Of a stretch of DNA of 52,724 bases, positions 1 through 52,724 are shown piece by piece. A program made the translations under genes and the position numbers. Source of the DNA: Thermoplasmata archaeon (GTDB taxonomy: Archaea; Thermoplasmatota; Thermoplasmata; Lutacidiplasmatales; UBA184); the NCBI GenBank assembly GCA_027315455.1, contig DAHUXZ010000013.1, forward strand, positions 1-52,724, given 5' to 3'. How positions within the stretch are numbered: the stretch's first letter is position 1; the number at the start of each line of letters is the position of its first letter. The notes beneath the pieces are model-generated. The model saw nothing but the letters and a program-made list of their open reading frames with translations. It was not told where the DNA came from and made no database searches.

Positions 1-263
1 GGGTCGCCGGAATGGCGGTCTTGGGCAGCGGGAGGTAAGCGGTCAAGGCATTTGCCCTCGGCTCGACAGCAACCGGTGCCGAGGGGCCGGAGATCACCGC
101 CATCGGACGGCCAACCCCTTCCTCAACGAGGAGATGACGCCTCTCGTGAGCGATGTCCATGTCACGGGCGTGAGGAGAGTTCGCGAATGGGCTCTGCGAG
201 TTGATCGCCACGAGTGGACCCTGACTGCCCGAACGCATCGAATGAGCCCGGCGCTCCGGGTCA
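1..263. other. Left-edge stretch with no recognisable gene
   Basis: I see no supported coding region, RNA gene or clear promoter here. Reading frames that cross this stretch belong to the decayed transposase downstream or show no family resemblance. Confidence 0.4.
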
Positions 264-1061
264 CTACGGGACACTCCGGCTGAACGGAGCGCCCTGCGTA
301 ATTGCGCATCGTCGTCGTAAAGTCTCGTTCCCTCGCCTGTACTCCTCGATCGTTCCCTCGATAGCCTCCATGATGTCGGTGAGCATCGGGAAGTGCCGAT
401 GGTGGACGCAGCGCCGTCGGGTGAGGGTAGGCGTCACGGAGGATCGGGTCCCGGGCCTCGGGAGGGACCCCCATCCGACCGCGGGAGCCAGGCGGTGGGA
501 AGTGGACCTCGTCCATCGCCCAGAGGTCTACCGAGGGATCCTCGCTCAGCGCCTGGGGTTCTTCTTGTGGGCCTCTTCGACAATGGGGTCTCCCGAGGCG
601 AGCATCGGTCGGGGCGTGCGCAGGCGAGAGCCCAGCGGACGGAACAGGCGCTGGCCCTGGCGAACTCCCAGGTCAACCTGGAAGTGGCCCTCGAGGTAGG
701 CGGAGAGCGTCTTCCCGTCCCAGAGAGTGCCGGAGAGCCCCACCGCCTCGGGAGTTCGTCCTAGGGCGCTCGTTACCGCGCGCATCGGGTTCTCCGTCCG
801 TCGTCGAGGCCGGCCCGGGCGTTCCCCCTCGGCGAGTCCGGAGAGCCCCTCCTTCTCGAATCGACGGACCCAGTACTGGACGCTCCGGGTCGAGTCGCCC
901 AGCATCCGACCGACTTGAGGGGCGGTCACCCCTTGAGCGACGAGGAGCCGTCCGTGGAGTCGATGGTCGTATCGGGACCCGTCGGAGCGTCGGATCTCAT
1001 CTGGCAGGCGAGGATCACGTTCTCGGCGTAGGGGACCGTCCGCGGACGCAGGGGACCTCAC
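264..1061 (-). pseudogene. IS630-family transposase remnant (frameshift plus internal deletion)
   Basis: The first ~165 codons (from 1061) encode the IS630-type N-terminal helix-turn-helix: a Homeodomain-like region with VAQGVTAPQVGRMLG, then VQYWVRRFEKEGLSGL and a basic linker ERPGRPRRR. The frame stops at 546. The true continuation, SEDPSVDLWAMDEVHF with the first catalytic Asp-Glu region of the DDE domain, lies in another frame, so a frameshift near 550-560 broke the gene. After VPPEARDPIL (about 440) the sequence jumps to what resembles the IS630 C-terminus (TRRRCVHHRHFPML then EYRRGNETLRRRCAI), ending at a TAG at 264-266. About 100-150 residues of the catalytic core are therefore missing. 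No flanking TA duplication or terminal inverted repeats were identified. It is an inactive relic of an insertion. Confidence 0.72.
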
Positions 1062-1099
1062 GGCCCACGATGCACTCGCAGTTGTTCATGACGCTCGGT

Positions 1100-1915
1100 T
1101 CAGACGTGCCCGGCCGTGACGAGCAGGTCCGTCAGGATGCCGAGGGCGAACCCCGCGAAGATCCCCCACATACGGGTCCCCGCGCGTCCTCCGCGCGCCG
1201 CCGCGGTCACGAGCTCGAGGACGACGTAGAGGATCGCGCCGGCCGCGACAGCGAGGAACGCCGTCGAGAGCGCGGGGACGTCGGCGATCGAGCCCACGAC
1301 GGTTCCGAGGAACGTGGGGCCCCCGGCGACCAGGCCGAGGGCGACCAAGCGTCCCCAGGACGGGACGAAGCCGCTCGCGAGCGCCGGTCCGACCACGCCG
1401 AACCCCTCCGTCGAATTGTGGAGGGCGAAGCCGACGAACAGGACCGTCGCGAAGCTGAGGCCCCCCGAGACGTACGCCGCGCCGATCGCAAGTCCCTCGG
1501 CGAAGTTGTGCAGCCCGATCCCGGTGGCGATGAGCTCCATCGCGCGCTTCGGCGGGAGCGGAGGGGGCGCCGCCGCCTCCGGCCCGGGGGCCGAGGGACC
1601 GATGTTCGGCGCGGCGCGCGCGCGGTAGAGCCGCTCGAACAGCGTGAGCCCCCCGAAGGCGAGGAGGAACCCTCCGAGGACGAGGAGGACCTGGCCGGCC
1701 GTGCCCGCGGCGTTGCCGGCGTAGGCGGCCAACGAGACCGGCTCGAGCGCTTGCGTCGTGACGTCCCAGAAGAGGAAGAGGAGGATCCCCGCGGTCAGCG
1801 AGCCCAGGAACGTCCTCGCCCGCTTCGGGACCGAGCGCATCCGCGCCGTCGGGAGGCTCAGGAAGATGGTGAGCCCCGCGAACAGGCCCAGCCCGAGGAT
1901 CGTGAGGGTCAGCAT
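1100..1915 (-). CDS. ZIP-family divalent metal transporter
   Basis: A 271-residue integral membrane protein of the ZIP (ZupT/GufA-like) family, which moves Zn2+, Fe2+ or related ions into the cytoplasm. Visible segments include TM1 at about 3-21, TM2 at 38-52 and TM3 at 75-93, then a Pro/Ala-rich cytoplasmic loop (100-123). The two metal-site helices carry HNFAEG (136-141) and HNSTEG (166-171), the family signature. Three or more hydrophobic helices follow. The variable loop is Pro-rich rather than the usual His-rich metal-sensing loop. The ATG at 1915 lies about 30 nt from a TATA-like TATTAAAA on the minus strand, in line with a leaderless transcript. Metal specificity cannot be read from the sequence. 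Confidence 0.88.
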   Translation of the reverse strand: MLTLTILGLGLFAGLTIFLSLPTARMRSVPKRARTFLGSLTAGILLFLFWDVTTQALEPVSLAAYAGNAAGTAGQVLLVLGGFLLAFGGLTLFERLYRARAAPNIGPSAPGPEAAAPPPLPPKRAMELIATGIGLHNFAEGLAIGAAYVSGGLSFATVLFVGFALHNSTEGFGVVGPALASGFVPSWGRLVALGLVAGGPTFLGTVVGSIADVPALSTAFLAVAAGAILYVVLELVTAAARGGRAGTRMWGIFAGFALGILTDLLVTAGHV

Positions 1916-1940
1916 CGCCCGGCCGCCGAGAGGGAGGCGC

Positions 1941-1968
1941 TATTAAAACGCTGGCCGGCGGCCGGCCA
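1941..1968 (-). promoter_or_regulatory. TATA box and abutting perfect 17-bp palindrome upstream of the ZIP gene
   Basis: A TATA-like element (TATTAAAA on the plus strand, 1941-1948) lies about 30 nt upstream of the ATG at 1915. Directly upstream of it is TGGCCGGCGGCCGGCCA (1952-1968), an inverted repeat with 8-bp arms around one base. Its position next to the BRE/TATA would suit a metal-responsive regulator, but GC-rich palindromes also arise easily in this genome. Confidence 0.4.
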
Positions 1969-2018
1969 TCCCCCCGAAGCCTCCCGGGCCCGGGGGCCGG
2001 GACCCCCGGCGCCCCGGG

Positions 2019-2666
2019 CTACCCCGTGGGGAGCTCCGAGCGCGCGACGGCGTCGAGGAACGCGCGCATCCGTGCCGGGTCCTTTCGGCCGGGGGCGCTC
2101 TCGACCCCCGCCGAGACATCGACGCCCCACGGGCGAACCGTGCTGAGGGCCTCCGCGACGGTCTCCGGGGTGAGGCCGCCGGAGAGAACGAGCTTGCGGC
2201 CGGGGTTCGTGTCGACGAGGCGCGCGCACATCTCCCAGTCGGGCCGCACCGCGCTGCCCTCGGCGATCGGCCGCCCGGCGGCATCCAGGTGGAGCCGGGA
2301 GTAGTCCTCGGCCGGAGGGACCTTCGGCTCGGCGCCGCCCGAGCCCGGTGGCGGGACCGGCAGCGACGGGACGAGGTGGTGGATCTCGAGGAACTCGAGG
2401 CCGCTCGGGATCGTCCCGAAGACCTGGATCCGGTCGATCCCGGCTTCGTCGAAGAGGCGGTGGATGAGCTCGGCCGTCGGGTCGGCGACCACGGCCCACG
2501 CCTCGGCGCCCGTCGGGACGGCCTCGACGAGCCGGGCCAGGGCGTCGACGCTCACGCTCCTCGGGGAACCGTCGACGCCCACGATGAACCCCGCGGCCCC
2601 GCCGTCGGGAACGAGGGCGACGGCCGCGGCCTCGGTGAGGCCGCAGAACTTGACGAACGTCTTCAC
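2019..2666 (-). CDS. trpF: Phosphoribosylanthranilate isomerase
   Basis: A 215-residue (beta/alpha)8 enzyme that converts N-(5'-phosphoribosyl)anthranilate to CdRP in tryptophan synthesis. Diagnostic features are the N-terminal VKFCGLT, carrying the catalytic Cys on beta-1 (about residue 8), and the C-terminal phosphate-binding stretch VLSGGLTPETVAEAL followed by GVDVSAGVESAPGRKD, where Asp of GVDVSAGVE is the usual general acid. Length is normal for the family. It follows the aspartate-to-chorismate operon on the same strand after a 157-bp gap, so it may be read through from it; I saw no clear TATA box in the gap. No other trp genes are visible. Confidence 0.9.
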   Translation of the reverse strand: MKTFVKFCGLTEAAAVALVPDGGAAGFIVGVDGSPRSVSVDALARLVEAVPTGAEAWAVVADPTAELIHRLFDEAGIDRIQVFGTIPSGLEFLEIHHLVPSLPVPPPGSGGAEPKVPPAEDYSRLHLDAAGRPIAEGSAVRPDWEMCARLVDTNPGRKLVLSGGLTPETVAEALSTVRPWGVDVSAGVESAPGRKDPARMRAFLDAVARSELPTG

Positions 2667-2823
2667 GGCGCCGGCCTCCCCTCGCCCGAGGGAACGGCCG
2701 TCCGGTCGCGGGGCGGCCTCACCGGTCGGCGCACGGGGCGTTCATCGGCGGTAGGGGATCGGGTCGAACGGGGGCCGCGCGCGTCGGTGCCGTACACGGG
2801 CGCGGCGAGCCGGTCCGACCCCA

Positions 2824-4215
2824 TTAACGTTCCCGGTTCGGGGAGGGGGGAGGCCGCAGGCTCCGAGGACCCCGCCGGGGACCTCGGGTCGGCCGGACCC
2901 TGCCTCGTTCGACCAGCACTTCATGGAGCGCCCGCAGGGCGGTCGGGCCCCCGCCGTCGCGGACCGCAAGGGCGAGCGAACGTCGGGTCGCGCTCAGGCC
3001 CTCCGCCCGTCGCAGGACCGCGGGAGGCAGGCGCCCCACCTCGGAGAGGATCTCCGGTCCGATCGCGGTGATGAGCGCCACGGTCTCGGACGGCTCGACC
3101 ACCGCGCCCTCGGACCGGGCGAACTCCTCGAGCCGACGCCGGGCCCCGGCCGCCTGGGACGGCTCGACGACGATCGCCAGGATGCCCAGGGAGGTGAACA
3201 GCGCGACGAGGTTCACCCCCGACTCGAGGAGCGAGCGGGAGATGCCGGCGATCACCCCCGGGCGCCGGCGCCCCGCCGGCACCCGCAGGCGCAGGAACGT
3301 CAACGGGGCGAGCAGGCTGAGCGCCCGGAGGCCCCGGCCCCCGATCCCCGGCCCGATGACCGTGCGCACCCTCGGGGCGAGCAGCGAACGGACCTGGAGC
3401 TCAAGGCCGGCGTGGCGGGCCGGTTCGATGCTCAAGGGATGGAGGACCGTGGCGCCGAACTGCGCCAGCTCCTCGGCCTGCTCGTAGGTGAGGCGCGGGA
3501 TGCGCCGGGCCCCCGGTACCGCCCGAGGGTCCGCGGTGAGGACCGCGACCTGGCGCTTGAGCAGCTCGACGCGCGACGCCCCGAGGATCGCCCCGAGCGC
3601 GCTCGCCGTGTAGTCCGATCCTCCCCGGCCGAGCGTCGCGACGCGCCCCTCGAGGCTGCGCCCGAGGAACCCCGTGACGACCGGAAGCCGACCGGCCTTG
3701 AGGTGGCGGCGAAGACCGGACCGGACCGCCCGTTCGGAGGCGCCGAGGAGGATCCGCGCCGATCCGTAGGCATTGTCCGTCACGACCCCGAGCCGGTCGG
3801 CCTCGACGGCCACCGCGGGAAGCCCGGCGTCGCATAGGCGCGCCGCAAGCCACTGGGCCGAGAGGCGCTCTCCCTGGCTCAGCAGCCGGTCCCCGGCCGC
3901 GGGAGCGCGGGCGCCCTCCCGTTCGAGGGCGTCGAGAAGACGACGCAGGCGGCGTAGTACCGCCGACCCCTCGGGGGGGAGCCCGGGGTGCTCGCGACGC
4001 AGATCCTCGAGCAGCCGACGGTGGGCCGCACGGTCGCCCGGCCGCGCGATCGCCTCGCGCAGTCGGTCGGTGACGCCCGCGCGGGCCGACACGACGACGA
4101 CGACCGGAACGCCCCCCGCCCGGACACGGCGGACCCGGCCGACGACCCGGCGCAGGTCGCCGAGGGCGCTTCCGCCGAACTTGAGCACGACCGGCCGGCG
4201 CTCCGCCCCCGTCAC
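2824..4215 (-). CDS. lysC: Aspartate kinase
   Basis: Phosphorylates L-aspartate, the first step to aspartate semialdehyde. The N-terminal kinase domain opens with KFGGSALGDL (about 12-21), includes GRGGSDYTASALGAILGA and ends with LTYEQAEELAQFGATVLHP. Two ACT-like repeats follow (about 300-430), the usual site of amino-acid feedback control. I start it at a GTG (4215) whose GTGA overlaps the asd stop; longer readings run into asd and are shadows. Length (463 aa) is normal. An oddity is that the usual WTDVDG segment before TADPR reads LLKRQVAVLTADPR, so a normally conserved Asp is replaced. In this operon its product probably feeds ADH synthase as well as lysine, threonine and methionine synthesis. 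Confidence 0.92.
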   Translation of the reverse strand: MTGAERRPVVLKFGGSALGDLRRVVGRVRRVRAGGVPVVVVVSARAGVTDRLREAIARPGDRAAHRRLLEDLRREHPGLPPEGSAVLRRLRRLLDALEREGARAPAAGDRLLSQGERLSAQWLAARLCDAGLPAVAVEADRLGVVTDNAYGSARILLGASERAVRSGLRRHLKAGRLPVVTGFLGRSLEGRVATLGRGGSDYTASALGAILGASRVELLKRQVAVLTADPRAVPGARRIPRLTYEQAEELAQFGATVLHPLSIEPARHAGLELQVRSLLAPRVRTVIGPGIGGRGLRALSLLAPLTFLRLRVPAGRRRPGVIAGISRSLLESGVNLVALFTSLGILAIVVEPSQAAGARRRLEEFARSEGAVVEPSETVALITAIGPEILSEVGRLPPAVLRRAEGLSATRRSLALAVRDGGGPTALRALHEVLVERGRVRPTRGPRRGPRSLRPPPSPNRER

Positions 4216-5291
4216 CGGTCCCCCCGCGGGCGATCGAGGAGCCCTTTCGCCACCGCGAGCTCGGCGTTCAGCACGGAGCCGCCGGCGCCGCCGCGCACCG
4301 CGTTGTGCGACAGGACGAAGAACCGCAGGAACGGCGGGTCCCAGCGCACGCGTCCCACCACCGCGGCCATTCCCCGCGCGCGGGCGGGGGCGCCCGCCCA
4401 GCGGTCGTGCAGCGGCTGGGGTCGGTCCTCCCCGGTCCTCACCTCGATGGGCGGCCGGGGCGCGGTCGGGAGCCCGAGGTCCCCGAGCGGGTCGAACCGG
4501 CGCCACGCGGCCGTCACCTCCGGGCCGCCGGACCGCCGGGAAGCCTCGACCGTCACGGACTCGAGATGGCCTTCCCGGACCCCGACCCGGACGCACTGGG
4601 CCAGAATGCGTGCCGGGTGCGGTCGCACGCGGCCGCCGGCCAGCGTTCCCAGGATATGGGCCGTCTCCTGGGCGAGCTTGTCCTCCTCGCGGGGGATGTA
4701 CGGTACCACGTTGTCGGTGATCGCGAGCGAGGCCACCCCGGGGTAGCCGGCACCGGAGAGCGCCTGGTACGTGGAGACCGCGATCGTCTTCGGCCGAAGG
4801 AGCGGGGCGATCGGGGCCAGGGCGAGCGCGAGCCCGGTCGCGCTGCAGTTCGGGTTCGTGATGATCGGCGCGGTCCCGCGGGGCCGACGGGCCGCCAGCG
4901 CGAGGTGGGCCGCGTTCACCTCCGGAACGAGGAGCGGGACCGACGGCTCGCGGCGGTGGTCGGCGGCGTTCGAGAAGACCGCGATGCCGCGACGGGCGAG
5001 GGCGGTCTCCCGCGGGCCGGCGACCCCGGCGGGGAGGGCGCTGAAGGCGAGCTCGACCCCGGATGCGGCCAGGGACGCCGCGGTGCGGCCGCGCAGCCGC
5101 ACGCGGGCGAGCGCCGGCGGCACCGGCTCGGCGAGGAGCCAGACCTCCTCGAGCCGGCGGCCTTCGGTCCGCTCGCCGGAGACGAGCTCGACCGGGTCGA
5201 ACCAGGGGTGGTCGGCGAGGAGCCGGACGAAATGCTGGCCGATGTAGCCTCCCGCGCCGAGGACCGCGCAGCGCCGCCGCTCCCCGGTCAT
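4212..5291 (-). CDS. asd: Aspartate-semialdehyde dehydrogenase (archaeal/fungal type)
   Basis: Reduces aspartyl phosphate to L-aspartate 4-semialdehyde with NADPH. The Rossmann motif GAGGYIGQ is at about 12-19 and the catalytic cysteine is Cys149 in TNPNCSATG. The archaeal-type STYQALSGAGYPG and C-terminal HNAVRGGAGGSVLNAELA are present. Length is 359 aa. The ATG at 5291 overlaps the aroC stop by 4 bp (ATGA) and the stop overlaps the GTG of lysC, so translation is likely coupled. Its product is the substrate of the archaeal ADH synthase encoded at the head of the same operon. Confidence 0.95.
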   Translation of the reverse strand: MTGERRRCAVLGAGGYIGQHFVRLLADHPWFDPVELVSGERTEGRRLEEVWLLAEPVPPALARVRLRGRTAASLAASGVELAFSALPAGVAGPRETALARRGIAVFSNAADHRREPSVPLLVPEVNAAHLALAARRPRGTAPIITNPNCSATGLALALAPIAPLLRPKTIAVSTYQALSGAGYPGVASLAITDNVVPYIPREEDKLAQETAHILGTLAGGRVRPHPARILAQCVRVGVREGHLESVTVEASRRSGGPEVTAAWRRFDPLGDLGLPTAPRPPIEVRTGEDRPQPLHDRWAGAPARARGMAAVVGRVRWDPPFLRFFVLSHNAVRGGAGGSVLNAELAVAKGLLDRPRGDR

Positions 5292-6373
5292 GGGAGAAAG
5301 CCCCCCCGCAGGGCGAGGTCGGTCAGGGCGATGAGCGCCACCGCCTCCGCGACCGGCACGGCCCGGGGCACGATGCACGGGTCGTGGCGGCCGGCGACCA
5401 CCAGCCGGACCGGTTCGTGGGTGCGGAGGTCGACGCTCTCCTGCGGCCGCGCGATCGAGCTCGTGGGCTTGACGGCGAGGCGGACGACGATCGGAGTCCC
5501 GACGGCCAGGCCCCCCAGGATCCCGCCGGACCGGTTGGTCCGTGTCGTGACCCGGTCCCCGTCCCAGAAGAACGCATCGTTCTCCCCGGAGCCTCGGCCG
5601 CGCGCCCCGGCGAACCCGGCCCCGAACTCGACGCCCTTGACCGCCGGGATCGAGAAGGCGAGGTGCGATACGGCGCTCTCGATCGAGTCGAAGAACGGCT
5701 CGCCGAGGCCGACCGGAGCTCCGGTCAGCCGCGTCTCGATCACTCCTCCCAAGCTGTCGCCGGCGCGTCGCGCCTCTACGATGGCGGACTCCATCCGCTT
5801 TGCGGCGGCGGCATCGGGGCAGCCCACCTCGTTGGATCGCGCGCGCGACCGCAGTTCCGCGAGGGGGGTCTCCTCGGGGACCTCGGCGTCGACGGTCCCG
5901 ATCGACCGGGGGAACGCCAGGGCGTCGATCGGCCGGTCCCGCCAGAGCGCTCGGGCGATCCCTCCCGCGATGACGAGCCCCACCGTCATCCGTCCGGAGA
6001 AGATCCCGCCGCCCGACAGGTCCGCGGCGTCGCCGAAGCGCATCCGCGCCGGGTAGTCCGCGTGGCCCGGCCGGGGAACGTAGCGCTGTCGATCGTACGG
6101 CGCGCGCTGCACGTCCTCGTTGGCGACGTGGGCCCGGATCGGGCCCCCGTCGGTCCGTCCATCGACGATCCCCGAGTCGATGACGAGGCGATCCGGTTCC
6201 TGCCGGCGGGTGGCGAGACGCCGGCCGATGGGGCGCCGGCGGTCGAGGTCGGACTGCACGGCCGACGGGTCGACCGGAACCCCCTCGGGGACCCCTTCGA
6301 CGATCACCCCGACCTCGGGTCCGTGGCTGGTGCCGAACAGCGTCAGGCGAAACCGCTCGCCCCAGCGCATCAT
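5288..6373 (-). CDS. aroC: Chorismate synthase
   Basis: Catalyses the FMN-dependent 1,4-elimination of phosphate from EPSP to give chorismate. Signatures are the N-terminal FGTSHGPEVGVIVEG, the RPGHADYPARMRFGD block with SGGGIFSGRMT, GSGENDAFFW, NRSGGILGG and the C-terminal GRHDPCIVPRAVPVAEA. Length 361 aa fits the family. Two ATGs in a row (6373 and 6370) precede RWGERFR; the first overlaps the aroA stop by 4 bp and is preferred. An FMN reductase partner is not visible, so reduced FMN must come from elsewhere. Confidence 0.96.
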   Translation of the reverse strand: MMRWGERFRLTLFGTSHGPEVGVIVEGVPEGVPVDPSAVQSDLDRRRPIGRRLATRRQEPDRLVIDSGIVDGRTDGGPIRAHVANEDVQRAPYDRQRYVPRPGHADYPARMRFGDAADLSGGGIFSGRMTVGLVIAGGIARALWRDRPIDALAFPRSIGTVDAEVPEETPLAELRSRARSNEVGCPDAAAAKRMESAIVEARRAGDSLGGVIETRLTGAPVGLGEPFFDSIESAVSHLAFSIPAVKGVEFGAGFAGARGRGSGENDAFFWDGDRVTTRTNRSGGILGGLAVGTPIVVRLAVKPTSSIARPQESVDLRTHEPVRLVVAGRHDPCIVPRAVPVAEAVALIALTDLALRGGFLP

Positions 6374-7647
6374 TCGACGCCCTCCCGCCCGTCGTGGAGC
6401 GAGGCGAACGCGCGCCAGTAGTCGGGATAGGACTTCTCCACCGCCGTCGCATCGCCGAGGACGGACCGACCGTCCGCGGCGAGGGCCGCGACGGACGCGC
6501 TCATGATCATGCGGTGGTCGTGGAGGCCGGTCAGGTGAAGGCGGCGGGCCGGGCGCCGGCCGCGGATCTCGAGGCCGTCGGACCGCGCCCGCACCGACGC
6601 GCCGAGCGCCCGCGCCAGGCGGACGGTCCCTTCCCGTCGATCGGACTCTTTGTGGACAACGTGAGCCGCGCCGAGGAGCCGCGAGGTCCCCGGGGTCACC
6701 GCCGCGACGGCCCCGAGGAGCGGGTAGAGGTCCGGCGAGGCGGTGAGGTCCGCCGCGAACCCCCGGAGCCGGCCCCCCCGGACCCGCGTCCCGCTGCGGG
6801 AGACGGTGACCCGGGCGCCGGCCCGGGCGAGGACGTGAAGGATCGCACGGTCGGCCTGGGGCCAGCCGGCGGGGACTCCCTGGACGAGCACATCTCCGTC
6901 CGAGAGCGCCGCGCCGGCCCAGAAGTAGGCCGCGGAGGAGGCGTCCCCCGGGACCCGGAACCCCGAGGCGCGGTAGCGCTGGGGCGCCGGGACGTGGTAG
7001 CTCGCCCCGCGGCGATGCACACGGACGCCGAAGGCGCGCAGCGTCGCACGGGTCGCCGCGATGTACGGGGCGGAGACCTCGCTCGCCGAGAGCCGGACGC
7101 GCGAGGGCCCCGCGAGGGAGGGGAGGACGAGGAGGAGCGCCGACAGGAACTGGGAGCTCGCCGTCGGGTCGAGCCGGACCGAGGACGGGACGAGCGGGCC
7201 GGTGATCTGGAGCCCCCAGGGACCTCCGGCCGGGGCCGGCTCGACGACGGCACCGGCGGCTTTTAGGGCGTCGAGGAGCGGTCGGATCGGGCGGCGGCCG
7301 AGCCCGGGGGCCCCCCGGAGCTCGACCGGGCCGCGGCGCGTGGCCGCGAGCGCGGCGAGGAAGCGCAGCGTCGTCCCCGATTCCCCGCACTCGATGCGGA
7401 CCGGGGCGCGCGTCGACCCGGTTCCTGGGCGAACGACCCATCTTCCGGGGCCGAGGTCGACCCGGGCCCCGAGCGCGCGGAGCCCCTCGGCCGTTCGACG
7501 GGTGTCCTCGGCATCGAGCGGGCCCTCGATCCGGGTCACCCCCCGGGTGAGGTACGCGGCGACGAGCGCGCGGTGCGTGTAGCTCTTCGACGGCGGGGCC
7601 ACGACGGTGCCGACCAGCCGCCGCGGCTCGACCGACGCGACGGTCAC
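6370..7647 (-). CDS. aroA: 3-phosphoshikimate 1-carboxyvinyltransferase (EPSP synthase)
   Basis: Transfers the enolpyruvyl group of PEP to shikimate 3-phosphate. The N-terminal PPSKSYTHRALVAA holds the substrate-binding Lys-Ser pair. ECGESGTTLRFLAALA is the PEP/glyphosate-region motif (Gly-Thr-Thr rather than the common Gly-Thr-Ala). LDPTASSQFLSALLL and the C-terminal HKESDR and HDHRMIMSASVAAL motifs complete the two inverse alpha/beta barrels. Length 425 aa is normal. The GTG start at 7647 overlaps the aroK stop (GTGA); the much longer open frame reading upstream is a shadow of aroK and aroDE. Confidence 0.96.
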   Translation of the reverse strand: MTVASVEPRRLVGTVVAPPSKSYTHRALVAAYLTRGVTRIEGPLDAEDTRRTAEGLRALGARVDLGPGRWVVRPGTGSTRAPVRIECGESGTTLRFLAALAATRRGPVELRGAPGLGRRPIRPLLDALKAAGAVVEPAPAGGPWGLQITGPLVPSSVRLDPTASSQFLSALLLVLPSLAGPSRVRLSASEVSAPYIAATRATLRAFGVRVHRRGASYHVPAPQRYRASGFRVPGDASSAAYFWAGAALSDGDVLVQGVPAGWPQADRAILHVLARAGARVTVSRSGTRVRGGRLRGFAADLTASPDLYPLLGAVAAVTPGTSRLLGAAHVVHKESDRREGTVRLARALGASVRARSDGLEIRGRRPARRLHLTGLHDHRMIMSASVAALAADGRSVLGDATAVEKSYPDYWRAFASLHDGREGVE

Positions 7648-8507
7648 CGTCCCTCCGGGCGGGTCGGCGGCACGAACGCGACGACCCACCGCTCGGCCTC
7701 GCCGACGGGCAGGGCTTCGTACAGGCGCGGGAGGCGCTCGGTGGGCGCGACCGCCGCGAGGGTGGGGCCCATGCCGGAGACCCCGCAGCCGAGCGCGCCC
7801 TGGCGCTCGAGCTCGCGCCGCAGGGGTCGATAGTCGAGCCCGACGATCGCTTCGACGAGCTCGGTGTTGCGCTCCATCGCCTCGAGGTAGCGCCCCTCTC
7901 GGGCGAGGTCCCCCGCGGCCCGCCCCTCCGCCGCGCGCCGCGCGAACGCCTCCGCCCAATGGGTCGAGGGAAGATGGTGCGAACGGGGGACGTAGAGGAC
8001 GACCCCCCAGTCCGTTGGCAGCCGCTCGTGCCGAAGGACCTCTCCCGCGCGGACGTCCGTCACCACCGCTCCCCCGGCCACCGCGGCCAGGGCGTCGTCG
8101 AACGCCCCGGTGGCGCTGAGCCCGACCGAGCGGGCAACCTCCGCGGAGAGGCGCGCCACCTCGGACGCGTCCGGGTGCGTCCCGGCCGCGCGGGCGGTCG
8201 CGGCGATGACGGCGGCGCTCACGGCCGAGGAGCTCTTGAGCCCGCGCGCCGGCGGTATCTCGGAGCGGACGGAGACCGCCACCTTGAGGTCCCGGTCGGG
8301 GGCGAACCGGCGCAGCGCCACCCCGAGGGCCGCCCGGGTCAGGGGAGAGTCCGCCGAGGCGTCGATGGCCACGCGGGCGCCCGCGCGCGCCGGCGCCAGG
8401 TCGACCGTCGCGTCGACGGGGATCGACACCCCCGCGGCGCTCCCGATGCCGGTGAACAGGGCGTTCACGAAGGAGATCGCGGCCGTGGTCCGGGCGGTCC
8501 CCTTCAC
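7644..8507 (-). CDS. aroK: Shikimate kinase, archaeal GHMP-kinase type
   Basis: ATP-dependent phosphorylation of shikimate by the archaeal enzyme, unrelated to the bacterial P-loop shikimate kinase. The GHMP ATP-binding motif is PPARGLKSSSAVSAAVIAA (about 87-105). A second conserved loop, GCGVSGMGPTLAAVAP, lies near the C-terminus. Length 287 aa. The GTG start at 8507 overlaps the aroDE stop (GTGA). Its presence is one of the strongest signs that the window is archaeal. Confidence 0.93.
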   Translation of the reverse strand: MKGTARTTAAISFVNALFTGIGSAAGVSIPVDATVDLAPARAGARVAIDASADSPLTRAALGVALRRFAPDRDLKVAVSVRSEIPPARGLKSSSAVSAAVIAATARAAGTHPDASEVARLSAEVARSVGLSATGAFDDALAAVAGGAVVTDVRAGEVLRHERLPTDWGVVLYVPRSHHLPSTHWAEAFARRAAEGRAAGDLAREGRYLEAMERNTELVEAIVGLDYRPLRRELERQGALGCGVSGMGPTLAAVAPTERLPRLYEALPVGEAERWVVAFVPPTRPEGR

Positions 8508-9991
8508 GCGAACGCCTCCGCGAGCGCGCCGGCGATCGCGGGCTCGGGGACCGGGGTGTCCCACCACCGCTCGAAGCTCGCGGCCGCCTGGTAGACGAGG
8601 AGGCGACGGCCATCCTCGTACGTCGCCCCCGCGGCCCGCGCGCGGTCCGACAGCCAGGGGTCGTCCGGGGCGTACACCATATCGAGCACGTGGACCCCGG
8701 GGCCGAGCGGCGGAGCGACGGGAAGCTCGATCGCGGCCTCGCCGGCGCGCCCGGCCGGCGTCGCGTGGACGAGCAGCCCCGAGCGCTCCGCGCCGCCGAT
8801 CGAAGCGCCGAAGGTGCGCGCGAGCGTCGCCACCGGCTCGGGCCGCCGCCCGAACAGGTGGGCGGGGATCGCCAGCTCGCGCGCCGCCGCGAGCGCGGCC
8901 CGGGCCGCACCTCCCGTGCCGATGACCGACAGGGACCGGCCGTCCCACGCCCCCGCGGACTTGAGCTCGCCCAGGCGTCGCAGCAGGGCGGCGAGGTCGG
9001 TGTTCGACGCCTCCACCCCTTCCGGCGCGAACGTGAGGGTGTTCGCGCAGCCGCACGCCTCGGCGTCCCGCGCGACGCGGTCGGCGAGGCGGCAGGCGGC
9101 CTCCTTGAACGGGTGCGTGACGTTCACGCCCCGGAACCCCCCCTGTGCGAGCCCGGGGATCGCGAGCGCGAGCTCCGTCTCGTCGGCGACCTCGAGCGGG
9201 AAGTAGAGGCCGGTGCGGCCGAGGGCGCGCATCCAGCGATGGTGGAGCACGGGGGATCGGCTGAACCCGATGGGGCGCCCGAGGACCGCGAAGAGGGGAG
9301 CGGAGGGGCCGGCGGAGAAGAAGCGGGCGAGGCGATCGCACGGGATCTGGCTTCCCTCGACCGGCGGTTCGGCACGCCGCTCCTCCGGCAGGGAGGCGAA
9401 GACGGCCGCCAGGGCGTACCGGGACGCCCACGCCCGGAGCAGGCCGCCCGCCCCGCCGGTCGTGTGGACGATCGCGCGGGCCTCGCCGGGACGCGGCAGG
9501 TACGGGATCACCTCGGCGAAAAGATGGGTGACGGTCGCCGGCTCGACGAGCTTGACGAGGCCGGCCCTGGGGTCGGCCGCCGCCAGGCGTCGGCGCAGCT
9601 CGGGGCCCGGCACGGGTCCCGTGAGGTGCTCGGAAAGGAGGATGCGGCCGTGCAGCTTCTCGAGCTCCCCGTCCGGGAGGGGGAGGTCCCGGGCGCTCTC
9701 GAGGTCGAGGAAGCGGAACGGCTGGGCCGCCCACTGGCGGAGCCGGACGCGCCGTTCCTCCGGCGCGCTCGGTCCCTCGCCTCCCTCGGCCTGCGAGCGG
9801 AAGGTCGCGATCGCGGGCAGGGCGAGCGGGAACAGCGCGTCGACCCGGTCCCGTTCCGATTCCGGCCATCGGTCGAGGCGGATCTCGACCACGTCGGCCC
9901 CCGCCCGGGCCGCGAGCTGCGCCCCGTCGCGGGCCGCGGCGACGGTCCGGGCCGGCAGCGAGGCGACGACGAGGGGACGGGGCGGCGTCAT
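8504..9991 (-). CDS. aroDE: Bifunctional 3-dehydroquinate dehydratase (type I) / shikimate dehydrogenase
   Basis: Two consecutive shikimate-pathway enzymes in one 495-residue chain. Residues 1-225 form the type I dehydroquinase: VVEIRLD (35-40), the catalytic His in LLSEHLTG (His122), the Schiff-base lysine in GLVKLVEPATVTHLF (Lys147) and SQIPCDRLARFF. Residues 233-495 form AroE: GRPIGFSRSP (238-247), NVTHPFK with catalytic Lys296, CANTLTF, SNTDLAALL and the NADP-binding GTGGAARAAL (358-367). The order matches the plant DHQ-SDH fusion. In many archaea these are separate genes. ATGA overlap with aroB' upstream and GTGA overlap with aroK downstream. Confidence 0.95.
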   Translation of the reverse strand: MTPPRPLVVASLPARTVAAARDGAQLAARAGADVVEIRLDRWPESERDRVDALFPLALPAIATFRSQAEGGEGPSAPEERRVRLRQWAAQPFRFLDLESARDLPLPDGELEKLHGRILLSEHLTGPVPGPELRRRLAAADPRAGLVKLVEPATVTHLFAEVIPYLPRPGEARAIVHTTGGAGGLLRAWASRYALAAVFASLPEERRAEPPVEGSQIPCDRLARFFSAGPSAPLFAVLGRPIGFSRSPVLHHRWMRALGRTGLYFPLEVADETELALAIPGLAQGGFRGVNVTHPFKEAACRLADRVARDAEACGCANTLTFAPEGVEASNTDLAALLRRLGELKSAGAWDGRSLSVIGTGGAARAALAAARELAIPAHLFGRRPEPVATLARTFGASIGGAERSGLLVHATPAGRAGEAAIELPVAPPLGPGVHVLDMVYAPDDPWLSDRARAAGATYEDGRRLLVYQAAASFERWWDTPVPEPAIAGALAEAFA

Positions 9992-11019
9992 CGCTCGTCG
10001 ATCGCCTCCTCGACGGGGTGCCCGAGATGGCGCGCGGGCGGGAACGCCGCCCCGTAGACGGTCGTCCCCTCGGTGAGGGCGGTCGTCGCCGTCCGACCGG
10101 CCGGGGTGGAGAGGCGGACGGTCTCCGCCTCCTGCAGGAAGAGCGTGAACCGGCGGCCCCCCCGCTCCGCCTCGATCAGCACGAGCGGACGACGCTCGAC
10201 CTTGAGGCGCCCGACGCGAGCGACCCGCGCCTGGGCCGTCCCCGGCCGCGCGACGAGGACGGAGTCGCCCGGCTCGAGCTCGGTGAGGTACCGGGTCGTG
10301 CCGTCGGCCAGAAGCACGTAGGAGTGGGCCGCACCGGCGTTCACCCGGAACGGCCGTGGGCGGGTGAACCTCGAGCCTTCGGCCTCGCTGGGGACGTGGA
10401 AGAGGAACCCGGCCGCGCTGCCGACGAGCAGCCCCTCCTCGGGGGCGAGGAGGGACGTGGTGTCGACGATCACCCGGTCGCCCAGGCCGGCCGAGGCGAT
10501 CCGACGCAGATCAACGAGCTCCCAGGGGATCGCGAGCTTCGGCACCGGCTCGAGGACGCCGACGAGCTCGTCGAGCGCGGCGGGGCCGGTCACTTCGACC
10601 ACCACGGCGTCGGCGCCCGCACCGAGGGCGCCGAGGGCGCCCGGGACGTCGCGGGGCCGGTCGGTGACGACCCATAGCCGGTAGCGGTCCCCGCGGTGCG
10701 CAACGGCGTTCTCCGTGGGGATCGATCGATCGTCATCCCACCGGATCGCGACCGTCGCGCGGTCCCGGGCCCCCGCGACGGCCGCCGCGAGTCCTTCCGG
10801 GTCCCCGACCCGCCGGATCGATATCCGAAGGGAACCGCCCGTCGCGTCGGCGATCGCGCGCCCGTCGTATGCGAGCATCTCCTCGCCCGGGCCGGCGGGC
10901 TCCGGCTCCGTTGGTGGCAGCGCGAACCGGCGGAACCCCCGGCGGCGGGCGAGGTCGAGCAGCGCCGAACGGTCTCCCCGCTCCGGGGCGGTCGGCGCGA
11001 CGATGACCCGGTCGTCCAT
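9988..11019 (-). CDS. aroB': 3-dehydroquinate synthase II
   Basis: The archaeal enzyme that oxidatively deaminates and cyclises 2-amino-3,7-dideoxy-D-threo-hept-6-ulosonate (ADH) to 3-dehydroquinate with NAD+. Characteristic blocks are IPTENAVA, IPWELVDLRRIA, LAPEEGLLVGSAAGFLFHVPSEAEGSRF (read as three linked motifs) and RPFRVNAGAAHSYVLL followed by a C-terminal beta-rich region. Length 343 aa fits the family (MJ1249 type). It starts 8 bp after aroA' and overlaps aroDE by 4 bp. Confidence 0.95.
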   Translation of the reverse strand: MDDRVIVAPTAPERGDRSALLDLARRRGFRRFALPPTEPEPAGPGEEMLAYDGRAIADATGGSLRISIRRVGDPEGLAAAVAGARDRATVAIRWDDDRSIPTENAVAHRGDRYRLWVVTDRPRDVPGALGALGAGADAVVVEVTGPAALDELVGVLEPVPKLAIPWELVDLRRIASAGLGDRVIVDTTSLLAPEEGLLVGSAAGFLFHVPSEAEGSRFTRPRPFRVNAGAAHSYVLLADGTTRYLTELEPGDSVLVARPGTAQARVARVGRLKVERRPLVLIEAERGGRRFTLFLQEAETVRLSTPAGRTATTALTEGTTVYGAAFPPARHLGHPVEEAIDER

Positions 11020-11027
11020 GGGTCGAG

Positions 11028-11780
11028 CTACGCCCCGCCGTGGAGGACCGCGGCGACCCGACGCGCGAGGGGCCCGACCGGGCGACGCTGGAAGAGGTTG
11101 CGGCCGATGCAGATCCCCGCCCCTCCGGCGCGAACGCTCTCCCGGACCCGTTCGAATAACGCCTCCTCATTGTCGAGCCGCACCCCACCCCCGATGAGGA
11201 CCGGGACCGGGGTCGTGCGGACGAGGTCGCGGAACGCCTCGGGGGAGCCCGGGTAGCTCGTCTTGACGATGTCGGCGCCGAGGTCGGCGGCCGCCCTCGC
11301 CGCATGCTGGATCTCCGCCGGGGTCGCGCCGGACGGCTTCTTGACGTAGGCCATGCACATGAGCGGCAGGCCGAGCCGACGGCACTGGTCGACCGCCGTC
11401 CCGAGGTCCGCGAGCATCGCGCCCTCCTCGGGGATCCCGAAGTTGACCTGGACGGAGAGGAGGTCCGCGCCGAGGGCGACGGCCTCCTCGGCGGTGCCGA
11501 CGAGGACCTTGCGGTCCGGTGCCGGCCCGAGCGAGGTCGACGCCGAGACGTGTACGCCGAGGAGGGTCCGGGGCCCGAGCACCGGGACGATGTCCCGGAC
11601 CGCCCCCTTCGTCACGACGAGGAGATCGACCCCCGCCGCCTCGAGCTCCTGGGCGAGCGGGGCCGTCGCCTCGAGCCCATCGATCGGTCCCATCGACACC
11701 GAGTGGTCGAGCGGGACGGCGAAGAGCCGTCGGTCCCCGCCGGGGAAGATCCGTCGCAGCCTCAGTTGCGTTCCGTACAT
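11028..11780 (-). CDS. aroA': 2-amino-3,7-dideoxy-D-threo-hept-6-ulosonate (ADH) synthase
   Basis: A DeoC/FbaB-type class I aldolase that condenses aspartate semialdehyde with a 6-deoxy-5-ketofructose phosphate to make ADH, replacing DAHP synthase in many archaea. FAVPLDHSVSMGPIDGLE at the N-terminus and IGGGVRLDNEEALFE with GAGICIGRNLFQ at the C-terminus are typical; the Schiff-base lysine is probably the one in DIVKTSYPG. Length 250 aa. It is the first gene of the operon. The ATG at 11780 is preceded by a Shine-Dalgarno-like GGAGG about 10 nt upstream, and I saw no clear TATA box close by. Confidence 0.92.
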   Translation of the reverse strand: MYGTQLRLRRIFPGGDRRLFAVPLDHSVSMGPIDGLEATAPLAQELEAAGVDLLVVTKGAVRDIVPVLGPRTLLGVHVSASTSLGPAPDRKVLVGTAEEAVALGADLLSVQVNFGIPEEGAMLADLGTAVDQCRRLGLPLMCMAYVKKPSGATPAEIQHAARAAADLGADIVKTSYPGSPEAFRDLVRTTPVPVLIGGGVRLDNEEALFERVRESVRAGGAGICIGRNLFQRRPVGPLARRVAAVLHGGA

Positions 11781-11925
11781 CGTCCTGCCTCCGCTTCCAT
11801 GTCAGCGCGCGGGAGATGGCGCGACCGAGCCGGGCGCACCGCCCGGCGGTGCGTCCCCGCGGTCAGCCGGCGCCGCGCGCACCGGCCCTCCCCGCCTCCG
11901 TTCGGCTCGCGAACGTACTCGCCCC

Positions 11926-12642
11926 TCAGGCCCGCGAGGCCGCGAGCACGCCGTCCACGAGCAGGCGGTGGAGGGCGAACCCGCGCAGCATCGCGTCCCA
12001 CATCTCCTTGCGGATCTCGGGGGTCGAGGCGAAGTCGGCCACCATCTGCCCGACGAACTGGCTGTGCTCCTCGTCGGCCGTCACGTGGAGGCGGTAGTAG
12101 TCGAGGTGGTCCTCGTCGACCCCGTAGTGCTTCTTGAACGCCGGGTAGAGCCGGGCGCACAGCTCGACGTTGGGGGGCTCGGAGGAGCCCGCGGCCGAGA
12201 TGTAGAACGGGACCTCCCGATTGAGGTAGAGGAAGTCATCGATCGCGACCATGGTGCTCGGAAGGAGCGGCGCCGTGGTGATCTTCGCCCGCGGGAACCC
12301 GAGCCCCTCGCAGAACCGTAGCCACAGCTCCGGGTGGCCGGGGGCTTTGCCCTTCGGGTCCCCCGCCTCCTCGACGAGCTGGTCAAGGATCATGCGGCGG
12401 TACGGGTCGAACCGCGGCTCCCACGAGCAACGGGAGAACCGCTCGGCCATCGCGAGGGGCACGCACGCGAGCCACGGGTAGAACTGGGAGGTCCACGTCA
12501 GCAGCGTGGGGCGCGGGACCGCCCCTCGCTCGACGTCCTGGAAGAACGGGTGGGTCTTGAACGGGTGGTTCGACATCTTGTACTTCACGAGCTCTCGCCG
12601 GAACGCCTCGCCCTCGAACCGGACCCAGGGTGCCTCGGCCAT
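11926..12642 (-). CDS. Haem-oxygenase-fold diiron oxidase-like protein (TenA/PqqC/CADD superfamily)
   Basis: About 238 residues, all helical by appearance, resembling the TenA/PqqC/HDO superfamily. Candidate metal ligands are Glu in EEAG, His in GHPELWLRFCEGLG, Asp/His in the long central helix and the C-terminal HVTADEEHSQF, a pattern seen in non-haem diiron members of the fold. The ATG at 12642 is preferred over the GTG at 12663 because a TATA-like AAATACC on the minus strand is centred 27 nt upstream, giving a leaderless transcript. Relatives include PqqC and the chlamydial CADD, which makes p-aminobenzoate. A folate-type role beside the chorismate operon is possible but is inference. Confidence 0.68.
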   Translation of the reverse strand: MAEAPWVRFEGEAFRRELVKYKMSNHPFKTHPFFQDVERGAVPRPTLLTWTSQFYPWLACVPLAMAERFSRCSWEPRFDPYRRMILDQLVEEAGDPKGKAPGHPELWLRFCEGLGFPRAKITTAPLLPSTMVAIDDFLYLNREVPFYISAAGSSEPPNVELCARLYPAFKKHYGVDEDHLDYYRLHVTADEEHSQFVGQMVADFASTPEIRKEMWDAMLRGFALHRLLVDGVLAASRA

Positions 12643-12664
12643 CGCCGAGAGGACCGGGGGCACG

Positions 12665-12708
12665 GTATTTGGGGCGCGAGGTTTCCCGGTGAACCTCGCG
12701 GGTTAAGG
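12665..12708. promoter_or_regulatory. Divergent promoter pair (oxidase-like gene / CoA transferase)
   Basis: Minus strand: CCAAATACC, about 27 nt before the ATG at 12642. Plus strand: GGGTTAAGG (about 12700-12708), about 28 nt before the ATG at 12732. Both spacings fit archaeal TATA boxes that drive leaderless mRNAs and fix both starts. Confidence 0.55.
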
Positions 12709-12731
12709 CGGCGCCTACCCCCTTGGCGCCG

Positions 12732-14048
12732 ATGGCCGGGGACGGGTCGCCCGTCGCCCTGGTCCCGCCGTTCGGTCCGTTGCAGGGGATCCGGGTCCTC
12801 GACTGCGGCCGGTTCGTTGCGGGGCCGTGGGCGTCCACCTACCTGGGGGAGTTCGGGGCCGAGGTGATCCACGTCGAGGGCCCCCCGTTCGCCCCGCCGT
12901 ACTCCGACCCGACGCGCGGGCTCGTCCCGCTCCTTCCCGAGGGCGCGATGCCCGACGAGGCCGTTTCGGAGTCTTGGGTCCAGTACGCGCGCAACAAGCT
13001 CTCTCTCGGGGTCGACCTCCGCCGGCCCGAGGGCCAGGGGCTCCTCCTCGACCTCGTGCGGAGGTCCGACCTCTTCATCGAGTCGTCGCGGCCGGGGTCG
13101 TTCGATCGCCTCGCCCTGTCGGACGCCACCCTGTGGGAGGCGAACCCCCGGCTCACGATCGTTCACGTTTCCGGCTACGGGCAGACCGGCCGTCCCGAGC
13201 GGCTCGCGGCGCCCTCCTACGATCTCATCGGCCAGGCGTTCAGCGGCTACCTCTCGCTCCAGGGGAACCCCGACCCCGACCCCCCGATGCGGGCCGGCAC
13301 GGCGCTCAACGACACCGTGACCGGCCTCGCCGCGGCCGCCGGGGCGCTGATGGGGCTCGTGAATGCCCAGCGGACCGGGCGGGGCCAGTCCATCGATGTC
13401 GCGCAGTACGAGGTGTTCTTCACCCTCCTCGAGAACCTCGCGCTCGACTACTTTGCGCGCGGCGTGGCCCGCGGCCGCCATGGGAGCGGCCACGCCCGGC
13501 TCCATCCGTACGACGTACATCGGGCCCGGGACGGCTGGGTCGTCGTGGCGGCCCCGACCCCGGACACCTGGGAGCGGCTGCGGCGCCTGCTCCCGGGGAC
13601 GGATCCGCGCTGGGCGGACGACGCGGTGCGCCGCGCCGAGCGCGGGCGCGTCGATGCGGCGATCGCCGCGTACTGCCGGGATCGGAGCATCGACGAGCTC
13701 GAAGCCGTCGGCCGCGCCCACGACCTCGCGATCTCTCGGGTCTACGGCATCGCCGACATCGCCCGCGACCCGCACTATCGCGCCCGGGGCATGTTCGTCG
13801 AGTGGGACGATCCCGTCGCGGGCCGCGTCAAGGGCGCCGGGGTCGCCCCGAAGTTCTCCCAAACCCCCGGCGGGGTCTGGCGCGGGGCCCCCTGGCTCGG
13901 CCAGGACAACCGGCGCCTCTTGACCGACCTTCTGGGCTACGCGCCCGCCCGCGTCGACGAGCTCACCCGGGCCGGCGTCCTCGGCGAGCGGGAGCCCGCC
14001 CACCCGCCATCGGGCCCGGAGCCGTTCTTCCGGCGAGAGGGGCTGTGA
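12732..14048 (+). CDS. CaiB/BaiF-type (family III) CoA transferase
   Basis: Moves CoA between carboxylic acids. It opens with LQGIRVLDCGRFVAGPWAS and YLGEFGAEVIHVEGP, the family III N-terminal signature. NKLSLGVDLRRPEGQ, YDLIGQAFSGYLSLQG and the Asp in AGTALNDTVTGLAAAAGALMGL follow (probable catalytic Asp of the mixed-anhydride mechanism). Length about 438 aa. The ATG at 12732 is preferred over an in-frame TTG at 12723 because of the TATA spacing. Its stop overlaps the GTG of the acyl-CoA dehydrogenase-like gene, so the two probably act on the same acyl-CoA. Substrate unknown. Confidence 0.88.
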   Translation: MAGDGSPVALVPPFGPLQGIRVLDCGRFVAGPWASTYLGEFGAEVIHVEGPPFAPPYSDPTRGLVPLLPEGAMPDEAVSESWVQYARNKLSLGVDLRRPEGQGLLLDLVRRSDLFIESSRPGSFDRLALSDATLWEANPRLTIVHVSGYGQTGRPERLAAPSYDLIGQAFSGYLSLQGNPDPDPPMRAGTALNDTVTGLAAAAGALMGLVNAQRTGRGQSIDVAQYEVFFTLLENLALDYFARGVARGRHGSGHARLHPYDVHRARDGWVVVAAPTPDTWERLRRLLPGTDPRWADDAVRRAERGRVDAAIAAYCRDRSIDELEAVGRAHDLAISRVYGIADIARDPHYRARGMFVEWDDPVAGRVKGAGVAPKFSQTPGGVWRGAPWLGQDNRRLLTDLLGYAPARVDELTRAGVLGEREPAHPPSGPEPFFRREGL

Positions 14049-15190
14049 AGCTGCCGGGGCTGCCCGGGGCGGACGACCCCGTCGTGGCCGAGGTCGTCGA
14101 GGCGGCGGCCCGACTGGCCCTCGGCCGTCGGTCCGCCGAGCTCGACCTCGCCCCGGAGTTCCCCCGCGCCGAGTTCCGGGCGCTCGGCACGGCCGGTCTC
14201 CTCGGACTCGCCACCTCCCCGGCGCACGGCGGGAGGGGGCTCCACCTGCCGCGGGTCGCCGTTGCGCTCTACCACATGGCCTATCTCGGAGGAACGACCT
14301 TCGCCAAGCTCTCGCTCCAGCCGGAGTTCTCCTCGGTCCTCGGGGACCACGGGTCCGGCCCGCTCCGTGACCGGTTCTATCGGCCGATGCTGCGGGGCGA
14401 GTGCCTGGTGGGCAATCACGTCACCGAGCCCGGCGCCGGTGCCGACGCGGGAAGCCTGTCGCTCGTCGCGGAGCGCGAGGGGGACGAGTTCGTCCTGACC
14501 GGCACGAAGAGCGAGATCGCCTTCGCACGCGACGCCGACGCGGCGATCGTCTACGCCCGCGAGCGCGCCGGGCCGAACGACCTCGGAATCTCCGCCTTCC
14601 TCGTTCCCCAGCGTCTCCCCGGCCTCGCCGCGACGGTCATTCCCGATCTCGGCGAACGCTGGATGCGCCGCGGGTCCGTCGTCTACGACCATGTCCGCGT
14701 TCCGGCCGACCACCGCATCGGCGAGGCCGGGGCCGCCTTCGGCTATCTCAAGCGGGAGCTCACACGGGAGCGCGCGCTCCTCGCCGCGATCTACCTCGGG
14801 GTCGCCCGGGCGAGCTGGGAGGATACGGTCCGCTACGTGGGGGAGCGCTCCGCGTTCGGGCGGAAGCTCTCGGCGCAGGAGGCGGTGTCCTTTCCCCTCG
14901 TGGAGGACGCGGCCCGCCTGGAGGCGGCGTGGCTGTACGTCGAGCGCACGGTACGTGCGATCGACGCCGGCGCCCCCTCCGACGGCACCGCGGCGCTTTC
15001 GAAGTGGATGGCCGTCGAGACCGCCCTCGGCGTCCTCGACCACGCGATCCAGTTCCACGGGGGTCGCGGCTACTCGAAGGCGCTCCCCCACGAGCAGCGC
15101 TGGCGCGATGTCCGCAGCGGGGCGATCGCGCACGGGCCCCACGAGATCATGCACGCCGTCGCCGCCCGGGAGCTCTGGCCGCGCCCGTAG
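14045..15190 (+). CDS. Acyl-CoA dehydrogenase-like flavoprotein
   Basis: 381 residues with the three ACAD domains: N-terminal helices (1-115), a central beta domain with NHVTEPGAGADAGSL and TGTKSEIAFARDADAAIVY, and a C-terminal helical domain with ERSAFGRKLSAQEAV, the FAD-contact QFHGGRGYSK and RDVRSGAI. The segment that normally reads YEGT, carrying the catalytic Glu of many ACADs, is AHGPHEI, closer to the ADGPDEV of ACAD10/11-like enzymes and lacking the acidic residue. GTG start overlaps the CoA transferase stop by 4 bp, so the two are coupled. The 3' end runs 44 bp into the converging neighbour. Substrate unknown. Confidence 0.85.
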   Translation: MKLPGLPGADDPVVAEVVEAAARLALGRRSAELDLAPEFPRAEFRALGTAGLLGLATSPAHGGRGLHLPRVAVALYHMAYLGGTTFAKLSLQPEFSSVLGDHGSGPLRDRFYRPMLRGECLVGNHVTEPGAGADAGSLSLVAEREGDEFVLTGTKSEIAFARDADAAIVYARERAGPNDLGISAFLVPQRLPGLAATVIPDLGERWMRRGSVVYDHVRVPADHRIGEAGAAFGYLKRELTRERALLAAIYLGVARASWEDTVRYVGERSAFGRKLSAQEAVSFPLVEDAARLEAAWLYVERTVRAIDAGAPSDGTAALSKWMAVETALGVLDHAIQFHGGRGYSKALPHEQRWRDVRSGAIAHGPHEIMHAVAARELWPRP

Positions 15191-16061
15191 ACGAATTCCG
15201 CGGGCCGGGCCGGCGGCGGGATTGCGGCGGGCGGACCGGGCCCGCGTCGGTCCAGATCACCGAGAGGAGGGCGCCGGGGGTCCGGTCGAACGCTCCCGCC
15301 GGGGCCGTCCGCGGGGGCGGCGCGTCCACGAACTTCGACGCGCCCGCGACGACCGCGACCGGCACGTGAAGCCGACGGGCGGCCTCCGCGAGCGGACGGG
15401 TGCCGACCTTGTGGATCAAGGTACCGTCCCGGTAGATCGCATCGGCCCCGAGGAGCACGAGGTCCGCCTCCGCGACCGCCTCGGCGCCCTCTCGGTCTTC
15501 GATCACGCGGGCGTTGACCCCGGCGCGACGCAGGGCGGCCGCCTGGGCCGCGCCCTCGCCGCCGGGCCGGCTCCGCAGCACGCTCACCTCGGCGGGGCGA
15601 CGCGCCGGCGGAAGTCCCGTGAGAAGCCGTCGTACCGTTTCGCTCTGGCTCAAGGTGACGACCCGCTGCGTCGGGGGGAACGTGCAAAGCGCTGTCCGGA
15701 CCGCGCGCGAGGTCTCCCCGGCGAGACGGCGGCGCTCCCGCCCGGCCCACCGCCGCAACGCCCCGGCGCTCCGTTCGGCCGCGCGGCCCCGGCTCCGGCG
15801 AGCGAGCTCGGCCGACCATCGGCGGAAGGGACCCATCGCCGGCTGCGCCGCGGCCACGGCCGAGCCCAGGCCCGCGAGCGCCGCGCGGGAGTACGTCGCC
15901 CCCGGCCGGGCGGCGAACGCGCGCTCCAGCGCGAGGATCGCCGCGTTCGCGAGCGCGCTCGCCCCCCGCCGCCGATCCCCCGCGGTACCGCCGAGCGCGG
16001 CGGCACGTGTCTCAAAGAGCACACCGGGGCCGGATGCGCGAGGGCCCGGACGCGCGGCCAT
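15147..16061 (-). CDS. eIF2B-alpha / ribose-1,5-bisphosphate isomerase-like protein
   Basis: 304 residues related to the eIF2B alpha/beta/delta, MtnA and R15P isomerase superfamily. An N-terminal helical region (DRRRGASALANAAILALE) precedes a Rossmann-like domain with VVTLSQSETV, LLGADAIYRDGTLIHKVGT (the Asp of GAD is a conserved active-site residue in the enzymes) and LHVPVAVVAGASKFV. In archaea such genes serve either as R15P isomerases of the AMP pathway or as eIF2B-like proteins, and the sequence does not decide. Start is uncertain: ATG 16061 sits about 27 nt from a weak TATA-like ACTTTCT, while a GTG at 16103 gives 14 more residues. Its tail overlaps the acyl-CoA dehydrogenase gene convergently. 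Confidence 0.75.
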   Translation of the reverse strand: MAARPGPRASGPGVLFETRAAALGGTAGDRRRGASALANAAILALERAFAARPGATYSRAALAGLGSAVAAAQPAMGPFRRWSAELARRSRGRAAERSAGALRRWAGRERRRLAGETSRAVRTALCTFPPTQRVVTLSQSETVRRLLTGLPPARRPAEVSVLRSRPGGEGAAQAAALRRAGVNARVIEDREGAEAVAEADLVLLGADAIYRDGTLIHKVGTRPLAEAARRLHVPVAVVAGASKFVDAPPPRTAPAGAFDRTPGALLSVIWTDAGPVRPPQSRRRPGPRNSSTGAARAPGRRRRA

Positions 16062-16248
16062 ACGGACGGGATGAGCGCGCGGGAGAAAGTCGATTCGCCC
16101 CACGGCGAGGTCGGGATCCCCCCGACGCGGGCCCGCGTCAAGCCCCCCGGCCCGACTTCGGGGGCGCCGCGCCCGCTTCCGAGATGACCGGACCCTCCCG
16201 CTCGGCTCAACGCTCGACCGGGGATCGTGCGCCGTGTAACGGACGTGT

Positions 16249-18453
16249 ATGGGGGCTCGAAGTTCTTATCCCACCGCCGGCGTGGCGTTCTCGCGGTACG
16301 ACGTGACGGGTCCCCGACGCACTTCCTTGGCACCCGCGGCCCTGGGACACCGTCGGGGAAGACCCCGGGCCGCCGTCGGGATGCTTCTCGGCGCGACGGC
16401 GTTCGGGCTCACCCTCGTCCTCGTCCTCGGAGGCGGGCTCGCCGCGGGCCACACGTCGTCGGCGGTCGCCCGAACCGGGCGGGCCGGGACCGAGCTCCCC
16501 GCCGGGACCGCGGCCACGACGTCCGCCGCCGCGACGTACCCGCTCTCGCTCGACATCGGTTCGCAGCCGGCCGCGATCTGCGCCGCCACCAGTCTCGGTT
16601 GTCCGGCGGGGACCGGCCTGGCCCGGGTCGGCCTCTCGGCGAACCCGGCCGCCGGTCCGACGGCGGCCTGGCCCGCCGTGCAGATCGCCTTCGTCATCGA
16701 AACGACCTCCTACGACGGGGTCCTCGGCACGGACCGCTCCGACCAGCTCGACAAGTGCGCGGCGGTGAGCAGCACCGCCCCGGCCTGCGAGGAATCGAAC
16801 GGCGTCCCGTTCTTCGTTGCGAACGCCCAGCAGATCGCGAACGCGATCCAGCTGGCCAACCCGCGGTCCGCCGTCTCCTTCGCGCTCGTCGACTACTACG
16901 ACGCGGCGGGCGAGCCCTGGGACGACACCGATGGACCGGAGTACAACGTCGACATCGGCACCTTCGTCCCCGCGAACGCGTTCGGGAGCCTCGTGCGCTC
17001 GACGTTCCAGCAGACCGTCATGGGAGGGACCTGGTACTCCTGGGACCAGGACCTCGACAACAACTTCCTCGACTCCTCCTCGATCACCGCGCTCTACGGC
17101 GCCATCATCGGGAGCGACCTCAACTGGACCAACAATGCCCACCACGTGATCGTCTGGATGGGCTCGTCGGCACCGCGCGACCCGTCCTACCCGGAGGACT
17201 ACTGCGTGAGCCCTTCGGAGTGGAACGTCTGGGGGCCCCCGTCGGACTGCTTCAGCCAGACGTGCGAGCCGTCGTACGCCTTCGCGAACGGCGTGAGCCC
17301 CCAGTGCGAGGGGTGGGTGCACTCCCAGGACGGCAACCCGGCGGACTCCATCGCCGCGCTCGCGCATACCGCCCCGGCGTGCGTCGGGTCGATCGGGGGA
17401 ACGTGCACGATCGACACCATCGACCTGTGGACGACCACGACCGACCCGTTGTCGCCGGGGTGGCCGGCGGCGAGCTCCTTCGTGAAGATCGGGGGCGGGC
17501 CCGGCGGCCGAGAGGTCCAGGCGAACGTCGCCAACGTCATCGCCGCCGGCTGCGACCTCGCCGCCGCGACGGGCGGCTCCTGGTCCGGGCCGGGCTTCGA
17601 GAGCTGCCCGAATGGGCTGGACGGCAATCTCCAGTACGTCAACTTCGGCAGCTCGATCGACAGCCCGAACCTCAACAATCCGTCGCTGTTCGAGGCGTTC
17701 CGCACGATCAGCTTCGGGCCGGTGTTCCACACCGAGCTCGCCGCCGGGACCGACGTGCCGATGTTCGAGTTCGTCGCCTACGGTACGATCCAGGTCGCGC
17801 CGGCTCCGGAGTGGTCCGTGGTCTGCGACACCCCGACCGGCTTCCTGTCGACCTGCCAGCGCGCGCCGACGATCCTCCACCAGGGCGGCATGACCTACTT
17901 CGGGTGGAACTTCAGCACCGTGGCCGCGGACAACCAGTTCTACGTGGGCGATGCCTGGTCGGTCGAGTTCTACGTCGTCGCGACCGGGCCGCCCTACGCC
18001 CTCGTCCCCGTCGACGCCTGCACCACCACGACCTGCATCGCCGACGGAAGCGGCAGCCTCAACGGGCTGTTCACCCGGGCGACCTACCTCGCCCAGCAGA
18101 ACACCACCCTCGAGGTCCAGTCGTTCCCACCCGCGCAGGTGACGGTCGAGCCGTCCACCTCGCCGCTCCCGCCCCCGAGCGTGCCGCCGGCTCCGCCCCC
18201 CGCGCCCCCCGGCATCCTCGCTCCGGTCATCGCGCCGGTGCCGATCGCGGCACCGATCCCGCTCGCCTCGACGGTCGGGATCGGGAACGTCTCGGTCCAG
18301 GCGGCGGCCGCGGGGTTCCTCGGCGCCGGGTTCATGCGCGTGACCGTGAGGAACCGGCCGATCGCGATGGCGGTCGCGGCGAAGTCCGGGCTCGCCTCCT
18401 CGCGGTTCGAGAAGGTATCGGAGACCCCGCCGACGTTCAGCCGGATGGAGTAG
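16249..18453 (+). CDS. Large secreted or membrane-anchored surface protein
   Basis: Up to 734 residues, no assigned family. A basic N-terminus is followed by a hydrophobic segment (about 45-66, AVGMLLGATAFGLTLVLVLG). The exported part has many cysteines and N-glycosylation sequons. Residues about 145-250 (WPAVQIAFVIETTSYDG, then AIQLANPRSAVSFALVDYYD) look like the first strand and following helix-strand of a von Willebrand A-like domain, but the MIDAS DxSxS is replaced by ETTSY. A Pro-rich spacer (about 640-665) precedes a hydrophobic C-terminus. A TTCTTATC at 16263-16270 lies inside the frame, so translation may really begin at GTG 16303. Probably a cell-envelope protein. Confidence 0.7.
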   Translation: MGARSSYPTAGVAFSRYDVTGPRRTSLAPAALGHRRGRPRAAVGMLLGATAFGLTLVLVLGGGLAAGHTSSAVARTGRAGTELPAGTAATTSAAATYPLSLDIGSQPAAICAATSLGCPAGTGLARVGLSANPAAGPTAAWPAVQIAFVIETTSYDGVLGTDRSDQLDKCAAVSSTAPACEESNGVPFFVANAQQIANAIQLANPRSAVSFALVDYYDAAGEPWDDTDGPEYNVDIGTFVPANAFGSLVRSTFQQTVMGGTWYSWDQDLDNNFLDSSSITALYGAIIGSDLNWTNNAHHVIVWMGSSAPRDPSYPEDYCVSPSEWNVWGPPSDCFSQTCEPSYAFANGVSPQCEGWVHSQDGNPADSIAALAHTAPACVGSIGGTCTIDTIDLWTTTTDPLSPGWPAASSFVKIGGGPGGREVQANVANVIAAGCDLAAATGGSWSGPGFESCPNGLDGNLQYVNFGSSIDSPNLNNPSLFEAFRTISFGPVFHTELAAGTDVPMFEFVAYGTIQVAPAPEWSVVCDTPTGFLSTCQRAPTILHQGGMTYFGWNFSTVAADNQFYVGDAWSVEFYVVATGPPYALVPVDACTTTTCIADGSGSLNGLFTRATYLAQQNTTLEVQSFPPAQVTVEPSTSPLPPPSVPPAPPPAPPGILAPVIAPVPIAAPIPLASTVGIGNVSVQAAAAGFLGAGFMRVTVRNRPIAMAVAAKSGLASSRFEKVSETPPTFSRME

Positions 18454-18468
18454 GGGCCGGACCCGCGC

Positions 18469-19809
18469 TCACGCCCCGCCACCGGCCGGTGGCGACCTCC
18501 CGCCGGCGTTCGGCGTCGGCGGAGGGTGGCGGCGCAGGTCCCGGGCGAGTTCCTCGCCCCGGGGCGTAAGGCGGTAGACCTTGAGCCGGCGGGGCTGTCC
18601 GCGGACGTGGCGGACGTCCTCGGAAAGCACCCCGGCGGCGACGAGGCGGCGCAGGACGTTCGTGAGCGCGTTCTGGCGGACCCCGAGCGCGACGGACATT
18701 CCCGGCTGGCTGAACCCGAGGGGGGCCACCTCGTCCGGCCCGAGGACGCCCTGCCGGGCGAGGTGGAGGACGATCCGCTGGGAGAGCCGAAGGGCCTCGC
18801 GGCTGACGAGGGGAGCCCCCGGTCGCGCCGCGGTGGGCGCTCCCCGTGCCTCGGGCCCGGCGTCGGCGGGCGCCGGGGAGAGGCCCTCGGCGGGTCTCGG
18901 GGTGCTGGCGACCCCGTACGGGCCCTCGGGGGGCGCGGTCGATAGAACGGAAGCGGCCCGGTCCCCGGTCTCCGCCGTGGCCGGGCCCCGCGGTGCGTCC
19001 GGGGCTCCGGACGGTGCGGGCCCCTCGACGGTCGGAGCCGCCGGAGCGACCGCCTTCGCCGAGGGCTCGTCGGTCGGCTCCTCCCGCCGCCGCCGCCGTC
19101 CCTCCCAGCGCCCGATCACGAGACCGCCGGCCACCGCGCCGGCGATCGCGCCGAGCCCGAGGCCGATCAGAAGGTCCGCATCGATCGCGGCCGGGGGCTC
19201 CGGCGGCGGAGCCCCGCCGGCGGTCACGTTGACGATGACGGCGGCCACCGCCGAGTGGCCGGCGCTGTCGGTCACGTTGATCGCGACACGGTAGCTCCCC
19301 GGGGTGACGAACGAGTACGACACGGTGGGACCGGAGCCGGAGCCGAGCGTCCCGAACGACCACAGGAACGACGGGTACGTCCCCGTTCCCCCGGTCGCGA
19401 CGGCGACGAACGTCACCTCGAGCGGAGCCGTCCCGCTCCGGTTCGACGCCTGGATCGTGACGGCGAGCGGCTGCGGCGTCAGCGTGACCACGACGGACTG
19501 CTGTGCGGTCGCGGTCCCCTCGGAGACGGTCAGGACGACCGTGTACGCGCCCGGTCCGCCATAGCGATGGGACGGGGAGGCGAATCCCGCGCCCGAGCCG
19601 TTCAGGTAGTTCCCGTCACCGAAGTTCCACGCGTATCCGGTCGGCGTGCCCGGCAGCACGGTCGTCGAGAAGGAGACCTGGAACGGGTCGGAGACGGAGG
19701 GAGTGTAGGAGATCGAGACCTGGAAGCTGGGCCGGGGGACCGCGCCCGCGAGCGGCGCCGCGGCGCCGATCGCCATCCCGAGCAGGCCGACCGCGATGGC
19801 GACGGCCAC
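18469..19809 (-). CDS. Membrane-anchored PKD-domain / winged-helix regulator
   Basis: A 446-residue protein that appears to span the membrane once. A signal peptide or anchor (1-23) precedes two extracellular PKD domains: about 28-112 with YAWNFGDGNY, and 113-200 with FLWSFGTLGSG and VTPGSYRVAINVTDSAG. A TM helix (about 207-230) is followed by an Arg-rich stop-transfer and a 110-residue Pro/Ala/Glu linker. The cytoplasmic winged helix (about 340-430) has SQRIVLHLARQGVLG, VALGVRQNALTNVLRRLVAAGVL, RHVRGQPRRLKVYRLT and a final helix GEELARDLRRH. Known family members with such wHTH domains bind DNA; the sensing role of the PKD domains is inference. GTG start; 79 bp after the four-PKD gene and probably co-transcribed with it. 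Confidence 0.8.
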   Translation of the reverse strand: MAVAIAVGLLGMAIGAAAPLAGAVPRPSFQVSISYTPSVSDPFQVSFSTTVLPGTPTGYAWNFGDGNYLNGSGAGFASPSHRYGGPGAYTVVLTVSEGTATAQQSVVVTLTPQPLAVTIQASNRSGTAPLEVTFVAVATGGTGTYPSFLWSFGTLGSGSGPTVSYSFVTPGSYRVAINVTDSAGHSAVAAVIVNVTAGGAPPPEPPAAIDADLLIGLGLGAIAGAVAGGLVIGRWEGRRRRREEPTDEPSAKAVAPAAPTVEGPAPSGAPDAPRGPATAETGDRAASVLSTAPPEGPYGVASTPRPAEGLSPAPADAGPEARGAPTAARPGAPLVSREALRLSQRIVLHLARQGVLGPDEVAPLGFSQPGMSVALGVRQNALTNVLRRLVAAGVLSEDVRHVRGQPRRLKVYRLTPRGEELARDLRRHPPPTPNAGGRSPPAGGGA

Positions 19810-19888
19810 CGCCGGCGATGCGGTCCGCTGGCGACGGGGCCCGAGTCGGGCCGCCCGACCGGCCGGCGGCGGCCGGGGGGGCGGCTGC

Positions 19889-21328
19889 CTAGCGTTCCTC
19901 TTCCAGTTCCCGGACGAGTTCCTCGCCTTCCTTCCGCAGTTGCCGGTCGCGGGTCCGCCGAAGGGACCAGCGGCCGACCAGGATTCCCACCCCCGCGGTC
20001 GCCGCGAGCAGAAGCGCGATCACCCCAAGCGTAGGGAGCCCGAGGACCGATGCGGGCAGCCACGGTCCGCCCGCAGTTCGCACCACGATCTGGGGGAGGA
20101 CCGAGGTGTTCACATGGCCCGCGGCATCCTCGACCTGCACCGCCGCAGTGTAGGTGCCCGGTGCGGCGTACACGTGCGTCACCGGCACGCCGGGAACCGA
20201 AGAGCCCACGGTCCCGTCCCCGAACGTCCAGCGGACGGTGTAGGGAGGAGTGCCCCCGCTGATCGTCGCCAGGAAGGAGGCCGCGAGCGGGGCGACGCCG
20301 TTGGCCGGCGTCGCGGTCGTCTCGAGGAAGAGGGAGGGCCCGGTCCGGACGCGCACCGTCGCGCTCGCGCCCGCGACGACGGTGCCGTTCGTCACGGCAA
20401 GGGTGCCCTGGATCGAGTAGTTCCCCGCGGCGGAGTACGGGTGAGCGAACGTCACGGGGTCCGTTCCGTTCCACCCCGCGGGTCCGACCGCGCAGGGAGA
20501 GCCGTCCCCGAAGCAGACGGTGAGGGCGTACGGTCCTCCGGGTCCGTGCGAGAAGGCGGTGACGGAGACCGCCCCCGGGGCATCCAGGGCCGCCGGGGTG
20601 GCCGTGAGGGTAAGGTTGGCCGGCCCGCCGCCGGCACTCGGCCCGACATCCACGACGGTCCCGCCCGTCGCGACGTTGCCGGTCGAGTCCCGGAGCGTCG
20701 CGACCGCCGTGAACGACCCGGCCGACTGGTAGACGTGCCGGACGATCGCCCCCGTGCCGCTGCCCCCGTCGCCGAACTGCCACTGGGTGGTGTAGCCCGA
20801 CGTGAGGTTCGCGCCGGAGGCGTTCGCCCAGAAGGTGACCGTGAGCGGAGCCGGCCCGCTCCCGGGGTTCGCGGCCACGGCCACCGCGAGCTGTCCGCTA
20901 CCGCCGTTCACGACGATGGTCGTGTTGGTCTCAACGAACCCGGTTCCCGAGTCGGAGACCTGGGTGAGGACGTCCCAGATCCCCGCGCTCTGGAAGGTGT
21001 GGGAGACGTTCTGACCGGTGACCTCGCCGGCGTCGCCGAACTGCCATTCGATTTCGTACGGAGGGCAGCCACCGGTGACGTTGCTCGAGAACTGGACGGT
21101 CAGCGGGACCGCCCCCGAGGTGGGCGTCGCGGTCACAGCGACCGCGAGGGGGCCGCTGCACACCCACGGGCGGACGGCCGCCAGGGGAAGGGGACCGGCC
21201 GGGAGGGCGGATGATCGTGAGGGGGCCATCGCGCCCGCACCGGCGGTCGTGACGGCGCTGAGGAGCAGAAGCGAGAGGAGGGCGGGGACGAGGGGCCCGC
21301 CCCGGGGGGGACGCCGCCTCGGTCGCAT
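19889..21328 (-). CDS. Cell-surface protein with four PKD-type domains and a C-terminal anchor
   Basis: 479 residues. The ATG at 21328 starts an Arg-rich n-region and hydrophobic core (LVPALLSLLLLSAV), a signal peptide. PKD-type repeats follow: about 60-145 (WQFGDAG), 147-235 (WQFGDGG), 238-330 (diverged, VCFGDGSPC) and 333-420 (RWTFGDGT). A TM helix (LPTLGVIALLLAATAGVGILVG) and a charged cytoplasmic tail ending ELVRELEEER close the protein. The start is supported by a minus-strand TATA box (GGTTATCAAC, 21350-21359) 26 nt upstream; the open frame continues further upstream without promoter support. Probably acts in adhesion or as a surface ligand-binding partner of the downstream PKD-winged-helix protein. 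Confidence 0.85.
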   Translation of the reverse strand: MRPRRRPPRGGPLVPALLSLLLLSAVTTAGAGAMAPSRSSALPAGPLPLAAVRPWVCSGPLAVAVTATPTSGAVPLTVQFSSNVTGGCPPYEIEWQFGDAGEVTGQNVSHTFQSAGIWDVLTQVSDSGTGFVETNTTIVVNGGSGQLAVAVAANPGSGPAPLTVTFWANASGANLTSGYTTQWQFGDGGSGTGAIVRHVYQSAGSFTAVATLRDSTGNVATGGTVVDVGPSAGGGPANLTLTATPAALDAPGAVSVTAFSHGPGGPYALTVCFGDGSPCAVGPAGWNGTDPVTFAHPYSAAGNYSIQGTLAVTNGTVVAGASATVRVRTGPSLFLETTATPANGVAPLAASFLATISGGTPPYTVRWTFGDGTVGSSVPGVPVTHVYAAPGTYTAAVQVEDAAGHVNTSVLPQIVVRTAGGPWLPASVLGLPTLGVIALLLAATAGVGILVGRWSLRRTRDRQLRKEGEELVRELEEER

Positions 21329-21349
21329 CGGACGAGCGAGGGCCCGCGA

Positions 21350-21359
21350 GTTGATAACC
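21350..21359 (-). promoter_or_regulatory. TATA box for the four-PKD / PKD-winged-helix operon
   Basis: GGTTATCAAC on the minus strand, centred about 26 nt before the ATG at 21328, implying a leaderless transcript that continues into the regulator gene. Confidence 0.55.
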
Positions 21360-21503
21360 ACGGCTGCGCGGGCCGGGGGCGCTCGACCCGGACCGGACCG
21401 GCGGGGAAAGGGTTGGGGGTGGAGGAGGGCGCGGGGGTGGGACACCGCGTCCTCCTCGGTCATCGTAGGGGGCATCGGCCCATCTGAAACGGCCGTTGCC
21501 GTC

Positions 21504-22265
21504 TCAGTCTCGCCCCCCGTGCCGGCGGGACCGGGCTCGCAGGCGCAGTCCACCGAAGGCCGCCACGGCGCCCAGGGCGCCGAGCAGGGCCAAGACCAGG
21601 CCTAGCGGGATCCCTGCCACGGCCGTCGGCGCACCGAAGGCCGCCAGCGGCGAGGCGGCCCCGCCACCGAAGCTCTGCGGGACCCCGTTGGCTCCGCTCG
21701 TGGGCGGGTTCGGCGAGAGGCCCGACCCGCCGGAGCCGTTGTCCGGGCTGTTGTCCGAGCTGTTGCCGGTGCTGTTGTCGTAGCTGCCGGAGCCGTTGTC
21801 CGGACTGCTGTCCGAGCTGTTGCCGGTGCTGTTGTCGTAGCTGCCGGAGCCGTTGTCCGGGCTGTTGTCCGAGCTGTTGGCGGTGCTGTTGTCGTAGCTG
21901 CCGGAGCCGTTGTCCGGACTGTTGTCCGAGCTGTTGCCGGTGCTGTTGTCGTAGCTGCCGGAACCGTTGTCCGGGCTGCCGCTCGAACCGTTGCCCGTGC
22001 CGTTGCCGTCCGAGCCTCCGTCCAACGGGTGGGCGCCGGCCATCGGGCTCACGGCTTGGGTCGGTGAGCCATGGGCGATCGCCAGGTGGGCTCCGAAGGC
22101 GAGCGCCAGTCCGACCGCGAAGAGTCCTCCGATCAGCAGGAGCCCGAGTCGAGGGGTCGGTCGGCGATGGCGGGGGCCTCGTGTCGGTGGGCCATGGTCG
22201 ACGTTCAGGGTCGGCGGGGGTTGCGTCCAGGTCGCTCCCTCAGTTGGCGGGTCCGGTTCGGACAT
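21504..22265 (-). CDS. Membrane protein with an Asn/Ser/Asp-rich tandem-repeat ectodomain
   Basis: 253 residues: a Pro-rich cytoplasmic N-terminus, a TM helix (about 41-65, LGLLLIGGLFAVGLALAF), a low-complexity region (about 78-190) and a second TM helix (about 215-240) before a basic tail. The low-complexity part is four 19-residue repeats, each with SPDNGSGSYDNST then GNSSDN. Each unit holds three N-X-S/T sequons (NGS, NST, NSS), so the exposed loop would be densely N-glycosylated, mucin-like. No enzymatic motif is visible. The ATG at 22265 is 30 nt from a minus-strand TATA-like GTATTTGAA. Function unknown; probably a cell-envelope spacer or shield. Confidence 0.72.
   Translation of the reverse strand: MSEPDPPTEGATWTQPPPTLNVDHGPPTRGPRHRRPTPRLGLLLIGGLFAVGLALAFGAHLAIAHGSPTQAVSPMAGAHPLDGGSDGNGTGNGSSGSPDNGSGSYDNSTGNSSDNSPDNGSGSYDNSTANSSDNSPDNGSGSYDNSTGNSSDSSPDNGSGSYDNSTGNSSDNSPDNGSGGSGLSPNPPTSGANGVPQSFGGGAASPLAAFGAPTAVAGIPLGLVLALLGALGAVAAFGGLRLRARSRRHGGRD
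21730..21990. repeat. 57-bp in-frame tandem repeat array (4 full copies plus partial)
   Basis: Full units at 21739-21795, 21796-21852, 21853-21909 and 21910-21966, with partial copies at both ends, nearly identical at the DNA level. The period is a multiple of three and encodes 19 residues, so copy number can change without breaking the frame. Differences between units are single substitutions (for example Thr-Gly versus Thr-Ala in copy 3). Confidence 0.95.
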
Positions 22266-22290
22266 CGGATATCATAGGGGGGCGGCATCG

Positions 22291-22427
22291 TTCAAATACC
22301 GTCAGAAAAGATACTCCGCAAGAACGCCGCCGGCCTTCCGACCCACGGCGTATCTCCGGCGTATGGGCGCGCTCGCGAGGTCCGGCGCTCCGGGCGATCG
22401 GAGCGGACGCGGCGCTCGAAAGATTAT
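22291..22427. promoter_or_regulatory. Divergent promoter region between the repeat protein and the Kelch-PKD gene
   Basis: Minus-strand TATA-like GTATTTGAA (22291-22299) is about 30 nt before the ATG at 22265. Plus-strand AAAGATTAT (about 22419-22427) is about 29 nt before the ATG at 22453. The A/T-rich islands stand out in an otherwise very GC-rich spacer. Confidence 0.5.
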
Positions 22428-22452
22428 CTCCCCAGGCGGACTGGGGTGGCCG

Positions 22453-25092
22453 ATGGGAGGAACGGTCCCTCCCCCCAGCGGCCCGGCGAGGGTGTCCCGG
22501 CGGCGGCGACCGAACATCTCCCGTCTAGTGCTCGTCGCCGTGGCGGCCGCCGCCCTTCTGCTGCCGGGCGTGGGCCGTACCGGAGCCGAGCCCGTCGTCC
22601 CCGGAGCCAGCGCCGCCGCGCCGGCCGCGGCGACGTCGAACCCCGCTACTTCTCGGGCCGGCACCGCCATGGCCGAACCGTCGGCCGCCGGCACTCCCTC
22701 CGTGGACGGGGTGTGGACGAACCTCTCGGCCCGCTCGGCGGCCGCCCCTTCGCCCCGCTGCTGCATGGGGTCGGCCTGGGACGCAGCGACCGGCCAGTTC
22801 CTGGTCTTCGGGGGCCTGCCGACCAGTCCGGCCGCCGCGAACAACGAGACGTGGGCGTACGCGAACGGGACGTGGCGGCTCCTCGACCCGAGCCGTGCCC
22901 CTCCCGCCCGCGGCTACCCGGCGATGGCCTACGACCCCGCCCTGGGGACCGTGATCCTGTTCGGTGGGTACGATCCCGCTCTCGAAACGTATCTCAACGA
23001 CACGTGGGTGTTCGCGAACGGCACCTGGAGCGAGGCGCCGCGAGGGCCGTCCCCGCCGGCCCGTATCGGGGAGTCCCTGGTCTATGACGCGTCGGGCTCC
23101 GACCTCATCCTTTTCGGAGGATACATCGCCAACACCTCGACCTACCCCGTGACCATCTCGCCGGCGAACGATACCTGGTCGTACACGGCTCATGGGTGGG
23201 CGCGGCTCGCCCTGCCGGTGGCCCCGAGCCCCCGGGCCTTCGCCCAGGCGGCGACCTGCCCGCCGCGGAACGGTCTTCTGCTGTTCGGCGGGACGGGAGG
23301 CGCCGCTCTCTTCAACGACACCTGGTCGTTCTCCGCGGGGGCGTGGTCCCCGCTCGAGACCCCCGTCGCCCCTCCCCCCACCTCGGGGGGGCTCGCCGCC
23401 TGGGACCCCGTCGGGGGCTACGTCGTCCTGACCGGAGGCACGGCGGGCAGCTCGGGGACGTTCTCGTCGGCCTCGTGGGCGTACCTCAACGGCACCTGGG
23501 AGAATGTCACTACCTCCCTCTTCCCTCCGGGTCGGGACGAAGCCGGCGGGGGATGGGACCCGGCGCTGGGCGCCCTTGTCGAGTTCGGAGGCGCGGTCAA
23601 CGTCTTCGACACTCCCGAGCTCAACGACACCTGGGCCTACTTCGACCCGCTCCAGGTGCTTTCGCCTCCGGGCCCCGTGGTGGCGGACGCCGGCACTCCG
23701 GTCGCGCTCTCGGTCGCCGCGAGCGGGGGGCTGCGGCCGCTCGGAGTGAACTGGACCTTCGGCGATGGCACGAACGGCTCCGGGGTTCCCGTGCACCACA
23801 CCTTCGCTGTACCGGGCGTGTATGACGTCGCGGTCGAAGTCCGGGACGCAAGCGGCGCCGCGGTCAACGCCTCCTCGACGGTCCAGGTCGCGGCGTACCC
23901 GGTCGCCGGCATCGTCGTCGCCCCGCCGACTCCCGACGCCGGCGTTCCCGCGGTGCTCACGGCCAACGTGAGCGGAGGGAGTGCCCCCTTCGCCCTGAAC
24001 TGGAGCTTCCCGAGCGGTCCGTCGGGGACGGGGAGCACCGTCGTCCACACCTTTTCGTCGCCCGGGGCGGCGGTCGTCTCCCTCACCCTGCGGGACGCGG
24101 CGGGGGCGACCCTCTCGGTCAACCGGACGCTGACGGTGGCCCGAGGGCTCGTCGTCACCGTCAGTTCCCCGCAGCCCGGGTCCGAGGTCGGGCGACCCGT
24201 CGCGTTCTCCGCGGCGATCGGGGACGGCGTGCCGCCGTACGGGGTCGCGTGGTCGTTCGGCGACGGGGCGGCGTCTTCGTCGTTCTCGCCCGAGCACATC
24301 TATCTCGCGCCGGGCAACTACACGGTCACCGCCGCGGTCACCGACGCCGCGGGGGGGAGCACGACCGGGGCGCTGCGGGTAGAGATCGCTCCCCCGCTCG
24401 GGGTGGCGGAGGTCGCGACCCCGCTCAACACGGACGTGGGCGGGGTGGTGACGCTCCTCGCGCGGACGACCGGCGGGGTGGGCCCGTTCGTCGACGCCTG
24501 GGCCTACGGGGACGGGACGACCGGGGCCGGGCCCGGGGCCGTGCATGCCTTCTCCGCCCCCGGGCGCTACGGGGTCACGATCTCGGTCACCGACGCCCGG
24601 GGGGCGAGCGCGACGGCGAACGCGTTCGTCGAGGTCCAGCCGGCGCCGACCGTCGCTCTCGAGGCCGGGGCCACGTCGGCGGCGGCCGGGACGACCCTCA
24701 CCTTCCGCGCGACCGTCCAGGACGGCCGGTCGCCGTTCGCGTTCACCTGGAACTTCGGGGACGGAACGGGAGCCTCCGGGCCATCGGTCGTGCACGCGTT
24801 CGCCGCTCCCGGGACCTACCGCGTGAGCGTCGCCGTGACCGACGCCGTGAACCTGAGCGCCGTGGCCTCGGCGAGCGAGACGATCGGCCCGCTGGCCGGC
24901 GCGCGCGCGACGGGACTCCCGATCTCCGCGGAGGTCGTGCCGATAATCGCATGGGGGGCCGTCGCCGCGGCGGTCTTCGCCCTCGTCGTCTACCGCCACC
25001 TCCTTCGGGAGCGCGGACCGCCTCCGCGCTCCGCCGCGAAGGACGCGGACGCCCCCCGGGGCGGCCCCGGCCGGCGGCGCCCAGTGCGCTGA
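22453..25092 (+). CDS. Surface protein with a Kelch-type beta-propeller and multiple PKD domains
   Basis: About 879 residues. Signal peptide (NISRLVLVAVAAAALLLPG) at 25-45. Residues about 85-410 hold six Kelch-like blades, seen as repeated FGG motifs and NDTWxF/Y-NGTW strands (for example LILFGGY, LNDTWVFANGTW, LLLFGGTGG). About five PKD-type domains follow (NWTFGDGTNGSG, NWSFPSG, AWSFGDGAASS, AWAYGDGTTGAG, TWNFGDGTGASG), then a TM helix (about 838-857) and a basic tail. ATG 22453 is supported by the TATA spacing; earlier in-frame starts give a tail with no signal peptide. Probably binds carbohydrate or protein at the cell surface. Confidence 0.87.
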   Translation: MGGTVPPPSGPARVSRRRRPNISRLVLVAVAAAALLLPGVGRTGAEPVVPGASAAAPAAATSNPATSRAGTAMAEPSAAGTPSVDGVWTNLSARSAAAPSPRCCMGSAWDAATGQFLVFGGLPTSPAAANNETWAYANGTWRLLDPSRAPPARGYPAMAYDPALGTVILFGGYDPALETYLNDTWVFANGTWSEAPRGPSPPARIGESLVYDASGSDLILFGGYIANTSTYPVTISPANDTWSYTAHGWARLALPVAPSPRAFAQAATCPPRNGLLLFGGTGGAALFNDTWSFSAGAWSPLETPVAPPPTSGGLAAWDPVGGYVVLTGGTAGSSGTFSSASWAYLNGTWENVTTSLFPPGRDEAGGGWDPALGALVEFGGAVNVFDTPELNDTWAYFDPLQVLSPPGPVVADAGTPVALSVAASGGLRPLGVNWTFGDGTNGSGVPVHHTFAVPGVYDVAVEVRDASGAAVNASSTVQVAAYPVAGIVVAPPTPDAGVPAVLTANVSGGSAPFALNWSFPSGPSGTGSTVVHTFSSPGAAVVSLTLRDAAGATLSVNRTLTVARGLVVTVSSPQPGSEVGRPVAFSAAIGDGVPPYGVAWSFGDGAASSSFSPEHIYLAPGNYTVTAAVTDAAGGSTTGALRVEIAPPLGVAEVATPLNTDVGGVVTLLARTTGGVGPFVDAWAYGDGTTGAGPGAVHAFSAPGRYGVTISVTDARGASATANAFVEVQPAPTVALEAGATSAAAGTTLTFRATVQDGRSPFAFTWNFGDGTGASGPSVVHAFAAPGTYRVSVAVTDAVNLSAVASASETIGPLAGARATGLPISAEVVPIIAWGAVAAAVFALVVYRHLLRERGPPPRSAAKDADAPRGGPGRRRPVR

Positions 25093-25182
25093 CGCGACCG
25101 CCCGCGGGCCCCGGGGTGCGGAACGCCAAGCCTTTGTCCCCTCCGGCATCCGGTCCACCGGACGGTCGGAGCGCGCTCAGGG

Positions 25183-25719
25183 ATGGTTCAGATCGACCTT
25201 GCGACGTGGACGGCGCTCGGTACCTGGGCGCTGGTGATCGGCACGATCGTGCTGATGTACTGGCAGACCCGCAAGACCCAGGAGCTCAACAGCGCCAACG
25301 CCGTCATCACGCTCCGGGAGCGGTTCGACTCGTCGCGGATGCGCAAGGCGCGCAAGGACCTCGCGACCCATCTCCTCACGAACTCCGAGGAGGACATCGT
25401 GAGCGTCGAGGTCGCCACCTTCCTCGAGCTGCTGGGGGCGCTGACCCACCGGGGAGTGCTCGACGACGACCTCGTGTGGGAGGCGTTCGGGACCTGGGTC
25501 ACGATCTACTACTGGGCGCTGCGCCATCCCGTCGATTTCATCGGGCGCGCCCGCGACGACCTGCGCGATCCCCTCGTCTTCCACGAGTTCGAGTGGCTCT
25601 ACGAACGGGTCGCCTCGCTCGACCGGCGGCGGCTCGGGCCCGGCCATCCGTCCCTCCTCACGCCGGACGTCGAGGCCCGCCGGATGCTCCGGAGGGAATC
25701 GACCCTCGAGGTCGTGTAG
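25183..25719 (+). CDS. Small membrane-anchored protein, DUF4760-like
   Basis: 178 residues. TM helix at about 9-27 (TALGTWALVIGTIVLMYWQ), then a soluble helical domain with LNSANAVITLRERFDSSRMRKARKDLA and FLELLGALTHRGVLDDDLVWEAFGTWVTIYYWAL. The layout (one TM helix, NA..L..RF.S..MR.AR) resembles DUF4760-type proteins, whose role is unknown. No catalytic motif. It follows the Kelch-PKD gene by 90 bp on the same strand and has no clear promoter, so co-transcription is possible. Confidence 0.65.
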   Translation: MVQIDLATWTALGTWALVIGTIVLMYWQTRKTQELNSANAVITLRERFDSSRMRKARKDLATHLLTNSEEDIVSVEVATFLELLGALTHRGVLDDDLVWEAFGTWVTIYYWALRHPVDFIGRARDDLRDPLVFHEFEWLYERVASLDRRRLGPGHPSLLTPDVEARRMLRRESTLEVV

Positions 25720-25731
25720 GCGGTAGCCCCC

Positions 25732-26415
25732 TCAGAAGAGGTCGCGCAGCCCGAGGACCCGGAAGTACTCCCGGAAGAGCGGCACGCCCCGGATCGGCTG
25801 GTCGTCGTAGTGCCAGCGGCTCCCGCGCACCGAGGTGATCCGTGCGAGCGTCCAGTCGTTGTCGGGATGGGGGGTGATGCGGAAGATGTGTTCGTCGACG
25901 CGCTCGTCCAGCCCGACCTCGCCCGTCCGGGCCGAGACGAGCGTGACCCTCTCCTCGAGCAGGAACCGGATCGCGGCCTGCTGGTCCCGCGAGCCGGCCG
26001 GGTAGGCGCGGCCGAGGGCGTCGCTGTTGAGGACCAGGATCACCTGGGGGGCCTCCGGGCCGGCGGCGCTCCAGACCGTCTGGAACGCCTCGGGGAGTCC
26101 GAGGAAGTCGGCGAGGTGGTGCTCGACCGCGCCGGTCTCCCCCGGCCCCAGGAGCTGTCCTACCTCGGGCGGCGGCGTCGACCGGGCGGGCCCGAGCTCC
26201 TCGGGCGTGAGCGAGACGAACGTCCGGCGGGCACCCCCCCGGCGCGCGATCGCCTCGGCGACCTCGCCGGCCGGGGCGTCGCGTTCCCGGACCTCGAGGC
26301 AGATCACCGCCGGATCGATCGAGCGGGCCAGGGCGCCGGCGGCGAAGTTGACCGCGGAGCGGGGCCGACCGTAGACGGTCAGCGTCGTTCCCTGTCGCTG
26401 TGTCGATCCGTGCAC
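25732..26415 (-). CDS. Hypothetical protein of unknown family
   Basis: 227 residues, soluble, not recognised. It alternates predicted strands and helices (TLTVYGRPRSAVNFAAGALA, AVICLEVRE, VILVLNSDALGRAYPAG, FLLEERVTLVSARTGE), so a RecA-like or other Rossmannoid fold without an obvious Walker A is possible. The C-terminus reads PLFREYFRVLGLRDLF. The GTG at 26415 lies about 50 nt downstream of a minus-strand TATA-like GATTAAGC (26461-26469), leaving a short leader. It ends 12 bp from the converging DUF4760-like gene. Confidence 0.6.
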   Translation of the reverse strand: MHGSTQRQGTTLTVYGRPRSAVNFAAGALARSIDPAVICLEVRERDAPAGEVAEAIARRGGARRTFVSLTPEELGPARSTPPPEVGQLLGPGETGAVEHHLADFLGLPEAFQTVWSAAGPEAPQVILVLNSDALGRAYPAGSRDQQAAIRFLLEERVTLVSARTGEVGLDERVDEHIFRITPHPDNDWTLARITSVRGSRWHYDDQPIRGVPLFREYFRVLGLRDLF

Positions 26416-26578
26416 GCCGGATACCCCGCCGTCGCCGCGGGTTCCATCCTTCCCGGGGGGCTTAATCCTTGGCGCGGGCGGACGCGACCGGGCCCCGGTC
26501 CGGCCGGGGTCGCCCTACGGGGGTGTCGCATCCGCGCACGGCGTCCCGCACCGGCGACCCTCTCCCCCGACCCGCGGT

Positions 26579-28069
26579 TCAGTCGCCCGGGGTGACGTAG
26601 GCAAGGTCGGCGGCCGGGGTGGGCCCGTCGTAGCTGGTATAGTTGAACGTCGAGTTCGTGTACGTCGCCGGGGGCCATCCCATCGGAACGCCGGCGGGGG
26701 ACTGGGCGACGGACATCGGGTAGGTGGCCATCGACGGCGAGGTCGGGAAGATCACGGCGGCGCGCGCGGTCATGTTCAGGTCGAAGTACTCGAGGGGGAT
26801 CTGGGCGTTGCAGTCCCGGACCGTGAGGCAGCCGAGGGAGAAGCGCCACTCGATGAATCCCAGGAGCGACTCGAACGACTCGGCGGAGTGGGACACGTAT
26901 CCCACGGGGGTGTACGGGCTCACGACCAGAAGGGGCACGCGGAAGGAGAGCCCGAGCGAATCGACCGACGGCGGGGTCATCTGGTCCCAAAAGCCCCCGT
27001 AATCGTCCCACGTGATGAACAGAGCCGTGGACTTCCACTCGGGGGAGCGCTCGATGGAGTTGACGACCCGCGCGACGAACGACTCCCCCTTCGTCACGTT
27101 CGCCGGCGGGTGGTCCGACTGGGTAAAGGCCGGGATGATCCAGGAAGCGTTCGGCAGCGTCCCTCGCTTGGCGTCGGTGAAGAAGCTGCTGCGGTTCACG
27201 AAGTGCGACGCGAGCGCCGTCGTGTACGATTCGGCCTTCGCGGCCTGGGGGTTCCAGAAGTCATAGGCGCCCACGGTGTCGGGGCCCCCCCTCGCCTGGA
27301 TCGCCCGCCCGTAGCTCGGGAGGGAGTAGTCGTAGTACTTCCAGGAGACCCCCGTCGCGTTCATCAGGAGGTCCTCGGCGGACGGGGTCTGGTTCGATTC
27401 GTTGAGGTACGTCACCGCCGTGGACGAGAGGGGCATCCCCGCCGTTTTCGGGCCGCTTGGGACCTTGTAGACCGCGATCTGCGGGGACTGGCCCGCCAAG
27501 AGATACCAGTGGTTCGGGAGCGAGTAGGAGAAGACGGAGGAGAAGAAGTGGTCCCCCAGGCCGTACTCCTGGGCGATGTCCCAGTAGATCGGGATCGTGG
27601 AGCCGTTGTAATGGCCGAACGGGGTGAGCCCCGAGCCCTCGGCGAGGTAGAAGTTGTTCATCGAGCCGTTGTTGTAGGCGGCCATCGATGACGTGTAGTC
27701 GTGCGGGAGCCCGTGCTTCGGCATCGTGAGGTTCGCCGCGGTGTAGTTGAAGGGGGTCACGCACCCGGCGGAGTCATTCGCCGGGTTGAGGGGGATGCAG
27801 AGGCCGGAGGGGATCCCGGTCGCGTTGTCGGGGCAGTAGGTACCGTTGACGAGACAGTAGGTGCCGAAGTAGTTGTCGTAGGCCCGGTTCTCCATGACCA
27901 GCACTACGATGTGCTGGATCGGGAACTGCGACGGGGAGACCGACACGCCCGTCGTGGTCGCTTCGGGGCTGGCCCGCGCCCCCCCCGCAAAGGTCGCCGA
28001 GGCGGCCAGGACGGCGACCAGCACGGAGGAGGCCGTGCCGAGCGCCCATCCGCGCCGTCGTCCCTGCAC
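26579..28069 (-). CDS. Secreted phosphoesterase (phospholipase C / acid phosphatase family)
   Basis: About 496 residues of the PF04185 phosphoesterase family, which hydrolyses phospholipids or phosphomonoesters outside the cell. After a signal peptide come HIVVLVMENRAYDNYFGTY (metal-binding Glu-Asn), LPHDYTSS, GDHFFSSVFSYSLPNHWYLLAGQ, FITWDDYGGFWDQM (metal-binding Asp pair) and FRVPLLVVSPYTP. The protein has many sequons and ends in an Asn/Thr/Tyr-rich tail. I start it at GTG 28069 because a strong TATA-like TTTATCAAATA (about 28154-28165, minus) lies inside the longer frame from 28195 and would drive transcription beginning near 28130. Likely scavenges phosphate or acts on lipids. Confidence 0.85.
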   Translation of the reverse strand: MQGRRRGWALGTASSVLVAVLAASATFAGGARASPEATTTGVSVSPSQFPIQHIVVLVMENRAYDNYFGTYCLVNGTYCPDNATGIPSGLCIPLNPANDSAGCVTPFNYTAANLTMPKHGLPHDYTSSMAAYNNGSMNNFYLAEGSGLTPFGHYNGSTIPIYWDIAQEYGLGDHFFSSVFSYSLPNHWYLLAGQSPQIAVYKVPSGPKTAGMPLSSTAVTYLNESNQTPSAEDLLMNATGVSWKYYDYSLPSYGRAIQARGGPDTVGAYDFWNPQAAKAESYTTALASHFVNRSSFFTDAKRGTLPNASWIIPAFTQSDHPPANVTKGESFVARVVNSIERSPEWKSTALFITWDDYGGFWDQMTPPSVDSLGLSFRVPLLVVSPYTPVGYVSHSAESFESLLGFIEWRFSLGCLTVRDCNAQIPLEYFDLNMTARAAVIFPTSPSMATYPMSVAQSPAGVPMGWPPATYTNSTFNYTSYDGPTPAADLAYVTPGD

Positions 28070-28357
28070 GTTCCGTCCCGATTCCCCCGGTGAGCGCGAC
28101 GCCGTCCGAAACCGGCGGGGCCCCCGGAGGCCTGCAGGGTGATGGCGTTTCCTATTTGATAAACTTGGGGTCCATACGCATTCACCGTCACGCAAGGTCG
28201 TTGCTACGCGCCATTTTCGCTGCGAGAGGCGTCCATTTCGGTAAGTTTCGTGGGTCCGAATCTCGCGAGGAGTCCGGGAGCCATCCCGACGCCCCCGGCC
28301 GCCGAAACCCCGGATCCGAGTCGCCCGACCGGGGCCCCGACGGCCGCCGACATGGGC
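28070..28357. other. Intergenic stretch holding the phosphoesterase promoter
   Basis: The only clear element is the minus-strand TATA-like TTTATCAAATA near 28154-28165. The A/T-richer segment 28180-28260 shows no open frame that I can support and no recognisable RNA. Confidence 0.45.
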
Positions 28358-28966
28358 CTACCCGGGCGCCGTCAGCGCGCGAGCCTCGGGAGGCGTCGCC
28401 GTCCGAAAGCGCACCGCCGGGATCGGGTGGCGCGGCCGCTCCTTGTGGACCCGTTCGATCGGCGCGGTCGTCAACGACTCGACCCCCTTGAGCGCCGCAA
28501 GACGGGCGACGAGCGCCCGGCCGGCCTCGACGGACGGCGTCGAGGCGAGGGCGATGAGCTCCCGGTGCGACGCGACCTCGAAGATGTAGCAGATCTCGGA
28601 GAACCCTCCGATCCGCTCGGCGAGGCGGGCGACCGCCGTCGGGTCGTCGTTCGAGGGACGGATGGAGCAGAACAGGCAGCAGAGGGTGCGGCCGGCATCG
28701 GACAAGCGCTGCGCGTCGACGAGCGGGACGAACCCCGTCAGCACCCCGAGGCGCCGCAGGCGGCGGACCCGGGTACTGACGGTCGTCACGCTGGCCCGCA
28801 CGCTCCGGGCCACCTGGCGGAAGGAGGCGCGCCCGTCCTGCTGCAGGGCCCGGAGGATCGCCACGTCCAACCGGTCAAGGCGGAACCGGCCGCTCCGCGT
28901 CCCGCCCCGCGACGCGGACCCCGGCCGGGGACCGTTACGGCCGATCGAGCGGCGCTCGCCGTTCAC
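28358..28966 (-). CDS. Lrp/AsnC-family transcriptional regulator
   Basis: 202 residues. An Arg-rich N-terminal extension (1-30) precedes the Lrp winged helix (about 31-80): LDRLDVAILRALQQDGRASFRQVARSV then VTTVSTRVRRLRRLGVL. A RAM-type alpha/beta effector domain (about 90-160) follows with TLCCLFCSIRP, FSEICYIFEVASHRELIALAS and a C-terminal tail. The ATG at 28966 overlaps the zinc-ribbon stop by 4 bp. It lies only about 400 bp from the sulfur cluster on the opposite strand and is one candidate for its regulator, though nothing in the sequence proves this. Confidence 0.88.
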   Translation of the reverse strand: MNGERRSIGRNGPRPGSASRGGTRSGRFRLDRLDVAILRALQQDGRASFRQVARSVRASVTTVSTRVRRLRRLGVLTGFVPLVDAQRLSDAGRTLCCLFCSIRPSNDDPTAVARLAERIGGFSEICYIFEVASHRELIALASTPSVEAGRALVARLAALKGVESLTTAPIERVHKERPRHPIPAVRFRTATPPEARALTAPG

Positions 28967-29274
28967 TCCGGCGTCCCCCCGGCTCCGTCCTCGTATCCCG
29001 CGATCAAGCCCCGACCCTCGCGGTACTCCCGGAACGGCCGTTCGACCTGGTCCCTCGGCTCATGAGGCTCCTCCCGTTGGTAGCCGCAAAGGCGACACGC
29101 GTAGAGCGCCACGAACTCCGAGTCCGCGATGAGCCGGTACCCGAGCTCCCCGCACTGCGGGCAGGACGCGTCCCGTCGGCGCCCCCAGGCCAGGACCTTC
29201 GCGTCCATCTTCCGGTCGAACTCCCGCGGGCTCAATGGCTCGGGTTCGTCCGGGGTCGTCATGCCCGCGACCAC
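28963..29274 (-). CDS. Small zinc-ribbon protein
   Basis: 103 residues with one treble-clef/zinc-ribbon pair, CPQCGELGYRLI and CRLCGYQRE, flanked by charged tails. Unknown family. Translationally coupled to the Lrp gene by an ATGA overlap, which suggests a regulatory or nucleic-acid-binding role. GTG 29274 or ATG 29262 could be the start; a minus-strand TATA-like CTTTTTAG (about 29293-29300) fits either. Confidence 0.68.
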   Translation of the reverse strand: MVAGMTTPDEPEPLSPREFDRKMDAKVLAWGRRRDASCPQCGELGYRLIADSEFVALYACRLCGYQREEPHEPRDQVERPFREYREGRGLIAGYEDGAGGTPE

Positions 29275-29292
29275 CCTCGAGTCGGGCCATCG

Positions 29293-29341
29293 CTAAAAAG
29301 CTCTTGGATGGACGATTGTCCGACCGGAGGGCGCAGGATTA
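29293..29341. promoter_or_regulatory. Divergent promoter and palindromic operator-like site ahead of the mrp-dsrEFH operon
   Basis: CTAAAAAG (29293-29300) can serve as a TATA box on either strand and GATTAAGG (about 29335-29342) as a second plus-strand TATA box. Between them is TGGACGATTGTCCG (29309-29322), a near-palindrome matching TGGACAATTGTCCA at 12 of 14 positions. Related sites occur near three other promoters of the sulfur cluster. Confidence 0.5.
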
Positions 29342-29370
29342 AGGCGCGCGGAGCGCTCGGCGAGCCGCTC

Positions 29371-30273
29371 ATGCCCGCGCCGGATGCCTCCCCGTTCCGG
29401 ATGATCGACGCGCCGCGCGCTGCGGCGGGCAAGTCCGACGCGACCTTCGCGATCGGCCGCCTCGACCGGGGCGCGGTCGGCTGCGTGATCGCGATCGTCT
29501 CCGGGAAGGGTGGGGTGGGCAAGAGCTTCGTTACGTGCGAGATCGCCTGCGAGCTCCGCCGCGAGGGGGCGTCGGTCGGGGTGCTGGATGCGGACATCAC
29601 CGGTCCGTCCGTCGCGCGCCTCTTCGGCCTGTCCGAGGTTCCTCAGCTCAACGCGGACGGTCGCACGATCCGTCCGGCCGAGAGCGCGACCGGGATACGG
29701 GTCATGTCGATGGCCCTGGTCACGGCGACCTCGAAGGTCCCGCTCATCTGGCGGGGGCCGATGGTCAACAGCGCCATCCGGGGCCTCTACAAGGATACCG
29801 CCTGGCCCCCGCTCGACTACCTGCTCGTGGACCTGCCGCCGGGAACGAGCGACGCCCCGATGACCGTCTTCCAATCGCTCGACCCCGACGGCGTGATCCT
29901 CGTCAGCGCCCCGACCGAGCTCTCGGCCGAGGTCGTCGGCAAGGCCGCCACGATGGCAAAGACGTTCGAGGCCCCGATCCTCGGGCTCGTCGAGAACATG
30001 GCCTACCTCACCTGCCCCCATGGGGCGAGGGTCGACGTCTTCGGCCCCTCCCGCGGCAACGAGTTCGCCGTGCGCATGGGCGTGCCGTACCTGGGGAGCC
30101 TGCCGATCCGCCCGGAGATCCCGGCCCTCTGCGACGCGGGCCGCATCGAGGAGGTCCGCCTTCCCGAGGCGGGGGTCCTGGCGCGCAGGGTGCGCCTCCT
30201 CGCGGACCGTCTGGCCCGCGCCCGTCATCCCCGAGGGTCGGCCGCGCCCGCCCCCCCCGGGGGACCGGCATGA
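29371..30273 (+). CDS. Mrp/NBP35-like P-loop ATPase
   Basis: 300 residues of the Mrp/ApbC family, scaffolds or carriers for Fe-S clusters. IAIVSGKGGVGKSFVT carries the deviant Walker A; DADITGPSVARLFG, WRGPMVNSAIRGLYKD, YLLVDLPPGTSDAPM and VSAPTELSAEVV follow. The cluster-binding CPHC of typical Mrp proteins reads LTCPHGARVDVFG here, so the second Cys is Gly and bridging cluster binding is doubtful. Start chosen at ATG 29371, shortly after a TATA-like GATTAAGG. It heads an operon with dsrE/F/H-like genes, suggesting that it serves sulfur-oxidation Fe-S proteins or transfers sulfur. Confidence 0.88.
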   Translation: MPAPDASPFRMIDAPRAAAGKSDATFAIGRLDRGAVGCVIAIVSGKGGVGKSFVTCEIACELRREGASVGVLDADITGPSVARLFGLSEVPQLNADGRTIRPAESATGIRVMSMALVTATSKVPLIWRGPMVNSAIRGLYKDTAWPPLDYLLVDLPPGTSDAPMTVFQSLDPDGVILVSAPTELSAEVVGKAATMAKTFEAPILGLVENMAYLTCPHGARVDVFGPSRGNEFAVRMGVPYLGSLPIRPEIPALCDAGRIEEVRLPEAGVLARRVRLLADRLARARHPRGSAAPAPPGGPA

Positions 30274-30509
30274 CGGCCCCCAACGGCTCCCCACCGGCCC
30301 CGACGGCCCGCATCCTCCGGCGCCTGGGCGATCCGTTCGAGGCCGAGGCCGCCGAGTCCGCGCCGCCGGCGACCCATCCCGCGCACGTCGCCCTGCTCAA
30401 CCGCGCGTTCTTCGACTCGACGGTCGACATTGGCGGCATCGTGCGGATCGACGCGACCACGTACATCTGCACCCGGGCGGGCTGGCGCGTCCATGCCGGG
30501 CCGGCCTGA
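30270..30509 (+). CDS. Small hypothetical protein
   Basis: 79 residues, not recognised. Ser/Pro/Ala-rich N-terminus, then LLNRAFFDSTVDIGGIVRIDATTYICTRAGWRV, a short beta-rich segment with one Cys. The ATG overlaps the mrp stop (ATGA) and the stop is 10 bp from the dsrE-like start, so it belongs to the sulfur operon. Its codon positions look as GC-rich as its neighbours, in favour of a real gene. Confidence 0.6.
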   Translation: MTAPNGSPPAPTARILRRLGDPFEAEAAESAPPATHPAHVALLNRAFFDSTVDIGGIVRIDATTYICTRAGWRVHAGPA

Positions 30510-30519
30510 GGGGCGACCG

Positions 30520-30876
30520 ATGGGCCGTCTGGGGATCCTCCTGTTCACCTCCCCTGTCCAGCACCGCGCCTCCGAGACGGTGTACGGGATCGCCGCCGCC
30601 GCCGCGGACGCGGGCCATGACGTGGGGGTCTTCTGCCTCGGAGACGGGGTCTACAACACCAGCCGGGCGATCGCTGCCGCCAGCGAGGAGAGCCCGGTCC
30701 GACGGCTCGCCTCCCTCGGCGGGCGCATCGGGCTCGTGAGCTGCACGACCTGCGCGCGCTTTCGCGGCCTTACGGAGCCGGACCTGATCGCGAACGCGCG
30801 GCTGGGAACGCTCGAGGACCTCACCGACCTCCTCGCCCGCGCCGACCGGTTCCTGACCTTTTCGGCCGAGGAGTGA
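30520..30876 (+). CDS. DsrE-like sulfur carrier
   Basis: 118 residues of the DsrE/TusD family, cytoplasmic proteins that carry persulfide sulfur on a conserved Cys. Visible are LGILLFTSPVQHRASETVYGIAAAAADAGHDVGVFCLGDGVY, the usual first half, and LVSCTTCARFRGL, which matches the DsrE active-site loop (C..C...RG). It is followed at once by DsrF- and DsrH-like genes, so the three probably form a hetero-hexamer like DsrEFH/TusBCD. Start ATG 30520. Confidence 0.8.
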   Translation: MGRLGILLFTSPVQHRASETVYGIAAAAADAGHDVGVFCLGDGVYNTSRAIAAASEESPVRRLASLGGRIGLVSCTTCARFRGLTEPDLIANARLGTLEDLTDLLARADRFLTFSAEE

Positions 30877-30879
30877 GCG

Positions 30880-31236
30880 ATGCGTCGGATCCTCCTCTGG
30901 GTTCGCCATCCGCCGTTCTCCACGAACCATCTCGCCGAGGCGATCCGGGTGGCGGCGATGGCCTCGGCCCTCGAGCTGGAGGTCACCTTCGCGTTCGTCG
31001 AGGACGGGGTCTGGGCGCTGGCCGCCGGTCAGTCCCCGCACCGGCTCGGGCCGCCGATCGGTTCGGTCCTGCGGGGGATCGTCACCGAGGCGAGCCCGGC
31101 GCTCGTCGACGGCGCCTCCCTGGCCGCGCGGGGCCTGACGGCCGCCCGCCTCGTCCCCGATGTCCCCGTCCGCGTGGTGGACGCCGAGGAGCTGGCCGAC
31201 CGGCTGGTCGCGAGCGATTCGGTGGTGACCCAGTGA
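30880..31236 (+). CDS. DsrF/TusC-like protein
   Basis: 118 residues. RRILLWVRHPPFSTNHLAEAIRVAAMASALELEVTFAFVEDGVWALAAGQ is the DsrF/TusC pattern with the FVEDGVWAL strand-loop. No Cys is present, as is usual for the non-catalytic F/C subunit. It lies 3 bp after the DsrE-like gene and its stop overlaps the GTG of the DsrH-like gene. Confidence 0.78.
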   Translation: MRRILLWVRHPPFSTNHLAEAIRVAAMASALELEVTFAFVEDGVWALAAGQSPHRLGPPIGSVLRGIVTEASPALVDGASLAARGLTAARLVPDVPVRVVDAEELADRLVASDSVVTQ

Positions 31237-31568
31237 CGGGCGACGGGGCGAACGGGGGACCGCGGCGCTGGGTCGCCGTGCGCATGACGCACGGTGGGGA
31301 GACGGACGCGGCCATCCTGCGCGCGCTGGGCGCTCGCGCGCGCACCGCCGACGCCTCTTTCGCCCTACTGCTCCTCGGCAGCGCGACGTACGACCTGGAA
31401 CGGCCGGCGGGGCCGGTCGACGGCGACGCCGGTACGATCGAGCTCTTCGCACTCCAGGAGGACGTCGAGGGGCGCGGGATCCGGCCGCGGCGCCCGACCA
31501 CCCTGATCGGATATCCCGAGCTCGTCCGTCTCCTCTTTGACTCCGAGCGGGTGATGGAGGTCGGATGA
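31233..31568 (+). CDS. DsrH/TusB-like protein
   Basis: 111 residues. The C-terminal half reads TIELFALQEDVEGRGI then TLIGYPELVRLLFDSERVMEVG, the DsrH/TusB signature (ALxxDVEARGL...YxxxVxLxxxxDxVxxW). The conserved DsrH cysteine is absent, so it probably does not carry sulfur itself. GTG start overlaps the dsrF-like stop (GTGA). Confidence 0.72.
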   Translation: MTGDGANGGPRRWVAVRMTHGGETDAAILRALGARARTADASFALLLLGSATYDLERPAGPVDGDAGTIELFALQEDVEGRGIRPRRPTTLIGYPELVRLLFDSERVMEVG

Positions 31569-32017
31569 GCGAGCCGGTGGACGAGGGTCCCGTGCCCTTC
31601 GTGCCGCTTCCCCTCGCGGGACGGCCGGCGCCGGCCCCCGCGGGGGCCGACGGGGCGGGGACCTTGGTCGAGGTCATCTACGTACGCTACCGGGATCCCA
31701 CCCCGCTCGAGTTCCCGGGGGAACGGGGCCGGCTCGCCGGCCCGGTCTTCCACGCCGCCGGGGTCCTCCTGCGGGAGGACGCCGACCATCTCGCCCTCGG
31801 GGAGATCGCCTTCGCGGCCGACAATCCGGAGTACGCCCAGCGGTACGGGGGCGACCTCTTTCCCTCGTACCGGCACGTCCTCACGATCCCGAAGGCGAGC
31901 ATCCTCGAGCGCCGGACGTTCTCCCCCCGCGCGGAGCCGACCGCCCGACCCCCCGGAGCGCCGCGCGCCGACCGCGCGCAGGCCCCCCGGTCCACCGAGG
32001 GAGAATTGGACAAATGA
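31565..32017 (+). CDS. Hypothetical protein at the end of the mrp-dsrEFH operon
   Basis: 150 residues, unrecognised. Pro/Ala-rich N-terminus, a compact beta-rich core (LVEVIYVRYRDPTPLEFPG, AAGVLLREDADHLALGEIAFA, SYRHVLTIPKASILERRTF) and a disordered basic tail. The core resembles small Sm-like beta barrels, but this is weak. ATG overlaps the dsrH-like stop by 4 bp. Confidence 0.6.
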   Translation: MSEPVDEGPVPFVPLPLAGRPAPAPAGADGAGTLVEVIYVRYRDPTPLEFPGERGRLAGPVFHAAGVLLREDADHLALGEIAFAADNPEYAQRYGGDLFPSYRHVLTIPKASILERRTFSPRAEPTARPPGAPRADRAQAPRSTEGELDK

Positions 32018-32030
32018 AAAGTCGTAAATA
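32005..32030 (+). promoter_or_regulatory. Promoter of the tusA-dsrE2-sqr operon with an operator half-site
   Basis: TATA-like TAAATA at 32025-32030. Just upstream, TGGACAAATGAAAA (32006-32019) matches the left half of the TGGACAATTGTCCA motif seen elsewhere in the cluster; the right half is degenerate. The TATA box is about 24 nt from GTG 32051. Confidence 0.5.
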
Positions 32031-32050
32031 GTGTGCCACGTTCTCGCACG

Positions 32051-32308
32051 GTGCGGGGTTTCGAAGTGAGTCCGGAAACCGACCGGCCCAATGCCCAGCT
32101 CGACGCCCGGGGACTGTTCTGTCCGATGCCGATCCTGCGGGCCAGCCAGGCGATGCAGCCGTTGCATGCCGGCGAGGTCCTGGAGGTGCTCGCCACGGAC
32201 CCGGCGTCGCCGCCGGACTTCGTCGCGTTCACCAAGCAGACCGGCCATCACCTGCTCTCCTCGACCGAGGAGGGCGGCGTCTACCGATTCCTGATCCGTC
32301 ACAAGTGA
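32051..32308 (+). CDS. tusA: TusA-family sulfur carrier
   Basis: About 85 residues with the TusA hallmark CPxP in LDARGLFCPMPILRASQAM, the Cys being the persulfide-carrying residue, and the beta-sheet VLEVLATDPASPPDFVAFTKQTGHHLL. Cytoplasmic persulfide donor, known in sulfur oxidisers to feed DsrE proteins and the sHdr system. Start could be GTG 32051 (about 24 nt from TAAATA, leaderless) or GTG 32066. Confidence 0.92.
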   Translation: MRGFEVSPETDRPNAQLDARGLFCPMPILRASQAMQPLHAGEVLEVLATDPASPPDFVAFTKQTGHHLLSSTEEGGVYRFLIRHK

Positions 32309-32324
32309 GGAGGTCGAAACGAAG

Positions 32325-32780
32325 ATGAGCAGCGCACACGCGGCACCGAAGGAGTCCGAAATGCTGGAAAGCGCCCACAAGGCCGGGAAGAAGTCCCTCG
32401 TTCTGGTCGTGTCGAAGGGCGGGGCCGACATGGCCTACCCGTCGCTGATCCTGGCGACGACGGCGCGCGCCCTCGGAATGGAGGCGCACCTGTACTTCAC
32501 GTTCTGGGGGATGCAGCTGCTGACCCGCGACGGGCGCCAGAAGTCGATGGAGGTCTTCCCCCCCGAGATGCGGGAGAAGCTGTCGAAGACGTTCCCTACC
32601 ATCGAGCAGTTCATGGCGCAGGCCAAGCAGGCCGGCGTACACATCCACGCCTGCTCGCCGACGATGCAGATGTTCGGCCTCACGAAGGAGAACCTGGTCG
32701 CCGAGGCCGACGACATCATCGGCGCGAGCACCTTCCTCGAGCTCGCGTCGAAGCCGGACGCGATCGCGCTCTTCATCTGA
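32325..32780 (+). CDS. DsrE2/DsrE3-type sulfurtransferase
   Basis: 151 residues. VLVVSKGGADMAYPSLILATTARALGMEAHLYFTFWGMQLL and GVHIHACSPTMQMFGLTKENLV are the DsrE2 pattern (AmGmeVxxFFTFWG and ACxxSMxxMG), with the Cys as the likely persulfide site. A strong Shine-Dalgarno (GAGGAGGT) lies about 10 nt before ATG 32325. Gene pairing with tusA is typical of sulfur oxidisers, including Sulfolobales, where TusA and DsrE3A exchange sulfane sulfur. Confidence 0.87.
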   Translation: MSSAHAAPKESEMLESAHKAGKKSLVLVVSKGGADMAYPSLILATTARALGMEAHLYFTFWGMQLLTRDGRQKSMEVFPPEMREKLSKTFPTIEQFMAQAKQAGVHIHACSPTMQMFGLTKENLVAEADDIIGASTFLELASKPDAIALFI

Positions 32781-32805
32781 GCGCGGTGCCCGGGGGGGAC
32801 GGAGA

Positions 32806-33240
32806 ATGGCGGCGCCTGCGGTCTCCCCCACCATGGCGGTGGTGCTGGCCGCGGGCACGTCCGACCGGCTCCTTCCGTTCGCCACGCTGGTGAGCGGCGC
32901 GGTGGCGATGGGCTACGAGGTCCACGTTTTCGCGAGCTACTGGGGGCTGGACGCGCTGCGGCGATCCCGCCCGGCCGCCGCCCACCCTCCGGTGACCCCC
33001 GGCCACGGGGCCGAGGGCGAGGTGCTGGAGCGCACCCTCGTGGAGCGCCACGTCCCCGGCTGGCGCCAGATCCTCGCCGCCGCCAAACGCGTCGGGCCCG
33101 TCCACGTCTACGCCTGCTCCCAGTCGATGGACGTCCTCTCCCTCAAGCGGGAGGAGCTCGACGACCTCGTCGACGAGGTCGTGGGGGTCGCCACGTTCGT
33201 CGACCGGACCCGGGGGGCGTCCGCGACGTACTTCGTATGA
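32806..33240 (+). CDS. Second DsrE2-type sulfurtransferase
   Basis: 144 residues, a paralogue of the previous gene: MAVVLAAGTSDRLLPFATLVSGAVAMGYEVHVFASYWGLDAL and VHVYACSQSMDVLSLKREELDDLVDEVVG. The conserved Cys of the ACxxSMD motif is present. The N-terminal Asp-Lys pair of DsrE2 is Ser-Asp-Arg. Preceded by GGAG; its stop overlaps the next tusA (ATGA). Probably forms a mixed oligomer or a relay with its neighbour. Confidence 0.8.
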   Translation: MAAPAVSPTMAVVLAAGTSDRLLPFATLVSGAVAMGYEVHVFASYWGLDALRRSRPAAAHPPVTPGHGAEGEVLERTLVERHVPGWRQILAAAKRVGPVHVYACSQSMDVLSLKREELDDLVDEVVGVATFVDRTRGASATYFV

Positions 33241-33500
33241 GCGTCGGCGCCGGACCCGCGACGGCACCCGCGACCGCCCGGCGGGTCATCGATGCCCGTG
33301 GGAGCTGGTGCCCCGGCCCGCTCATGGAGCTCATCGCCGCGATCCGCGAAGAGGACGTCGGGACCGAGATCGAGCTCCTTTCCTCGGACGAGGGCTCGCG
33401 CAAGGACGTCCCCCTCTGGCTCGAGAAGGCCGGACAACGTCTTCTCGCCATGACGAGCGAAGGCGGTTTCGACCGCTACGTGATACAGAAGGTCCGCTAA
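33237..33500 (+). CDS. Second TusA-family sulfur carrier
   Basis: 87 residues: VIDARGSWCPGPLMELIAAI carries the CPxP motif (CPGP) and the remainder the TusA alpha/beta fold (IELLSSDEGSRKDVPLWLEKAGQRLL). An Ala/Thr-rich N-terminal extension of about 15 residues precedes the domain. ATG overlaps the DsrE2 stop. Confidence 0.87.
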   Translation: MSVGAGPATAPATARRVIDARGSWCPGPLMELIAAIREEDVGTEIELLSSDEGSRKDVPLWLEKAGQRLLAMTSEGGFDRYVIQKVR

Positions 33501-33525
33501 CGGAGCAATTCGGAGGAGATCGAAG

Positions 33526-34671
33526 ATGAAACGGGTGGTCGTCCTGGGAGGAGGCATCGGCGGAACGACGGTGGCGAACCGGATCCGGCGCCTGCTGGCG
33601 AACGAGGTCGCGGGCGGGCAGGTCCAGATCCAGGTCGTGGATCGCGACGGGATCCACGCCTACCAGCCGGGGTTCTTGATGGTGGTCTTCGACAAGATGC
33701 GGCCGGAGGAGACGAAGCAGGCCGAGAGCCATCTTTTGCATCGCTCGATCGAGCTGGTCAAGGCGGAGGTCGAGAAGGTCGACACGGCCGCCAAGAAGGT
33801 CCTCGTGAAGGGCGGGCGGGAGATCAGCTACGACCTGCTCGTGATCGCGTCGGGGTCGGTCCTGCACCCGGAGCTCGTCCCGGGGTTCAGCGAGGCCGCC
33901 CACACCTTCTACGACCTCGCCAACGCGGAGAAGCTCCGCGACACGCTGCGCACGTTCTCCGGGGGCCGGATCGTCGTCAACGTCGCGGGACTGCCCTACA
34001 AGTGTCCCGTCGCCCCGCTCGAGGTGTCGTTCATGCTGGACGACTTCCTGCGGAGCCGCGGGGTCCGGGACAAGTCCGAGATCCACTACACCTACCCGAT
34101 CCCGAAGGTCTTCGGGATCGACACCGTGGCCCCGGTGATGCAGAAGCTGATGGTCGACCGGGGGATCTCGATCCACGTCCCGTTCAACGTGCAGACGATC
34201 GACCCGGCGAAGAAGACGATGACCTCCCTCGAGGGGGAGACGCTGCCGTTCGACCTCTTGATCGGCATCCCGCCGCACCGTGGCGCGGACTTCCTCAAGG
34301 ACTCCGGGCTCGGCGACAAGGGCAACTGGGTCCCGACGGACCGCTACGCGCTGACCGCCGACGGGAAGGAGGGGATCTTCGTGCTGGGCGACGCGACCAA
34401 CATCCCGATCTCGAAGGCAGGGTCGACCGCCGACTACGAGGCCGAGGTCGTGGCGCAGAACGTCGCGTCCGTCGTCCGCGGCGGCGGCGTGACGGCCCGG
34501 TACGAGGGTCGGGTCTACTGCTGGATCATGACCGGGCTCACCCAGGCGACCTACATCAAGTTCGACTACCTCCATCCCCCGCACCCGCCGACCCCCTCGT
34601 TCGCGCACTACTGGAACAAGACGATCTACAACCGCGCCTACTGGGACATGACGGCCCGGGCGATGTTCTGA
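33526..34671 (+). CDS. Sulfide:quinone oxidoreductase-like FAD protein
   Basis: 381 residues, two-dinucleotide-binding-domain flavoprotein of the SQR/FCSD family. VVVLGGGIGGTTVANRI binds FAD, followed by VVDRDGIHAYQPGFLMV, the SQR pattern. LLVIASGS, FVLGDATNIPISKAGSTADYEAEVVAQNVA and a C-terminal amphipathic part (RAYWDMTARAM) complete it. Of the three SQR cysteines, Cys in GLPYKCPVAPLE and one in VYCWIMTG are present, but the N-terminal one is missing, so sulfide oxidation to polysulfide may differ from type I SQR. SD GGAGGAG precedes ATG 33526. Followed by a DUF1641 gene, the common SQR companion. Probably feeds sulfane sulfur to the TusA/DsrE relay and electrons to quinone. Confidence 0.85.
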   Translation: MKRVVVLGGGIGGTTVANRIRRLLANEVAGGQVQIQVVDRDGIHAYQPGFLMVVFDKMRPEETKQAESHLLHRSIELVKAEVEKVDTAAKKVLVKGGREISYDLLVIASGSVLHPELVPGFSEAAHTFYDLANAEKLRDTLRTFSGGRIVVNVAGLPYKCPVAPLEVSFMLDDFLRSRGVRDKSEIHYTYPIPKVFGIDTVAPVMQKLMVDRGISIHVPFNVQTIDPAKKTMTSLEGETLPFDLLIGIPPHRGADFLKDSGLGDKGNWVPTDRYALTADGKEGIFVLGDATNIPISKAGSTADYEAEVVAQNVASVVRGGGVTARYEGRVYCWIMTGLTQATYIKFDYLHPPHPPTPSFAHYWNKTIYNRAYWDMTARAMF

Positions 34672-34678
34672 GGTCGCG

Positions 34679-35359
34679 ATGACCGTCCCAGCCTCCGCCG
34701 CTCCGGCCTCCGCCCCCCCGCCCACCCCCGACGGCCTCAAGACCCTCACCGAGCGGCTGAATCGGTGGGAGGCCGACGGCACCCTCGACCGCGTCCTGTC
34801 CCTGGTCGAGGGGCTCGTCGGCGTCGCGGACGCGACCTCCGAGCAGATGGTCGCCTCCGCGGGGGCCGGTCTCATCAACGCGCTCTCGCTGCTCGACGCG
34901 ATCGCACGCGACGAGCGTACCCGCGAAGGGCTCCTCTACCTGGTCGACCGGCTCGGGGAGTGGAAGGAGACCGGGGCCCTCGAAACCCTCGTGACGCTCG
35001 CCGAGGGGGCTGTCGGCCTCTCCCAGGCGACGACCGACTCGATGGTCGCCGAGGCGGGCACCTCGTTCATCGGCGCGATGCGGTTCGTCCAGGGCCTTCC
35101 CCCCTGGCACGAGGTCGAGCCGCTTCTCGAGAGCTTCCGCGACAACGCCCCGTCGGTCCAGGCCCTCCTCGGCTCCGTCGAGATCCTCAAGGACCGGGCC
35201 GCCCTCGACCGCGAGACGGCGGCGATCCCGCCGATCACCGGGATCTTCGGCCTCGGCCGGGCGTTCCGTGACCCGGAGATCCAGCGGGGCCTCCATGTCG
35301 CGCTGGTCCTCATGAAGCGCCTCGGGCGCGCCGGCGTCGCCGGCGCCCCGCCGTCGTAG
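34679..35359 (+). CDS. DUF1641 protein, SQR-associated
   Basis: 226 residues, helical. Two internal repeats resemble each other (RLNRWEADGTLDRVLSLVEGLVGVADATSEQMV and RLGEWKETGALETLVTLAEGAVGLSQATTDSMV). The C-terminal ITGIFGLGRAFRDPEIQRGLHVALVLMKRLG is the DUF1641 signature. DUF1641 genes often lie next to SQR-like genes. Thought to be a membrane or complex partner; role unknown. Begins 7 bp after the SQR gene. Confidence 0.82.
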   Translation: MTVPASAAPASAPPPTPDGLKTLTERLNRWEADGTLDRVLSLVEGLVGVADATSEQMVASAGAGLINALSLLDAIARDERTREGLLYLVDRLGEWKETGALETLVTLAEGAVGLSQATTDSMVAEAGTSFIGAMRFVQGLPPWHEVEPLLESFRDNAPSVQALLGSVEILKDRAALDRETAAIPPITGIFGLGRAFRDPEIQRGLHVALVLMKRLGRAGVAGAPPS

Positions 35360-35366
35360 GGAAGTC

Positions 35367-35795
35367 GTGGCCCATCGCCGATCGACGCCCCCGGCGGCTC
35401 CGGAGGCCTGCCGGCTCCCCGGGGGGACCCTGTGGGCGCGCGAGGGACCGACGGGCGAGTTCACCCTCGGCCTCACCCGGTCGGCGAGCGAGCGCCTGGG
35501 CCGTCCCGTGCACTTCCGCGGACCGCCCGACGGGAGCCGCATCGCGGCCGGAGCGCCGGCCGTGAGCCTGGAGTCGGAGAAGTGGGTGGGCCACCTCGCC
35601 TCCCCGGCGGCCGGCACGGTGCTCGGCACGAACCCGCGGGTCCTCGCGGACCCGACGCTCATCCGTCGTGACCCCGAGGGCGCCGGCTGGCTGATCCGTC
35701 TGCGCCCCGACCGCCCCGAGGCGCTCCGCGCGGTAGCGGCGGGCGTAACGGGAGCGCCCCCGCCGGTCGGGGGGACCGCGCCGGGGCAGAGGTGA
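35367..35795 (+). CDS. GcvH/LbpA-like lipoyl-carrier protein
   Basis: 142 residues with a lipoyl/biotinyl-type beta barrel: FTLGLTRSASERLGRPVHF, then SLESEKWVGHLASPAAGTVLGTNPRVL with the lipoylation Lys in SEKW. The usual V-E-S-x-K reads L-E-S-E-K. C-terminal tail is Pro-rich. In sulfur oxidisers such proteins (LbpA) carry the sulfur substrate on lipoate for sHdr. GTG start; stop overlaps the lipoate ligase start, a gene pair that makes its modification explicit. Confidence 0.8.
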   Translation: MAHRRSTPPAAPEACRLPGGTLWAREGPTGEFTLGLTRSASERLGRPVHFRGPPDGSRIAAGAPAVSLESEKWVGHLASPAAGTVLGTNPRVLADPTLIRRDPEGAGWLIRLRPDRPEALRAVAAGVTGAPPPVGGTAPGQR

Positions 35796-36841
35796 ACGGC
35801 ACGGCGGAAGGCGCGGGCGGACCGCCGATAACGCTGCGGGCGATCGACCTCGGCCGGGTCGCGCCCCTCACGGCGCAGGCGTTCTGCGAGAGCATCGCCG
35901 TCTCCGTCGCGCGCAACGCGTCGCCCGCGACGGTCCTCTTTGCCCGGCCCCAGCGCCCGTACGTCTCGCTCGGCTTCCACCAGTCCTACGACGAGGAGCT
36001 CGACCCGCGCTACCTCGCCCGACACCGCCTGCCCGTCGTGCGGCGGGTGACCGGCGGGGGGACGACGTACCTCGACCCGAGCCAGGCGTTCTACGAGGTC
36101 ATCGGCCCGTGCGACGGGGGACCCGCCCCCGGCCCCGGATCGTTCGCCCGATGGCTCGCCGCTCCCCTCGCGGCCCTCCACTCTTTCGGGCTGCCGGCCC
36201 GCTTGCGCGCGCCGAGCGACCTCGAGGTGCGGGGCCGCAAGATCTCCGGCAACGCCGGGGGGGAACACGAGGGGGTCCCGATCGTCCAGGGGGGCCTCCT
36301 CGGGAGGGCGAACGTCGAGGCGATGGCCGGGGTGCTCCGCAGCCCCGGTCCCGGCTTTCGTGCCCTCGCGAGGGGGGAGATGCGCCGCGCGCTCACCTCG
36401 CTCGCAAAGGAGCGGGCCGACCCGCCCTCCACGGCGGAGGTCGTCCGCGAGCTGGGGATTGCGTTCGCCGCCCTCCCCGGCGTCCGGCTACGGTGGAGCC
36501 GGCCGACCGGCGAGGAGATCCGGCGGTTTCGGCGCGAGGTCGTCCCCCGCCACCGGGACCCGGCGTGGTGGCGCCTTCCCCCGGTACCGCGGCCGGCGAC
36601 GCGCCGTGTGCGCGCTATCCGCGTCGCAGGAGCGCGCTGGCTCGAGGCGTGGTCGGGCGCGGACGGTGGTGGCCTTCTCTACCTTGTGTTCGACGGGGAC
36701 CGACCCGAGGCCGCGTACCGACCGGCGCCGGGCCGGTCGGCCGGACGGGAGGGGGTGGTGCCGCTCGACCGGACCGACGCGGCCGTGCGCTCGGTGATCC
36801 GCGCCCGACGCCGCGGCCCGCCGGCCGGACGCGCGCGCTAG
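35792..36841 (+). CDS. Lipoate-protein ligase (LplA-type), first copy
   Basis: 349 residues of the biotin/lipoate ligase fold. RPYVSLGFHQSYDEELD, VVRRVTGGGTTYLD (the RRxTGGG lipoate-binding loop) and DLEVRGRKISGNAGGE, with the catalytic Lys in GRKISG, are visible. The C-terminal 110 residues form an accessory LplB-like domain. GTG start overlaps the lipoyl-protein stop (GTGA). Its last 4 bp overlap the converging second ligase. It likely attaches lipoate to LbpA-type carriers of the sHdr system. Confidence 0.87.
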   Translation: MNGTAEGAGGPPITLRAIDLGRVAPLTAQAFCESIAVSVARNASPATVLFARPQRPYVSLGFHQSYDEELDPRYLARHRLPVVRRVTGGGTTYLDPSQAFYEVIGPCDGGPAPGPGSFARWLAAPLAALHSFGLPARLRAPSDLEVRGRKISGNAGGEHEGVPIVQGGLLGRANVEAMAGVLRSPGPGFRALARGEMRRALTSLAKERADPPSTAEVVRELGIAFAALPGVRLRWSRPTGEEIRRFRREVVPRHRDPAWWRLPPVPRPATRRVRAIRVAGARWLEAWSGADGGGLLYLVFDGDRPEAAYRPAPGRSAGREGVVPLDRTDAAVRSVIRARRRGPPAGRAR

Positions 36842-37965
36842 GGCGGGGGGACGGGAGCGCCGCCGGCCGCGACGATGGCGCGCGCGATCTCCTCGGCCCC
36901 GACGCCCACGAGCCGGATCCCCCCCGCCGTCCGCCACGCCTCGATCCGGGCCACGAGGTCCGTCCGCTTTACCCACGCCCCGGCCAGGGCGGCCTCCAGC
37001 GCCTCGATCGCACCGGCGAACGGCACGGTGAAGAAGTCGCCGGAGAGCTCGACCTCCTCGATGCGGCCCGCGCGCGCGAGGACCGTCGCGCGGACGAGCT
37101 TGCCTCCCTTGACGTCCGCGCGACCGAGCGTCGTCCCGTCGGCGATCTTGACCGACCGGCCGGGGACGAGGTCGGGGCGTCCGCGCAGGCGCGGATGGCT
37201 CGCGTCCTTGAGGAGGGTCCAGTCCTCCCCCGACCGCTCCGACCGCAGCGCGGCGCGCCGCGCCGACTCTGCCGGCGAGAGCGTTCCGTCGACCGTCGTC
37301 GCGCCGAGCTCGCGCGCGAACGCCTCCCTGAGCGCCGCCGCCACGACGGCCCGATCCGGTGCGCGCCCGAGCTCGCGGCGCAGGGAGGTGAGCCACTCGG
37401 CGAGCCCGCCGGCGAGCTTCTCCCGGAACTTCTCGTCCGGGACGCGGAGGACGCGGGTCATGAGGGCGATGTCGAGGTCGAGGAGGAGGTCGCCGGTGAG
37501 GACCCAGGCGCCCCCGAGGGCGAGCGCCCCGTTCGCGCTGATCTTTCGCCCGCGGGCCGTGAGGTCGTTGACCCCGCCCCGCTCGGCCGGCACGCCGAGG
37601 CGCGAGAGGGCCGACCGGACCGGGGCGAGGTAGTGCGCGTAGAACCCCTCGACCCCGGCCGTGGTCCCCGGCGCCCCGTCCGGCACGACGACCATGTAGT
37701 CCTGCTCCCACGGTCCGTCCAGGATCGCTCCCCCGCCCACGACGCGCCGCACGACGGGGATCCCCGCCGCCCGGCAGTAGTCGAGGTCGATCTCCCGCTC
37801 CTCCTCCTGGTGGTAGCCCACGTTGGCGAACGGCGCCGCGGGATGGACCGACAGGATCGTCGCGGGGCTCGCCCCGCGGCCCACGGACTCCGCGACGGCG
37901 ACGAAGGCGTTGACCATCGTGGGGCCGTCGACGGCCCCGAGGTCGACCCAGCGCACGGGGTCCAT
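36838..37965 (-). CDS. Lipoate-protein ligase, fused LplA-LplB type (sLpl(AB)-like)
   Basis: 375 residues. Catalytic part (1-250): FANVGYHQEEEREIDLDY, VVRRVVGGGAILDG and NDLTARGRKISANGALALG with the catalytic Lys. C-terminal domain (about 255-375): DASHPRLRGRPDLVPG, KGGKLVRATVLARAGRIEEVELSGDFFTVP is the LplB-like accessory domain. sHdr loci typically carry a dedicated ligase of this build for LbpA. Last gene of the nine-gene sHdr operon, 4 bp after the DsrE-like gene. Confidence 0.88.
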   Translation of the reverse strand: MDPVRWVDLGAVDGPTMVNAFVAVAESVGRGASPATILSVHPAAPFANVGYHQEEEREIDLDYCRAAGIPVVRRVVGGGAILDGPWEQDYMVVVPDGAPGTTAGVEGFYAHYLAPVRSALSRLGVPAERGGVNDLTARGRKISANGALALGGAWVLTGDLLLDLDIALMTRVLRVPDEKFREKLAGGLAEWLTSLRRELGRAPDRAVVAAALREAFARELGATTVDGTLSPAESARRAALRSERSGEDWTLLKDASHPRLRGRPDLVPGRSVKIADGTTLGRADVKGGKLVRATVLARAGRIEEVELSGDFFTVPFAGAIEALEAALAGAWVKRTDLVARIEAWRTAGGIRLVGVGAEEIARAIVAAGGAPVPPP

Positions 37966-37969
37966 GGGC

Positions 37970-38374
37970 CTAGAACGAGATGACGGAGTCCGCCTCGAGG
38001 GCGAGGTCGGCGAGGGTCGCCGAGCCGACGAGCTTCACCCCGTCGAGCAACGCGCCCTCGGGGATGTCGCAGAGGTCGCGGCAGCTCTCGCTGCACGCGA
38101 GGAACTTCACCCCGTTCTCGAGGGCCATGTCGATGAACATCCGGAGGTTGCCGCCCTTCTTGAGGGGAAGCGAGTCGGCCCGTCCCTTGACGAGCAGCTC
38201 GGGGGCGTGCATGAGGAAGTACATCGTCGTGTCGATCTCCATCGCCGCCATGAGCGCGGCGGTGTAGAACGGCGCGTAGGTCTTGTCCGGGTCCTCCGGC
38301 CCCGTCGTCATGATCATCAGGATCTTCTTTCCCGCGTTGTCCGGCGGCCGCACCGCCGGTTCGGTCGTCGCCAT
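37970..38374 (-). CDS. DsrE-family protein of the sHdr operon
   Basis: 134 residues. KILMIMTTGPEDPDKTYAPFYTAALMAAMEIDTTMYFLMHAPELLVKG and the Cys cluster LACSESCRDLCDIPEGALLDGVKLVGSATLADLA fit the DsrE family, with three closely spaced Cys that could carry persulfide. Start at ATG 38374; a longer frame upstream is a shadow of lbpA. Sits between lbpA and the lipoate ligase, so it probably delivers sulfur to the lipoylated protein. Confidence 0.85.
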   Translation of the reverse strand: MATTEPAVRPPDNAGKKILMIMTTGPEDPDKTYAPFYTAALMAAMEIDTTMYFLMHAPELLVKGRADSLPLKKGGNLRMFIDMALENGVKFLACSESCRDLCDIPEGALLDGVKLVGSATLADLALEADSVISF

Positions 38375-38379
38375 GATGG

Positions 38380-38829
38380 CTACCCCTGGCACCGCATGCA
38401 GCGGATGTTGTCGCGCTGGAGGATCTCCCGGAACTTCGCGAGCGCCGCGGGACCGTGGAGCAGCTGGGCGACCTCCTCCGGGTGGGTCGGGCGCATCCGG
38501 ACGATCCATCCCTTCCCATACGGGTCCGTGTTGAGCAGCCCCGGGTCCTGTTCGACGGCGACGTTCGCCTCGACGACCTCGCCGGAGACGGGAGCGATCA
38601 CCGGGCCCGCCCACTTGCCGCTCTCGACCGTCGCGATCGGCTTGCCGCGCTCCCGTGCGGTGCCGGCCGCCTTGACGCGGACGTGCAGGATCTTCCCCGC
38701 GCGGGTCTGCGCCGGGTCGGTCAGCCCGATGCGGACCTCGCCCCCGTCGACCCGCACCCAGGTCATCTGGGAACGCTCGACGAAGTAGTAGAGCTCGTCC
38801 GGCAGCTCGCAGCCGTTCTCGATCGTCAT
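38380..38829 (-). CDS. lbpA: Lipoate-binding protein LbpA (GcvH-like) of the sHdr operon
   Basis: 149 residues homologous to glycine-cleavage H protein. YYFVERSQMTWVRVDGGEVRIGLTDPAQTRAGKILHVRVKAAG precedes the lipoyl hairpin ATVESGKWAGPVIAPVSGEVVEAN (Lys in ESGKW) and KGWIVRMRP. It carries an additional C-terminal segment ending NIRCMRCQG with a CxxC that H proteins lack. No gcvT, gcvP or gcvL is nearby, and position after hdrB2 is the standard LbpA place in sHdr clusters. Start ATG 38829. Confidence 0.92.
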   Translation of the reverse strand: MTIENGCELPDELYYFVERSQMTWVRVDGGEVRIGLTDPAQTRAGKILHVRVKAAGTARERGKPIATVESGKWAGPVIAPVSGEVVEANVAVEQDPGLLNTDPYGKGWIVRMRPTHPEEVAQLLHGPAALAKFREILQRDNIRCMRCQG

Positions 38830-38837
38830 GGGTCCCC

Positions 38838-39767
38838 CTAGGCGAACCCCCGCGCGCGGAAAAAGAGGTCGGGCCGGGAGAAGTTCAGCTTGAGCCGTGC
38901 CTCCCGGACGCTCCGCCCGAAGGCCAGCGCCATGAGCTGCGTGAAGTAGGCGACGGGGAGGAGGACCTCCGGGCCGTACGCCTGGCGGATCCGGTCGAGG
39001 TTGTTCTCGATGTTGATCTGGCCGAGGGGGCAGATCGTCGCGACGACGTCGGCGCCCGCGCGTTTCGCCTCGTTGAGGACCGACGCGCTGAACGCGACGG
39101 AGACGTCGAGGTCGCTGAGCGCGTGGCCGCCGCCGCAGCAGATCGTCTTCGCCGGGTAGTCGTGGATGACCTCGGCTCCGCACGCCTCGAGCAGCTCATC
39201 GAGGAAGTAGGGGTTCTCGGGGTTGTCCCGGCCGGGCTCGAGGCCGACCTTGGTGTAGCGCTTCGGGCGGCTGTAGAGGCATCCGTAGTACGGCGCGACC
39301 CGCACCCCCTTGAGCGGGGCCGTCACCGCCGCGCGGACCCCCCGGGGCCCGGCCCGCTGGCGGATGTACTCGAGGACGTGCCGGATCTCGGCCTGCCCGT
39401 CGTACGTCGGGGCACCGCCCTCGCTCAAACGGGCATTGATCCGGGCCGAGGTGGCGGGGTCCTCCATCGCGTCGTTCGCGCGGGCGAGGGAGTAGACGCA
39501 TCCGTTGCATGCCGCGACGACCGTCTGCCGGCCCATGTCCCGGGCGAGGGCGAGGTTCCGGGACGGCAGGGCCACCGAGACGTCGTGGCTGAGGTTCTTG
39601 ACCTCCGTCGCGCCGCAGCAGTTGTACTCCTCGATGCGGTCGAGCGGCAGTCCGAGGGTCTCGAGGACGAGCTGGCAGGAGACCTCGTAGGCCTTCCCGA
39701 GGCCGTCCATCGAGCAACCGGGGTAGTACGCCGGAGTCTCCTTCGGCGACGCCGCCGTCCCGCTCAC
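38838..39767 (-). CDS. shdrB2: sHdrB2, CCG-domain heterodisulfide reductase-like subunit
   Basis: 309 residues with two CCG motifs, which in HdrB bind noncubane [4Fe-4S] clusters. First: YYPGCSMDG (Cys18), YNCCGATEV (about 50) and ACNGC (about 88-91), complete. Second: YYGCLYSRP, TICCGGGHALS and ATICPLGQ, where the last Cys of CxxC is missing. GTG start overlaps the hdrC2 stop (GTGA). In the sHdr complex this subunit is a candidate site for sulfur-substrate chemistry with LbpA. Confidence 0.92.
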   Translation of the reverse strand: MSGTAASPKETPAYYPGCSMDGLGKAYEVSCQLVLETLGLPLDRIEEYNCCGATEVKNLSHDVSVALPSRNLALARDMGRQTVVAACNGCVYSLARANDAMEDPATSARINARLSEGGAPTYDGQAEIRHVLEYIRQRAGPRGVRAAVTAPLKGVRVAPYYGCLYSRPKRYTKVGLEPGRDNPENPYFLDELLEACGAEVIHDYPAKTICCGGGHALSDLDVSVAFSASVLNEAKRAGADVVATICPLGQINIENNLDRIRQAYGPEVLLPVAYFTQLMALAFGRSVREARLKLNFSRPDLFFRARGFA

Positions 39768-40495
39768 GGCCCCCCCTTCGGCGGGAGGCGGGCCGGCAGG
39801 TCCTGCCGGCGCCGCGCGAGGTCCTCCGAGAGCATCCGCTCGAGGACGGGCCGGAGGCGTCCCCAGCCCCGCGTGCGCTTGGCGAGCGGGCCGGTGTGGA
39901 GCCGGCCGGTAAGGAGCAGCCGAAGGCCCATCCTCAGCTTCTCTCCGGTCGGCAGGGTACGCCCCTCCCCGGCCTCGAACGTCTGGAACAGCCCGGCCTC
40001 ATCGAGGATGCCGCGCGCGAGGAGGTTGCGGGTGTACGCCTCGTCGAAGCGGTCCGCGGGGCTTTTCGGGGCCGTCCCCGTGAGCTCGAGGTAGGTACCG
40101 ATCGAGTGGACGACCTCCTCGACCTTGACCCCCTTCGGGCAGCGCTCGACGCACTTGTTGCAGGAGACGCACCGCCAGACCGTCTGCGCGTAGCGGGCGA
40201 GCTCCTTGTCGTAGCCGAGCTGGGCGAGATAGATGAAGTAGCGCGGGTTGAACTCCTCGAGCCCGTAGTCGGTGTGCATGCAGCAGCCGGCGGTGCACGT
40301 GCCGCACTGCCAGCAGCGGTCGATCGTCGCGCCCTGGGGCTGGCCCCGGACCCAGTCGACGATGCTGAGGTCGAGGTCGGTGTGCACGCGCGAGGCGATG
40401 AACGTGTTCCAGTCACCCGAGACGTCGATCCCCTCGACCTGGAGACTCTCGCTGCGCTCGAGCCCCTCGACGAGCGACTTCTCAACGATCGGCAT
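39764..40495 (-). CDS. shdrC2: sHdrC2, iron-sulfur subunit
   Basis: 243 residues. Two [4Fe-4S] motifs, CWQCGTCTAGCC (Cys about 61-71) and CVSCNKCVERCP (about 109-120), in an HdrC-type helical domain, passing electrons between HdrA and HdrB subunits. The tail beyond about 180 is Arg-rich. Overlaps the upstream hypothetical gene by 14 bp and hdrB2 by 4 bp. Confidence 0.92.
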   Translation of the reverse strand: MPIVEKSLVEGLERSESLQVEGIDVSGDWNTFIASRVHTDLDLSIVDWVRGQPQGATIDRCWQCGTCTAGCCMHTDYGLEEFNPRYFIYLAQLGYDKELARYAQTVWRCVSCNKCVERCPKGVKVEEVVHSIGTYLELTGTAPKSPADRFDEAYTRNLLARGILDEAGLFQTFEAGEGRTLPTGEKLRMGLRLLLTGRLHTGPLAKRTRGWGRLRPVLERMLSEDLARRRQDLPARLPPKGGP

Positions 40496-41216
40496 GGACC
40501 TCCCAACGTCGGATCCCGAGGATCATCGCGGCGAGGCCGTACGCCCCCGGGAGCAGGCTCTCGATGCCGCCCCCCTGGAAGCTCCGCTCGGTCGCCGTCG
40601 CGAGCCGGGGCGCGTAGGCGAGCGCGAGGAGGATGTCGACGCTCGCGAACGTCGGCGAGGGGAAGCCGAGCGCCGCGAGCTCCAGGCGGGCCTCGCCGAG
40701 CGCCGCCTGGGCCCCCTCGAGGCTCTCGGGGGGCGGTCGGACGAGCTCCCCGAGCAACCCCTGCCCCCGCGCCGGGTTCCACACCCACCGGGTCAGCAGG
40801 GCGATCCGGTCCGGGGCGATCGCGTGGGCGAGCTCCGCCGCGAGGTCGGCGCGCACCTCCGCGGGAACGCCACCGAACTCCTCGGCGAGGCCCGGCAGGT
40901 CCCGGGGCCCGAACGGTCCCCTCTCGATGCGGCGGGCGGCGGACCGGAAGCGTTCGGCCGGAACGCTGGCGAGGATCGCGGCACGGTGGGCGCTGCCCAC
41001 CCGGAAGGTAGAGAGAACGTCGGCGACCCGCCGGTCGGGCTCCTCGGGCGGAGCCTCGACGAGGCGGTGGGCGAGGGCGAACTTCCGCTCGAGGAGCGCC
41101 TCGAGCCGGTTGATCGGCGCCGCGCCGAGCGGGGCGACGCAGGTGGCGAAGGCACGCCGGATCGGCGCAAGGTCCCGGTGGACCGCGGGCGGGGGGCGCG
41201 TCTCAACCCCGAGCAT
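40482..41216 (-). CDS. Conserved hypothetical protein of sHdr clusters (hyp between hdrA and hdrC2)
   Basis: 244 residues, helical, no cofactor motif. Recognisable segments are PINRLEALLERKFALAHRLVE, AHRAAILASVPAERFRSAARR and the C-terminal LLALAYAPRLATATERSFQGGGIESLLPGAYGLAAMI. Position between hdrA and hdrC2 is that of the 'hyp' gene found in described sHdr loci; I assign it by position and general build. It overlaps hdrA by 14 bp and hdrC2 by 14 bp. May be a structural subunit of the complex. Confidence 0.78.
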   Translation of the reverse strand: MLGVETRPPPAVHRDLAPIRRAFATCVAPLGAAPINRLEALLERKFALAHRLVEAPPEEPDRRVADVLSTFRVGSAHRAAILASVPAERFRSAARRIERGPFGPRDLPGLAEEFGGVPAEVRADLAAELAHAIAPDRIALLTRWVWNPARGQGLLGELVRPPPESLEGAQAALGEARLELAALGFPSPTFASVDILLALAYAPRLATATERSFQGGGIESLLPGAYGLAAMILGIRRWEVHADR

Positions 41217-42240
41217 GCTTGTAGGCGCGGAGCGCCGCGCCCATCCCTTCCGTGACCGCGTCGGGGATCGCCTTCGGTCCCGTCGCCGCCCCGGCGAGGA
41301 AGATCCCCGGGTGGCCCGATTCGACCGGGTTGAGGTCGGAGAGCTTGGGGGTGAGGAACCCCTCCGGGCCCACGGGGAGGCCGAAGAGCTGGGCCGCCTC
41401 CTTCGTGCCGGTTCCGGGCTCCATGCCGCTCGCGAGGACGATCATGTCGAACGGCACCTCGGTCGGACGGCTCAGGATCGTGTCCTCCCCGGTCGCGAGG
41501 AGCCGCTTCCCGCCCTCCGCCTGGGTGATCTGCCCGATCCGGCCGCGGATGAACTTGACCCCGTACTCGTTCATCGACTTCCAGTAGAGGTCCTCCCAGA
41601 GGCCGTAGGTTCGGATGTCCATGTAGTAGACGTAGGTGTCGATCTCGGGATGCTTCTGGCGGACCTCGACGGCCTGCTTGATCGAGACCGCGCAGCCCAT
41701 CCGGCAGCACCAGGGATTGCCGACCTGCACGTCGCGCGATCCGACGCACAAAAGCCAGGCGATCCGCTTCGGCAGCGCCCCGTCGGAGGGGCGCGTGAGG
41801 CGGTCGTCGTGGATCATCCCCTCGAACTCCTTGAAATCGATGACGTCCGGATACCGTCCGTAGCCGTACTCGTACTTGCGCCGGGAATCGAAGTGGTCGA
41901 ACCCCGTCGCGAGGACGACGCTCGAGACCTCCCGCCAACCGCTCGTCTCCGGACCCTTGAGCTCGACCCGGAATCCCGAGGAGAGCGGTTCGACCCGGGA
42001 CACCGTCGTGCGCAGGTGGCGCTCGATGAGGGGCGCGCCTTCGACCCGGCTCACGAGGGGATTGAGGACCTCTTCGGCCGGCAGGAGGTCCGGGGCGAGC
42101 AGCGAGTAATGCCAGCGTCGGGGGTTCCCACCCCAGTACTCCTCCTTCTCGACGAGCAGGACCGGAGCGCCGAGCGATGCGAGCTCCGCGGCCGCGCTCA
42201 AGCCGGCTGGGCCCCCGCCCAGCACGAGGACGGGGTTCAC
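41203..42240 (-). CDS. shdrA: sHdrA, FAD-containing subunit
   Basis: 345 residues, the short sHdr-type HdrA without ferredoxin inserts. GTG 42240 opens PVLVLGGGPAGLSAAAELASLG (FAD Rossmann) and VLLVEKEEYWGG. LLCVGSRDVQVGNPWCCRMGCAVSIKQAVEV holds the Cys cluster typical of HdrA, and GIFLAGAATGPKAIPDAVTEGMGAA closes the FAD site. It overlaps the hdrB1 stop (GTGA). Unlike methanogen HdrA there is no N-terminal [4Fe-4S] domain. Probably passes electrons from the CCG subunits to NAD+ or another acceptor. Confidence 0.93.
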   Translation of the reverse strand: MNPVLVLGGGPAGLSAAAELASLGAPVLLVEKEEYWGGNPRRWHYSLLAPDLLPAEEVLNPLVSRVEGAPLIERHLRTTVSRVEPLSSGFRVELKGPETSGWREVSSVVLATGFDHFDSRRKYEYGYGRYPDVIDFKEFEGMIHDDRLTRPSDGALPKRIAWLLCVGSRDVQVGNPWCCRMGCAVSIKQAVEVRQKHPEIDTYVYYMDIRTYGLWEDLYWKSMNEYGVKFIRGRIGQITQAEGGKRLLATGEDTILSRPTEVPFDMIVLASGMEPGTGTKEAAQLFGLPVGPEGFLTPKLSDLNPVESGHPGIFLAGAATGPKAIPDAVTEGMGAALRAYKHARG

Positions 42241-43538
42241 TTGAGCGCCCGCCCCACGGCCGCCACGAGGGCGCCCGATGCCGCCGATGCGGGTTCCTCG
42301 GGGAGGACCTGACCCTTGTTGACGGCGAAGTACTTCTCGATCTCGTCGCGGGGAGGGTACAGGGTCTCGGGCGTGGCGCCCCGCTTGAGCGCCGCCAGGT
42401 ACTCGACGAACTCCGCCTTCGCCGCCCGCCCGTCGATGCCCATCTTCTCGAGGAGACGGTCGACGGGAGCGGCGTGCCAGTGGACCTGGACGATCTTGTA
42501 CGGATGCGCCCCCATCGCGAGGGCGGCGAACTGCACGTCGGCCAGGACGGGCAGCGCCAGCGCCTCCCCGTGGGCGCGGGCGATCCACTGGCTCTTGTCG
42601 AGGGTGGTGACGCATCCCGTGTCGCTCGTGATCGCCACGTCGGAGTGGGCCTCCTCGATCATCGGGCGGATCTTGCGCAGGTTGGCGAACGACCGGCTGA
42701 ACTCCCGCTCGGAAAGGATATGGCGGAAGCCGAAGCCGCAGCAATCGTACCACGTCGAGTAGTCGGCGACGCGGGCCCCGAGCGCGAGGAGGATCCCCGT
42801 GGGCACCGCGGGACGCTGGCCCCCGAGGATCTCGGGGTCGTAGACCGCGTCCTCGGGGATCATCTTGTAGTAGTGACAGGGCTCGTGGACCGTCGCGACC
42901 ACGCCGGAGACGTCGTGCGTGCGCCGGGCGAGGATCTCCGGGCGCATCGCGTGGACCCATTCGGAGTAATGGACGATCTCCTCGGGGAGGACGAGGTCCC
43001 GTCCCATCTTCCGCAGGATCTCGCGGACCTTGTGGCGGACCTCGGCGTTCTCCACGAGGAGCTTGCGCATCTCCTTGTAGTCGCCGTAGCTCGTTCCGCA
43101 GTGGATGAGGGGGAAGTGGTCGGTCTCGTACGCCCGGTGGAAGTTGCGGGCCGCGACGGCGGCGAGGGCGACGGGGTTCGACGTGGCGGTACCGTGGTAG
43201 TTCCACGCGGTGCAGGAGGTCTGGTGCGGCTCGTTGAGGTAGCTCTTGCCGAGGGCGTTCATCATCCAGAGGAGCGCCGACGGGTAGCCGGGGATGTTGC
43301 CGCACTGGCCGCAGGACTTGTGGTGCCAGAGGCGGGAGGTCGGGATCCGCTTCGTCCAGCCGAAGAGCGTCTCGACGTTCACCGGCGCGTTCTCGGGGCG
43401 GATGCGGTGGATGATGAGCTCCCCCTTCTCCTCGAGGCGCTCCATCTCCTCACGGACGTCGACGACCTTCTTTCCCGTGCCCCGGCGTCGGGCGTCCCGC
43501 TCGGCGACGATCTCTCGTATCTGGTGAGCGCTGAGCAT
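42237..43538 (-). CDS. shdrB1: sHdrB1, CCG-domain subunit
   Basis: 433 residues, longer than HdrB2 through N- and C-terminal extensions. One intact CCG motif lies in HEPCHYYKM, WYDCCGFGFRHI and SDTGCVTTL. The other is degenerate: SCGQCGNIPG is present but the CCG is TSCTAWNYHG. This one-plus-one pattern separates it from HdrB2. It starts 9 bp after hdrC1. Likely substrate or electron-transfer subunit of the sHdr core. Confidence 0.9.
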   Translation of the reverse strand: MLSAHQIREIVAERDARRRGTGKKVVDVREEMERLEEKGELIIHRIRPENAPVNVETLFGWTKRIPTSRLWHHKSCGQCGNIPGYPSALLWMMNALGKSYLNEPHQTSCTAWNYHGTATSNPVALAAVAARNFHRAYETDHFPLIHCGTSYGDYKEMRKLLVENAEVRHKVREILRKMGRDLVLPEEIVHYSEWVHAMRPEILARRTHDVSGVVATVHEPCHYYKMIPEDAVYDPEILGGQRPAVPTGILLALGARVADYSTWYDCCGFGFRHILSEREFSRSFANLRKIRPMIEEAHSDVAITSDTGCVTTLDKSQWIARAHGEALALPVLADVQFAALAMGAHPYKIVQVHWHAAPVDRLLEKMGIDGRAAKAEFVEYLAALKRGATPETLYPPRDEIEKYFAVNKGQVLPEEPASAASGALVAAVGRALK

Positions 43539-43547
43539 CCTTCCTCC

Positions 43548-44384
43548 CTACCCCGAAAACGTCGCGACCGGGCCGTGCATCGCAGCGAGCTGCGAATGGT
43601 AGCGGGTCCGGGCCTCCTCGAACTCCTCGCGTCGTTCCTCGATGATGTCGATGAGCATCTCAGTGAGGTCCGGGTCGAGCCCCCGCAGCATGTCGAGGAC
43701 CCCCGCCTCCTCGTAGATGCGGAACAGTTCGAGCGACGTCTGGACCGAGACCTCCCAGGAGGAGGTGGTGGTTTGGAGGACGTCGATCGGGATCGCCTGA
43801 CGCAGGAGGTGGGGGTCCGCGTCCCACGACTTCTCGCCGGCCGCCGCGAACGGTCCCCAGTCGCGGAAGAAGTCGGGCTGGATCATGTCGGAGGCGACCT
43901 GCGTGCCGACGGTCATGAGGAGAGTGAGCGAGCGGTTGAACGGCGCCAGGACCCGGCGGGTCGACTCGAGCCCGTGCCGGACCGAGAGCTCCCGCATCAC
44001 GCTGATGATCCCGGCGATGTCGTTGCCGAAGCGGCAGCGCATGTTGCAGGTGTAGCACTGGCAGCACGCCCAGATCTTCTCCTGCATCGCGTCCCAGAGC
44101 GTGGTCGCGTCTCCGACCGCCGCGATCTGGAGCATCTCCCGTGGGGAGAAGTCGTAGAAGCGCGCCGCGGGGCAGCCCGTCGTGCACTCCCCGCAGTTGA
44201 GGCACCCGAGGACGTACTCGCGGTACCGGCCATCGGCCCGGAACTCGCCGAAGATCGTTTCCGCCGTCCGCCGCTCCTCGGCGGTGAGCGGGCGCCGGCC
44301 GGTGAGCTCGAGTGCCGGCGGATGCGCCGCCTCCGTATCGGTGAGGGTCGGGGTACGGTGGGGCAGATGGGCCACCACGCTCAT
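43548..44384 (-). CDS. shdrC1: sHdrC1, iron-sulfur subunit
   Basis: 278 residues. CLNCGECTTGCPAARF and ACCQCYTCNMRCRFG give two [4Fe-4S] sites, each C-x2-C-x2-C-x3-C, near residues 63 and 104. A long helical C-terminus follows. First gene of the sHdr operon. ATG 44384 is chosen because the palindrome and the TATA-like element lie just upstream; the frame extends further but through promoter-like DNA. Confidence 0.9.
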   Translation of the reverse strand: MSVVAHLPHRTPTLTDTEAAHPPALELTGRRPLTAEERRTAETIFGEFRADGRYREYVLGCLNCGECTTGCPAARFYDFSPREMLQIAAVGDATTLWDAMQEKIWACCQCYTCNMRCRFGNDIAGIISVMRELSVRHGLESTRRVLAPFNRSLTLLMTVGTQVASDMIQPDFFRDWGPFAAAGEKSWDADPHLLRQAIPIDVLQTTTSSWEVSVQTSLELFRIYEEAGVLDMLRGLDPDLTEMLIDIIEERREEFEEARTRYHSQLAAMHGPVATFSG

Positions 44385-44394
44385 ACGAAGTGCC

Positions 44395-44436
44395 TTGGAC
44401 AAACGTCCAGAATCGAGGGGCCGTGATAAGCCTTTG
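44395..44436 (-). promoter_or_regulatory. sHdr operon promoter with palindromic operator-like site
   Basis: Minus-strand TATA-like AAAGGCTTATCAC (44424-44436). Downstream, at 44396-44409, is TGGACAAACGTCCA (plus strand), with exact 5-bp arms TGGAC/GTCCA and a 4-bp spacer, covering the expected transcription start near 44400. A protein bound there would be expected to block initiation. Confidence 0.6.
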
Positions 44437-44514
44437 CATGGGCACGACCGCTGCGGGGCCGGAACGCGGCGCAACCGTCTTTAGCGCGCCCCGGGCGGAG
44501 GGCGCGGAGCCGTC

Positions 44515-45525
44515 GTGACCGCGCGCCCGCCCCCGTCCGAACGACCGACCGTCCCGGCGCGTACCCGCGAGCTCGCCGCCGACCCCCTCGCGCTCGACGG
44601 GGCTCCCTCCCGCGAGGTGCTCGCGTTCCTGACCGAGGCGGCGCGGGCGATCGAGTCGCTCGGCGAGCCGACGCTCGTCCGTTTCCGGGGGGACGACGGG
44701 TTCCGGGTCATTGGGGACACCCACGGCGACTACGCGAGCGCGCACGCGGCGATGGATCGGCCGGAGGGCCCGTCGGACCGACCGTTCGTCGCCGTCGGCG
44801 ACTACATCGACCGGGCGACCCGCAGCGAACCGCGCCCGGCCGCGCTGCCCCTCGGGTCCCTCTGGAACCTCCTGTTCCTCGTGGCCCGGAAGCTGGTCGA
44901 GCCGGACCGCGTCATCCTCCTCCAGGGGAACCACGAGTCGGCACGACGGCTTCCGGTCCCCGGCCCGACCTACCTGCGCGAGCTTCGGGAGCGTTTCCCC
45001 CGTCCCGAGGCCCTCGCGCTGTGGCGGGCCTCCTTCGAGGTCGTCGAGCGCCTTCCGCTCGCGGCCCTCTCCTCGAACGGGGTCTTCCTCGCCCACGGGG
45101 GGATCCCACCCCCCGGCGCGCCCCCCGCGGACCGGTGGCGGCGGGACGACCTCGACCTCCTCGAGGGTCTCGTCTGGGGAGACCCCGCGAACGCCTACGA
45201 GGACCGGGGCATCGGCTTCGCCTTCCACGAGCCGGAGCTCGTCCGGTTCCTCCATCCGCTCCCGGCCTCGGTCCTCGTCCGCGGGCATGACCCGAAGCAT
45301 TCCGGCACGTCGCTCTACCACGGCGCCTGCCTCACGCTCCAGACCTCGGACCTGTTCCGTCGGTTCGGGCACGGGGGGATCCTGCGGGCGGAGGTCCCCG
45401 CGGCCCCGCGCATCCGCGGCGCGGAGGAGATCGCGGTCGAGGAGCTGGTGGACGGGGCGTGGCGTCCGTACGCAATCCGCGTGATCGGCGCCCCCGGCCC
45501 GCGGGCCGGAGCCGGCGGCGAGTGA
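44515..45525 (+). CDS. PPP-family serine/threonine phosphatase
   Basis: 336 residues with all metallophosphatase signatures: GDTHGD, GDYIDRA, GNHESARR, HGGIP and, further on, RGHDPKHSG. These bind a di-metal centre and hydrolyse phospho-Ser/Thr. Acidic/Pro-rich N-terminus. GTG 44515 lies about 33 nt from a TATA-like TCTTTAGC. It sits between the divergently transcribed sHdr operon and aprBA, an unexpected place for a signalling phosphatase. Confidence 0.88.
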   Translation: MTARPPPSERPTVPARTRELAADPLALDGAPSREVLAFLTEAARAIESLGEPTLVRFRGDDGFRVIGDTHGDYASAHAAMDRPEGPSDRPFVAVGDYIDRATRSEPRPAALPLGSLWNLLFLVARKLVEPDRVILLQGNHESARRLPVPGPTYLRELRERFPRPEALALWRASFEVVERLPLAALSSNGVFLAHGGIPPPGAPPADRWRRDDLDLLEGLVWGDPANAYEDRGIGFAFHEPELVRFLHPLPASVLVRGHDPKHSGTSLYHGACLTLQTSDLFRRFGHGGILRAEVPAAPRIRGAEEIAVEELVDGAWRPYAIRVIGAPGPRAGAGGE

Positions 45526-45540
45526 AGCCCGAGCGCCCCG

Positions 45541-47382
45541 TCAGAGGATCGGGGTGTAGGTCCGCCGGTGGATCTCCCAGGCGCCGGTCGACGGGACGAA
45601 GCGGGAGTTGACGAAGCAGCGCCAGTTCGTGTCGTCGACGTGCGGGAAGTCGGCCCGGTAGTAGTAGCCCGGCCAGCGCGTCTCCTTGCGGAACAGGGTG
45701 TGACGGACGACGGTCTCCGCCGTCCAGAGGCGGTGCTCGAGCTCCCACGCGCGCTGCAGCTGGTGCAAATCCGGCGCGGCGATCAGTGCGAGATCGGCAC
45801 GAAGGGCGGCGAGGTTCTCGAGGGCGCGAACCAGGAGGTACTCGTTCGTCGTGTAGTCCGCGCCGACACCCCCCGCGTACTCGTCCATCGTCTTCTCGAG
45901 GCGATAGAGCCCGTCGACGGGCAGGAGGTAGGAGGGGTTCACCGTGCCGGCGGTCACCTGGCCACGGCCCGCCGCGTACGTCTCGAGGGGGCGGTAGAGG
46001 AGACCTCGCAGCCCGTCGACGCGCGCGTCGTCCGCCTGCGGCGGCGCGTCGGCGTGGTCACGGACGAACGCGACGGCCGCCTTCCCGGCGAGCCGACCCT
46101 CGGTGAAGGAGCCCGAGGAGAACTTGTGGGCCGAGCCGCCGACGGTGTCTCCCGCCCCAAAGAGGCCCTGGACGGTGGTCATGCGGTTGTAGCCCCACTG
46201 GTATTCGGGCGGAGCGACATCGGCCGGCCCGCTCGTCCACGCCCCGGCGCAGACCGCATGCGAGCCCATCACGTACGGCTCGGAGAGGATGAGCTCCGAG
46301 GGGACCTTCGACGGGTCCGTCCCCTGCGCCGCCCAGGTGACGACCTGCCCGACGGTCATGTTGAGGAAGTCCTCCCAGCCGATCTCCTCCTTCTCCGGCG
46401 TGTCGAGGACCCGCTCGGTGTGGAGAAGGATCGGTCCCTTCCCCTCGCGGATCTCCTGGAGCATCAGGTGGTTGCGCAGGCAGGTCGGCATCGGCTTCGC
46501 GTCCGCGTACGGCCCCACCCGTTGCCGCAGCTCGGGGAGGCGGGACTTCTCGAACTCCTCGCCCGCGGCGTTCGTCGCGACGGCCTTGAGCAGCAGGAAC
46601 CACGCGCCGACCGGGCCGTAGCCGTCCTTGAACCGCGTGACGACGAGGCGGTTCTCCATCTGCGTCATCTCCGCGCCCATGCCGATGAGGAGCGCGTAGG
46701 CCGACCCGGTCGCCCACGGCGGATACCAGGTCCGGCCCGCTCCCTCGCCCGCGGAACGGGGGCGGTAGATGTGGGAGGCGCCGGCGGCGGCGACGATGAC
46801 GGCCTTCGCACGGAAGACGTAGTACGACCCGTCGCGGACGTTGATGCCGACGGCCCCGGCGACCCGGTTCGGGTCGCGGGCGTCGGGGAGGAGGTGGGTC
46901 ACCATCACCCGCTCGACGACCTCCGTCGACGCCTTGCGCGCCGCCTCGGCGATGATCGGCTTGTACGACTCGCCGTGGATCATCACCTGCCAGCGCCCCT
47001 CGCGGACATACTTGCCGGTCTGGGCGTCTTTGAAGAACGGGAGTCCCCACTCCTCGAAGAGATGGACCGTCGAGTCGACGTGCCGCGCCACGTCGTAGAC
47101 GAGGTCCTCGCGCGAGAGCCCCATGAGGTCGTTGCGGACGTACCGAACGAAATCCTCGGGAGTGTTCTCGTTCCAGCGCATCCCCATGTAGCAGTTGATC
47201 GCGCTCAGCCCCTGGGCCACGGCGCCGCTGCGCTCGATCGCCGCCTTGTCGACCAGGACGATCTTGAGGTCGCGTCCCCAATAGCGCGCCTCGTACGCCG
47301 CCCCGCAGCCGCCAAACCCGCCGCCGATGATCAGGATGTCCGAGTCGACGACGTGGACCGTGCTCGAGTGCCCCGACTCCAT
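45541..47382 (-). CDS. aprA: Adenylylsulfate (APS) reductase, alpha subunit
   Basis: 613 residues, FAD subunit of dissimilatory APS reductase, which interconverts sulfite plus AMP and APS. ILIIGGGFGGCGAAYEARYWG binds FAD. AQGLSAINCYMGMRWNENTPEDFVRYVRNDLMGL, FEEWGLPFF, GKYVREGRWQVMIHGESYKPIIAEAA and MGSHAVCAGAW are AprA-specific. The C-terminal RWPGYYYRADFPHVDDTNWRCFVN completes it. Length is close to known AprA. Starts 13 bp after aprB. In this sHdr context the oxidative direction is likely. Confidence 0.95.
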   Translation of the reverse strand: MESGHSSTVHVVDSDILIIGGGFGGCGAAYEARYWGRDLKIVLVDKAAIERSGAVAQGLSAINCYMGMRWNENTPEDFVRYVRNDLMGLSREDLVYDVARHVDSTVHLFEEWGLPFFKDAQTGKYVREGRWQVMIHGESYKPIIAEAARKASTEVVERVMVTHLLPDARDPNRVAGAVGINVRDGSYYVFRAKAVIVAAAGASHIYRPRSAGEGAGRTWYPPWATGSAYALLIGMGAEMTQMENRLVVTRFKDGYGPVGAWFLLLKAVATNAAGEEFEKSRLPELRQRVGPYADAKPMPTCLRNHLMLQEIREGKGPILLHTERVLDTPEKEEIGWEDFLNMTVGQVVTWAAQGTDPSKVPSELILSEPYVMGSHAVCAGAWTSGPADVAPPEYQWGYNRMTTVQGLFGAGDTVGGSAHKFSSGSFTEGRLAGKAAVAFVRDHADAPPQADDARVDGLRGLLYRPLETYAAGRGQVTAGTVNPSYLLPVDGLYRLEKTMDEYAGGVGADYTTNEYLLVRALENLAALRADLALIAAPDLHQLQRAWELEHRLWTAETVVRHTLFRKETRWPGYYYRADFPHVDDTNWRCFVNSRFVPSTGAWEIHRRTYTPIL

Positions 47383-47395
47383 GTTCCCTTCCCTC

Positions 47396-47845
47396 CTAGG
47401 CTCCGGGCGCCGCGGGTCGCTTCAAGGTCGGGAGCGCCTCCACCGCGAGATAGTCCGGTTCGAAGGAAAGCAGCTCCTCCCGGATCGCCCCGGCGGGCGG
47501 GACGGGAGCCTCCTGGGGAGCCGGGATCGACCCCCAGGGCGTCGTGCGCAGGGGGAAGGTGAACTCCTTGACCAGACCCGAGCGGGATTCGATCCGCCAC
47601 TGGATCTTCTCATCGGTGCGCGTCGGAACCACGCGGTGGTGCAGCGGGGCGAAGTCCGAGTAGCCCCGGACGTCGATCGCCCCCTCGGGGCACGCCTTGA
47701 CGCAGGAGAAGCATTCCCAGCAGAACGACGGCTCGATGTTGTACGCCTTGCCCTGCGTCGGGTCGATGTGCATGATGTCGCTCGGACAGATCGTCACGCA
47801 CTCCATGCACCCCTGACACTTGCTGGGGACCACGTAGGTAGGCAT
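47396..47845 (-). CDS. aprB: APS reductase, beta subunit (ferredoxin-type)
   Basis: 149 residues with CQGCMECVTICPSDIMHID and FCWECFSCVKACPEGAIDVRGYSDF, two [4Fe-4S] motifs, and a C-terminal AprB tail that wraps around AprA. Known AprB transfers electrons between AprA FAD and a membrane partner. ATG 47845; a 53-nt leader follows from the T-run TATA candidate. Directly upstream of aprA as in other organisms. Confidence 0.94.
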   Translation of the reverse strand: MPTYVVPSKCQGCMECVTICPSDIMHIDPTQGKAYNIEPSFCWECFSCVKACPEGAIDVRGYSDFAPLHHRVVPTRTDEKIQWRIESRSGLVKEFTFPLRTTPWGSIPAPQEAPVPPAGAIREELLSFEPDYLAVEALPTLKRPAAPGA

Positions 47846-47920
47846 CCGACACCCTCGAGGCGGAGGGCGAAGGGTCGTCCCCTCCGCGGCCGCCCCGGCT
47901 CGGGTGCCAAGGCCGGCGAG

Positions 47921-47947
47921 GAAAAAAACGTTTCGACAATTGTCCAG
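47921..47947 (-). promoter_or_regulatory. aprBA promoter with palindromic operator-like site
   Basis: A minus-strand T-run (plus GAAAAAAACG, 47921-47930) may serve as TATA box for aprB. Immediately upstream is TCGACAATTGTCCA (47934-47947) with a perfect GACAATTGTC core. It differs from the TGGACAATTGTCCA consensus by one base. Confidence 0.5.
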
Positions 47948-47996
47948 TTCGTCGGCGGAAGGACCCGCCTTCCCCCGCGTCGGGTCCGCGGCGCGC

Positions 47997-48302
47997 CTAT
48001 CCGAACCGATAGCTGACGCCCTTGCCGCCCCGGGGGAACTCCCAGGCGAGGGCGCCCTTCCCGAGCGCATGGCAGGCGATGCGGCAGGCCCCCAGCTCGA
48101 GGCAGTTCTCGAAGCGGATGTGGATCCGCTGGTCCGCCTCCTCCCAGGCGTAGACCTGGGCCGGACAGACCCGGATGCACGGCTTGAGCTCGCAGGTGAG
48201 GCAGGTCCGCGGCTCGGGGATGCGCAGGTGCGCTTCCGTGTCGGTGTGGAACGAGGTCGAGCCCAGCCGGTCGGAAAGGCTGATCGGCTTGCCAGCGGCC
48301 AC
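47997..48302 (-). CDS. FixX-like ferredoxin
   Basis: 101 residues with RTCLTCELKPCIRVCPAQVYAWE and FENCLELGACRIACH, the FixX/ETF-QO ferredoxin pattern, plus the terminal GGKGVSYRFG. It would serve as the Fe-S part of the ETF:quinone oxidoreductase whose FAD part (FixC-like) lies divergently 300 bp away. GTG start, 7 bp after the DUF1059 gene. Confidence 0.88.
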   Translation of the reverse strand: MAAGKPISLSDRLGSTSFHTDTEAHLRIPEPRTCLTCELKPCIRVCPAQVYAWEEADQRIHIRFENCLELGACRIACHALGKGALAWEFPRGGKGVSYRFG

Positions 48303-48309
48303 GCGTCCC

Positions 48310-48492
48310 TCAGGCCAGCGCGACCGCCGCCGATTCCGCCCGCAGGCGGGTCGCGGCGTCGAGCTCGGTCATCTTGTGGGCGCACTTGGCGTGCTGGGCG
48401 AACTGGTCGAGCGCCTCGGCCGCGGTCGGGGCGCGCGTGGCCCACTCGCAGTTCCATCCGAGCCCGCGGCACGCGAGGGAGACGGGCGGCAT
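48310..48492 (-). CDS. DUF1059 small protein
   Basis: 60 residues: SLACRGLGWNCEWATRAPTAAEALDQFAQHAKCAHKMTEL matches the DUF1059 pattern (CRDLGxDCxxV.....E....H....H). Two Cys and two His suggest metal binding. Function unknown. ATG 48492 or GTG 48501; a CGAAAAGGG about 30 nt upstream could be its TATA. Co-transcribed with the FixX-like gene. Confidence 0.75.
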   Translation of the reverse strand: MPPVSLACRGLGWNCEWATRAPTAAEALDQFAQHAKCAHKMTELDAATRLRAESAAVALA

Positions 48493-48608
48493 GTAGGGCA
48501 CGAAGGGCTCCCGGGCTATGCCCTTTTCGGGGACGCCGCGCCGGACGGGTCCGCCGGCCGGGGACCATCTCTCGTCTTCAAGCCAAGCGGTGTTTACCCC
48601 CCGCGGGC

Positions 48609-49901
48609 ATGGCGGACAAGTTCGACGTCGTGGTGGTCGGCGCCGGCCTCGCCGGCTCGGCGGCCGCCTTCGTGGCGGCGAGCGCCGGTCTTCAGGTGAT
48701 CCTCGCCGAGCGGGGCAGCCGACCCGGGTCGAAGACCGTCTCGGGGGGCCTCCTCTACACCCACGCCCTCTCCCGGCTCTGGCCGAAGTTCTGGGAGGAG
48801 GATCCGTGCCCGGTCGAGCGGGCGATCGACCGGAACGTCCTCACCCTCCTCACGCCGGACCAGGCGCTGAGCATCGACCACTTCGATGCGCGGTTCGGCC
48901 GGCCCCCGTACAACTCCTTCAGCGTCCTCCGGAGCCGTCTCGACCCCTGGGTCGCCGGCAAGGCCGAGGCGGCCGGGGCTACGCCGGTCTACGGGGTCAA
49001 GGTCGACGGGCTCGTCCGGGAGGGGTCGCGGGTCGTCGGCATCCAGGCGGGTGGCGAGGAGCTCCGCGCGGACGTGGTGATCCTCGCCGACGGGGCGAAC
49101 GCGCTGACGGCCCGTCGAAGCGGGCTCGAGCCCGAGGGCGACCCCCGCACCACCGGCGTCGGGGTCAAGCAGGTCATCGAGCTGCCGCCCGGCGAGGTCG
49201 AGAAGCGGTTCCAGCTCACGGGCCGGTCCGGAACGCAGTACACGACCATCGGGTTCCCTCCCAAGGTCGAGGGCGGGGGGTTCCTCTACACCAATCGCGA
49301 CACCCTTTCCCTCGGCATGATCGTCAACCTGCGCTCGCTGGTCGAGCGGAGGGTGTCGATGGACGACGTCCTCGAGGAGTACAAGCAGCACCCGTTCGTC
49401 GCGCGCCTTCTCGAAGGCGGGACGCTCGTCGAGTACTCCGGATGCTACGTCGGGGAGGGGGGGTTCGACGCGCTGCCCCCGCTCTACGGCGACGGCTACC
49501 TCCTCGCGGGGTCGGCGGCGGGGTTCTTCCTCAACACCGGCTTTACGCTCCGCGGCATGGACTTCGCGATCGAGAGCGGGCGACTCGCCGGCGAGGCGGC
49601 CGTCGCGGCGCTCCGGGCGAAGGACGCTTCGGCCGCCGGGCTTCGCGGCTACGCCGCCGCGCTGGACGCGAGCTTTGTCCTCCGCGAGCTGCGCGAGTAC
49701 CGCCGGTACCCCTCGTTCTTCGAGAACCCGCGGCTCTACGAGCAGTACCCGCGCCTCGCCGTCGGGCTCCTCGACCGCCTCTACTCCGTCGACGGCCGGG
49801 GGCGACCGCCCCTGCGGAGCGTCCTCAAGGAGACCGTTCGGGGCGGTCCGTCGCCGCTCGACCTCGTGCGGGATCTCTGGACCGCGGCGCGCAGCCTCTG
49901 A
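48609..49901 (+). CDS. fixC: FixC-like ETF:quinone oxidoreductase, FAD subunit
   Basis: 430 residues. DVVVVGAGLAGSAAAFVAASAGLQVILAERG is the FAD-binding N-terminus, SKTVSGGLLYTHALSRLWP and the central LILADGANALTARRSGL fit FixC. GVGVKQVIELPPGEVEKRFQL, GFFLNTGFTLRGMDFAIESG and the C-terminal PSFFENPRLYEQYP are FixC-type. It passes electrons from ETF to the quinone pool, together with the FixX-like ferredoxin. Its 3' end is 15 bp from the converging etfA. Confidence 0.92.
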   Translation: MADKFDVVVVGAGLAGSAAAFVAASAGLQVILAERGSRPGSKTVSGGLLYTHALSRLWPKFWEEDPCPVERAIDRNVLTLLTPDQALSIDHFDARFGRPPYNSFSVLRSRLDPWVAGKAEAAGATPVYGVKVDGLVREGSRVVGIQAGGEELRADVVILADGANALTARRSGLEPEGDPRTTGVGVKQVIELPPGEVEKRFQLTGRSGTQYTTIGFPPKVEGGGFLYTNRDTLSLGMIVNLRSLVERRVSMDDVLEEYKQHPFVARLLEGGTLVEYSGCYVGEGGFDALPPLYGDGYLLAGSAAGFFLNTGFTLRGMDFAIESGRLAGEAAVAALRAKDASAAGLRGYAAALDASFVLRELREYRRYPSFFENPRLYEQYPRLAVGLLDRLYSVDGRGRPPLRSVLKETVRGGPSPLDLVRDLWTAARSL

Positions 49902-49916
49902 GGCGACCCGCTCGCC

Positions 49917-50870
49917 TTACGCCCCCGACAATGCCCGGACGAGGGCCGGCACCACCGTGTAGAGGTCCCCGGTGACCGTGAAGTCGGACTGGGCGAAGAT
50001 CGGGGCGTTCGGGTCCTTGTTGATCGCGACCACGACCGTCGACTCGCGCATACCGACCAGGTGCTGCACCGCCCCGGAGATCCCGACGGCCACGTAGAGG
50101 CGCGGCTTGACGCGGTGGCCCGTGAGGCCGATCCAGTGGTCGTCGCTCAGCCAGCCGGCCTCGGCGGCGATCGGGCGGGTGCAGCCGACAACCGCGCCCA
50201 TGGCGCGAGCGAGCTCCTCGATGAGGGAGAGGTCCTCCTTCTTGCGGAGACCCCGGCCCACGGAGACGATCCGCTCGGCCGCTTCGATGCGGAGGCCCCC
50301 GGCCGGTTTGACCGTGCGCTCGACGAGCGCGATCCGTCCCGCCCCCTCGGGAGGCGGAACGTCGATGATCTCGGGAGGCGTCGTGGGGGGGACGGCGGGG
50401 ACCGGCGCGCCGAGCATCACCGCCACGATCGGGCGAGGGCCGAGGAGAACCTCCTCGCCGAGGGCGTTGCCGCTCAGGACCTCGCGCCGGATCCGTACGC
50501 CCTCGGGCTCCAGGGCGAAGCTGGCGACCCCCGTGGAGACCGCCGAGTCGGTCGCCCCCGCGAGCCGGGCCGCCGTCTCCCGCCCCCGCTTCGTCGACGC
50601 CACGAGGGTGAGCCGGGGGTTCGCGGCTTCCTGCGCCCGACGAAGGGCAACGGCCACGAGCTCCGGGTCGTGGCGCGCGTTCTCGGGAAGCAGAAGGCGA
50701 TAGACCCGGTCGGCGCCCCCGACCGCCGAGCCGGCCGGCCCGCCCCCGTCGGCGAGCACGGCGAGCTCGACGCGCCCGGGCCCCGGGCCGACGGCCGCGC
50801 GGGCGGCCGCGAGAAGACCCGGGATCGCCTCGGCCTCTTCGGAGAAGACCAGGACCGTCTCCCCGCTCAC
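49917..50870 (-). CDS. etfA: Electron transfer flavoprotein, alpha subunit
   Basis: 317 residues. The N-terminal alpha/beta domain (1-190) is followed by the FAD domain: GRGLRKKEDLSLIEELARAMGA, CTRPIAAEAGWL, GLTGHRVKPRLYVAVGISGAVQHLVGM, ESTVVVAINKDPNAPIFAQSDFTVTGDLYTVVP, all diagnostic. ATGA/GTGA-type 4-bp overlap with etfB. Forms a heterodimer with EtfB that accepts electrons from dehydrogenases. Confidence 0.95.
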   Translation of the reverse strand: MSGETVLVFSEEAEAIPGLLAAARAAVGPGPGRVELAVLADGGGPAGSAVGGADRVYRLLLPENARHDPELVAVALRRAQEAANPRLTLVASTKRGRETAARLAGATDSAVSTGVASFALEPEGVRIRREVLSGNALGEEVLLGPRPIVAVMLGAPVPAVPPTTPPEIIDVPPPEGAGRIALVERTVKPAGGLRIEAAERIVSVGRGLRKKEDLSLIEELARAMGAVVGCTRPIAAEAGWLSDDHWIGLTGHRVKPRLYVAVGISGAVQHLVGMRESTVVVAINKDPNAPIFAQSDFTVTGDLYTVVPALVRALSGA

Positions 50871-51658
50871 GGGAGGACCCCCTCGCGCCGCAGCGCGTCC
50901 ACGAGCCCGCGGGCCGTCGTCGCCGGGTCCGCGCCCGAGACCGCCTGGCGCTTCCGGTTCACCTCGGGAACAAAGACCCGGTCCCGACGGGCCAGCGGGG
51001 CCCAGTCGGAGGGCTGGACGCCGAGCTCTGAGGGCCCGAAGGAGCGGATCTCCTTCTTCGACGCCTTGAGCGTCGACATGAACGTCGGAACCCGCGGCTG
51101 GTTGATCTCCTGGCCGACGGTGATGATCGCCGGGAACGCGGCCCGGACCTTCTCGAGCTCGTGTTCGTACTCGCGCTCGACCAGCACAGCGCCGTCCTCG
51201 ACGCTGACGCGCCGGGCGTAGGAGAGCGACGGGGCTCCGATCTCGGCGGCGACGCGGGGGCCGATGGTGCCGGTGAAGTGGTCAGTGCTCCCCTCGCCGA
51301 AGAACCAGAGGTCGAATCCGGGGTGCGTCCGGGCGTAGGCGGCGAGCGCCCGTGCGACCCCGCGACCGTCCAGGTCCGGCCGCGCGGGGTCGGTGATCAG
51401 GACGGCCTCGTCGGCCCCGAGCGCGAGGGCGTCCCGGAGCGCCTCCTTCGACGTCGGAGGGCCGACCGTCAGCGCCGTCACCGTGCCGCCCAGCTTTTCC
51501 CGGATGCGGACGGCCTCCTCGACGGCGTTACGGTCGAAGTCGCTCGTCTTGCGGGGCGCGCGGTCCATCGCGACGGTCCCGGTGGATCGGTCGGCCCGCG
51601 CGAGGACGACGTCGACCCCGTGCTTGACGGCCACCCAGAGGCGGATCGGTCCGGACAT
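50867..51658 (-). CDS. etfB: Electron transfer flavoprotein, beta subunit
   Basis: 263 residues of the EtfB fold: VAVKHGVDVVLARADRSTGTVAMDRAPRKTSDFDRNAVEEAVRIREKLGGTVTALTVGPP, LALGADEAVLITDP, GEGSTDHFTGTIGPRVAAEIGAP, FPAIITVGQEINQPRVPTF. The AMP/ADP-binding loop is present. ATG 51658 is fixed by a TATA box 27 nt upstream; the longer frame to 51766 is not supported. Confidence 0.94.
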   Translation of the reverse strand: MSGPIRLWVAVKHGVDVVLARADRSTGTVAMDRAPRKTSDFDRNAVEEAVRIREKLGGTVTALTVGPPTSKEALRDALALGADEAVLITDPARPDLDGRGVARALAAYARTHPGFDLWFFGEGSTDHFTGTIGPRVAAEIGAPSLSYARRVSVEDGAVLVEREYEHELEKVRAAFPAIITVGQEINQPRVPTFMSTLKASKKEIRSFGPSELGVQPSDWAPLARRDRVFVPEVNRKRQAVSGADPATTARGLVDALRREGVLP

Positions 51659-51679
51659 CGGGCCGGGCGTATCCTTGGC

Positions 51680-51689
51680 GATGATAAAG
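51680..51689 (-). promoter_or_regulatory. TATA box for etfBA
   Basis: Minus-strand CCTTTATCAT, centred 27 nt upstream of the ATG at 51658, which implies a leaderless etfBA transcript. No operator-like palindrome like those at the sHdr and apr promoters is visible here. Confidence 0.6.
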
Positions 51690-51916
51690 GGTCGGTGAAC
51701 AGCGCCGAACGGCTCCCGCGCCGCCGGGCCCCGGCACACGGGACCCGGGGGGCGGCGGCCGCGCACCGGCTTTAGCTCCGTCTACGGCCGGACGTGCGCC
51801 GGTGGGGCCGAACGCCCGTCAGCGTGGCATGGGGTGTTTCGATGGGCGCGCGCCGGCGCGGGAGCGAGTAGGGGCCCCGGGTCGACCCGAGGGCCGGTCG
51901 TTCCACGTTGGGCCGA

Positions 51917-52423
51917 CTACGGCTTCGATCCCACGGCTCTCTTCACGAGCTCCGCGACGCGTGCCTCGACCGCGGGCGACATCCGGTTCAGCGCGAAGGC
52001 GACCGGCCAGAGGTCGCTCTCGTCCAGCCGGGCCTTGTCGCTGAAGCCGATCGTGGCGTACCTGGCCTTGAACTTGTACGCCCCCTGGAAGTGGCAGACG
52101 ATATTCCCGTTCGCATCCGCATACGCCGGCATCCCGTACCAGGTCCTCGGCAAAAGACCGGGCGCGGTGGCCCGGACGATCGCGTGGACCCGTTCGCCTA
52201 TCGCCCGATCCGGTTCCGGCATCTCAGCGAGCTTGGCGAGCACGGCGCTTTCGCCTTCGACCGGGTCGGCCTGCGCTCCGCGTCGACCTGCGGCCCGGAG
52301 TTCCTTGACCCGTTCCTTCATCGCGGCCCGCTCTTCCTCGGAGAAACCGGACGCGCGTCCCCCCTCGTCCGATCGTCGAGATGGCCCCCGCCCGCCCGTG
52401 TGTCCCACCGCCCGCCTCGGCAT
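51917..52423 (-). CDS. DUF1801-type protein
   Basis: About 168 residues. An Arg/Glu-rich N-terminal helical region precedes a DUF1801 (YdhG-like) domain: ERVHAIVRATAPGLLPRTWYGMPAYADANGNIVCHFQGAYKFKARYATIGF, DLWPVAFALNRMSPAVEARVAELVKRA. Members are small soluble proteins of unclear function. ATG 52423 lies 29 nt from a minus-strand TATA-like GCATAACC (52449-52456). No functional link to the neighbouring etfBA operon is apparent. Confidence 0.75.
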   Translation of the reverse strand: MPRRAVGHTGGRGPSRRSDEGGRASGFSEEERAAMKERVKELRAAGRRGAQADPVEGESAVLAKLAEMPEPDRAIGERVHAIVRATAPGLLPRTWYGMPAYADANGNIVCHFQGAYKFKARYATIGFSDKARLDESDLWPVAFALNRMSPAVEARVAELVKRAVGSKP

Positions 52424-52587
52424 GGCTGGGCGAAACACGCGCTGCGCGGTTATGCCCTTCGGTTCGATGCATCAGCTCCGCTTTCGGCCTCCGCGCCCTA
52501 CCCTCGCCGCCGGGGGGTGAGACGCCTCCGCGCCCGGCCCCGGCCCCTCTCCCGGTGCCGGCCGCCCAGCTCGCGTCGAAGTTCGGA

Positions 52588-52606
52588 CCGTAGTTAGAGA
52601 CTACGG
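52588..52606. other. Inverted repeat in the right-edge intergenic DNA
   Basis: CCGTAGT-TAGAG-ACTACGG: a perfect 7-bp stem with a 5-nt loop. It could be part of a terminator or a protein-binding site. The surrounding 52424-52724 holds no supported gene apart from the DUF1801 promoter. Confidence 0.5.
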
Positions 52607-52667
52607 GATTCTCGACAGAGAACGGGGTTCAGCGGGCGAAGTTGAGTAGAGGGTCGGTAAAGTCGTT

Positions 52668-52718
52668 CGAGCGCTCGCGAGTGCTTGCCCAGTGCTGGCG
52701 AGTGCTGGGTCGAGTGCT
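52668..52718. repeat. Helically spaced AGTGCT repeats at the window edge
   Basis: AGTGCT occurs at 52680-52685, 52691-52696, 52701-52706 and 52713-52718, with steps of 11, 10 and 12 bp. A 10-bp palindrome CGAGCGCTCG (52668-52677) directly precedes them. The array may continue beyond the window. Confidence 0.6.
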
Positions 52719-52724
52719 CGGTTC

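Follow-up and report, generated by a model that had tools for sequence, protein, structure and literature searches.

On the minus strand of a contig from a Thermoplasmata archaeon (GCA_027315455.1, contig DAHUXZ010000013.1, window positions 1 to 52,724, the window being the whole stretch of 52,724 nucleotides analysed), two adjacent genes encode a surface protein and a membrane-tethered regulator that ends in a winged-helix (wHTH) domain of the DNA-binder type. The two proteins probably work jointly, carrying an outside signal to DNA without a kinase. With a confidence slightly above even, we read the pair as a two-gene, kinase-free transmembrane signalling cassette of the co-component type, in which the partner would signal through its cytosolic tail to the wHTH. 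Archaeal routes from an outside signal to transcription are poorly known, and this cassette, if the reading is true, would be the archaeal equivalent of ToxR/ToxS, evolved from unrelated parts: a lineage-wide pairing in which one dedicated winged helix serves many kinds of surface domain by way of a short conserved tail. The genomes compared are MAGs, the counts rest on loci, and genes were called with a home-made caller whose codon model was trained on this window.

Anatomy, orientation and constraint of the regulator

The regulator gene (18469..19809, minus strand; 446 aa from a GTG start, with the ORF confirmed open) encodes, in this order, a signal peptide, two PKD domains, a TM helix, a linker and a winged helix. 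The PKD ectodomains (residues ~27-197, 19219..19731, minus strand) are recognised by Pfam (PKD_4 8.7e-22, PKD 7.3e-17), and an AF2 model of the full regulator chain, computed with 19 sequences, shows residues 30-196 as two beta domains with pLDDT >90. In the same model residues 214-235 (19105..19170, minus strand; hydropathy 2.2) form a helix, taken as the TM segment since TM calls were based on hydropathy and AF2; residues 236-334 (18808..19104, minus strand) are a Pro/Ala-rich, variable and disordered cytosolic linker with pLDDT mostly <50; and residues 337-427 (18529..18801, minus strand) are a winged helix with pLDDT >90. An earlier note on this DNA had described two PKDs outside, one TM, a disordered linker and a winged helix inside, and this description is borne out by Pfam, by AF2 and by the residue counts given below. 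The note had also stated that neither kinase nor receiver is needed; histidine-kinase or receiver function was rejected, as the regulator protein contains no such domain.

The stretch GRWEGRRRRREE lies directly inside of the regulator TM, with no K or R before the TM and six after it. Across 22 family members, K and R in the 15 residues before the TM add up to 6, against 79 after it, and 139 N-glycosylation sequons are outside, against 2 inside. On account of these K/R and sequon distributions the wHTH is placed in the cytosol. Its location outside the cell, which the earlier note had named as an outcome that would overturn its reading, was rejected on the same positive-inside and sequon counts. 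The TM is weakly hydrophobic in the homologues L051, L055, L084 and L143, and below threshold in L148.

Compared with the nearest orthologue (L125, 69% identity overall), dN/dS is 0.147 in the wHTH, 0.18 and 0.15 in the PKDs, 0.29 in the hinge and TM, and 0.69 in the linker, whose identity is 34%. The PKDs and the wHTH are under purifying selection; both folded ends of the protein matter, and the sequence of the tether between them does not. Against the more distant L126, low dN/dS is left in the wHTH only (0.17). The PKD-TM-wHTH architecture, for which the earlier note had suggested a search in Thermoplasmatota, recurs with the same part order in 26 regulators, and this recurrence, together with the low dN/dS, indicates that the architecture is no accident. 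An origin of the ORF as a high-GC artefact was rejected on account of dN/dS and of the AT-rich homologue L069, which belongs to another family of the order, has 36% GC, and keeps the two PKDs, TM and wHTH along with a three-PKD partner ~35 bp upstream.

Modelled by AF2 in isolation, the wHTH reaches a pLDDT of 95.2 with the order a1-a2-a3-b-wing-b-a4, and the model ends at the last wHTH helix with no further helix after it, the dimer helices of MarR, PadR and HxlR having been considered in this respect. Its PDB fold matches are MarR, MepR, PadR and HxlR structures, several of them DNA complexes, at VIA Z 10.8-11.8; they include MarR 3voe (VIA Z 11.8, rmsd 2.9, 83 aligned), the PadR-family structure 3hhh (VIA Z 11.3, rmsd 2.0, 83 aligned) and HxlR 7bze (VIA Z 11.0, rmsd 2.4, 81 aligned). 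Searches of Pfam and NCBIfam left the domain without a named family. Taken alone, the window wHTH reached none of the Pfam gathering cut-offs (PadR 19.5 bits with a cut-off of 27, E 0.001; HxlR 18.9 bits with a cut-off of 20.8, E 0.0013), and the L069 homologue passed that of HxlR (21.8 vs 20.8 bits). In the alignments Q, R, H, V, RR, Y and G are invariant, the recognition helix (18637-18675, minus strand) is basic and conserved, and so is the RGxPRR wing (18568-18627, minus strand); the loss of basic residues in homologues, against which the earlier note had asked its proposal to be checked, did not appear.

The lineage is that of Lutacidiplasmatales, an uncultured order described from acidic soils (PMC9287336). 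Of 61 genomes from the genus, order and class, 49 contain relatives of the wHTH, and the named wHTH-bearing records are Thermoplasmata MAGs, including Candidatus Lutacidiplasma silvani. Within the order, 62 relatives carry the wHTH as a C-terminal or short-chain domain: 26 have two PKDs and a TM (L069 included), 17 a TM only, 16 neither, and three a Kelch/PKD-type ectodomain with a TM. Outside the order, nearly all opened matches are N-terminal domains of larger chains, and those checked are STAND-type ATPases. These NTPases of Thermoplasmata (ATPase_2/AAA, some with TPR; L107, L110, L111) share the wHTH family (HHalign 99.9%, 29% identity) but bear it N-terminally on a soluble ATPase, whereas in the regulator it is C-terminal behind PKD-TM, and their wHTHs form a clade apart from those of the regulators (support 100/99). 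At L099 and L104, in the class but outside the order, wHTH genes lie directly behind those of secreted-looking proteins of 1380-1632 aa, and L104 combines the wHTH with about ten TMs. The C-termini of these neighbour proteins resemble each other and, we presume, alpha-2-macroglobulin receptor domains; the arrangement could represent a remote form of the pairing described next.

The upstream partner and its cytosolic tail

The partner gene (19889..21328, minus strand) encodes a four-PKD surface protein with a C-terminal TM (PKD_4 5.8e-37, four stretches), its start being uncertain between ATG 21328, ahead of the signal peptide, and ATG 21463. It is separated from the regulator gene by 79 bp (19810..19888, minus strand) with 89% GC, no TATA-like run and no AT run longer than 2, which makes co-transcription likely, as the earlier note had supposed. 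The likely operon begins with a gene (21504..22265, minus strand) for a small membrane protein that contains N/S/D/G repeats such as NGSGSYDNSTGNSSDNSPD; at the corresponding position, the two nearest orthologous loci (L045/L125, L126) have small TM genes of 174 and 154 aa.

In all 58 testable cassettes, a count of phylogenetically non-independent loci, the next gene upstream on the same strand encodes a surface protein with a C-terminal TM (264-1296 aa as called); PKD genes make up 3.4% of the other genes nearby. The kind of partner is constant across regulators with ectodomain and TM (25), with TM only (17) or with neither (16), and the partner ectodomains themselves differ among cassettes, being PKD, Kelch or YncE-like propellers. 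Since the partner is present even where the regulator lacks ectodomain or TM, we regard it as the invariant outside component; the regulator can do without an ectodomain and TM of its own, and what stays constant is an outside domain, a TM, a tail helix and the wHTH. The genes as called are spaced from -4 bp up to a few hundred bp, and the 4-bp gene overlap at three loci makes translational coupling likely. Neighbour comparison showed only the partner to be conserved beside the regulator, and no conservation of the genes downstream of it was found in the cassette neighbourhoods. Two further cassettes were observed in the host genome, one at C33:34000-41000 (L158) with a two-PKD partner and the tail EEEGNAIVRDIEE, and one at C12:11000-17500 (L171) with a PKD partner and the weak motif RHQGNDLL.

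The cytosolic tail of the window partner, GRWSLRRTRDRQLRKEGEELVRELEEER (19892..19975, minus strand), contains a conserved motif, RKEGEELVRELEEER (19892-19936, minus strand), detected by a cross-validated profile. The consensus of the tail helix is approximately [RK]REGExLVRELE, with basic residues followed by EG[EN]xLVxxL; besides the window, examples are EEEGNAIVRDIEETK from a same-genome paralogue on C33, RREGNELIDRIRAP and RSEGEEWVRELRDE. When the motif was learned without prior alignment and with 10-fold cross-validation, 52 of the 58 partner tails outscored all 101 control tails, taken mostly from neighbouring genes (AUC 0.953), the six that did not being those of L143, L055, L148, L064, L081 and L084; shuffled tails gave under half of the total motif score. 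The motif is absent from the L069 partner tail and from 18 other PKD surface-protein tails of the same genome, and it is retained with unrelated membrane-proximal ectodomains (median similarity 0.133 vs 0.074 to controls). Tail and wHTH distances correlate (Mantel rho 0.37, 0/2000 permutations as high), which is as expected for a pair inherited as a unit and by itself no proof of contact. The matching of tails to the residues of their own wHTH was not significant, with 304/2000 permutations as good and no pair-specific covariation, and the conservation of the tail could come from common descent of the pair.

At three loci (L074, L076, L082) a single chain unites a partner-like ectodomain (Kelch and/or PKD), a TM and this same wHTH. 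Natural fusion is a usual hint of two proteins acting together. Upstream of L074 and L082 no motif-bearing partner was found; L076 starts at a contig edge. The divergent neighbour of the window operon (22528-25092, plus strand) encodes a Kelch propeller, five PKDs and a C-terminal TM, has neither wHTH nor tail motif, and resembles the ectodomain of the Kelch-PKD-TM-wHTH fusions L074 and L082.

A profile made from the tails only selects, in 54 of 58 regulators, the final helix of the wHTH, and does so in register; the likeness is seen between RKEGEELVRELEE of the partner and LTPRGEELARDLRRH of the regulator. The median score on this helix is 8.1 vs 5.1 for the null 95th percentile, and below the 99th percentile of random windows; because the helices are homologous, the match comes close to a single observation, and the resemblance is taken as a lead only. 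On sequence grounds one might imagine a new archaeal kinase-free class in which the tail mimics the last wHTH helix and acts as a switch on the regulator through competition for an interface used in dimerisation or packing, a proposal that we consider unlikely.

Proposed mechanism and alternatives

In the co-component model, the partner ectodomain (PKD here; Kelch or YncE-like propeller elsewhere) would bind polysaccharide, the envelope or a neighbouring cell, and the tail helix would dock on the regulator, with the wHTH or its vicinity as the likeliest site, and would keep the regulator either inactive or active at the membrane. A ligand or contact outside would alter the pairing of partner and regulator, and the wHTH, on its tether of ~100 residues, would then change its hold on promoter DNA, probably including that of surface-protein genes. 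The extra PKD pair of the window regulator perhaps pairs outside with the partner PKDs.

The earlier note had instead proposed a self-sufficient one-component sensor with the four-PKD protein as a plausible partner or target. Such a regulator, whose own PKD pair senses and whose wHTH acts, with the upstream protein as ligand or target gene only, has its full anatomy within a single chain, and against the nearest orthologue its ectodomain is as constrained as its wHTH; however, sister regulators without ectodomain or TM retain the same kind of partner, and the partner tail is intracellular and conserved. We hold this reading to be unlikely: the upstream partner in 58/58 cassettes and the conserved cytosolic tail motif speak against self-sufficiency, and of the note's second suggestion the partner role stands, more strongly than the word "plausible" would suggest.

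Operon arrangement in all cases, together with the existence of soluble regulator versions, would also fit a co-transcribed autoregulator, whose wHTH would be a repressor or activator of its own surface-protein operon and would not contact the partner, the tail binding an assembly factor, the cytoskeleton or the export machinery. This would leave unexplained why most regulators are anchored in the membrane and why the tail motif is restricted to wHTH partners; moreover, when palindromic operators of 12, 16 and 20 bp were sought in front of 43 genes, the scores did not exceed those of control upstream sets and the operon fronts yielded no operator, and we judge such autoregulation decidedly unlikely. 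The long disordered tether, a TM rich in small residues and the occurrence of anchor-free soluble sister wHTHs bring to mind a released fragment, the wHTH being freed by proteolysis in the TM or linker upon outside contact; this appears quite improbable, the linker/TM alignment being devoid of a conserved cleavage motif and the neighbourhood of a conserved protease-like gene.

Several results weigh against the co-component model: the operator search gave no DNA target, six of the 58 partner tails did not outscore all controls, the L069 partner has no motif, and the matching of tails to their own wHTH was not significant. A wHTH can be protein-binding instead of DNA-binding, which also speaks against the co-component model, yet the idea of a docking module that joins two surface proteins in a complex and is not a transcription factor, to which the wHTH family of the STAND ATPases and the likeness of the tail motif to the last wHTH helix lend something, seems highly improbable given the conserved basic recognition helix and RGxPRR wing and nearest folds that include DNA-bound MarR/MepR/PadR/HxlR.

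Relation to known membrane-bound regulators

Archaea are known to have transcription factors bound to the membrane (ArnR, PMC6396743), and such factors are widespread (PMC10269533). TTRs are a broad known kind in bacteria and archaea, most commonly single-pass (Demey et al. 2023, PMC10269533), and like them the window regulator joins a TM region and a DNA-binding domain in one chain, the former predicted by hydropathy and AF2, the latter by AF2 and PDB fold with scores below the Pfam cut-offs. The text on TTRs names no PKD and no Thermoplasma-type example, and the partner tail and anchor-free sisters lie outside the TTR definition (PMC10269533).

A close parallel is offered by ToxR/ToxS and VtrA/VtrC (Kinch et al. 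2022, PMC9214523), which likewise consist of adjacent co-transcribed genes, one for a membrane-tethered wHTH and the other for a membrane protein that has an outside domain, without phosphorelay. In our cassettes an adjacent same-strand membrane partner is present in 58/58, and gaps and overlaps point to co-transcription. Those pairs (PMC9214523) differ in having an N-terminal wHTH of the ToxR type, a downstream gene for a lipocalin-like partner, and contact in the periplasm. In the archaeal cassettes a MarR/PadR-like wHTH follows the TM at the C-terminus, and the gene upstream supplies a PKD/Kelch/YncE-like partner with a conserved cytosolic tail. By this comparison the archaeal cassette is analogous to ToxR/ToxS, not homologous.

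The characterised archaeal membrane-bound case is ArnR (PMC6396743). ArnR and ArnR1 of Sulfolobus acidocaldarius resemble the window regulator as archaeal membrane-bound HTH regulators of surface structures, but they have an N-terminal HTH, a putative HAMP, two C-terminal TMs and a sensor near the TMs, so that domain order and TM count differ; they have no large PKD ectodomain, and no tail-bearing partner is described for them (PMC6396743). In the literature searchable here we found no paper that connects PKD domains to a membrane-bound regulator of the wHTH type, or to Thermoplasmatota. The earlier note's remark that no archaeal system of exactly this type has been described thus holds for the papers searched, with a smaller novelty than it implied, ArnR (PMC6396743) and TTRs (PMC10269533) being known. 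The cassette offers a directly testable, predicted contact between a tail peptide of ~15 residues and a domain of ~90 residues, and a marker for sensory surface proteins in uncultured archaea.

Elsewhere in the window, the gene convergent with the regulator (16381-18453, plus strand) encodes a secreted-looking protein of 690 aa with no Pfam match, and L045 has in its place a 723-aa gene with the same C-terminus. To judge from reading the translations by eye, a long series of genes at 30270-48501, of DsrE/TusA-like, heterodisulfide-reductase-like and lipoate-like types, looks like an sHdr-type sulfur-oxidation cluster, and a gene row at 2824-11780 (minus strand) resembles an aromatic amino acid (shikimate) pathway operon.

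Follow-up and report, generated by a model that had tools for sequence, protein, structure and literature searches.

Analyzing a 52,724-nucleotide stretch of archaeal DNA (the window), with genes called by codon usage and families assigned by profile search (Pfam, NCBIfam), we found that about 23 kb of it carries hdrC1-B1-A-hyp-C2-B2-lbpA, dsrE/F/H-like genes, three more DsrE-type genes, two tusA genes, an SQR-like gene, genes for two lipoyl carriers and two ligases, aprBA, fixX, fixC and etfAB. The genome holding the window belongs to Thermoplasmatota and is a 1.98-Mb, 94% complete draft, in which absences are provisional. All gene classes named in a preliminary description of positions 29371-51658 were recovered close to where it had placed them, as was its sHdr order, which runs from hdrC1 (44384) through B1-A-hyp-C2-B2-lbpA-dsrE3 to lplA (36838), all on the minus strand. 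The conserved locus is larger than this interval, since a regulator and a Zn-ribbon protein encoded at 28358-29274 are carried beside hdrC1 in relatives too. An Rfam scan of 28300-52724 gave no RNA match. The features are as follows.

28358..28864, minus: Lrp/AsnC-type winged-helix regulator (Pfam HTH_24/HTH_AsnC above cut-off); adjoins hdrC1 in the family relatives seen
28963..29274, minus: small Zn-ribbon protein kept with the cluster (syntenic, 55-64% identity in relatives; Zn-ribbon matches weak)
29371..30273, plus: Mrp/ApbC-type Fe-S carrier P-loop NTPase (PF10609, 259 bits)
30270..30509, plus: small conserved protein (79 aa), no function assigned; no Pfam match; identity 54-66% in the family, 41-48% in Sysuiplasma-type loci
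30520..30876, plus: DsrE/TusD-like (PF02635, 62.9 bits)
30880..31236, plus: DsrF/TusC-like (PF02635, 45 bits; TIGR03010, 46 bits, under cut-off)
31233..31568, plus: DsrH/TusB-like, weak (PF04077, 22.1 bits vs cut-off 24.4)
31565..32017, plus: conserved protein (150 aa), no function assigned; no Pfam match; kept across the family and Sysuiplasma-type loci
32033..32308, plus: TusA, CPMP motif intact (PF01206, 79.8 bits)
32361..32780, plus: first DsrE2-type protein (PF13686, 97.9 bits)
32806..33240, plus: second DsrE2-type protein (PF13686, 61 bits)
33237..33500, plus: second TusA (PF01206, 60 bits)
33535..34671, plus: type III SQR-like flavoprotein (selenoprotein-subtype model NF049943, 354 bits, E 7e-106, under cut-off 525)
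34679..35359, plus: DUF1641 protein, paired with the SQR-like gene (PF07849 above cut-off)
35367..35795, plus: second lipoyl carrier, GcvH-like (PF01597, 69.8 bits); lysine present
35792..36841, plus: second lipoate-protein ligase-like protein (PF21948, 99.8 bits)
36838..37965, minus: lipoate-protein ligase, LplAB/sLpl-like with C-terminal domain (PF21948, 108 bits; NF053751/NF053749)
37970..38374, minus: DsrE3-type sulfur carrier (PF02635, 49.6 bits); 69-89% identity in the compared Thermoplasmata loci
38380..38829, minus: LbpA lipoate-binding protein (PF01597, 125 bits)
38838..39767, minus: HdrB2, CCG domains (PF02754, two stretches)
39764..40495, minus: HdrC2 (4Fe-4S dicluster, HdrC-type matches)
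40482..41216, minus: "Hyp" of the sHdr operon, assigned by position; related proteins are encoded in bacterial and archaeal sHdr loci
41203..42240, minus: sHdr-type HdrA, 345 aa
42237..43538, minus: HdrB1 (profile search; tree)
43548..44384, minus: HdrC1 (family searches)
44515..45525, plus: calcineurin-like phosphoesterase (PF00149); adjoins aprA in most relatives too
45541..47382, minus: AprA, APS reductase alpha (TIGR02061, 929 bits vs cut-off 641.75; tree)
47396..47845, minus: AprB, APS reductase beta (TIGR02060, 170 bits vs cut-off 135.65; loop lengths)
47997..48302, minus: FixX-type ferredoxin (PF05187 above cut-off; NCBIfam FixX PRK15449, 41.5 bits, under cut-off)
48310..48501, minus: DUF1059 small protein (PF06348 above cut-off)
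48609..49901, plus: FixC/ETF-quinone oxidoreductase-like (quinone-binding domain PF21162, 33.7 bits vs cut-off 27.7; best PDB match 7koe_C FixC)
49917..50870, minus: EtfA/FixB (PF00766 and PF01012 above cut-off)
50867..51658, minus: EtfB/FixA with an unusual GEGSTDHF loop (PF01012, 129 bits; motif)

The gene order hdrC1-B1-A-hyp-C2-B2, by which sHdr loci are recognized (PMC8551704, PMC12345210), is present in the window. LbpA proteins carry a lipoyl lysine and N- and C-terminal cysteines (PMC6067878); the first carrier has all three, while the second lacks the C-terminal one. HdrA, at about 345 aa and devoid of the methanogen extensions, matched 6tjr, a characterized sHdr HdrA-like protein, with 275 bits over residues 1-341, compared with 214 bits over residues 104-339 only for methanogen HdrA, and the curated methanogen HdrABC cut-offs were missed by HdrA (232 vs 1100), HdrB1 (121 vs 450) and HdrC1 (74 vs 350). 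In a tree of HdrB1 and HdrA the window groups with Sysuiplasma, Sulfolobaceae and sulfur-oxidizing acidophiles. Together, profile scores, best PDB match and tree rule out the methanogen Hdr or Qmo origin that the preliminary description had itself set against its reading, and the window HdrA and HdrB1 are of the sHdr type; its claims of sHdr-type sulfur oxidation, a sulfane-sulfur relay and a Thermoplasmatota host are supported. Within the DsrEFH-like trio, the DsrE-like and DsrF-like proteins pass Pfam DsrE, the DsrH-like protein lies under its cut-off, and none of the three passes the TusBCD equivalog models. The predicted structure of Hyp is all-helical (pLDDT 91), and fold searches against the PDB gave no significant match for it or for the 150-aa protein.

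The locus shares with the sHdr-LbpA systems of Hyphomicrobium denitrificans, Acidithiobacillus and Sulfolobales the order hdrC1B1A-hyp-C2B2 plus lbpA, a DsrE3-type carrier, a lipoate ligase and the features of HdrA, HdrB1 and LbpA, but it adds aprBA, fixX, fixC and etfAB. It may differ also in lipoate assembly, for which sHdr lipoylation usually depends on LipS1/LipS2: neither was recognized by eye among the 13 radical-SAM matches in the genome, and LipA and LipB genes are present elsewhere in it. Sulfolobales loci, with their dsrE3A-tusA-hdr arrangement, hold the nearest archaeal HdrB1 and HdrA relatives outside Thermoplasmata; unlike the window, two Sulfolobaceae loci had no aprBA within the examined flanks, and in Sulfolobaceae the fate of sulfite has been called unknown (PMC11323534).

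The gene set recurs with strong synteny in relatives (G186, G357, G245, G353, G216 and others). HdrB1 was found in 21 of 101 family genomes with its gene order conserved, and 20 of these 21 also encode AprA, in 15 no more than about 31 kb away on the HdrB1 contig and in five on a different contig (Fisher p = 8e-11 over the 101 genomes, ignoring shared ancestry). Synteny and co-occurrence together rule out a chance neighbourhood.

AprA and AprB exceed the curated cut-offs for dissimilatory APS reductase, and in an alignment with 1jnr_B the tryptophan between FAD and cluster I corresponds to that of the CWEC motif. AprA forms a group with those of Sysuiplasma types and of an sHdr locus from Phyllobacteriaceae (99/98), apart from the Archaeoglobus and Desulfovibrio references, and dsrA was not found in the window's genome; the combination of a sulfate-reducer AprA with dsrAB elsewhere, anticipated as contrary evidence, is therefore not what the genome holds, and the proposed conversion of sulfite to APS by AprBA is supported. 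Two AprB loops serve as criteria for the electron partner, a 5-residue Qmo-linked loop after the second Cys and a longer b8-b9 loop that goes with aprM directly upstream (PMC2211403). AprB of the window and its family has neither: its first Cys motif spans 15 residues vs 20, so the Qmo-linked loop is absent, and its b8-b9 loop has 14 residues vs 16, without the 2-residue insertion of AprB encoded behind AprM-like genes. A gene for an AprM-like protein (3-5 TM) lies directly before aprB in five of five Sysuiplasma-type loci and in none of the window and its relatives; upstream of window aprB there is no membrane ORF. Long, Qmo-type AprB occurred among Thermoplasmatota only in G113, with QmoA/B-like genes alongside, and a search for qmoC in the window's genome gave no match beyond short Fe-S domain hits. 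The locus thus resembles the aprM-aprBA loci of sulfur oxidizers (Apr lineage I) in its AprBA without Qmo loop, its oxidative setting and the grouping of AprA with an aprM-linked Phyllobacteriaceae sequence, but has fixX where aprM would be.

The linkage of sHdr to a complete ETF:quinone route, earlier singled out as the unusual part, is not novel as worded, since Actinobacteria and Firmicutes have sHdr loci linked to EtfBA, published as Group III (Cao et al. 2018, PMC6067878). In Group III, too, EtfBA stands together with sHdr and with two or three lipoyl carriers; the window adds aprBA, a quinone route may be completed by its FixX and FixC, and its EtfB loop motif is its own. The new element is that aprBA is paired with fixX, fixC and etfAB. 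In the evidence here the tie of FixX, FixC and EtfAB to aprBA is no weaker than that to sHdr, because the sister genus g156 (4 genomes) has a contiguous AprA-AprB-FixX-FixC-EtfA-EtfB block and no HdrB1 or sHdr. Cluster-type EtfB was found in 22 of the 101 genomes, 21 of them with AprA (p = 2e-11, ignoring shared ancestry). A reading in which aprA-aprB-fixX-fixC-etfA-etfB constitute a six-gene module, present in Thermoplasmata loci of the phylum Thermoplasmatota whether or not sHdr accompanies it, is held tentatively, with slightly less than even confidence; in a subclade that shares the AprB type (G278, G417, G457), aprBA has neither FixX nor EtfAB beside it. Genomes with neither AprA nor sHdr (G154, G334, G342, G390) can likewise encode FixX and a FixC of at least about 60% identity, which rules FixCX out as a specific marker of sulfur oxidation and indicates that it has other work too. 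All four gene types of the bifurcating EtfAB:FixCX complexes (7koe, nitrogen fixers) are present, but their genomic partner here is aprBA/sHdr, and the family's cluster-type EtfB carries GEGS(S/T)DHF in place of the DGDT.QVGP-type loop, in a comparison limited to two solved bifurcating EtfB, leaving a bifurcating FixABCX unsupported.

Given that sat is present, that haem-copper oxidases are encoded (COX1 twice), that dsrA and qmoC were not found and that AprA stands apart from the sulfate-reducer references, the best-supported route is an oxidative one, from sulfane sulfur through sulfite and APS to sulfate. Of this route, sHdr, relay and AprBA stand in the window, and sat lies outside it on another contig. 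We consider it probable, on gene content and conservation, that an aerobic archaeon here carries an island for dissimilatory sulfur oxidation. Persulfide or sulfane sulfur would be made by the SQR-like enzyme together with DUF1641, and DsrE-, DsrE2-, DsrE3- and TusA-type carriers may relay it to sHdr with lipoylated LbpA for oxidation to sulfite; AprBA would then convert sulfite and AMP to APS, and Sat would release sulfate and ATP. Electrons of AprBA, and perhaps some of those of sHdr, would pass to FixX, presumably in contact with AprBA, and to FixC with EtfAB, thence to the quinone pool and the haem-copper oxidases. We propose that FixXC/EtfAB may serve as the quinone link of APS reductase in the place held by AprM or QmoABC in other organisms. 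The electron partner of Qmo-less APS reductases was described as unknown in 2008 (PMC2211403), and the compact aprBA-fixXC-etfAB block, being expressible and assayable, makes such a route directly testable. Archaeal oxidation of elemental sulfur has been attributed only to Sulfolobaceae (PMC11323534); the locus would add a second archaeal phylum, one in which sHdr is accompanied by the whole route from sulfite to sulfate and by a candidate for the quinone link, the cluster genes standing together and sat elsewhere in the genome.

The FixABCX-like proteins of the same island might instead be reduced by sHdr (or by dihydrolipoamide/NADH), as in Group III, with AprBA a neighbour using another acceptor. 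The published sHdr-EtfBA linkage favours this, as do two distant Thermoplasmatota (G003 and G206) in which EtfBA adjoins sHdr and AprA was not found; by p-value, which ignores shared ancestry, cluster-type EtfB is also linked to HdrB1 (17 of 22) no less strongly than to AprA. We nevertheless regard it as rather unlikely, given that the g156 block is kept without sHdr, that fixX lies directly upstream of aprB and not beside hdr, and that Sysuiplasma-type sHdr loci have no EtfAB or FixC within 10 kb. Still less likely, in our estimate, is that the island serves sulfite or sulfane detoxification and assimilation in a heterotroph at low energy yield, its gene set being commonplace in acidic soils rich in sulfur. 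In favour, distribution within the family is patchy (21 of 101 genomes), detoxification by sHdr has been discussed for Sulfolobaceae (PMC11323534), and a heterotrophic lifestyle has been described for the related acid-soil order Lutacidiplasmatales, whose published sulfur role, one trait among others, is oxidation of sulfite by a SUOX-type enzyme (PMC9287336). Against this, the full route (sat, SQR-like, AprBA, quinone link) is kept together across the family, although a mixed role would be compatible. Membership of Lutacidiplasmatales is plausible for the window's genome, in which sulfite oxidase PF00174 was not found, and the genome suggests a route other than the SUOX-type one for that order.

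It is improbable that AprBA runs reductively and makes sulfite from APS, supplied by FixCX/EtfAB with electrons that quinol and a second donor contribute through confurcation, while sHdr detoxifies or works in reverse. Structural models of reductive and oxidative APS reductases show no significant difference (PMC2211403), the best PDB matches of FixC and EtfB include the bifurcating complexes 7koe and 5ol2, and one relative, G353, encodes dsrAB, dsrK- and dsrM-like genes, dsrC and a second aprBA on one contig. However, G353 was the only one of 12 genomes tested with dsrA, none being found in that of the window; the loop DGDT.QVGP of EtfB is replaced by STDHF; AprA is not of the Archaeoglobus, Desulfovibrio or G113 type; and haem-copper oxidases are present.

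Codon-usage gene calling and profile searches bore out the gene content that the preliminary description had listed for a sulfur-oxidation cluster at 29371-51658. The locus itself is larger than this interval, as it also takes in 28358-29274, with one gene for a Zn-ribbon protein and one for an Lrp/AsnC-type regulator. These two genes adjoin hdrC1 in family relatives, and the window differs from most relatives by an exchange, carrying aprBA-fixX between hdrC1 and fixC, a position that in those relatives is taken by the Lrp and Zn-ribbon genes. tRNA and Rfam searches found no tRNA and no Rfam element in the cluster stretch, which is arranged as follows.

From 29371, + strand, facing the - strand set: Mrp-type Fe-S carrier, small unknown, dsrE-, dsrF- and dsrH-like genes, 150-aa unknown
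Same run continued, + strand: tusA, two dsrE2-type genes, second tusA, SQR-like gene, DUF1641
End of run, after DUF1641, + strand: second lipoyl carrier, second ligase
Right to left, - strand: etfB, etfA, DUF1059 gene, fixX, aprB, aprA
Between etfA and the DUF1059 gene, + strand: fixC
Between aprA and hdrC1, + strand: phosphoesterase gene
Right to left after aprA, - strand: hdrC1, hdrB1, hdrA, 'hyp', hdrC2, hdrB2, lbpA, dsrE3-type gene, lipoate ligase

For the sHdr operon's 'Hyp' protein (40482-41216) a confident, all-helical fold was predicted (pLDDT 91), and a fold search with it returned no significant match among solved structures. Two family-less small proteins (31565-32017 and 30270-30509) probably take part in the sulfur relay, because both are conserved members of the cluster throughout the family and also of the sulfur loci of Candidatus Sysuiplasma-related Thermoplasmata (Sysuiplasma type). 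Elsewhere in the window, at 2019-11780, a run of - strand genes resembles aromatic amino-acid synthesis (shikimate pathway), as judged by eye from translation starts only.

By their sequences, the hdr genes of the window are assigned to sHdr. Structure 6tjr, the sHdr HdrA-like protein of Hyphomicrobium denitrificans, matched the whole of HdrA at 275 bits; the match to methanogen HdrA covered just part of it. Profile searches with curated models of methanogen Hdr missed by wide margins. The lysine and both cysteines that separate LbpA from GcvH (PMC6067878) are present in the window's LbpA. In a tree of HdrB1 and HdrA the window grouped with Candidatus Sysuiplasma relatives in a clade of Thermoplasmata (99), to which Sulfolobaceae (93) came next, followed by Sulfobacillus and Acididesulfobacter (82). 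Two distant Thermoplasmatota genomes, G003 and G206, sat on long branches with unsure placement. Of the named relatives, a Thermoplasmata MAG is the nearest, with an HdrB1 of 94% identity. The high GC content and the size of the window's genome would be in keeping with Lutacidiplasmatales.

Among 101 genomes of the family, HdrB1 was found in 21, AprA in 35 and EtfB of the window's type (identity >=55%) in 22. HdrB1 and AprA occurred together in 20 genomes, and in 15 of the 21 genomes with HdrB1 the two lay on one contig, at most ~31 kb apart. Fisher tests on the 101 genomes gave p = 8e-11 (HdrB1/AprA), 2e-11 (EtfB/AprA) and 2e-11 (EtfB/HdrB1), values that overstate independence since the tests ignore common descent. 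Gene order is kept in G186, G357, G245, G353, G216 and other genomes, and the neighbourhood is not due to chance. Outside Thermoplasmatota the sHdr-aprBA pairing is rare; among the 80 best loci, aprBA lay near sHdr in one of 62 bacterial sHdr loci (L121, Phyllobacteriaceae), within fetched flanks of which many were short. In one relative, G414, a TauE/SafE-type sulfite exporter gene, absent from the window, lies between etfB and aprA (L207:8092-8946).

Three lines of sequence evidence tie FixX, FixC and EtfAB to aprBA, as a putative quinone link in place of AprM or Qmo. One is a block in the sister genus g156, where aprA-aprB-fixX-fixC-etfA-etfB follow one another with nothing between and without HdrB1 (the whole block seen in G392 and G395, part of it in G403 and G405). 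Another is the position of fixX: an integral membrane protein gene directly precedes aprB in all five Sysuiplasma-type sHdr loci, and we regard its product as AprM-like because the copy in G330 is 46% identical to the membrane protein before aprB in the Phyllobacteriaceae locus, whereas no membrane protein is encoded upstream of aprB in the window or its relatives, which have fixX there. The G330 gene (G330:C21:38842-39606; L027:2842-3606) overlaps the start of aprB, and its product also shows similarity (43 bits) to the membrane part at the C-terminus of QmoC. The third line is AprB itself, for which Meyer and Kuever (PMC2211403) report a loop after Cys13 in proteins associated with Qmo and a longer b8-b9 loop in those associated with AprM. 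By our count, these loops have 15 and 14 residues in the window, 20 and 14 in Qmo types and 15 and 16 in AprM-linked types; the window's AprB thus has neither the Qmo-type nor the AprM-type loop, a state common to the family clade. The quinone-binding domain of FixC scored over the cut-off in the profile search and, the SQR-like protein apart, FixC is the best candidate for reaching the quinone pool from the locus.

The link between AprBA and FixCX is not obligatory, since FixCX also occurs in genomes without AprA or sHdr and the subclade G278/G417/G457 has the same AprB type with no FixX beside it. EtfAB may serve sHdr as well, because EtfBA adjoins sHdr in G003 and G206, in which AprA was not found. 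By score the best matches of EtfB were bifurcating ETFs; its loop reads GEGSTDHF instead of the DGDT.QVGP type, and we therefore do not claim bifurcation for the window's EtfAB. The ETF:quinone route had been singled out as the unusual part of the cluster, but sHdr loci with EtfBA have already been described in Actinobacteria and Firmicutes (Cao et al. 2018, PMC6067878), so that an ETF next to sHdr is not new. The new part is the pairing of FixX/FixC/EtfAB with aprBA, of which we found no description in the literature searched. That search also found no sHdr with aprBA in Thermoplasmatota, although sulfur oxidation in Sysuiplasmatales may already be mentioned; for some Sulfolobales, BLAST hits have led to the proposal that one archaeon has both APS reductase and sHdr (PMC8551704). 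Published work also describes a putative sulfite oxidase of SUOX type in Lutacidiplasmatales (PMC9287336) and sulfide oxidation in Thermoplasmatales, while for other Thermoplasmata it reports the reduction of sulfite or sulfate.

From gene content we infer an oxidative route in which sHdr would convert sulfane sulfur to sulfite, AprBA sulfite to APS and Sat APS to sulfate, with electrons passing to oxygen. APS reductase itself is reversible. The window's genome, a 94% complete draft, has sat and two haem-copper oxidase subunits I, and in it we found neither dsrA nor a PF00174 sulfite oxidase; for qmoC there were just short Fe-S domain matches. AprA scored over its curated cut-off, and in a tree with few references from outside it grouped with the Sysuiplasma types and AprA of the Phyllobacteriaceae sHdr locus, in a fully supported split from Archaeoglobus, Desulfovibrio and the Qmo-linked Thermoplasmatota sequence G113. 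In G353, a relative from the same genus, the contig that holds the sHdr locus (C12, with sHdr at ~35-43 kb) also has, at L064:2530-11061, divergent genes for DsrA and DsrB, which scored 290 and 310 bits and so fell short of the cut-offs, together with dsrC, genes resembling dsrK and dsrM, and another aprBA copy that is likewise divergent. To find both sHdr and Dsr in a single archaeal genome looks unusual.

LipS1/LipS2 were not recognised in the 94% complete draft of the window's genome, in which LipA and LipB were found. Besides the cluster's ligases, the genome appears to have a bacterial-type lipoate pathway, because LipB is encoded a few kb from sat, as is the end of a dihydrolipoamide dehydrogenase (G000:C2; L062:10867-11983), and LipA lies on another contig (G000:C34; L061:1912-2826), all named by eye.

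Follow-up and report, generated by a model that had tools for sequence, protein, structure and literature searches.

An ETF and a FixC-FixX quinone oxidoreductase as putative electron exit of APS reductase in a family of Thermoplasmata

The window, that is the whole stretch of 52,724 nucleotides analysed here, is one whole contig of a Thermoplasmata genome that is 94% complete. It carries in series etfB-etfA, fixC, a DUF1059 gene, fixX, aprB and aprA, followed by a type I sHdr/LbpA/TusA/DsrE cluster. Each of the products named AprA, AprB, FixX, FixC, EtfA and EtfB has a full-length match to its family. The features are:

50867..51658, minus strand: etfB of the apr-linked type, with the non-bifurcating signature STDHFTGTIGPR (PF01012, E 3e-37)
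49917..50870, minus strand: etfA of the apr-linked type, with REVLSGN where RPxFGG is expected (PF00766 and PF01012)
48609..49901, plus strand: fixC, ETF:quinone oxidoreductase flavoprotein (PDB 7koe_C, E 6e-65; PF21162 ETFQO_UQ-bd; clade A of the tree)
48310..48501, minus strand: DUF1059 small protein of 63 aa, between fixX and fixC (PF06348, E 2e-10)
47997..48302, minus strand: fixX ferredoxin, in the aprM slot (PF05187, E 7e-9; 7koe_D, E 2e-19; clade A FixX)
47396..47845, minus strand: aprB, APS reductase beta subunit (TIGR02060, 170 bits, cut-off 136; PF12139)
45541..47382, minus strand: aprA, APS reductase alpha subunit (TIGR02061, 929 bits, cut-off 642; 1jnr/2fja, E 1e-221)
44515..45525, plus strand: metallophosphatase (PF00149)
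38838..44384, minus strand: type I sHdr cluster (Hdr profiles), made up of the following six genes
43548-44384, minus strand: sHdr C2
42237-43538, minus strand: sHdr B2
41203-42240, minus strand: sHdr A
40482-41216, minus strand: sHdr cluster hyp
39764-40495, minus strand: sHdr C1
38838-39767, minus strand: sHdr B1
38380-38829, minus strand: LbpA lipoate carrier (profiles PF01597, PF02635 and PF21948 cover the region 35792..38829)
37970-38374, minus strand: DsrE-like
36838-37965 (minus strand) and 35792-36841 (plus strand): two lipoate-protein ligases

AprA and AprB match their equivalog profiles above the curated cut-offs and constitute the dissimilatory APS reductase AprBA. The genes shdrC1B1A-hyp-C2B2 and lbpA lie in one cluster at window 38380-44384, which is the type I arrangement of sHdr. 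All four subunits EtfA, EtfB, FixC and FixX are present: FixC combines the FAD domain PF01266 with the quinone-binding domain PF21162, as an ETF:quinone oxidoreductase requires, and the closest solved chain to FixX is EtfX of Thermotoga maritima (7koe_D). An earlier note on this DNA had placed FixX just upstream of aprBA, with FixC and EtfAB beside it. These genes are indeed there, yet the DUF1059 gene intervenes and fixC lies on the strand opposite to fixX, so that the two do not form one operon. The DUF1059 gene stays beside fixX across the module-bearing loci, and the metallophosphatase gene adjoining aprA is kept in many relatives. A search of the conserved flanks for another membrane partner turned up no more than TauE/SafE and DUF1634 genes, which some relatives, but not the window, carry between the phosphatase gene and etfB.

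Among 80 aprA loci from GTDB, the slot directly upstream of aprB is occupied by AprM in 55 and by FixX in 18, all of the latter from Thermoplasmata. Conversely, fixX fills the aprM slot in 18 of the 19 fixX-bearing GTDB loci, as well as in the window. AprM occurs in the six apr genomes outside the genus (6/6) and in none within it. The module arrangement recurs in about 20 related genomes (those named for the module are all MAGs) and is therefore far beyond chance; a chance neighbourhood was rejected on this conserved synteny. The apr-linked EtfB type is found in 22 of 400 relatives; 20 of these share a contig with aprA and the other two are at contig ends. In the sister genus g40, etfBA-fixC-DUF1059-fixX-aprBA stands alone as a module, no sHdr genes being seen within about 20 kb. 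At some loci parts of it have moved: fixC adjoins sHdrC2 instead of aprBA in G001, G047 and G136, as does etfAB in G001 and G136, and fixX remains with aprBA even where etfAB-fixC is relocated. Comparing the synteny of fixX-aprBA and of etfBA-fixC across relatives, as the earlier note had advised, hence gave a strong outcome, and its remark that the AprM and Qmo partners are missing extends beyond the window as regards AprM and QmoC. By profile and protein searches of the 94%-complete genome, AprM gave no match, and matches to the QmoC profile were confined to its HdrC-like N-terminal part and reached at most 44 bits, the cut-off being 300.

The AprB subunit bears on the same point. Its docking loops for Qmo and AprM were defined previously (PMC2211403), and judging from its sequence the window AprB is without both. 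It does not have the Qmo loop of A. fulgidus (KGxD/EK, the proposed Qmo dock), and it displays a five-residue gap relative to 1jnr_B and 3gyx_B. A two-residue acidic loop, which by our own mapping we equate with the published elongated acidic loop proposed to dock AprM, is present in 55/55 AprM-linked AprB and gapped in 23/23 FixX-linked and type-2 AprB; the latter have the same loop length as A. fulgidus. Type-2 AprBA, the sister clade, shares this loss with neither AprM nor this FixX nearby, which implies that loop loss predates FixX recruitment or is independent of it. In the AprA tree, the FixX-linked enzymes form a single clade (SH-aLRT 93) whose sister is type-2 (99), and the AprM group is adjacent; basal branches are long, and the tree gives no clear polarity to AprM loss. 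The features of AprB, of EtfAB and of the slot can each be traced back to roughly a single clade and so do not represent many independent events.

Motifs of electron bifurcation (b-FAD, NAD and RPxFGG) were taken from PMC9232219 and PMC10734219. The EtfB motifs DGDTAQVGP (b-FAD), RxFxG (NAD) and SPT are absent from all 17 apr-linked EtfB, and RPxFGG is absent from all 17 apr-linked EtfA, which makes a linear route from dehydrogenase to ETF to quinone the likeliest. In the window FixX, the second-cluster motif CLELGACRIAC does not include the cysteine equivalent to C64 of T. maritima EtfX, and the ligand set for two [4Fe-4S] clusters is thus incomplete. We considered this missing cysteine as an adaptation to AprBA and rejected the idea, unlinked FixX of Sysuiplasma and of two other families being devoid of it as well.

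From these genomic data, EtfB-EtfA-FixC-FixX is a putative and, in our opinion, probable electron exit of a sulfite-oxidising APS reductase, in which it would have taken the place of AprM. Sulfite and AMP would reduce the FAD of AprA, and the two [4Fe-4S] clusters of AprB would then relay the electrons to EtfAB, acting as a non-bifurcating ETF. At the surface of the membrane FixX/FixC, together forming a two-subunit ETF:quinone oxidoreductase, would deliver them to the quinone pool, from which a heme-copper oxidase could draw, while APS would be converted by Sat into ATP and sulfate. Sat is encoded on contig C2, and the genome also harbors two COX1 genes. The sulfite would most likely come from the neighbouring sHdr-LbpA system; the sister genus without nearby sHdr would have a different source. 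We infer the direction of electron flow, the order of the carriers and their physical contacts; AprB could meet EtfAB first or FixX directly. Trimethylamine dehydrogenase offers a precedent for an iron-sulfur centre reducing an ETF. The 1o94 ETF chains are among the structure matches for the window ETF. We also lean, somewhat more cautiously, towards a third wiring of APS reductase, running from AprB through a dedicated non-bifurcating ETF to FixC and a 7-cysteine FixX and on to quinone, presumably established after AprM loss in this Thermoplasmata family.

EtfAB/FixCX could otherwise be an ordinary ETF:quinone oxidoreductase for fatty-acid or amino-acid oxidation, found beside aprBA by accident. 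FixCX is in fact the only ETF:quinone oxidoreductase found in the genome. It can therefore not be reserved for AprBA alone and must also serve the different ETF pair that accompanies an acyl-CoA dehydrogenase (a fatty-acid set) on contig C19. Moreover, FixC and FixX of the window type persist alone, without this EtfAB, in three apr-less genomes (G013, G019 and G056), and are consequently not apr-specific in themselves. The EtfAB pair of the window, however, is a distinct type essentially confined to the company of aprBA, its neighbours include no recognised acyl-CoA dehydrogenase, and fixX occupies the aprM slot. Most genomes with the apr-linked EtfB hold in addition a housekeeping FixX or FixC-B, the FixC-B near canonical ETF. 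A fatty-acid or amino-acid dehydrogenase set explaining the ETF genes was one of two findings that the earlier note had named against its own idea, the other being qmoABC or aprM elsewhere in the genome, of which neither AprM nor QmoC turned up. A fatty-acid set exists but, having its own pair on C19, does not account for that of the window, and we regard the accidental neighbourhood as unlikely. It appears similarly improbable that the module is the exit of sHdr, from HdrA flavin through EtfAB to quinone, AprBA using something else. sHdr and type-1 apr co-occur within the genus, fixC (with etfAB where seen) adjoins sHdrC2 in the three genomes cited above, and etfAB is found in type II sHdr clusters elsewhere (PMC11582611). 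But g40 retains the module with aprBA and no sHdr within about 20 kb, a closely related sHdr works without this EtfAB in Sysuiplasma, which has sHdr, Apr and AprM, and fixX holds to aprBA where etfAB-fixC has moved. Sysuiplasma and g40 thus disfavour sHdr as main donor. The earlier proposal that electrons of AprBA or sHdr reach quinone through ETF:quinone oxidoreductase retains its AprBA half, backed by slot, synteny, g40 and loops; the sHdr half is disfavoured.

Two further readings seem to us very unlikely. An electron-bifurcating FixABCX/EtfABCX, in which NADH would reduce ferredoxin and quinone independently of AprBA, has an identical four-subunit composition, and among solved complexes T. 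maritima EtfABCX (7KOE) comes nearest to FixC and FixX; the bifurcating reading was rejected on the motifs missing from all 17 apr-linked EtfAB, and the FixX ligand and the opposite strand of fixC also speak against it. The module could also run in reverse, from quinol via FixCX/EtfAB to AprBA for sulfate reduction, as in principle both AprBA and ETF can work in either direction and sulfate reducers also use AprBA. Opposed to this are the sHdr/LbpA/TusA/DsrE sulfur-oxidation genes, the two COX1 and the grouping of AprA with AprM-linked enzymes of sulfur oxidisers.

The proposed exit through ETF shares features with several known systems. As in the aprMBA(-sat) loci of sulfur oxidisers (SOB Apr lineage I; PMC2211403, PMC3779200), AprBA is preceded by one small gene directly upstream of aprB, in a genome with Sat and an oxidative context; this gene is fixX instead of aprM, the elongated acidic AprB loop is missing, and etfAB and fixC are extra. 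In Qmo-linked AprBA of sulfate reducers and SOB Apr lineage II, flavin and iron-sulfur proteins likewise connect APS reductase to the quinone pool, whereas the window type has neither QmoC nor the KGxD/EK loop and its ETF:quinone oxidoreductase proteins are not homologous to Qmo. With T. maritima EtfABCX, all four subunits are homologous and the FixC/FixX route to quinone is shared; the window differs by the absence of the bifurcation motifs from EtfAB, by a FixX one cluster ligand short and by linkage to aprBA. The linear chain resembles that of canonical ETF and ETF:ubiquinone oxidoreductase, including a canonical-like EtfA motif (GNAL), except that the oxidoreductase is split into FixC and FixX and that the presumed donor is APS reductase. 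Finally, type II sHdr clusters with etfAB (PMC11582611) also contain ETF genes within a sulfur-oxidation cluster, but they have a fused shdrB3 whereas C2 and B2 are separate in the type I sHdr of the window, and etfAB goes with aprBA, not with sHdr, in g40 and at most loci. Of the ETF-coupled sulfur oxidation that the earlier note regarded as a departure from described schemes, the coupling to APS reductase would be new, and for ETF genes in sulfur oxidation the type II clusters are a precedent.

The literature covered names AprM and Qmo as partners of APS reductase, and the physiological partner of AprM-type enzymes was described as unknown (PMC2211403); the Lutacidiplasmatales paper PMC9287336 contains none of the terms apr, hdr, etf and flavoprotein. 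For this family of uncultured archaea from acid habitats, the gene content points to a new path by which electrons from sulfur could enter respiration. If true, it would take the role of ETF beyond organic substrates to the oxidation of sulfite, and to our knowledge no ETF had previously been shown to be reduced by an enzyme of inorganic sulfur oxidation. A recognisable ETF:quinone oxidoreductase in the AprM slot provides a defined set of soluble partners that can be expressed and directly tested, and etfBA-fixC-fixX-aprBA could serve as a marker set for sulfite oxidisers among such archaea.

The window is the complete contig C4 of a 1.98 Mb genome in 87 contigs (94% complete; GC content 72.7%), and its closest named relatives are 'Thermoplasmata archaeon' MAGs. 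The gene set described in the earlier note, fixX-aprBA with fixC and etfAB nearby, is indeed present, with the correction that fixC lies on the other strand and that a DUF1059 gene intervenes before fixX:

51658-50867, minus strand: etfB
50870-49917, minus strand: etfA
48609-49901, plus strand: fixC, opposite to the flanking etfBA and fixX-aprBA
48501-48310, minus strand: DUF1059 gene, between fixX and fixC
48302-47997, minus strand: fixX
47845-47396, minus strand: aprB
47382-45541, minus strand: aprA
beyond aprA, plus strand: metallophosphatase
beyond the metallophosphatase: type I sHdr cluster with LbpA, DsrE and lipoate ligases

The same note had remarked that the usual AprBA partners are lacking from the window. 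Genome-wide, a Sysuiplasma AprM query gave no match, nor did it in the other members of the genus, and a QmoC profile search matched just the HdrC-like N-terminal portion (best 44 bits, cut-off 300). Searching GTDB with the window AprA as query yielded 80 loci; in 55 of them the gene immediately upstream of aprB, read in the same direction, encodes AprM, in taxa including Thiobacillus, Sulfuricella, Sedimenticola, SAR116, Marsarchaeota, Nitrososphaerales and Sysuiplasma. FixX occupies this slot, on the same strand, in 18 loci, every one from Thermoplasmata; fixX lies ~8 kb off in one more (L123), three loci carry the sister, type-2 AprBA with neither AprM nor FixX, and a recognisable AprM is wanting in three others. 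Within the same class, an AprM-like gene is found in 6/6 apr genomes outside the genus and in none within it. The Sysuiplasma AprM-like protein is ~50-61% identical to betaproteobacterial proteins in the aprM position and weakly matches the QmoC membrane domain (E 5e-11). AprBA loci without recognisable AprM upstream occur in one Nitrososphaerota and two Thermoproteota genomes (L172, L178, L180; aprB and aprA are divergent in the last two).

In the first of two AprB docking loops, the proposed Qmo dock, the window AprB displays a five-residue gap relative to A. fulgidus AprB; in the second, equated with the published AprM loop by position, it equals A. fulgidus AprB in length, while Sysuiplasma AprB has a two-residue insertion. 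With loops identified by position, the window AprB thus appears to have lost both. The two-residue gap is found in the alignment in 19/19 FixX-linked AprB (plus L123) and 3/3 type-2, versus 0/55 AprM-linked proteins, and the first cluster motif reads CDGCGxC in AprM-linked versus C[KQ]GCMEC in FixX-linked AprB. Since FixX-linked and type-2 AprA form one clade (support 99), loop loss was probably a single event common to both types; what it marks is therefore a lost AprM dock, not a newly acquired FixX dock.

The genus has two FixX types. Type A (52-96% identity to the window copy) is placed upstream of aprA, at a distance of 600-1000 bp, in 15/16 genomes with type-1 apr; type B (~40%) is located elsewhere, in genomes with or without apr. 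FixC splits likewise (tree support 100/99 for clade A, 100/100 for clade B). The apr-linked EtfB type is present in 14/16 type-1 genomes, the two misses being 78% and 83% complete, and is missing from all remaining genomes among the 35 examined. Widening the search to 400 relatives recovered it in 22, sharing a contig with aprA in 20, the other two copies stopping at contig edges; eight of the 22 lie outside the genus, and all six informative ones agree. Synteny, proposed earlier as a check, is thus conserved.

Our best reading of these sequence data is that electrons would pass from the AprA FAD to the AprB clusters, then to EtfAB, FixX/FixC, quinone and an oxidase, APS being consumed by Sat. 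Sat is encoded on contig C2, and two COX1 genes indicate an aerobic chain. For the step from an iron-sulfur centre to ETF, trimethylamine dehydrogenase, whose iron-sulfur centre reduces ETF, provides a precedent. In a possible variant, AprB would pass electrons straight to FixX, which is the gene remaining by aprBA where etfAB-fixC has moved; however, EtfAB is the component with the highest specificity for aprBA genomes. Type A FixCX is retained without type A EtfAB in three genomes that lack apr (G013, G019, G056), consistent with FixCX as a general ETF:QO and EtfAB as the apr adaptor. The only FixX and FixC found in the window's genome being those of the window, FixCX must also serve the ETF pair on contig C19, which adjoins an acyl-CoA dehydrogenase. 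A fused EtfB-EtfA gene on contig C77 (L002:6743-8617) stands alone and represents a further distinct ETF type.

The AprBA partners named in the literature searched are Qmo, including QmoAB-HdrBC, and AprM (PMC2211403, PMC10504309), while type II sHdr clusters carry etfAB (PMC11582611). In a search covering part of the literature we found no paper linking FixX or ETF to AprBA.

The earlier note left the donor as AprBA or sHdr. Apr and sHdr occur together in the genus, so co-occurrence there cannot tell them apart, and sHdr as donor could draw on fixC adjoining sHdrC2 in G001, G136 and G047, with etfAB also adjoining in the first two. Yet fixX keeps its place with aprBA in all three genomes. Moreover, Sysuiplasma has Apr, sHdr and AprM without the window-type EtfAB, whereas the sister genus g40 (G135, G148, G150) has a compact etfB-etfA-fixC-DUF1059-fixX-aprB-aprA unit with no sHdr, DsrE or TusA genes within ~20 kb. 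It is AprM, not sHdr, that co-varies with the ETF/FixCX module, and of the two donors AprBA is favoured.

A bifurcating ETF was rejected: the EtfB markers DGDTAQVGP, RxFxG and SPT (PMC9232219) and the EtfA marker RPxFGG (PMC10734219) occur in 0/17 apr-linked EtfB and 0/17 EtfA, whose sequences instead resemble STDHFxGxxGPR and RExLSGN or RDxLSGN; canonical Paracoccus EtfA has RPIYAGN at the RPxFGG position. The apr-linked EtfAB is thus predicted to be a linear ETF. FixCX-adjacent EtfAB of two other families (L084, L085) retain RPAFGG. In place of the CLECGTC of T. maritima EtfX, type A FixX has CLELGAC or CLETGAC, altering the proximal-cluster ligand C64, and its cluster may be three-iron or otherwise altered; the change is shared with unlinked Sysuiplasma FixX and so is not apr-specific. 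One second-cluster Cys is missing (CxELGAC) from FixX of several Thermoplasmata families (window 47997-48302, L055-L062), a departure from the two-cluster FixX.

Other AprBA loci were also encountered. G033 carries a second, divergent AprBA (L101:11007-13249; AprA ~65% and AprB 44% identity) directly adjoining sHdrC2; with a relative in G032 (L031/L105), it branches outside the FixX and AprM groups. The type-2 loci L102, L103, L104, L075 and L076 have DUF1059 upstream, often with an NmrA-like gene, and no FixX, AprM, Sat or sHdr genes nearby; their genomes mostly lack sHdr. The DUF1059 mini-protein (48310-48501), with a C..C..H..CH pattern, is retained beside both fixX-aprBA and type-2 aprBA and is possibly a metal-binding accessory of AprBA. 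TauE/SafE sulfite-exporter-family and DUF1634 genes, of which the window has none, lie between phosphatase and etfB in relatives (L090:5674-6947, L097:11966-13242), fitting a sulfite context. Finally, a NUBPL/ApbC-type iron-sulfur carrier ATPase is encoded at the edge of the sulfur cluster (29386-30270) and also adjoins the cluster in L089, L090 and L097.
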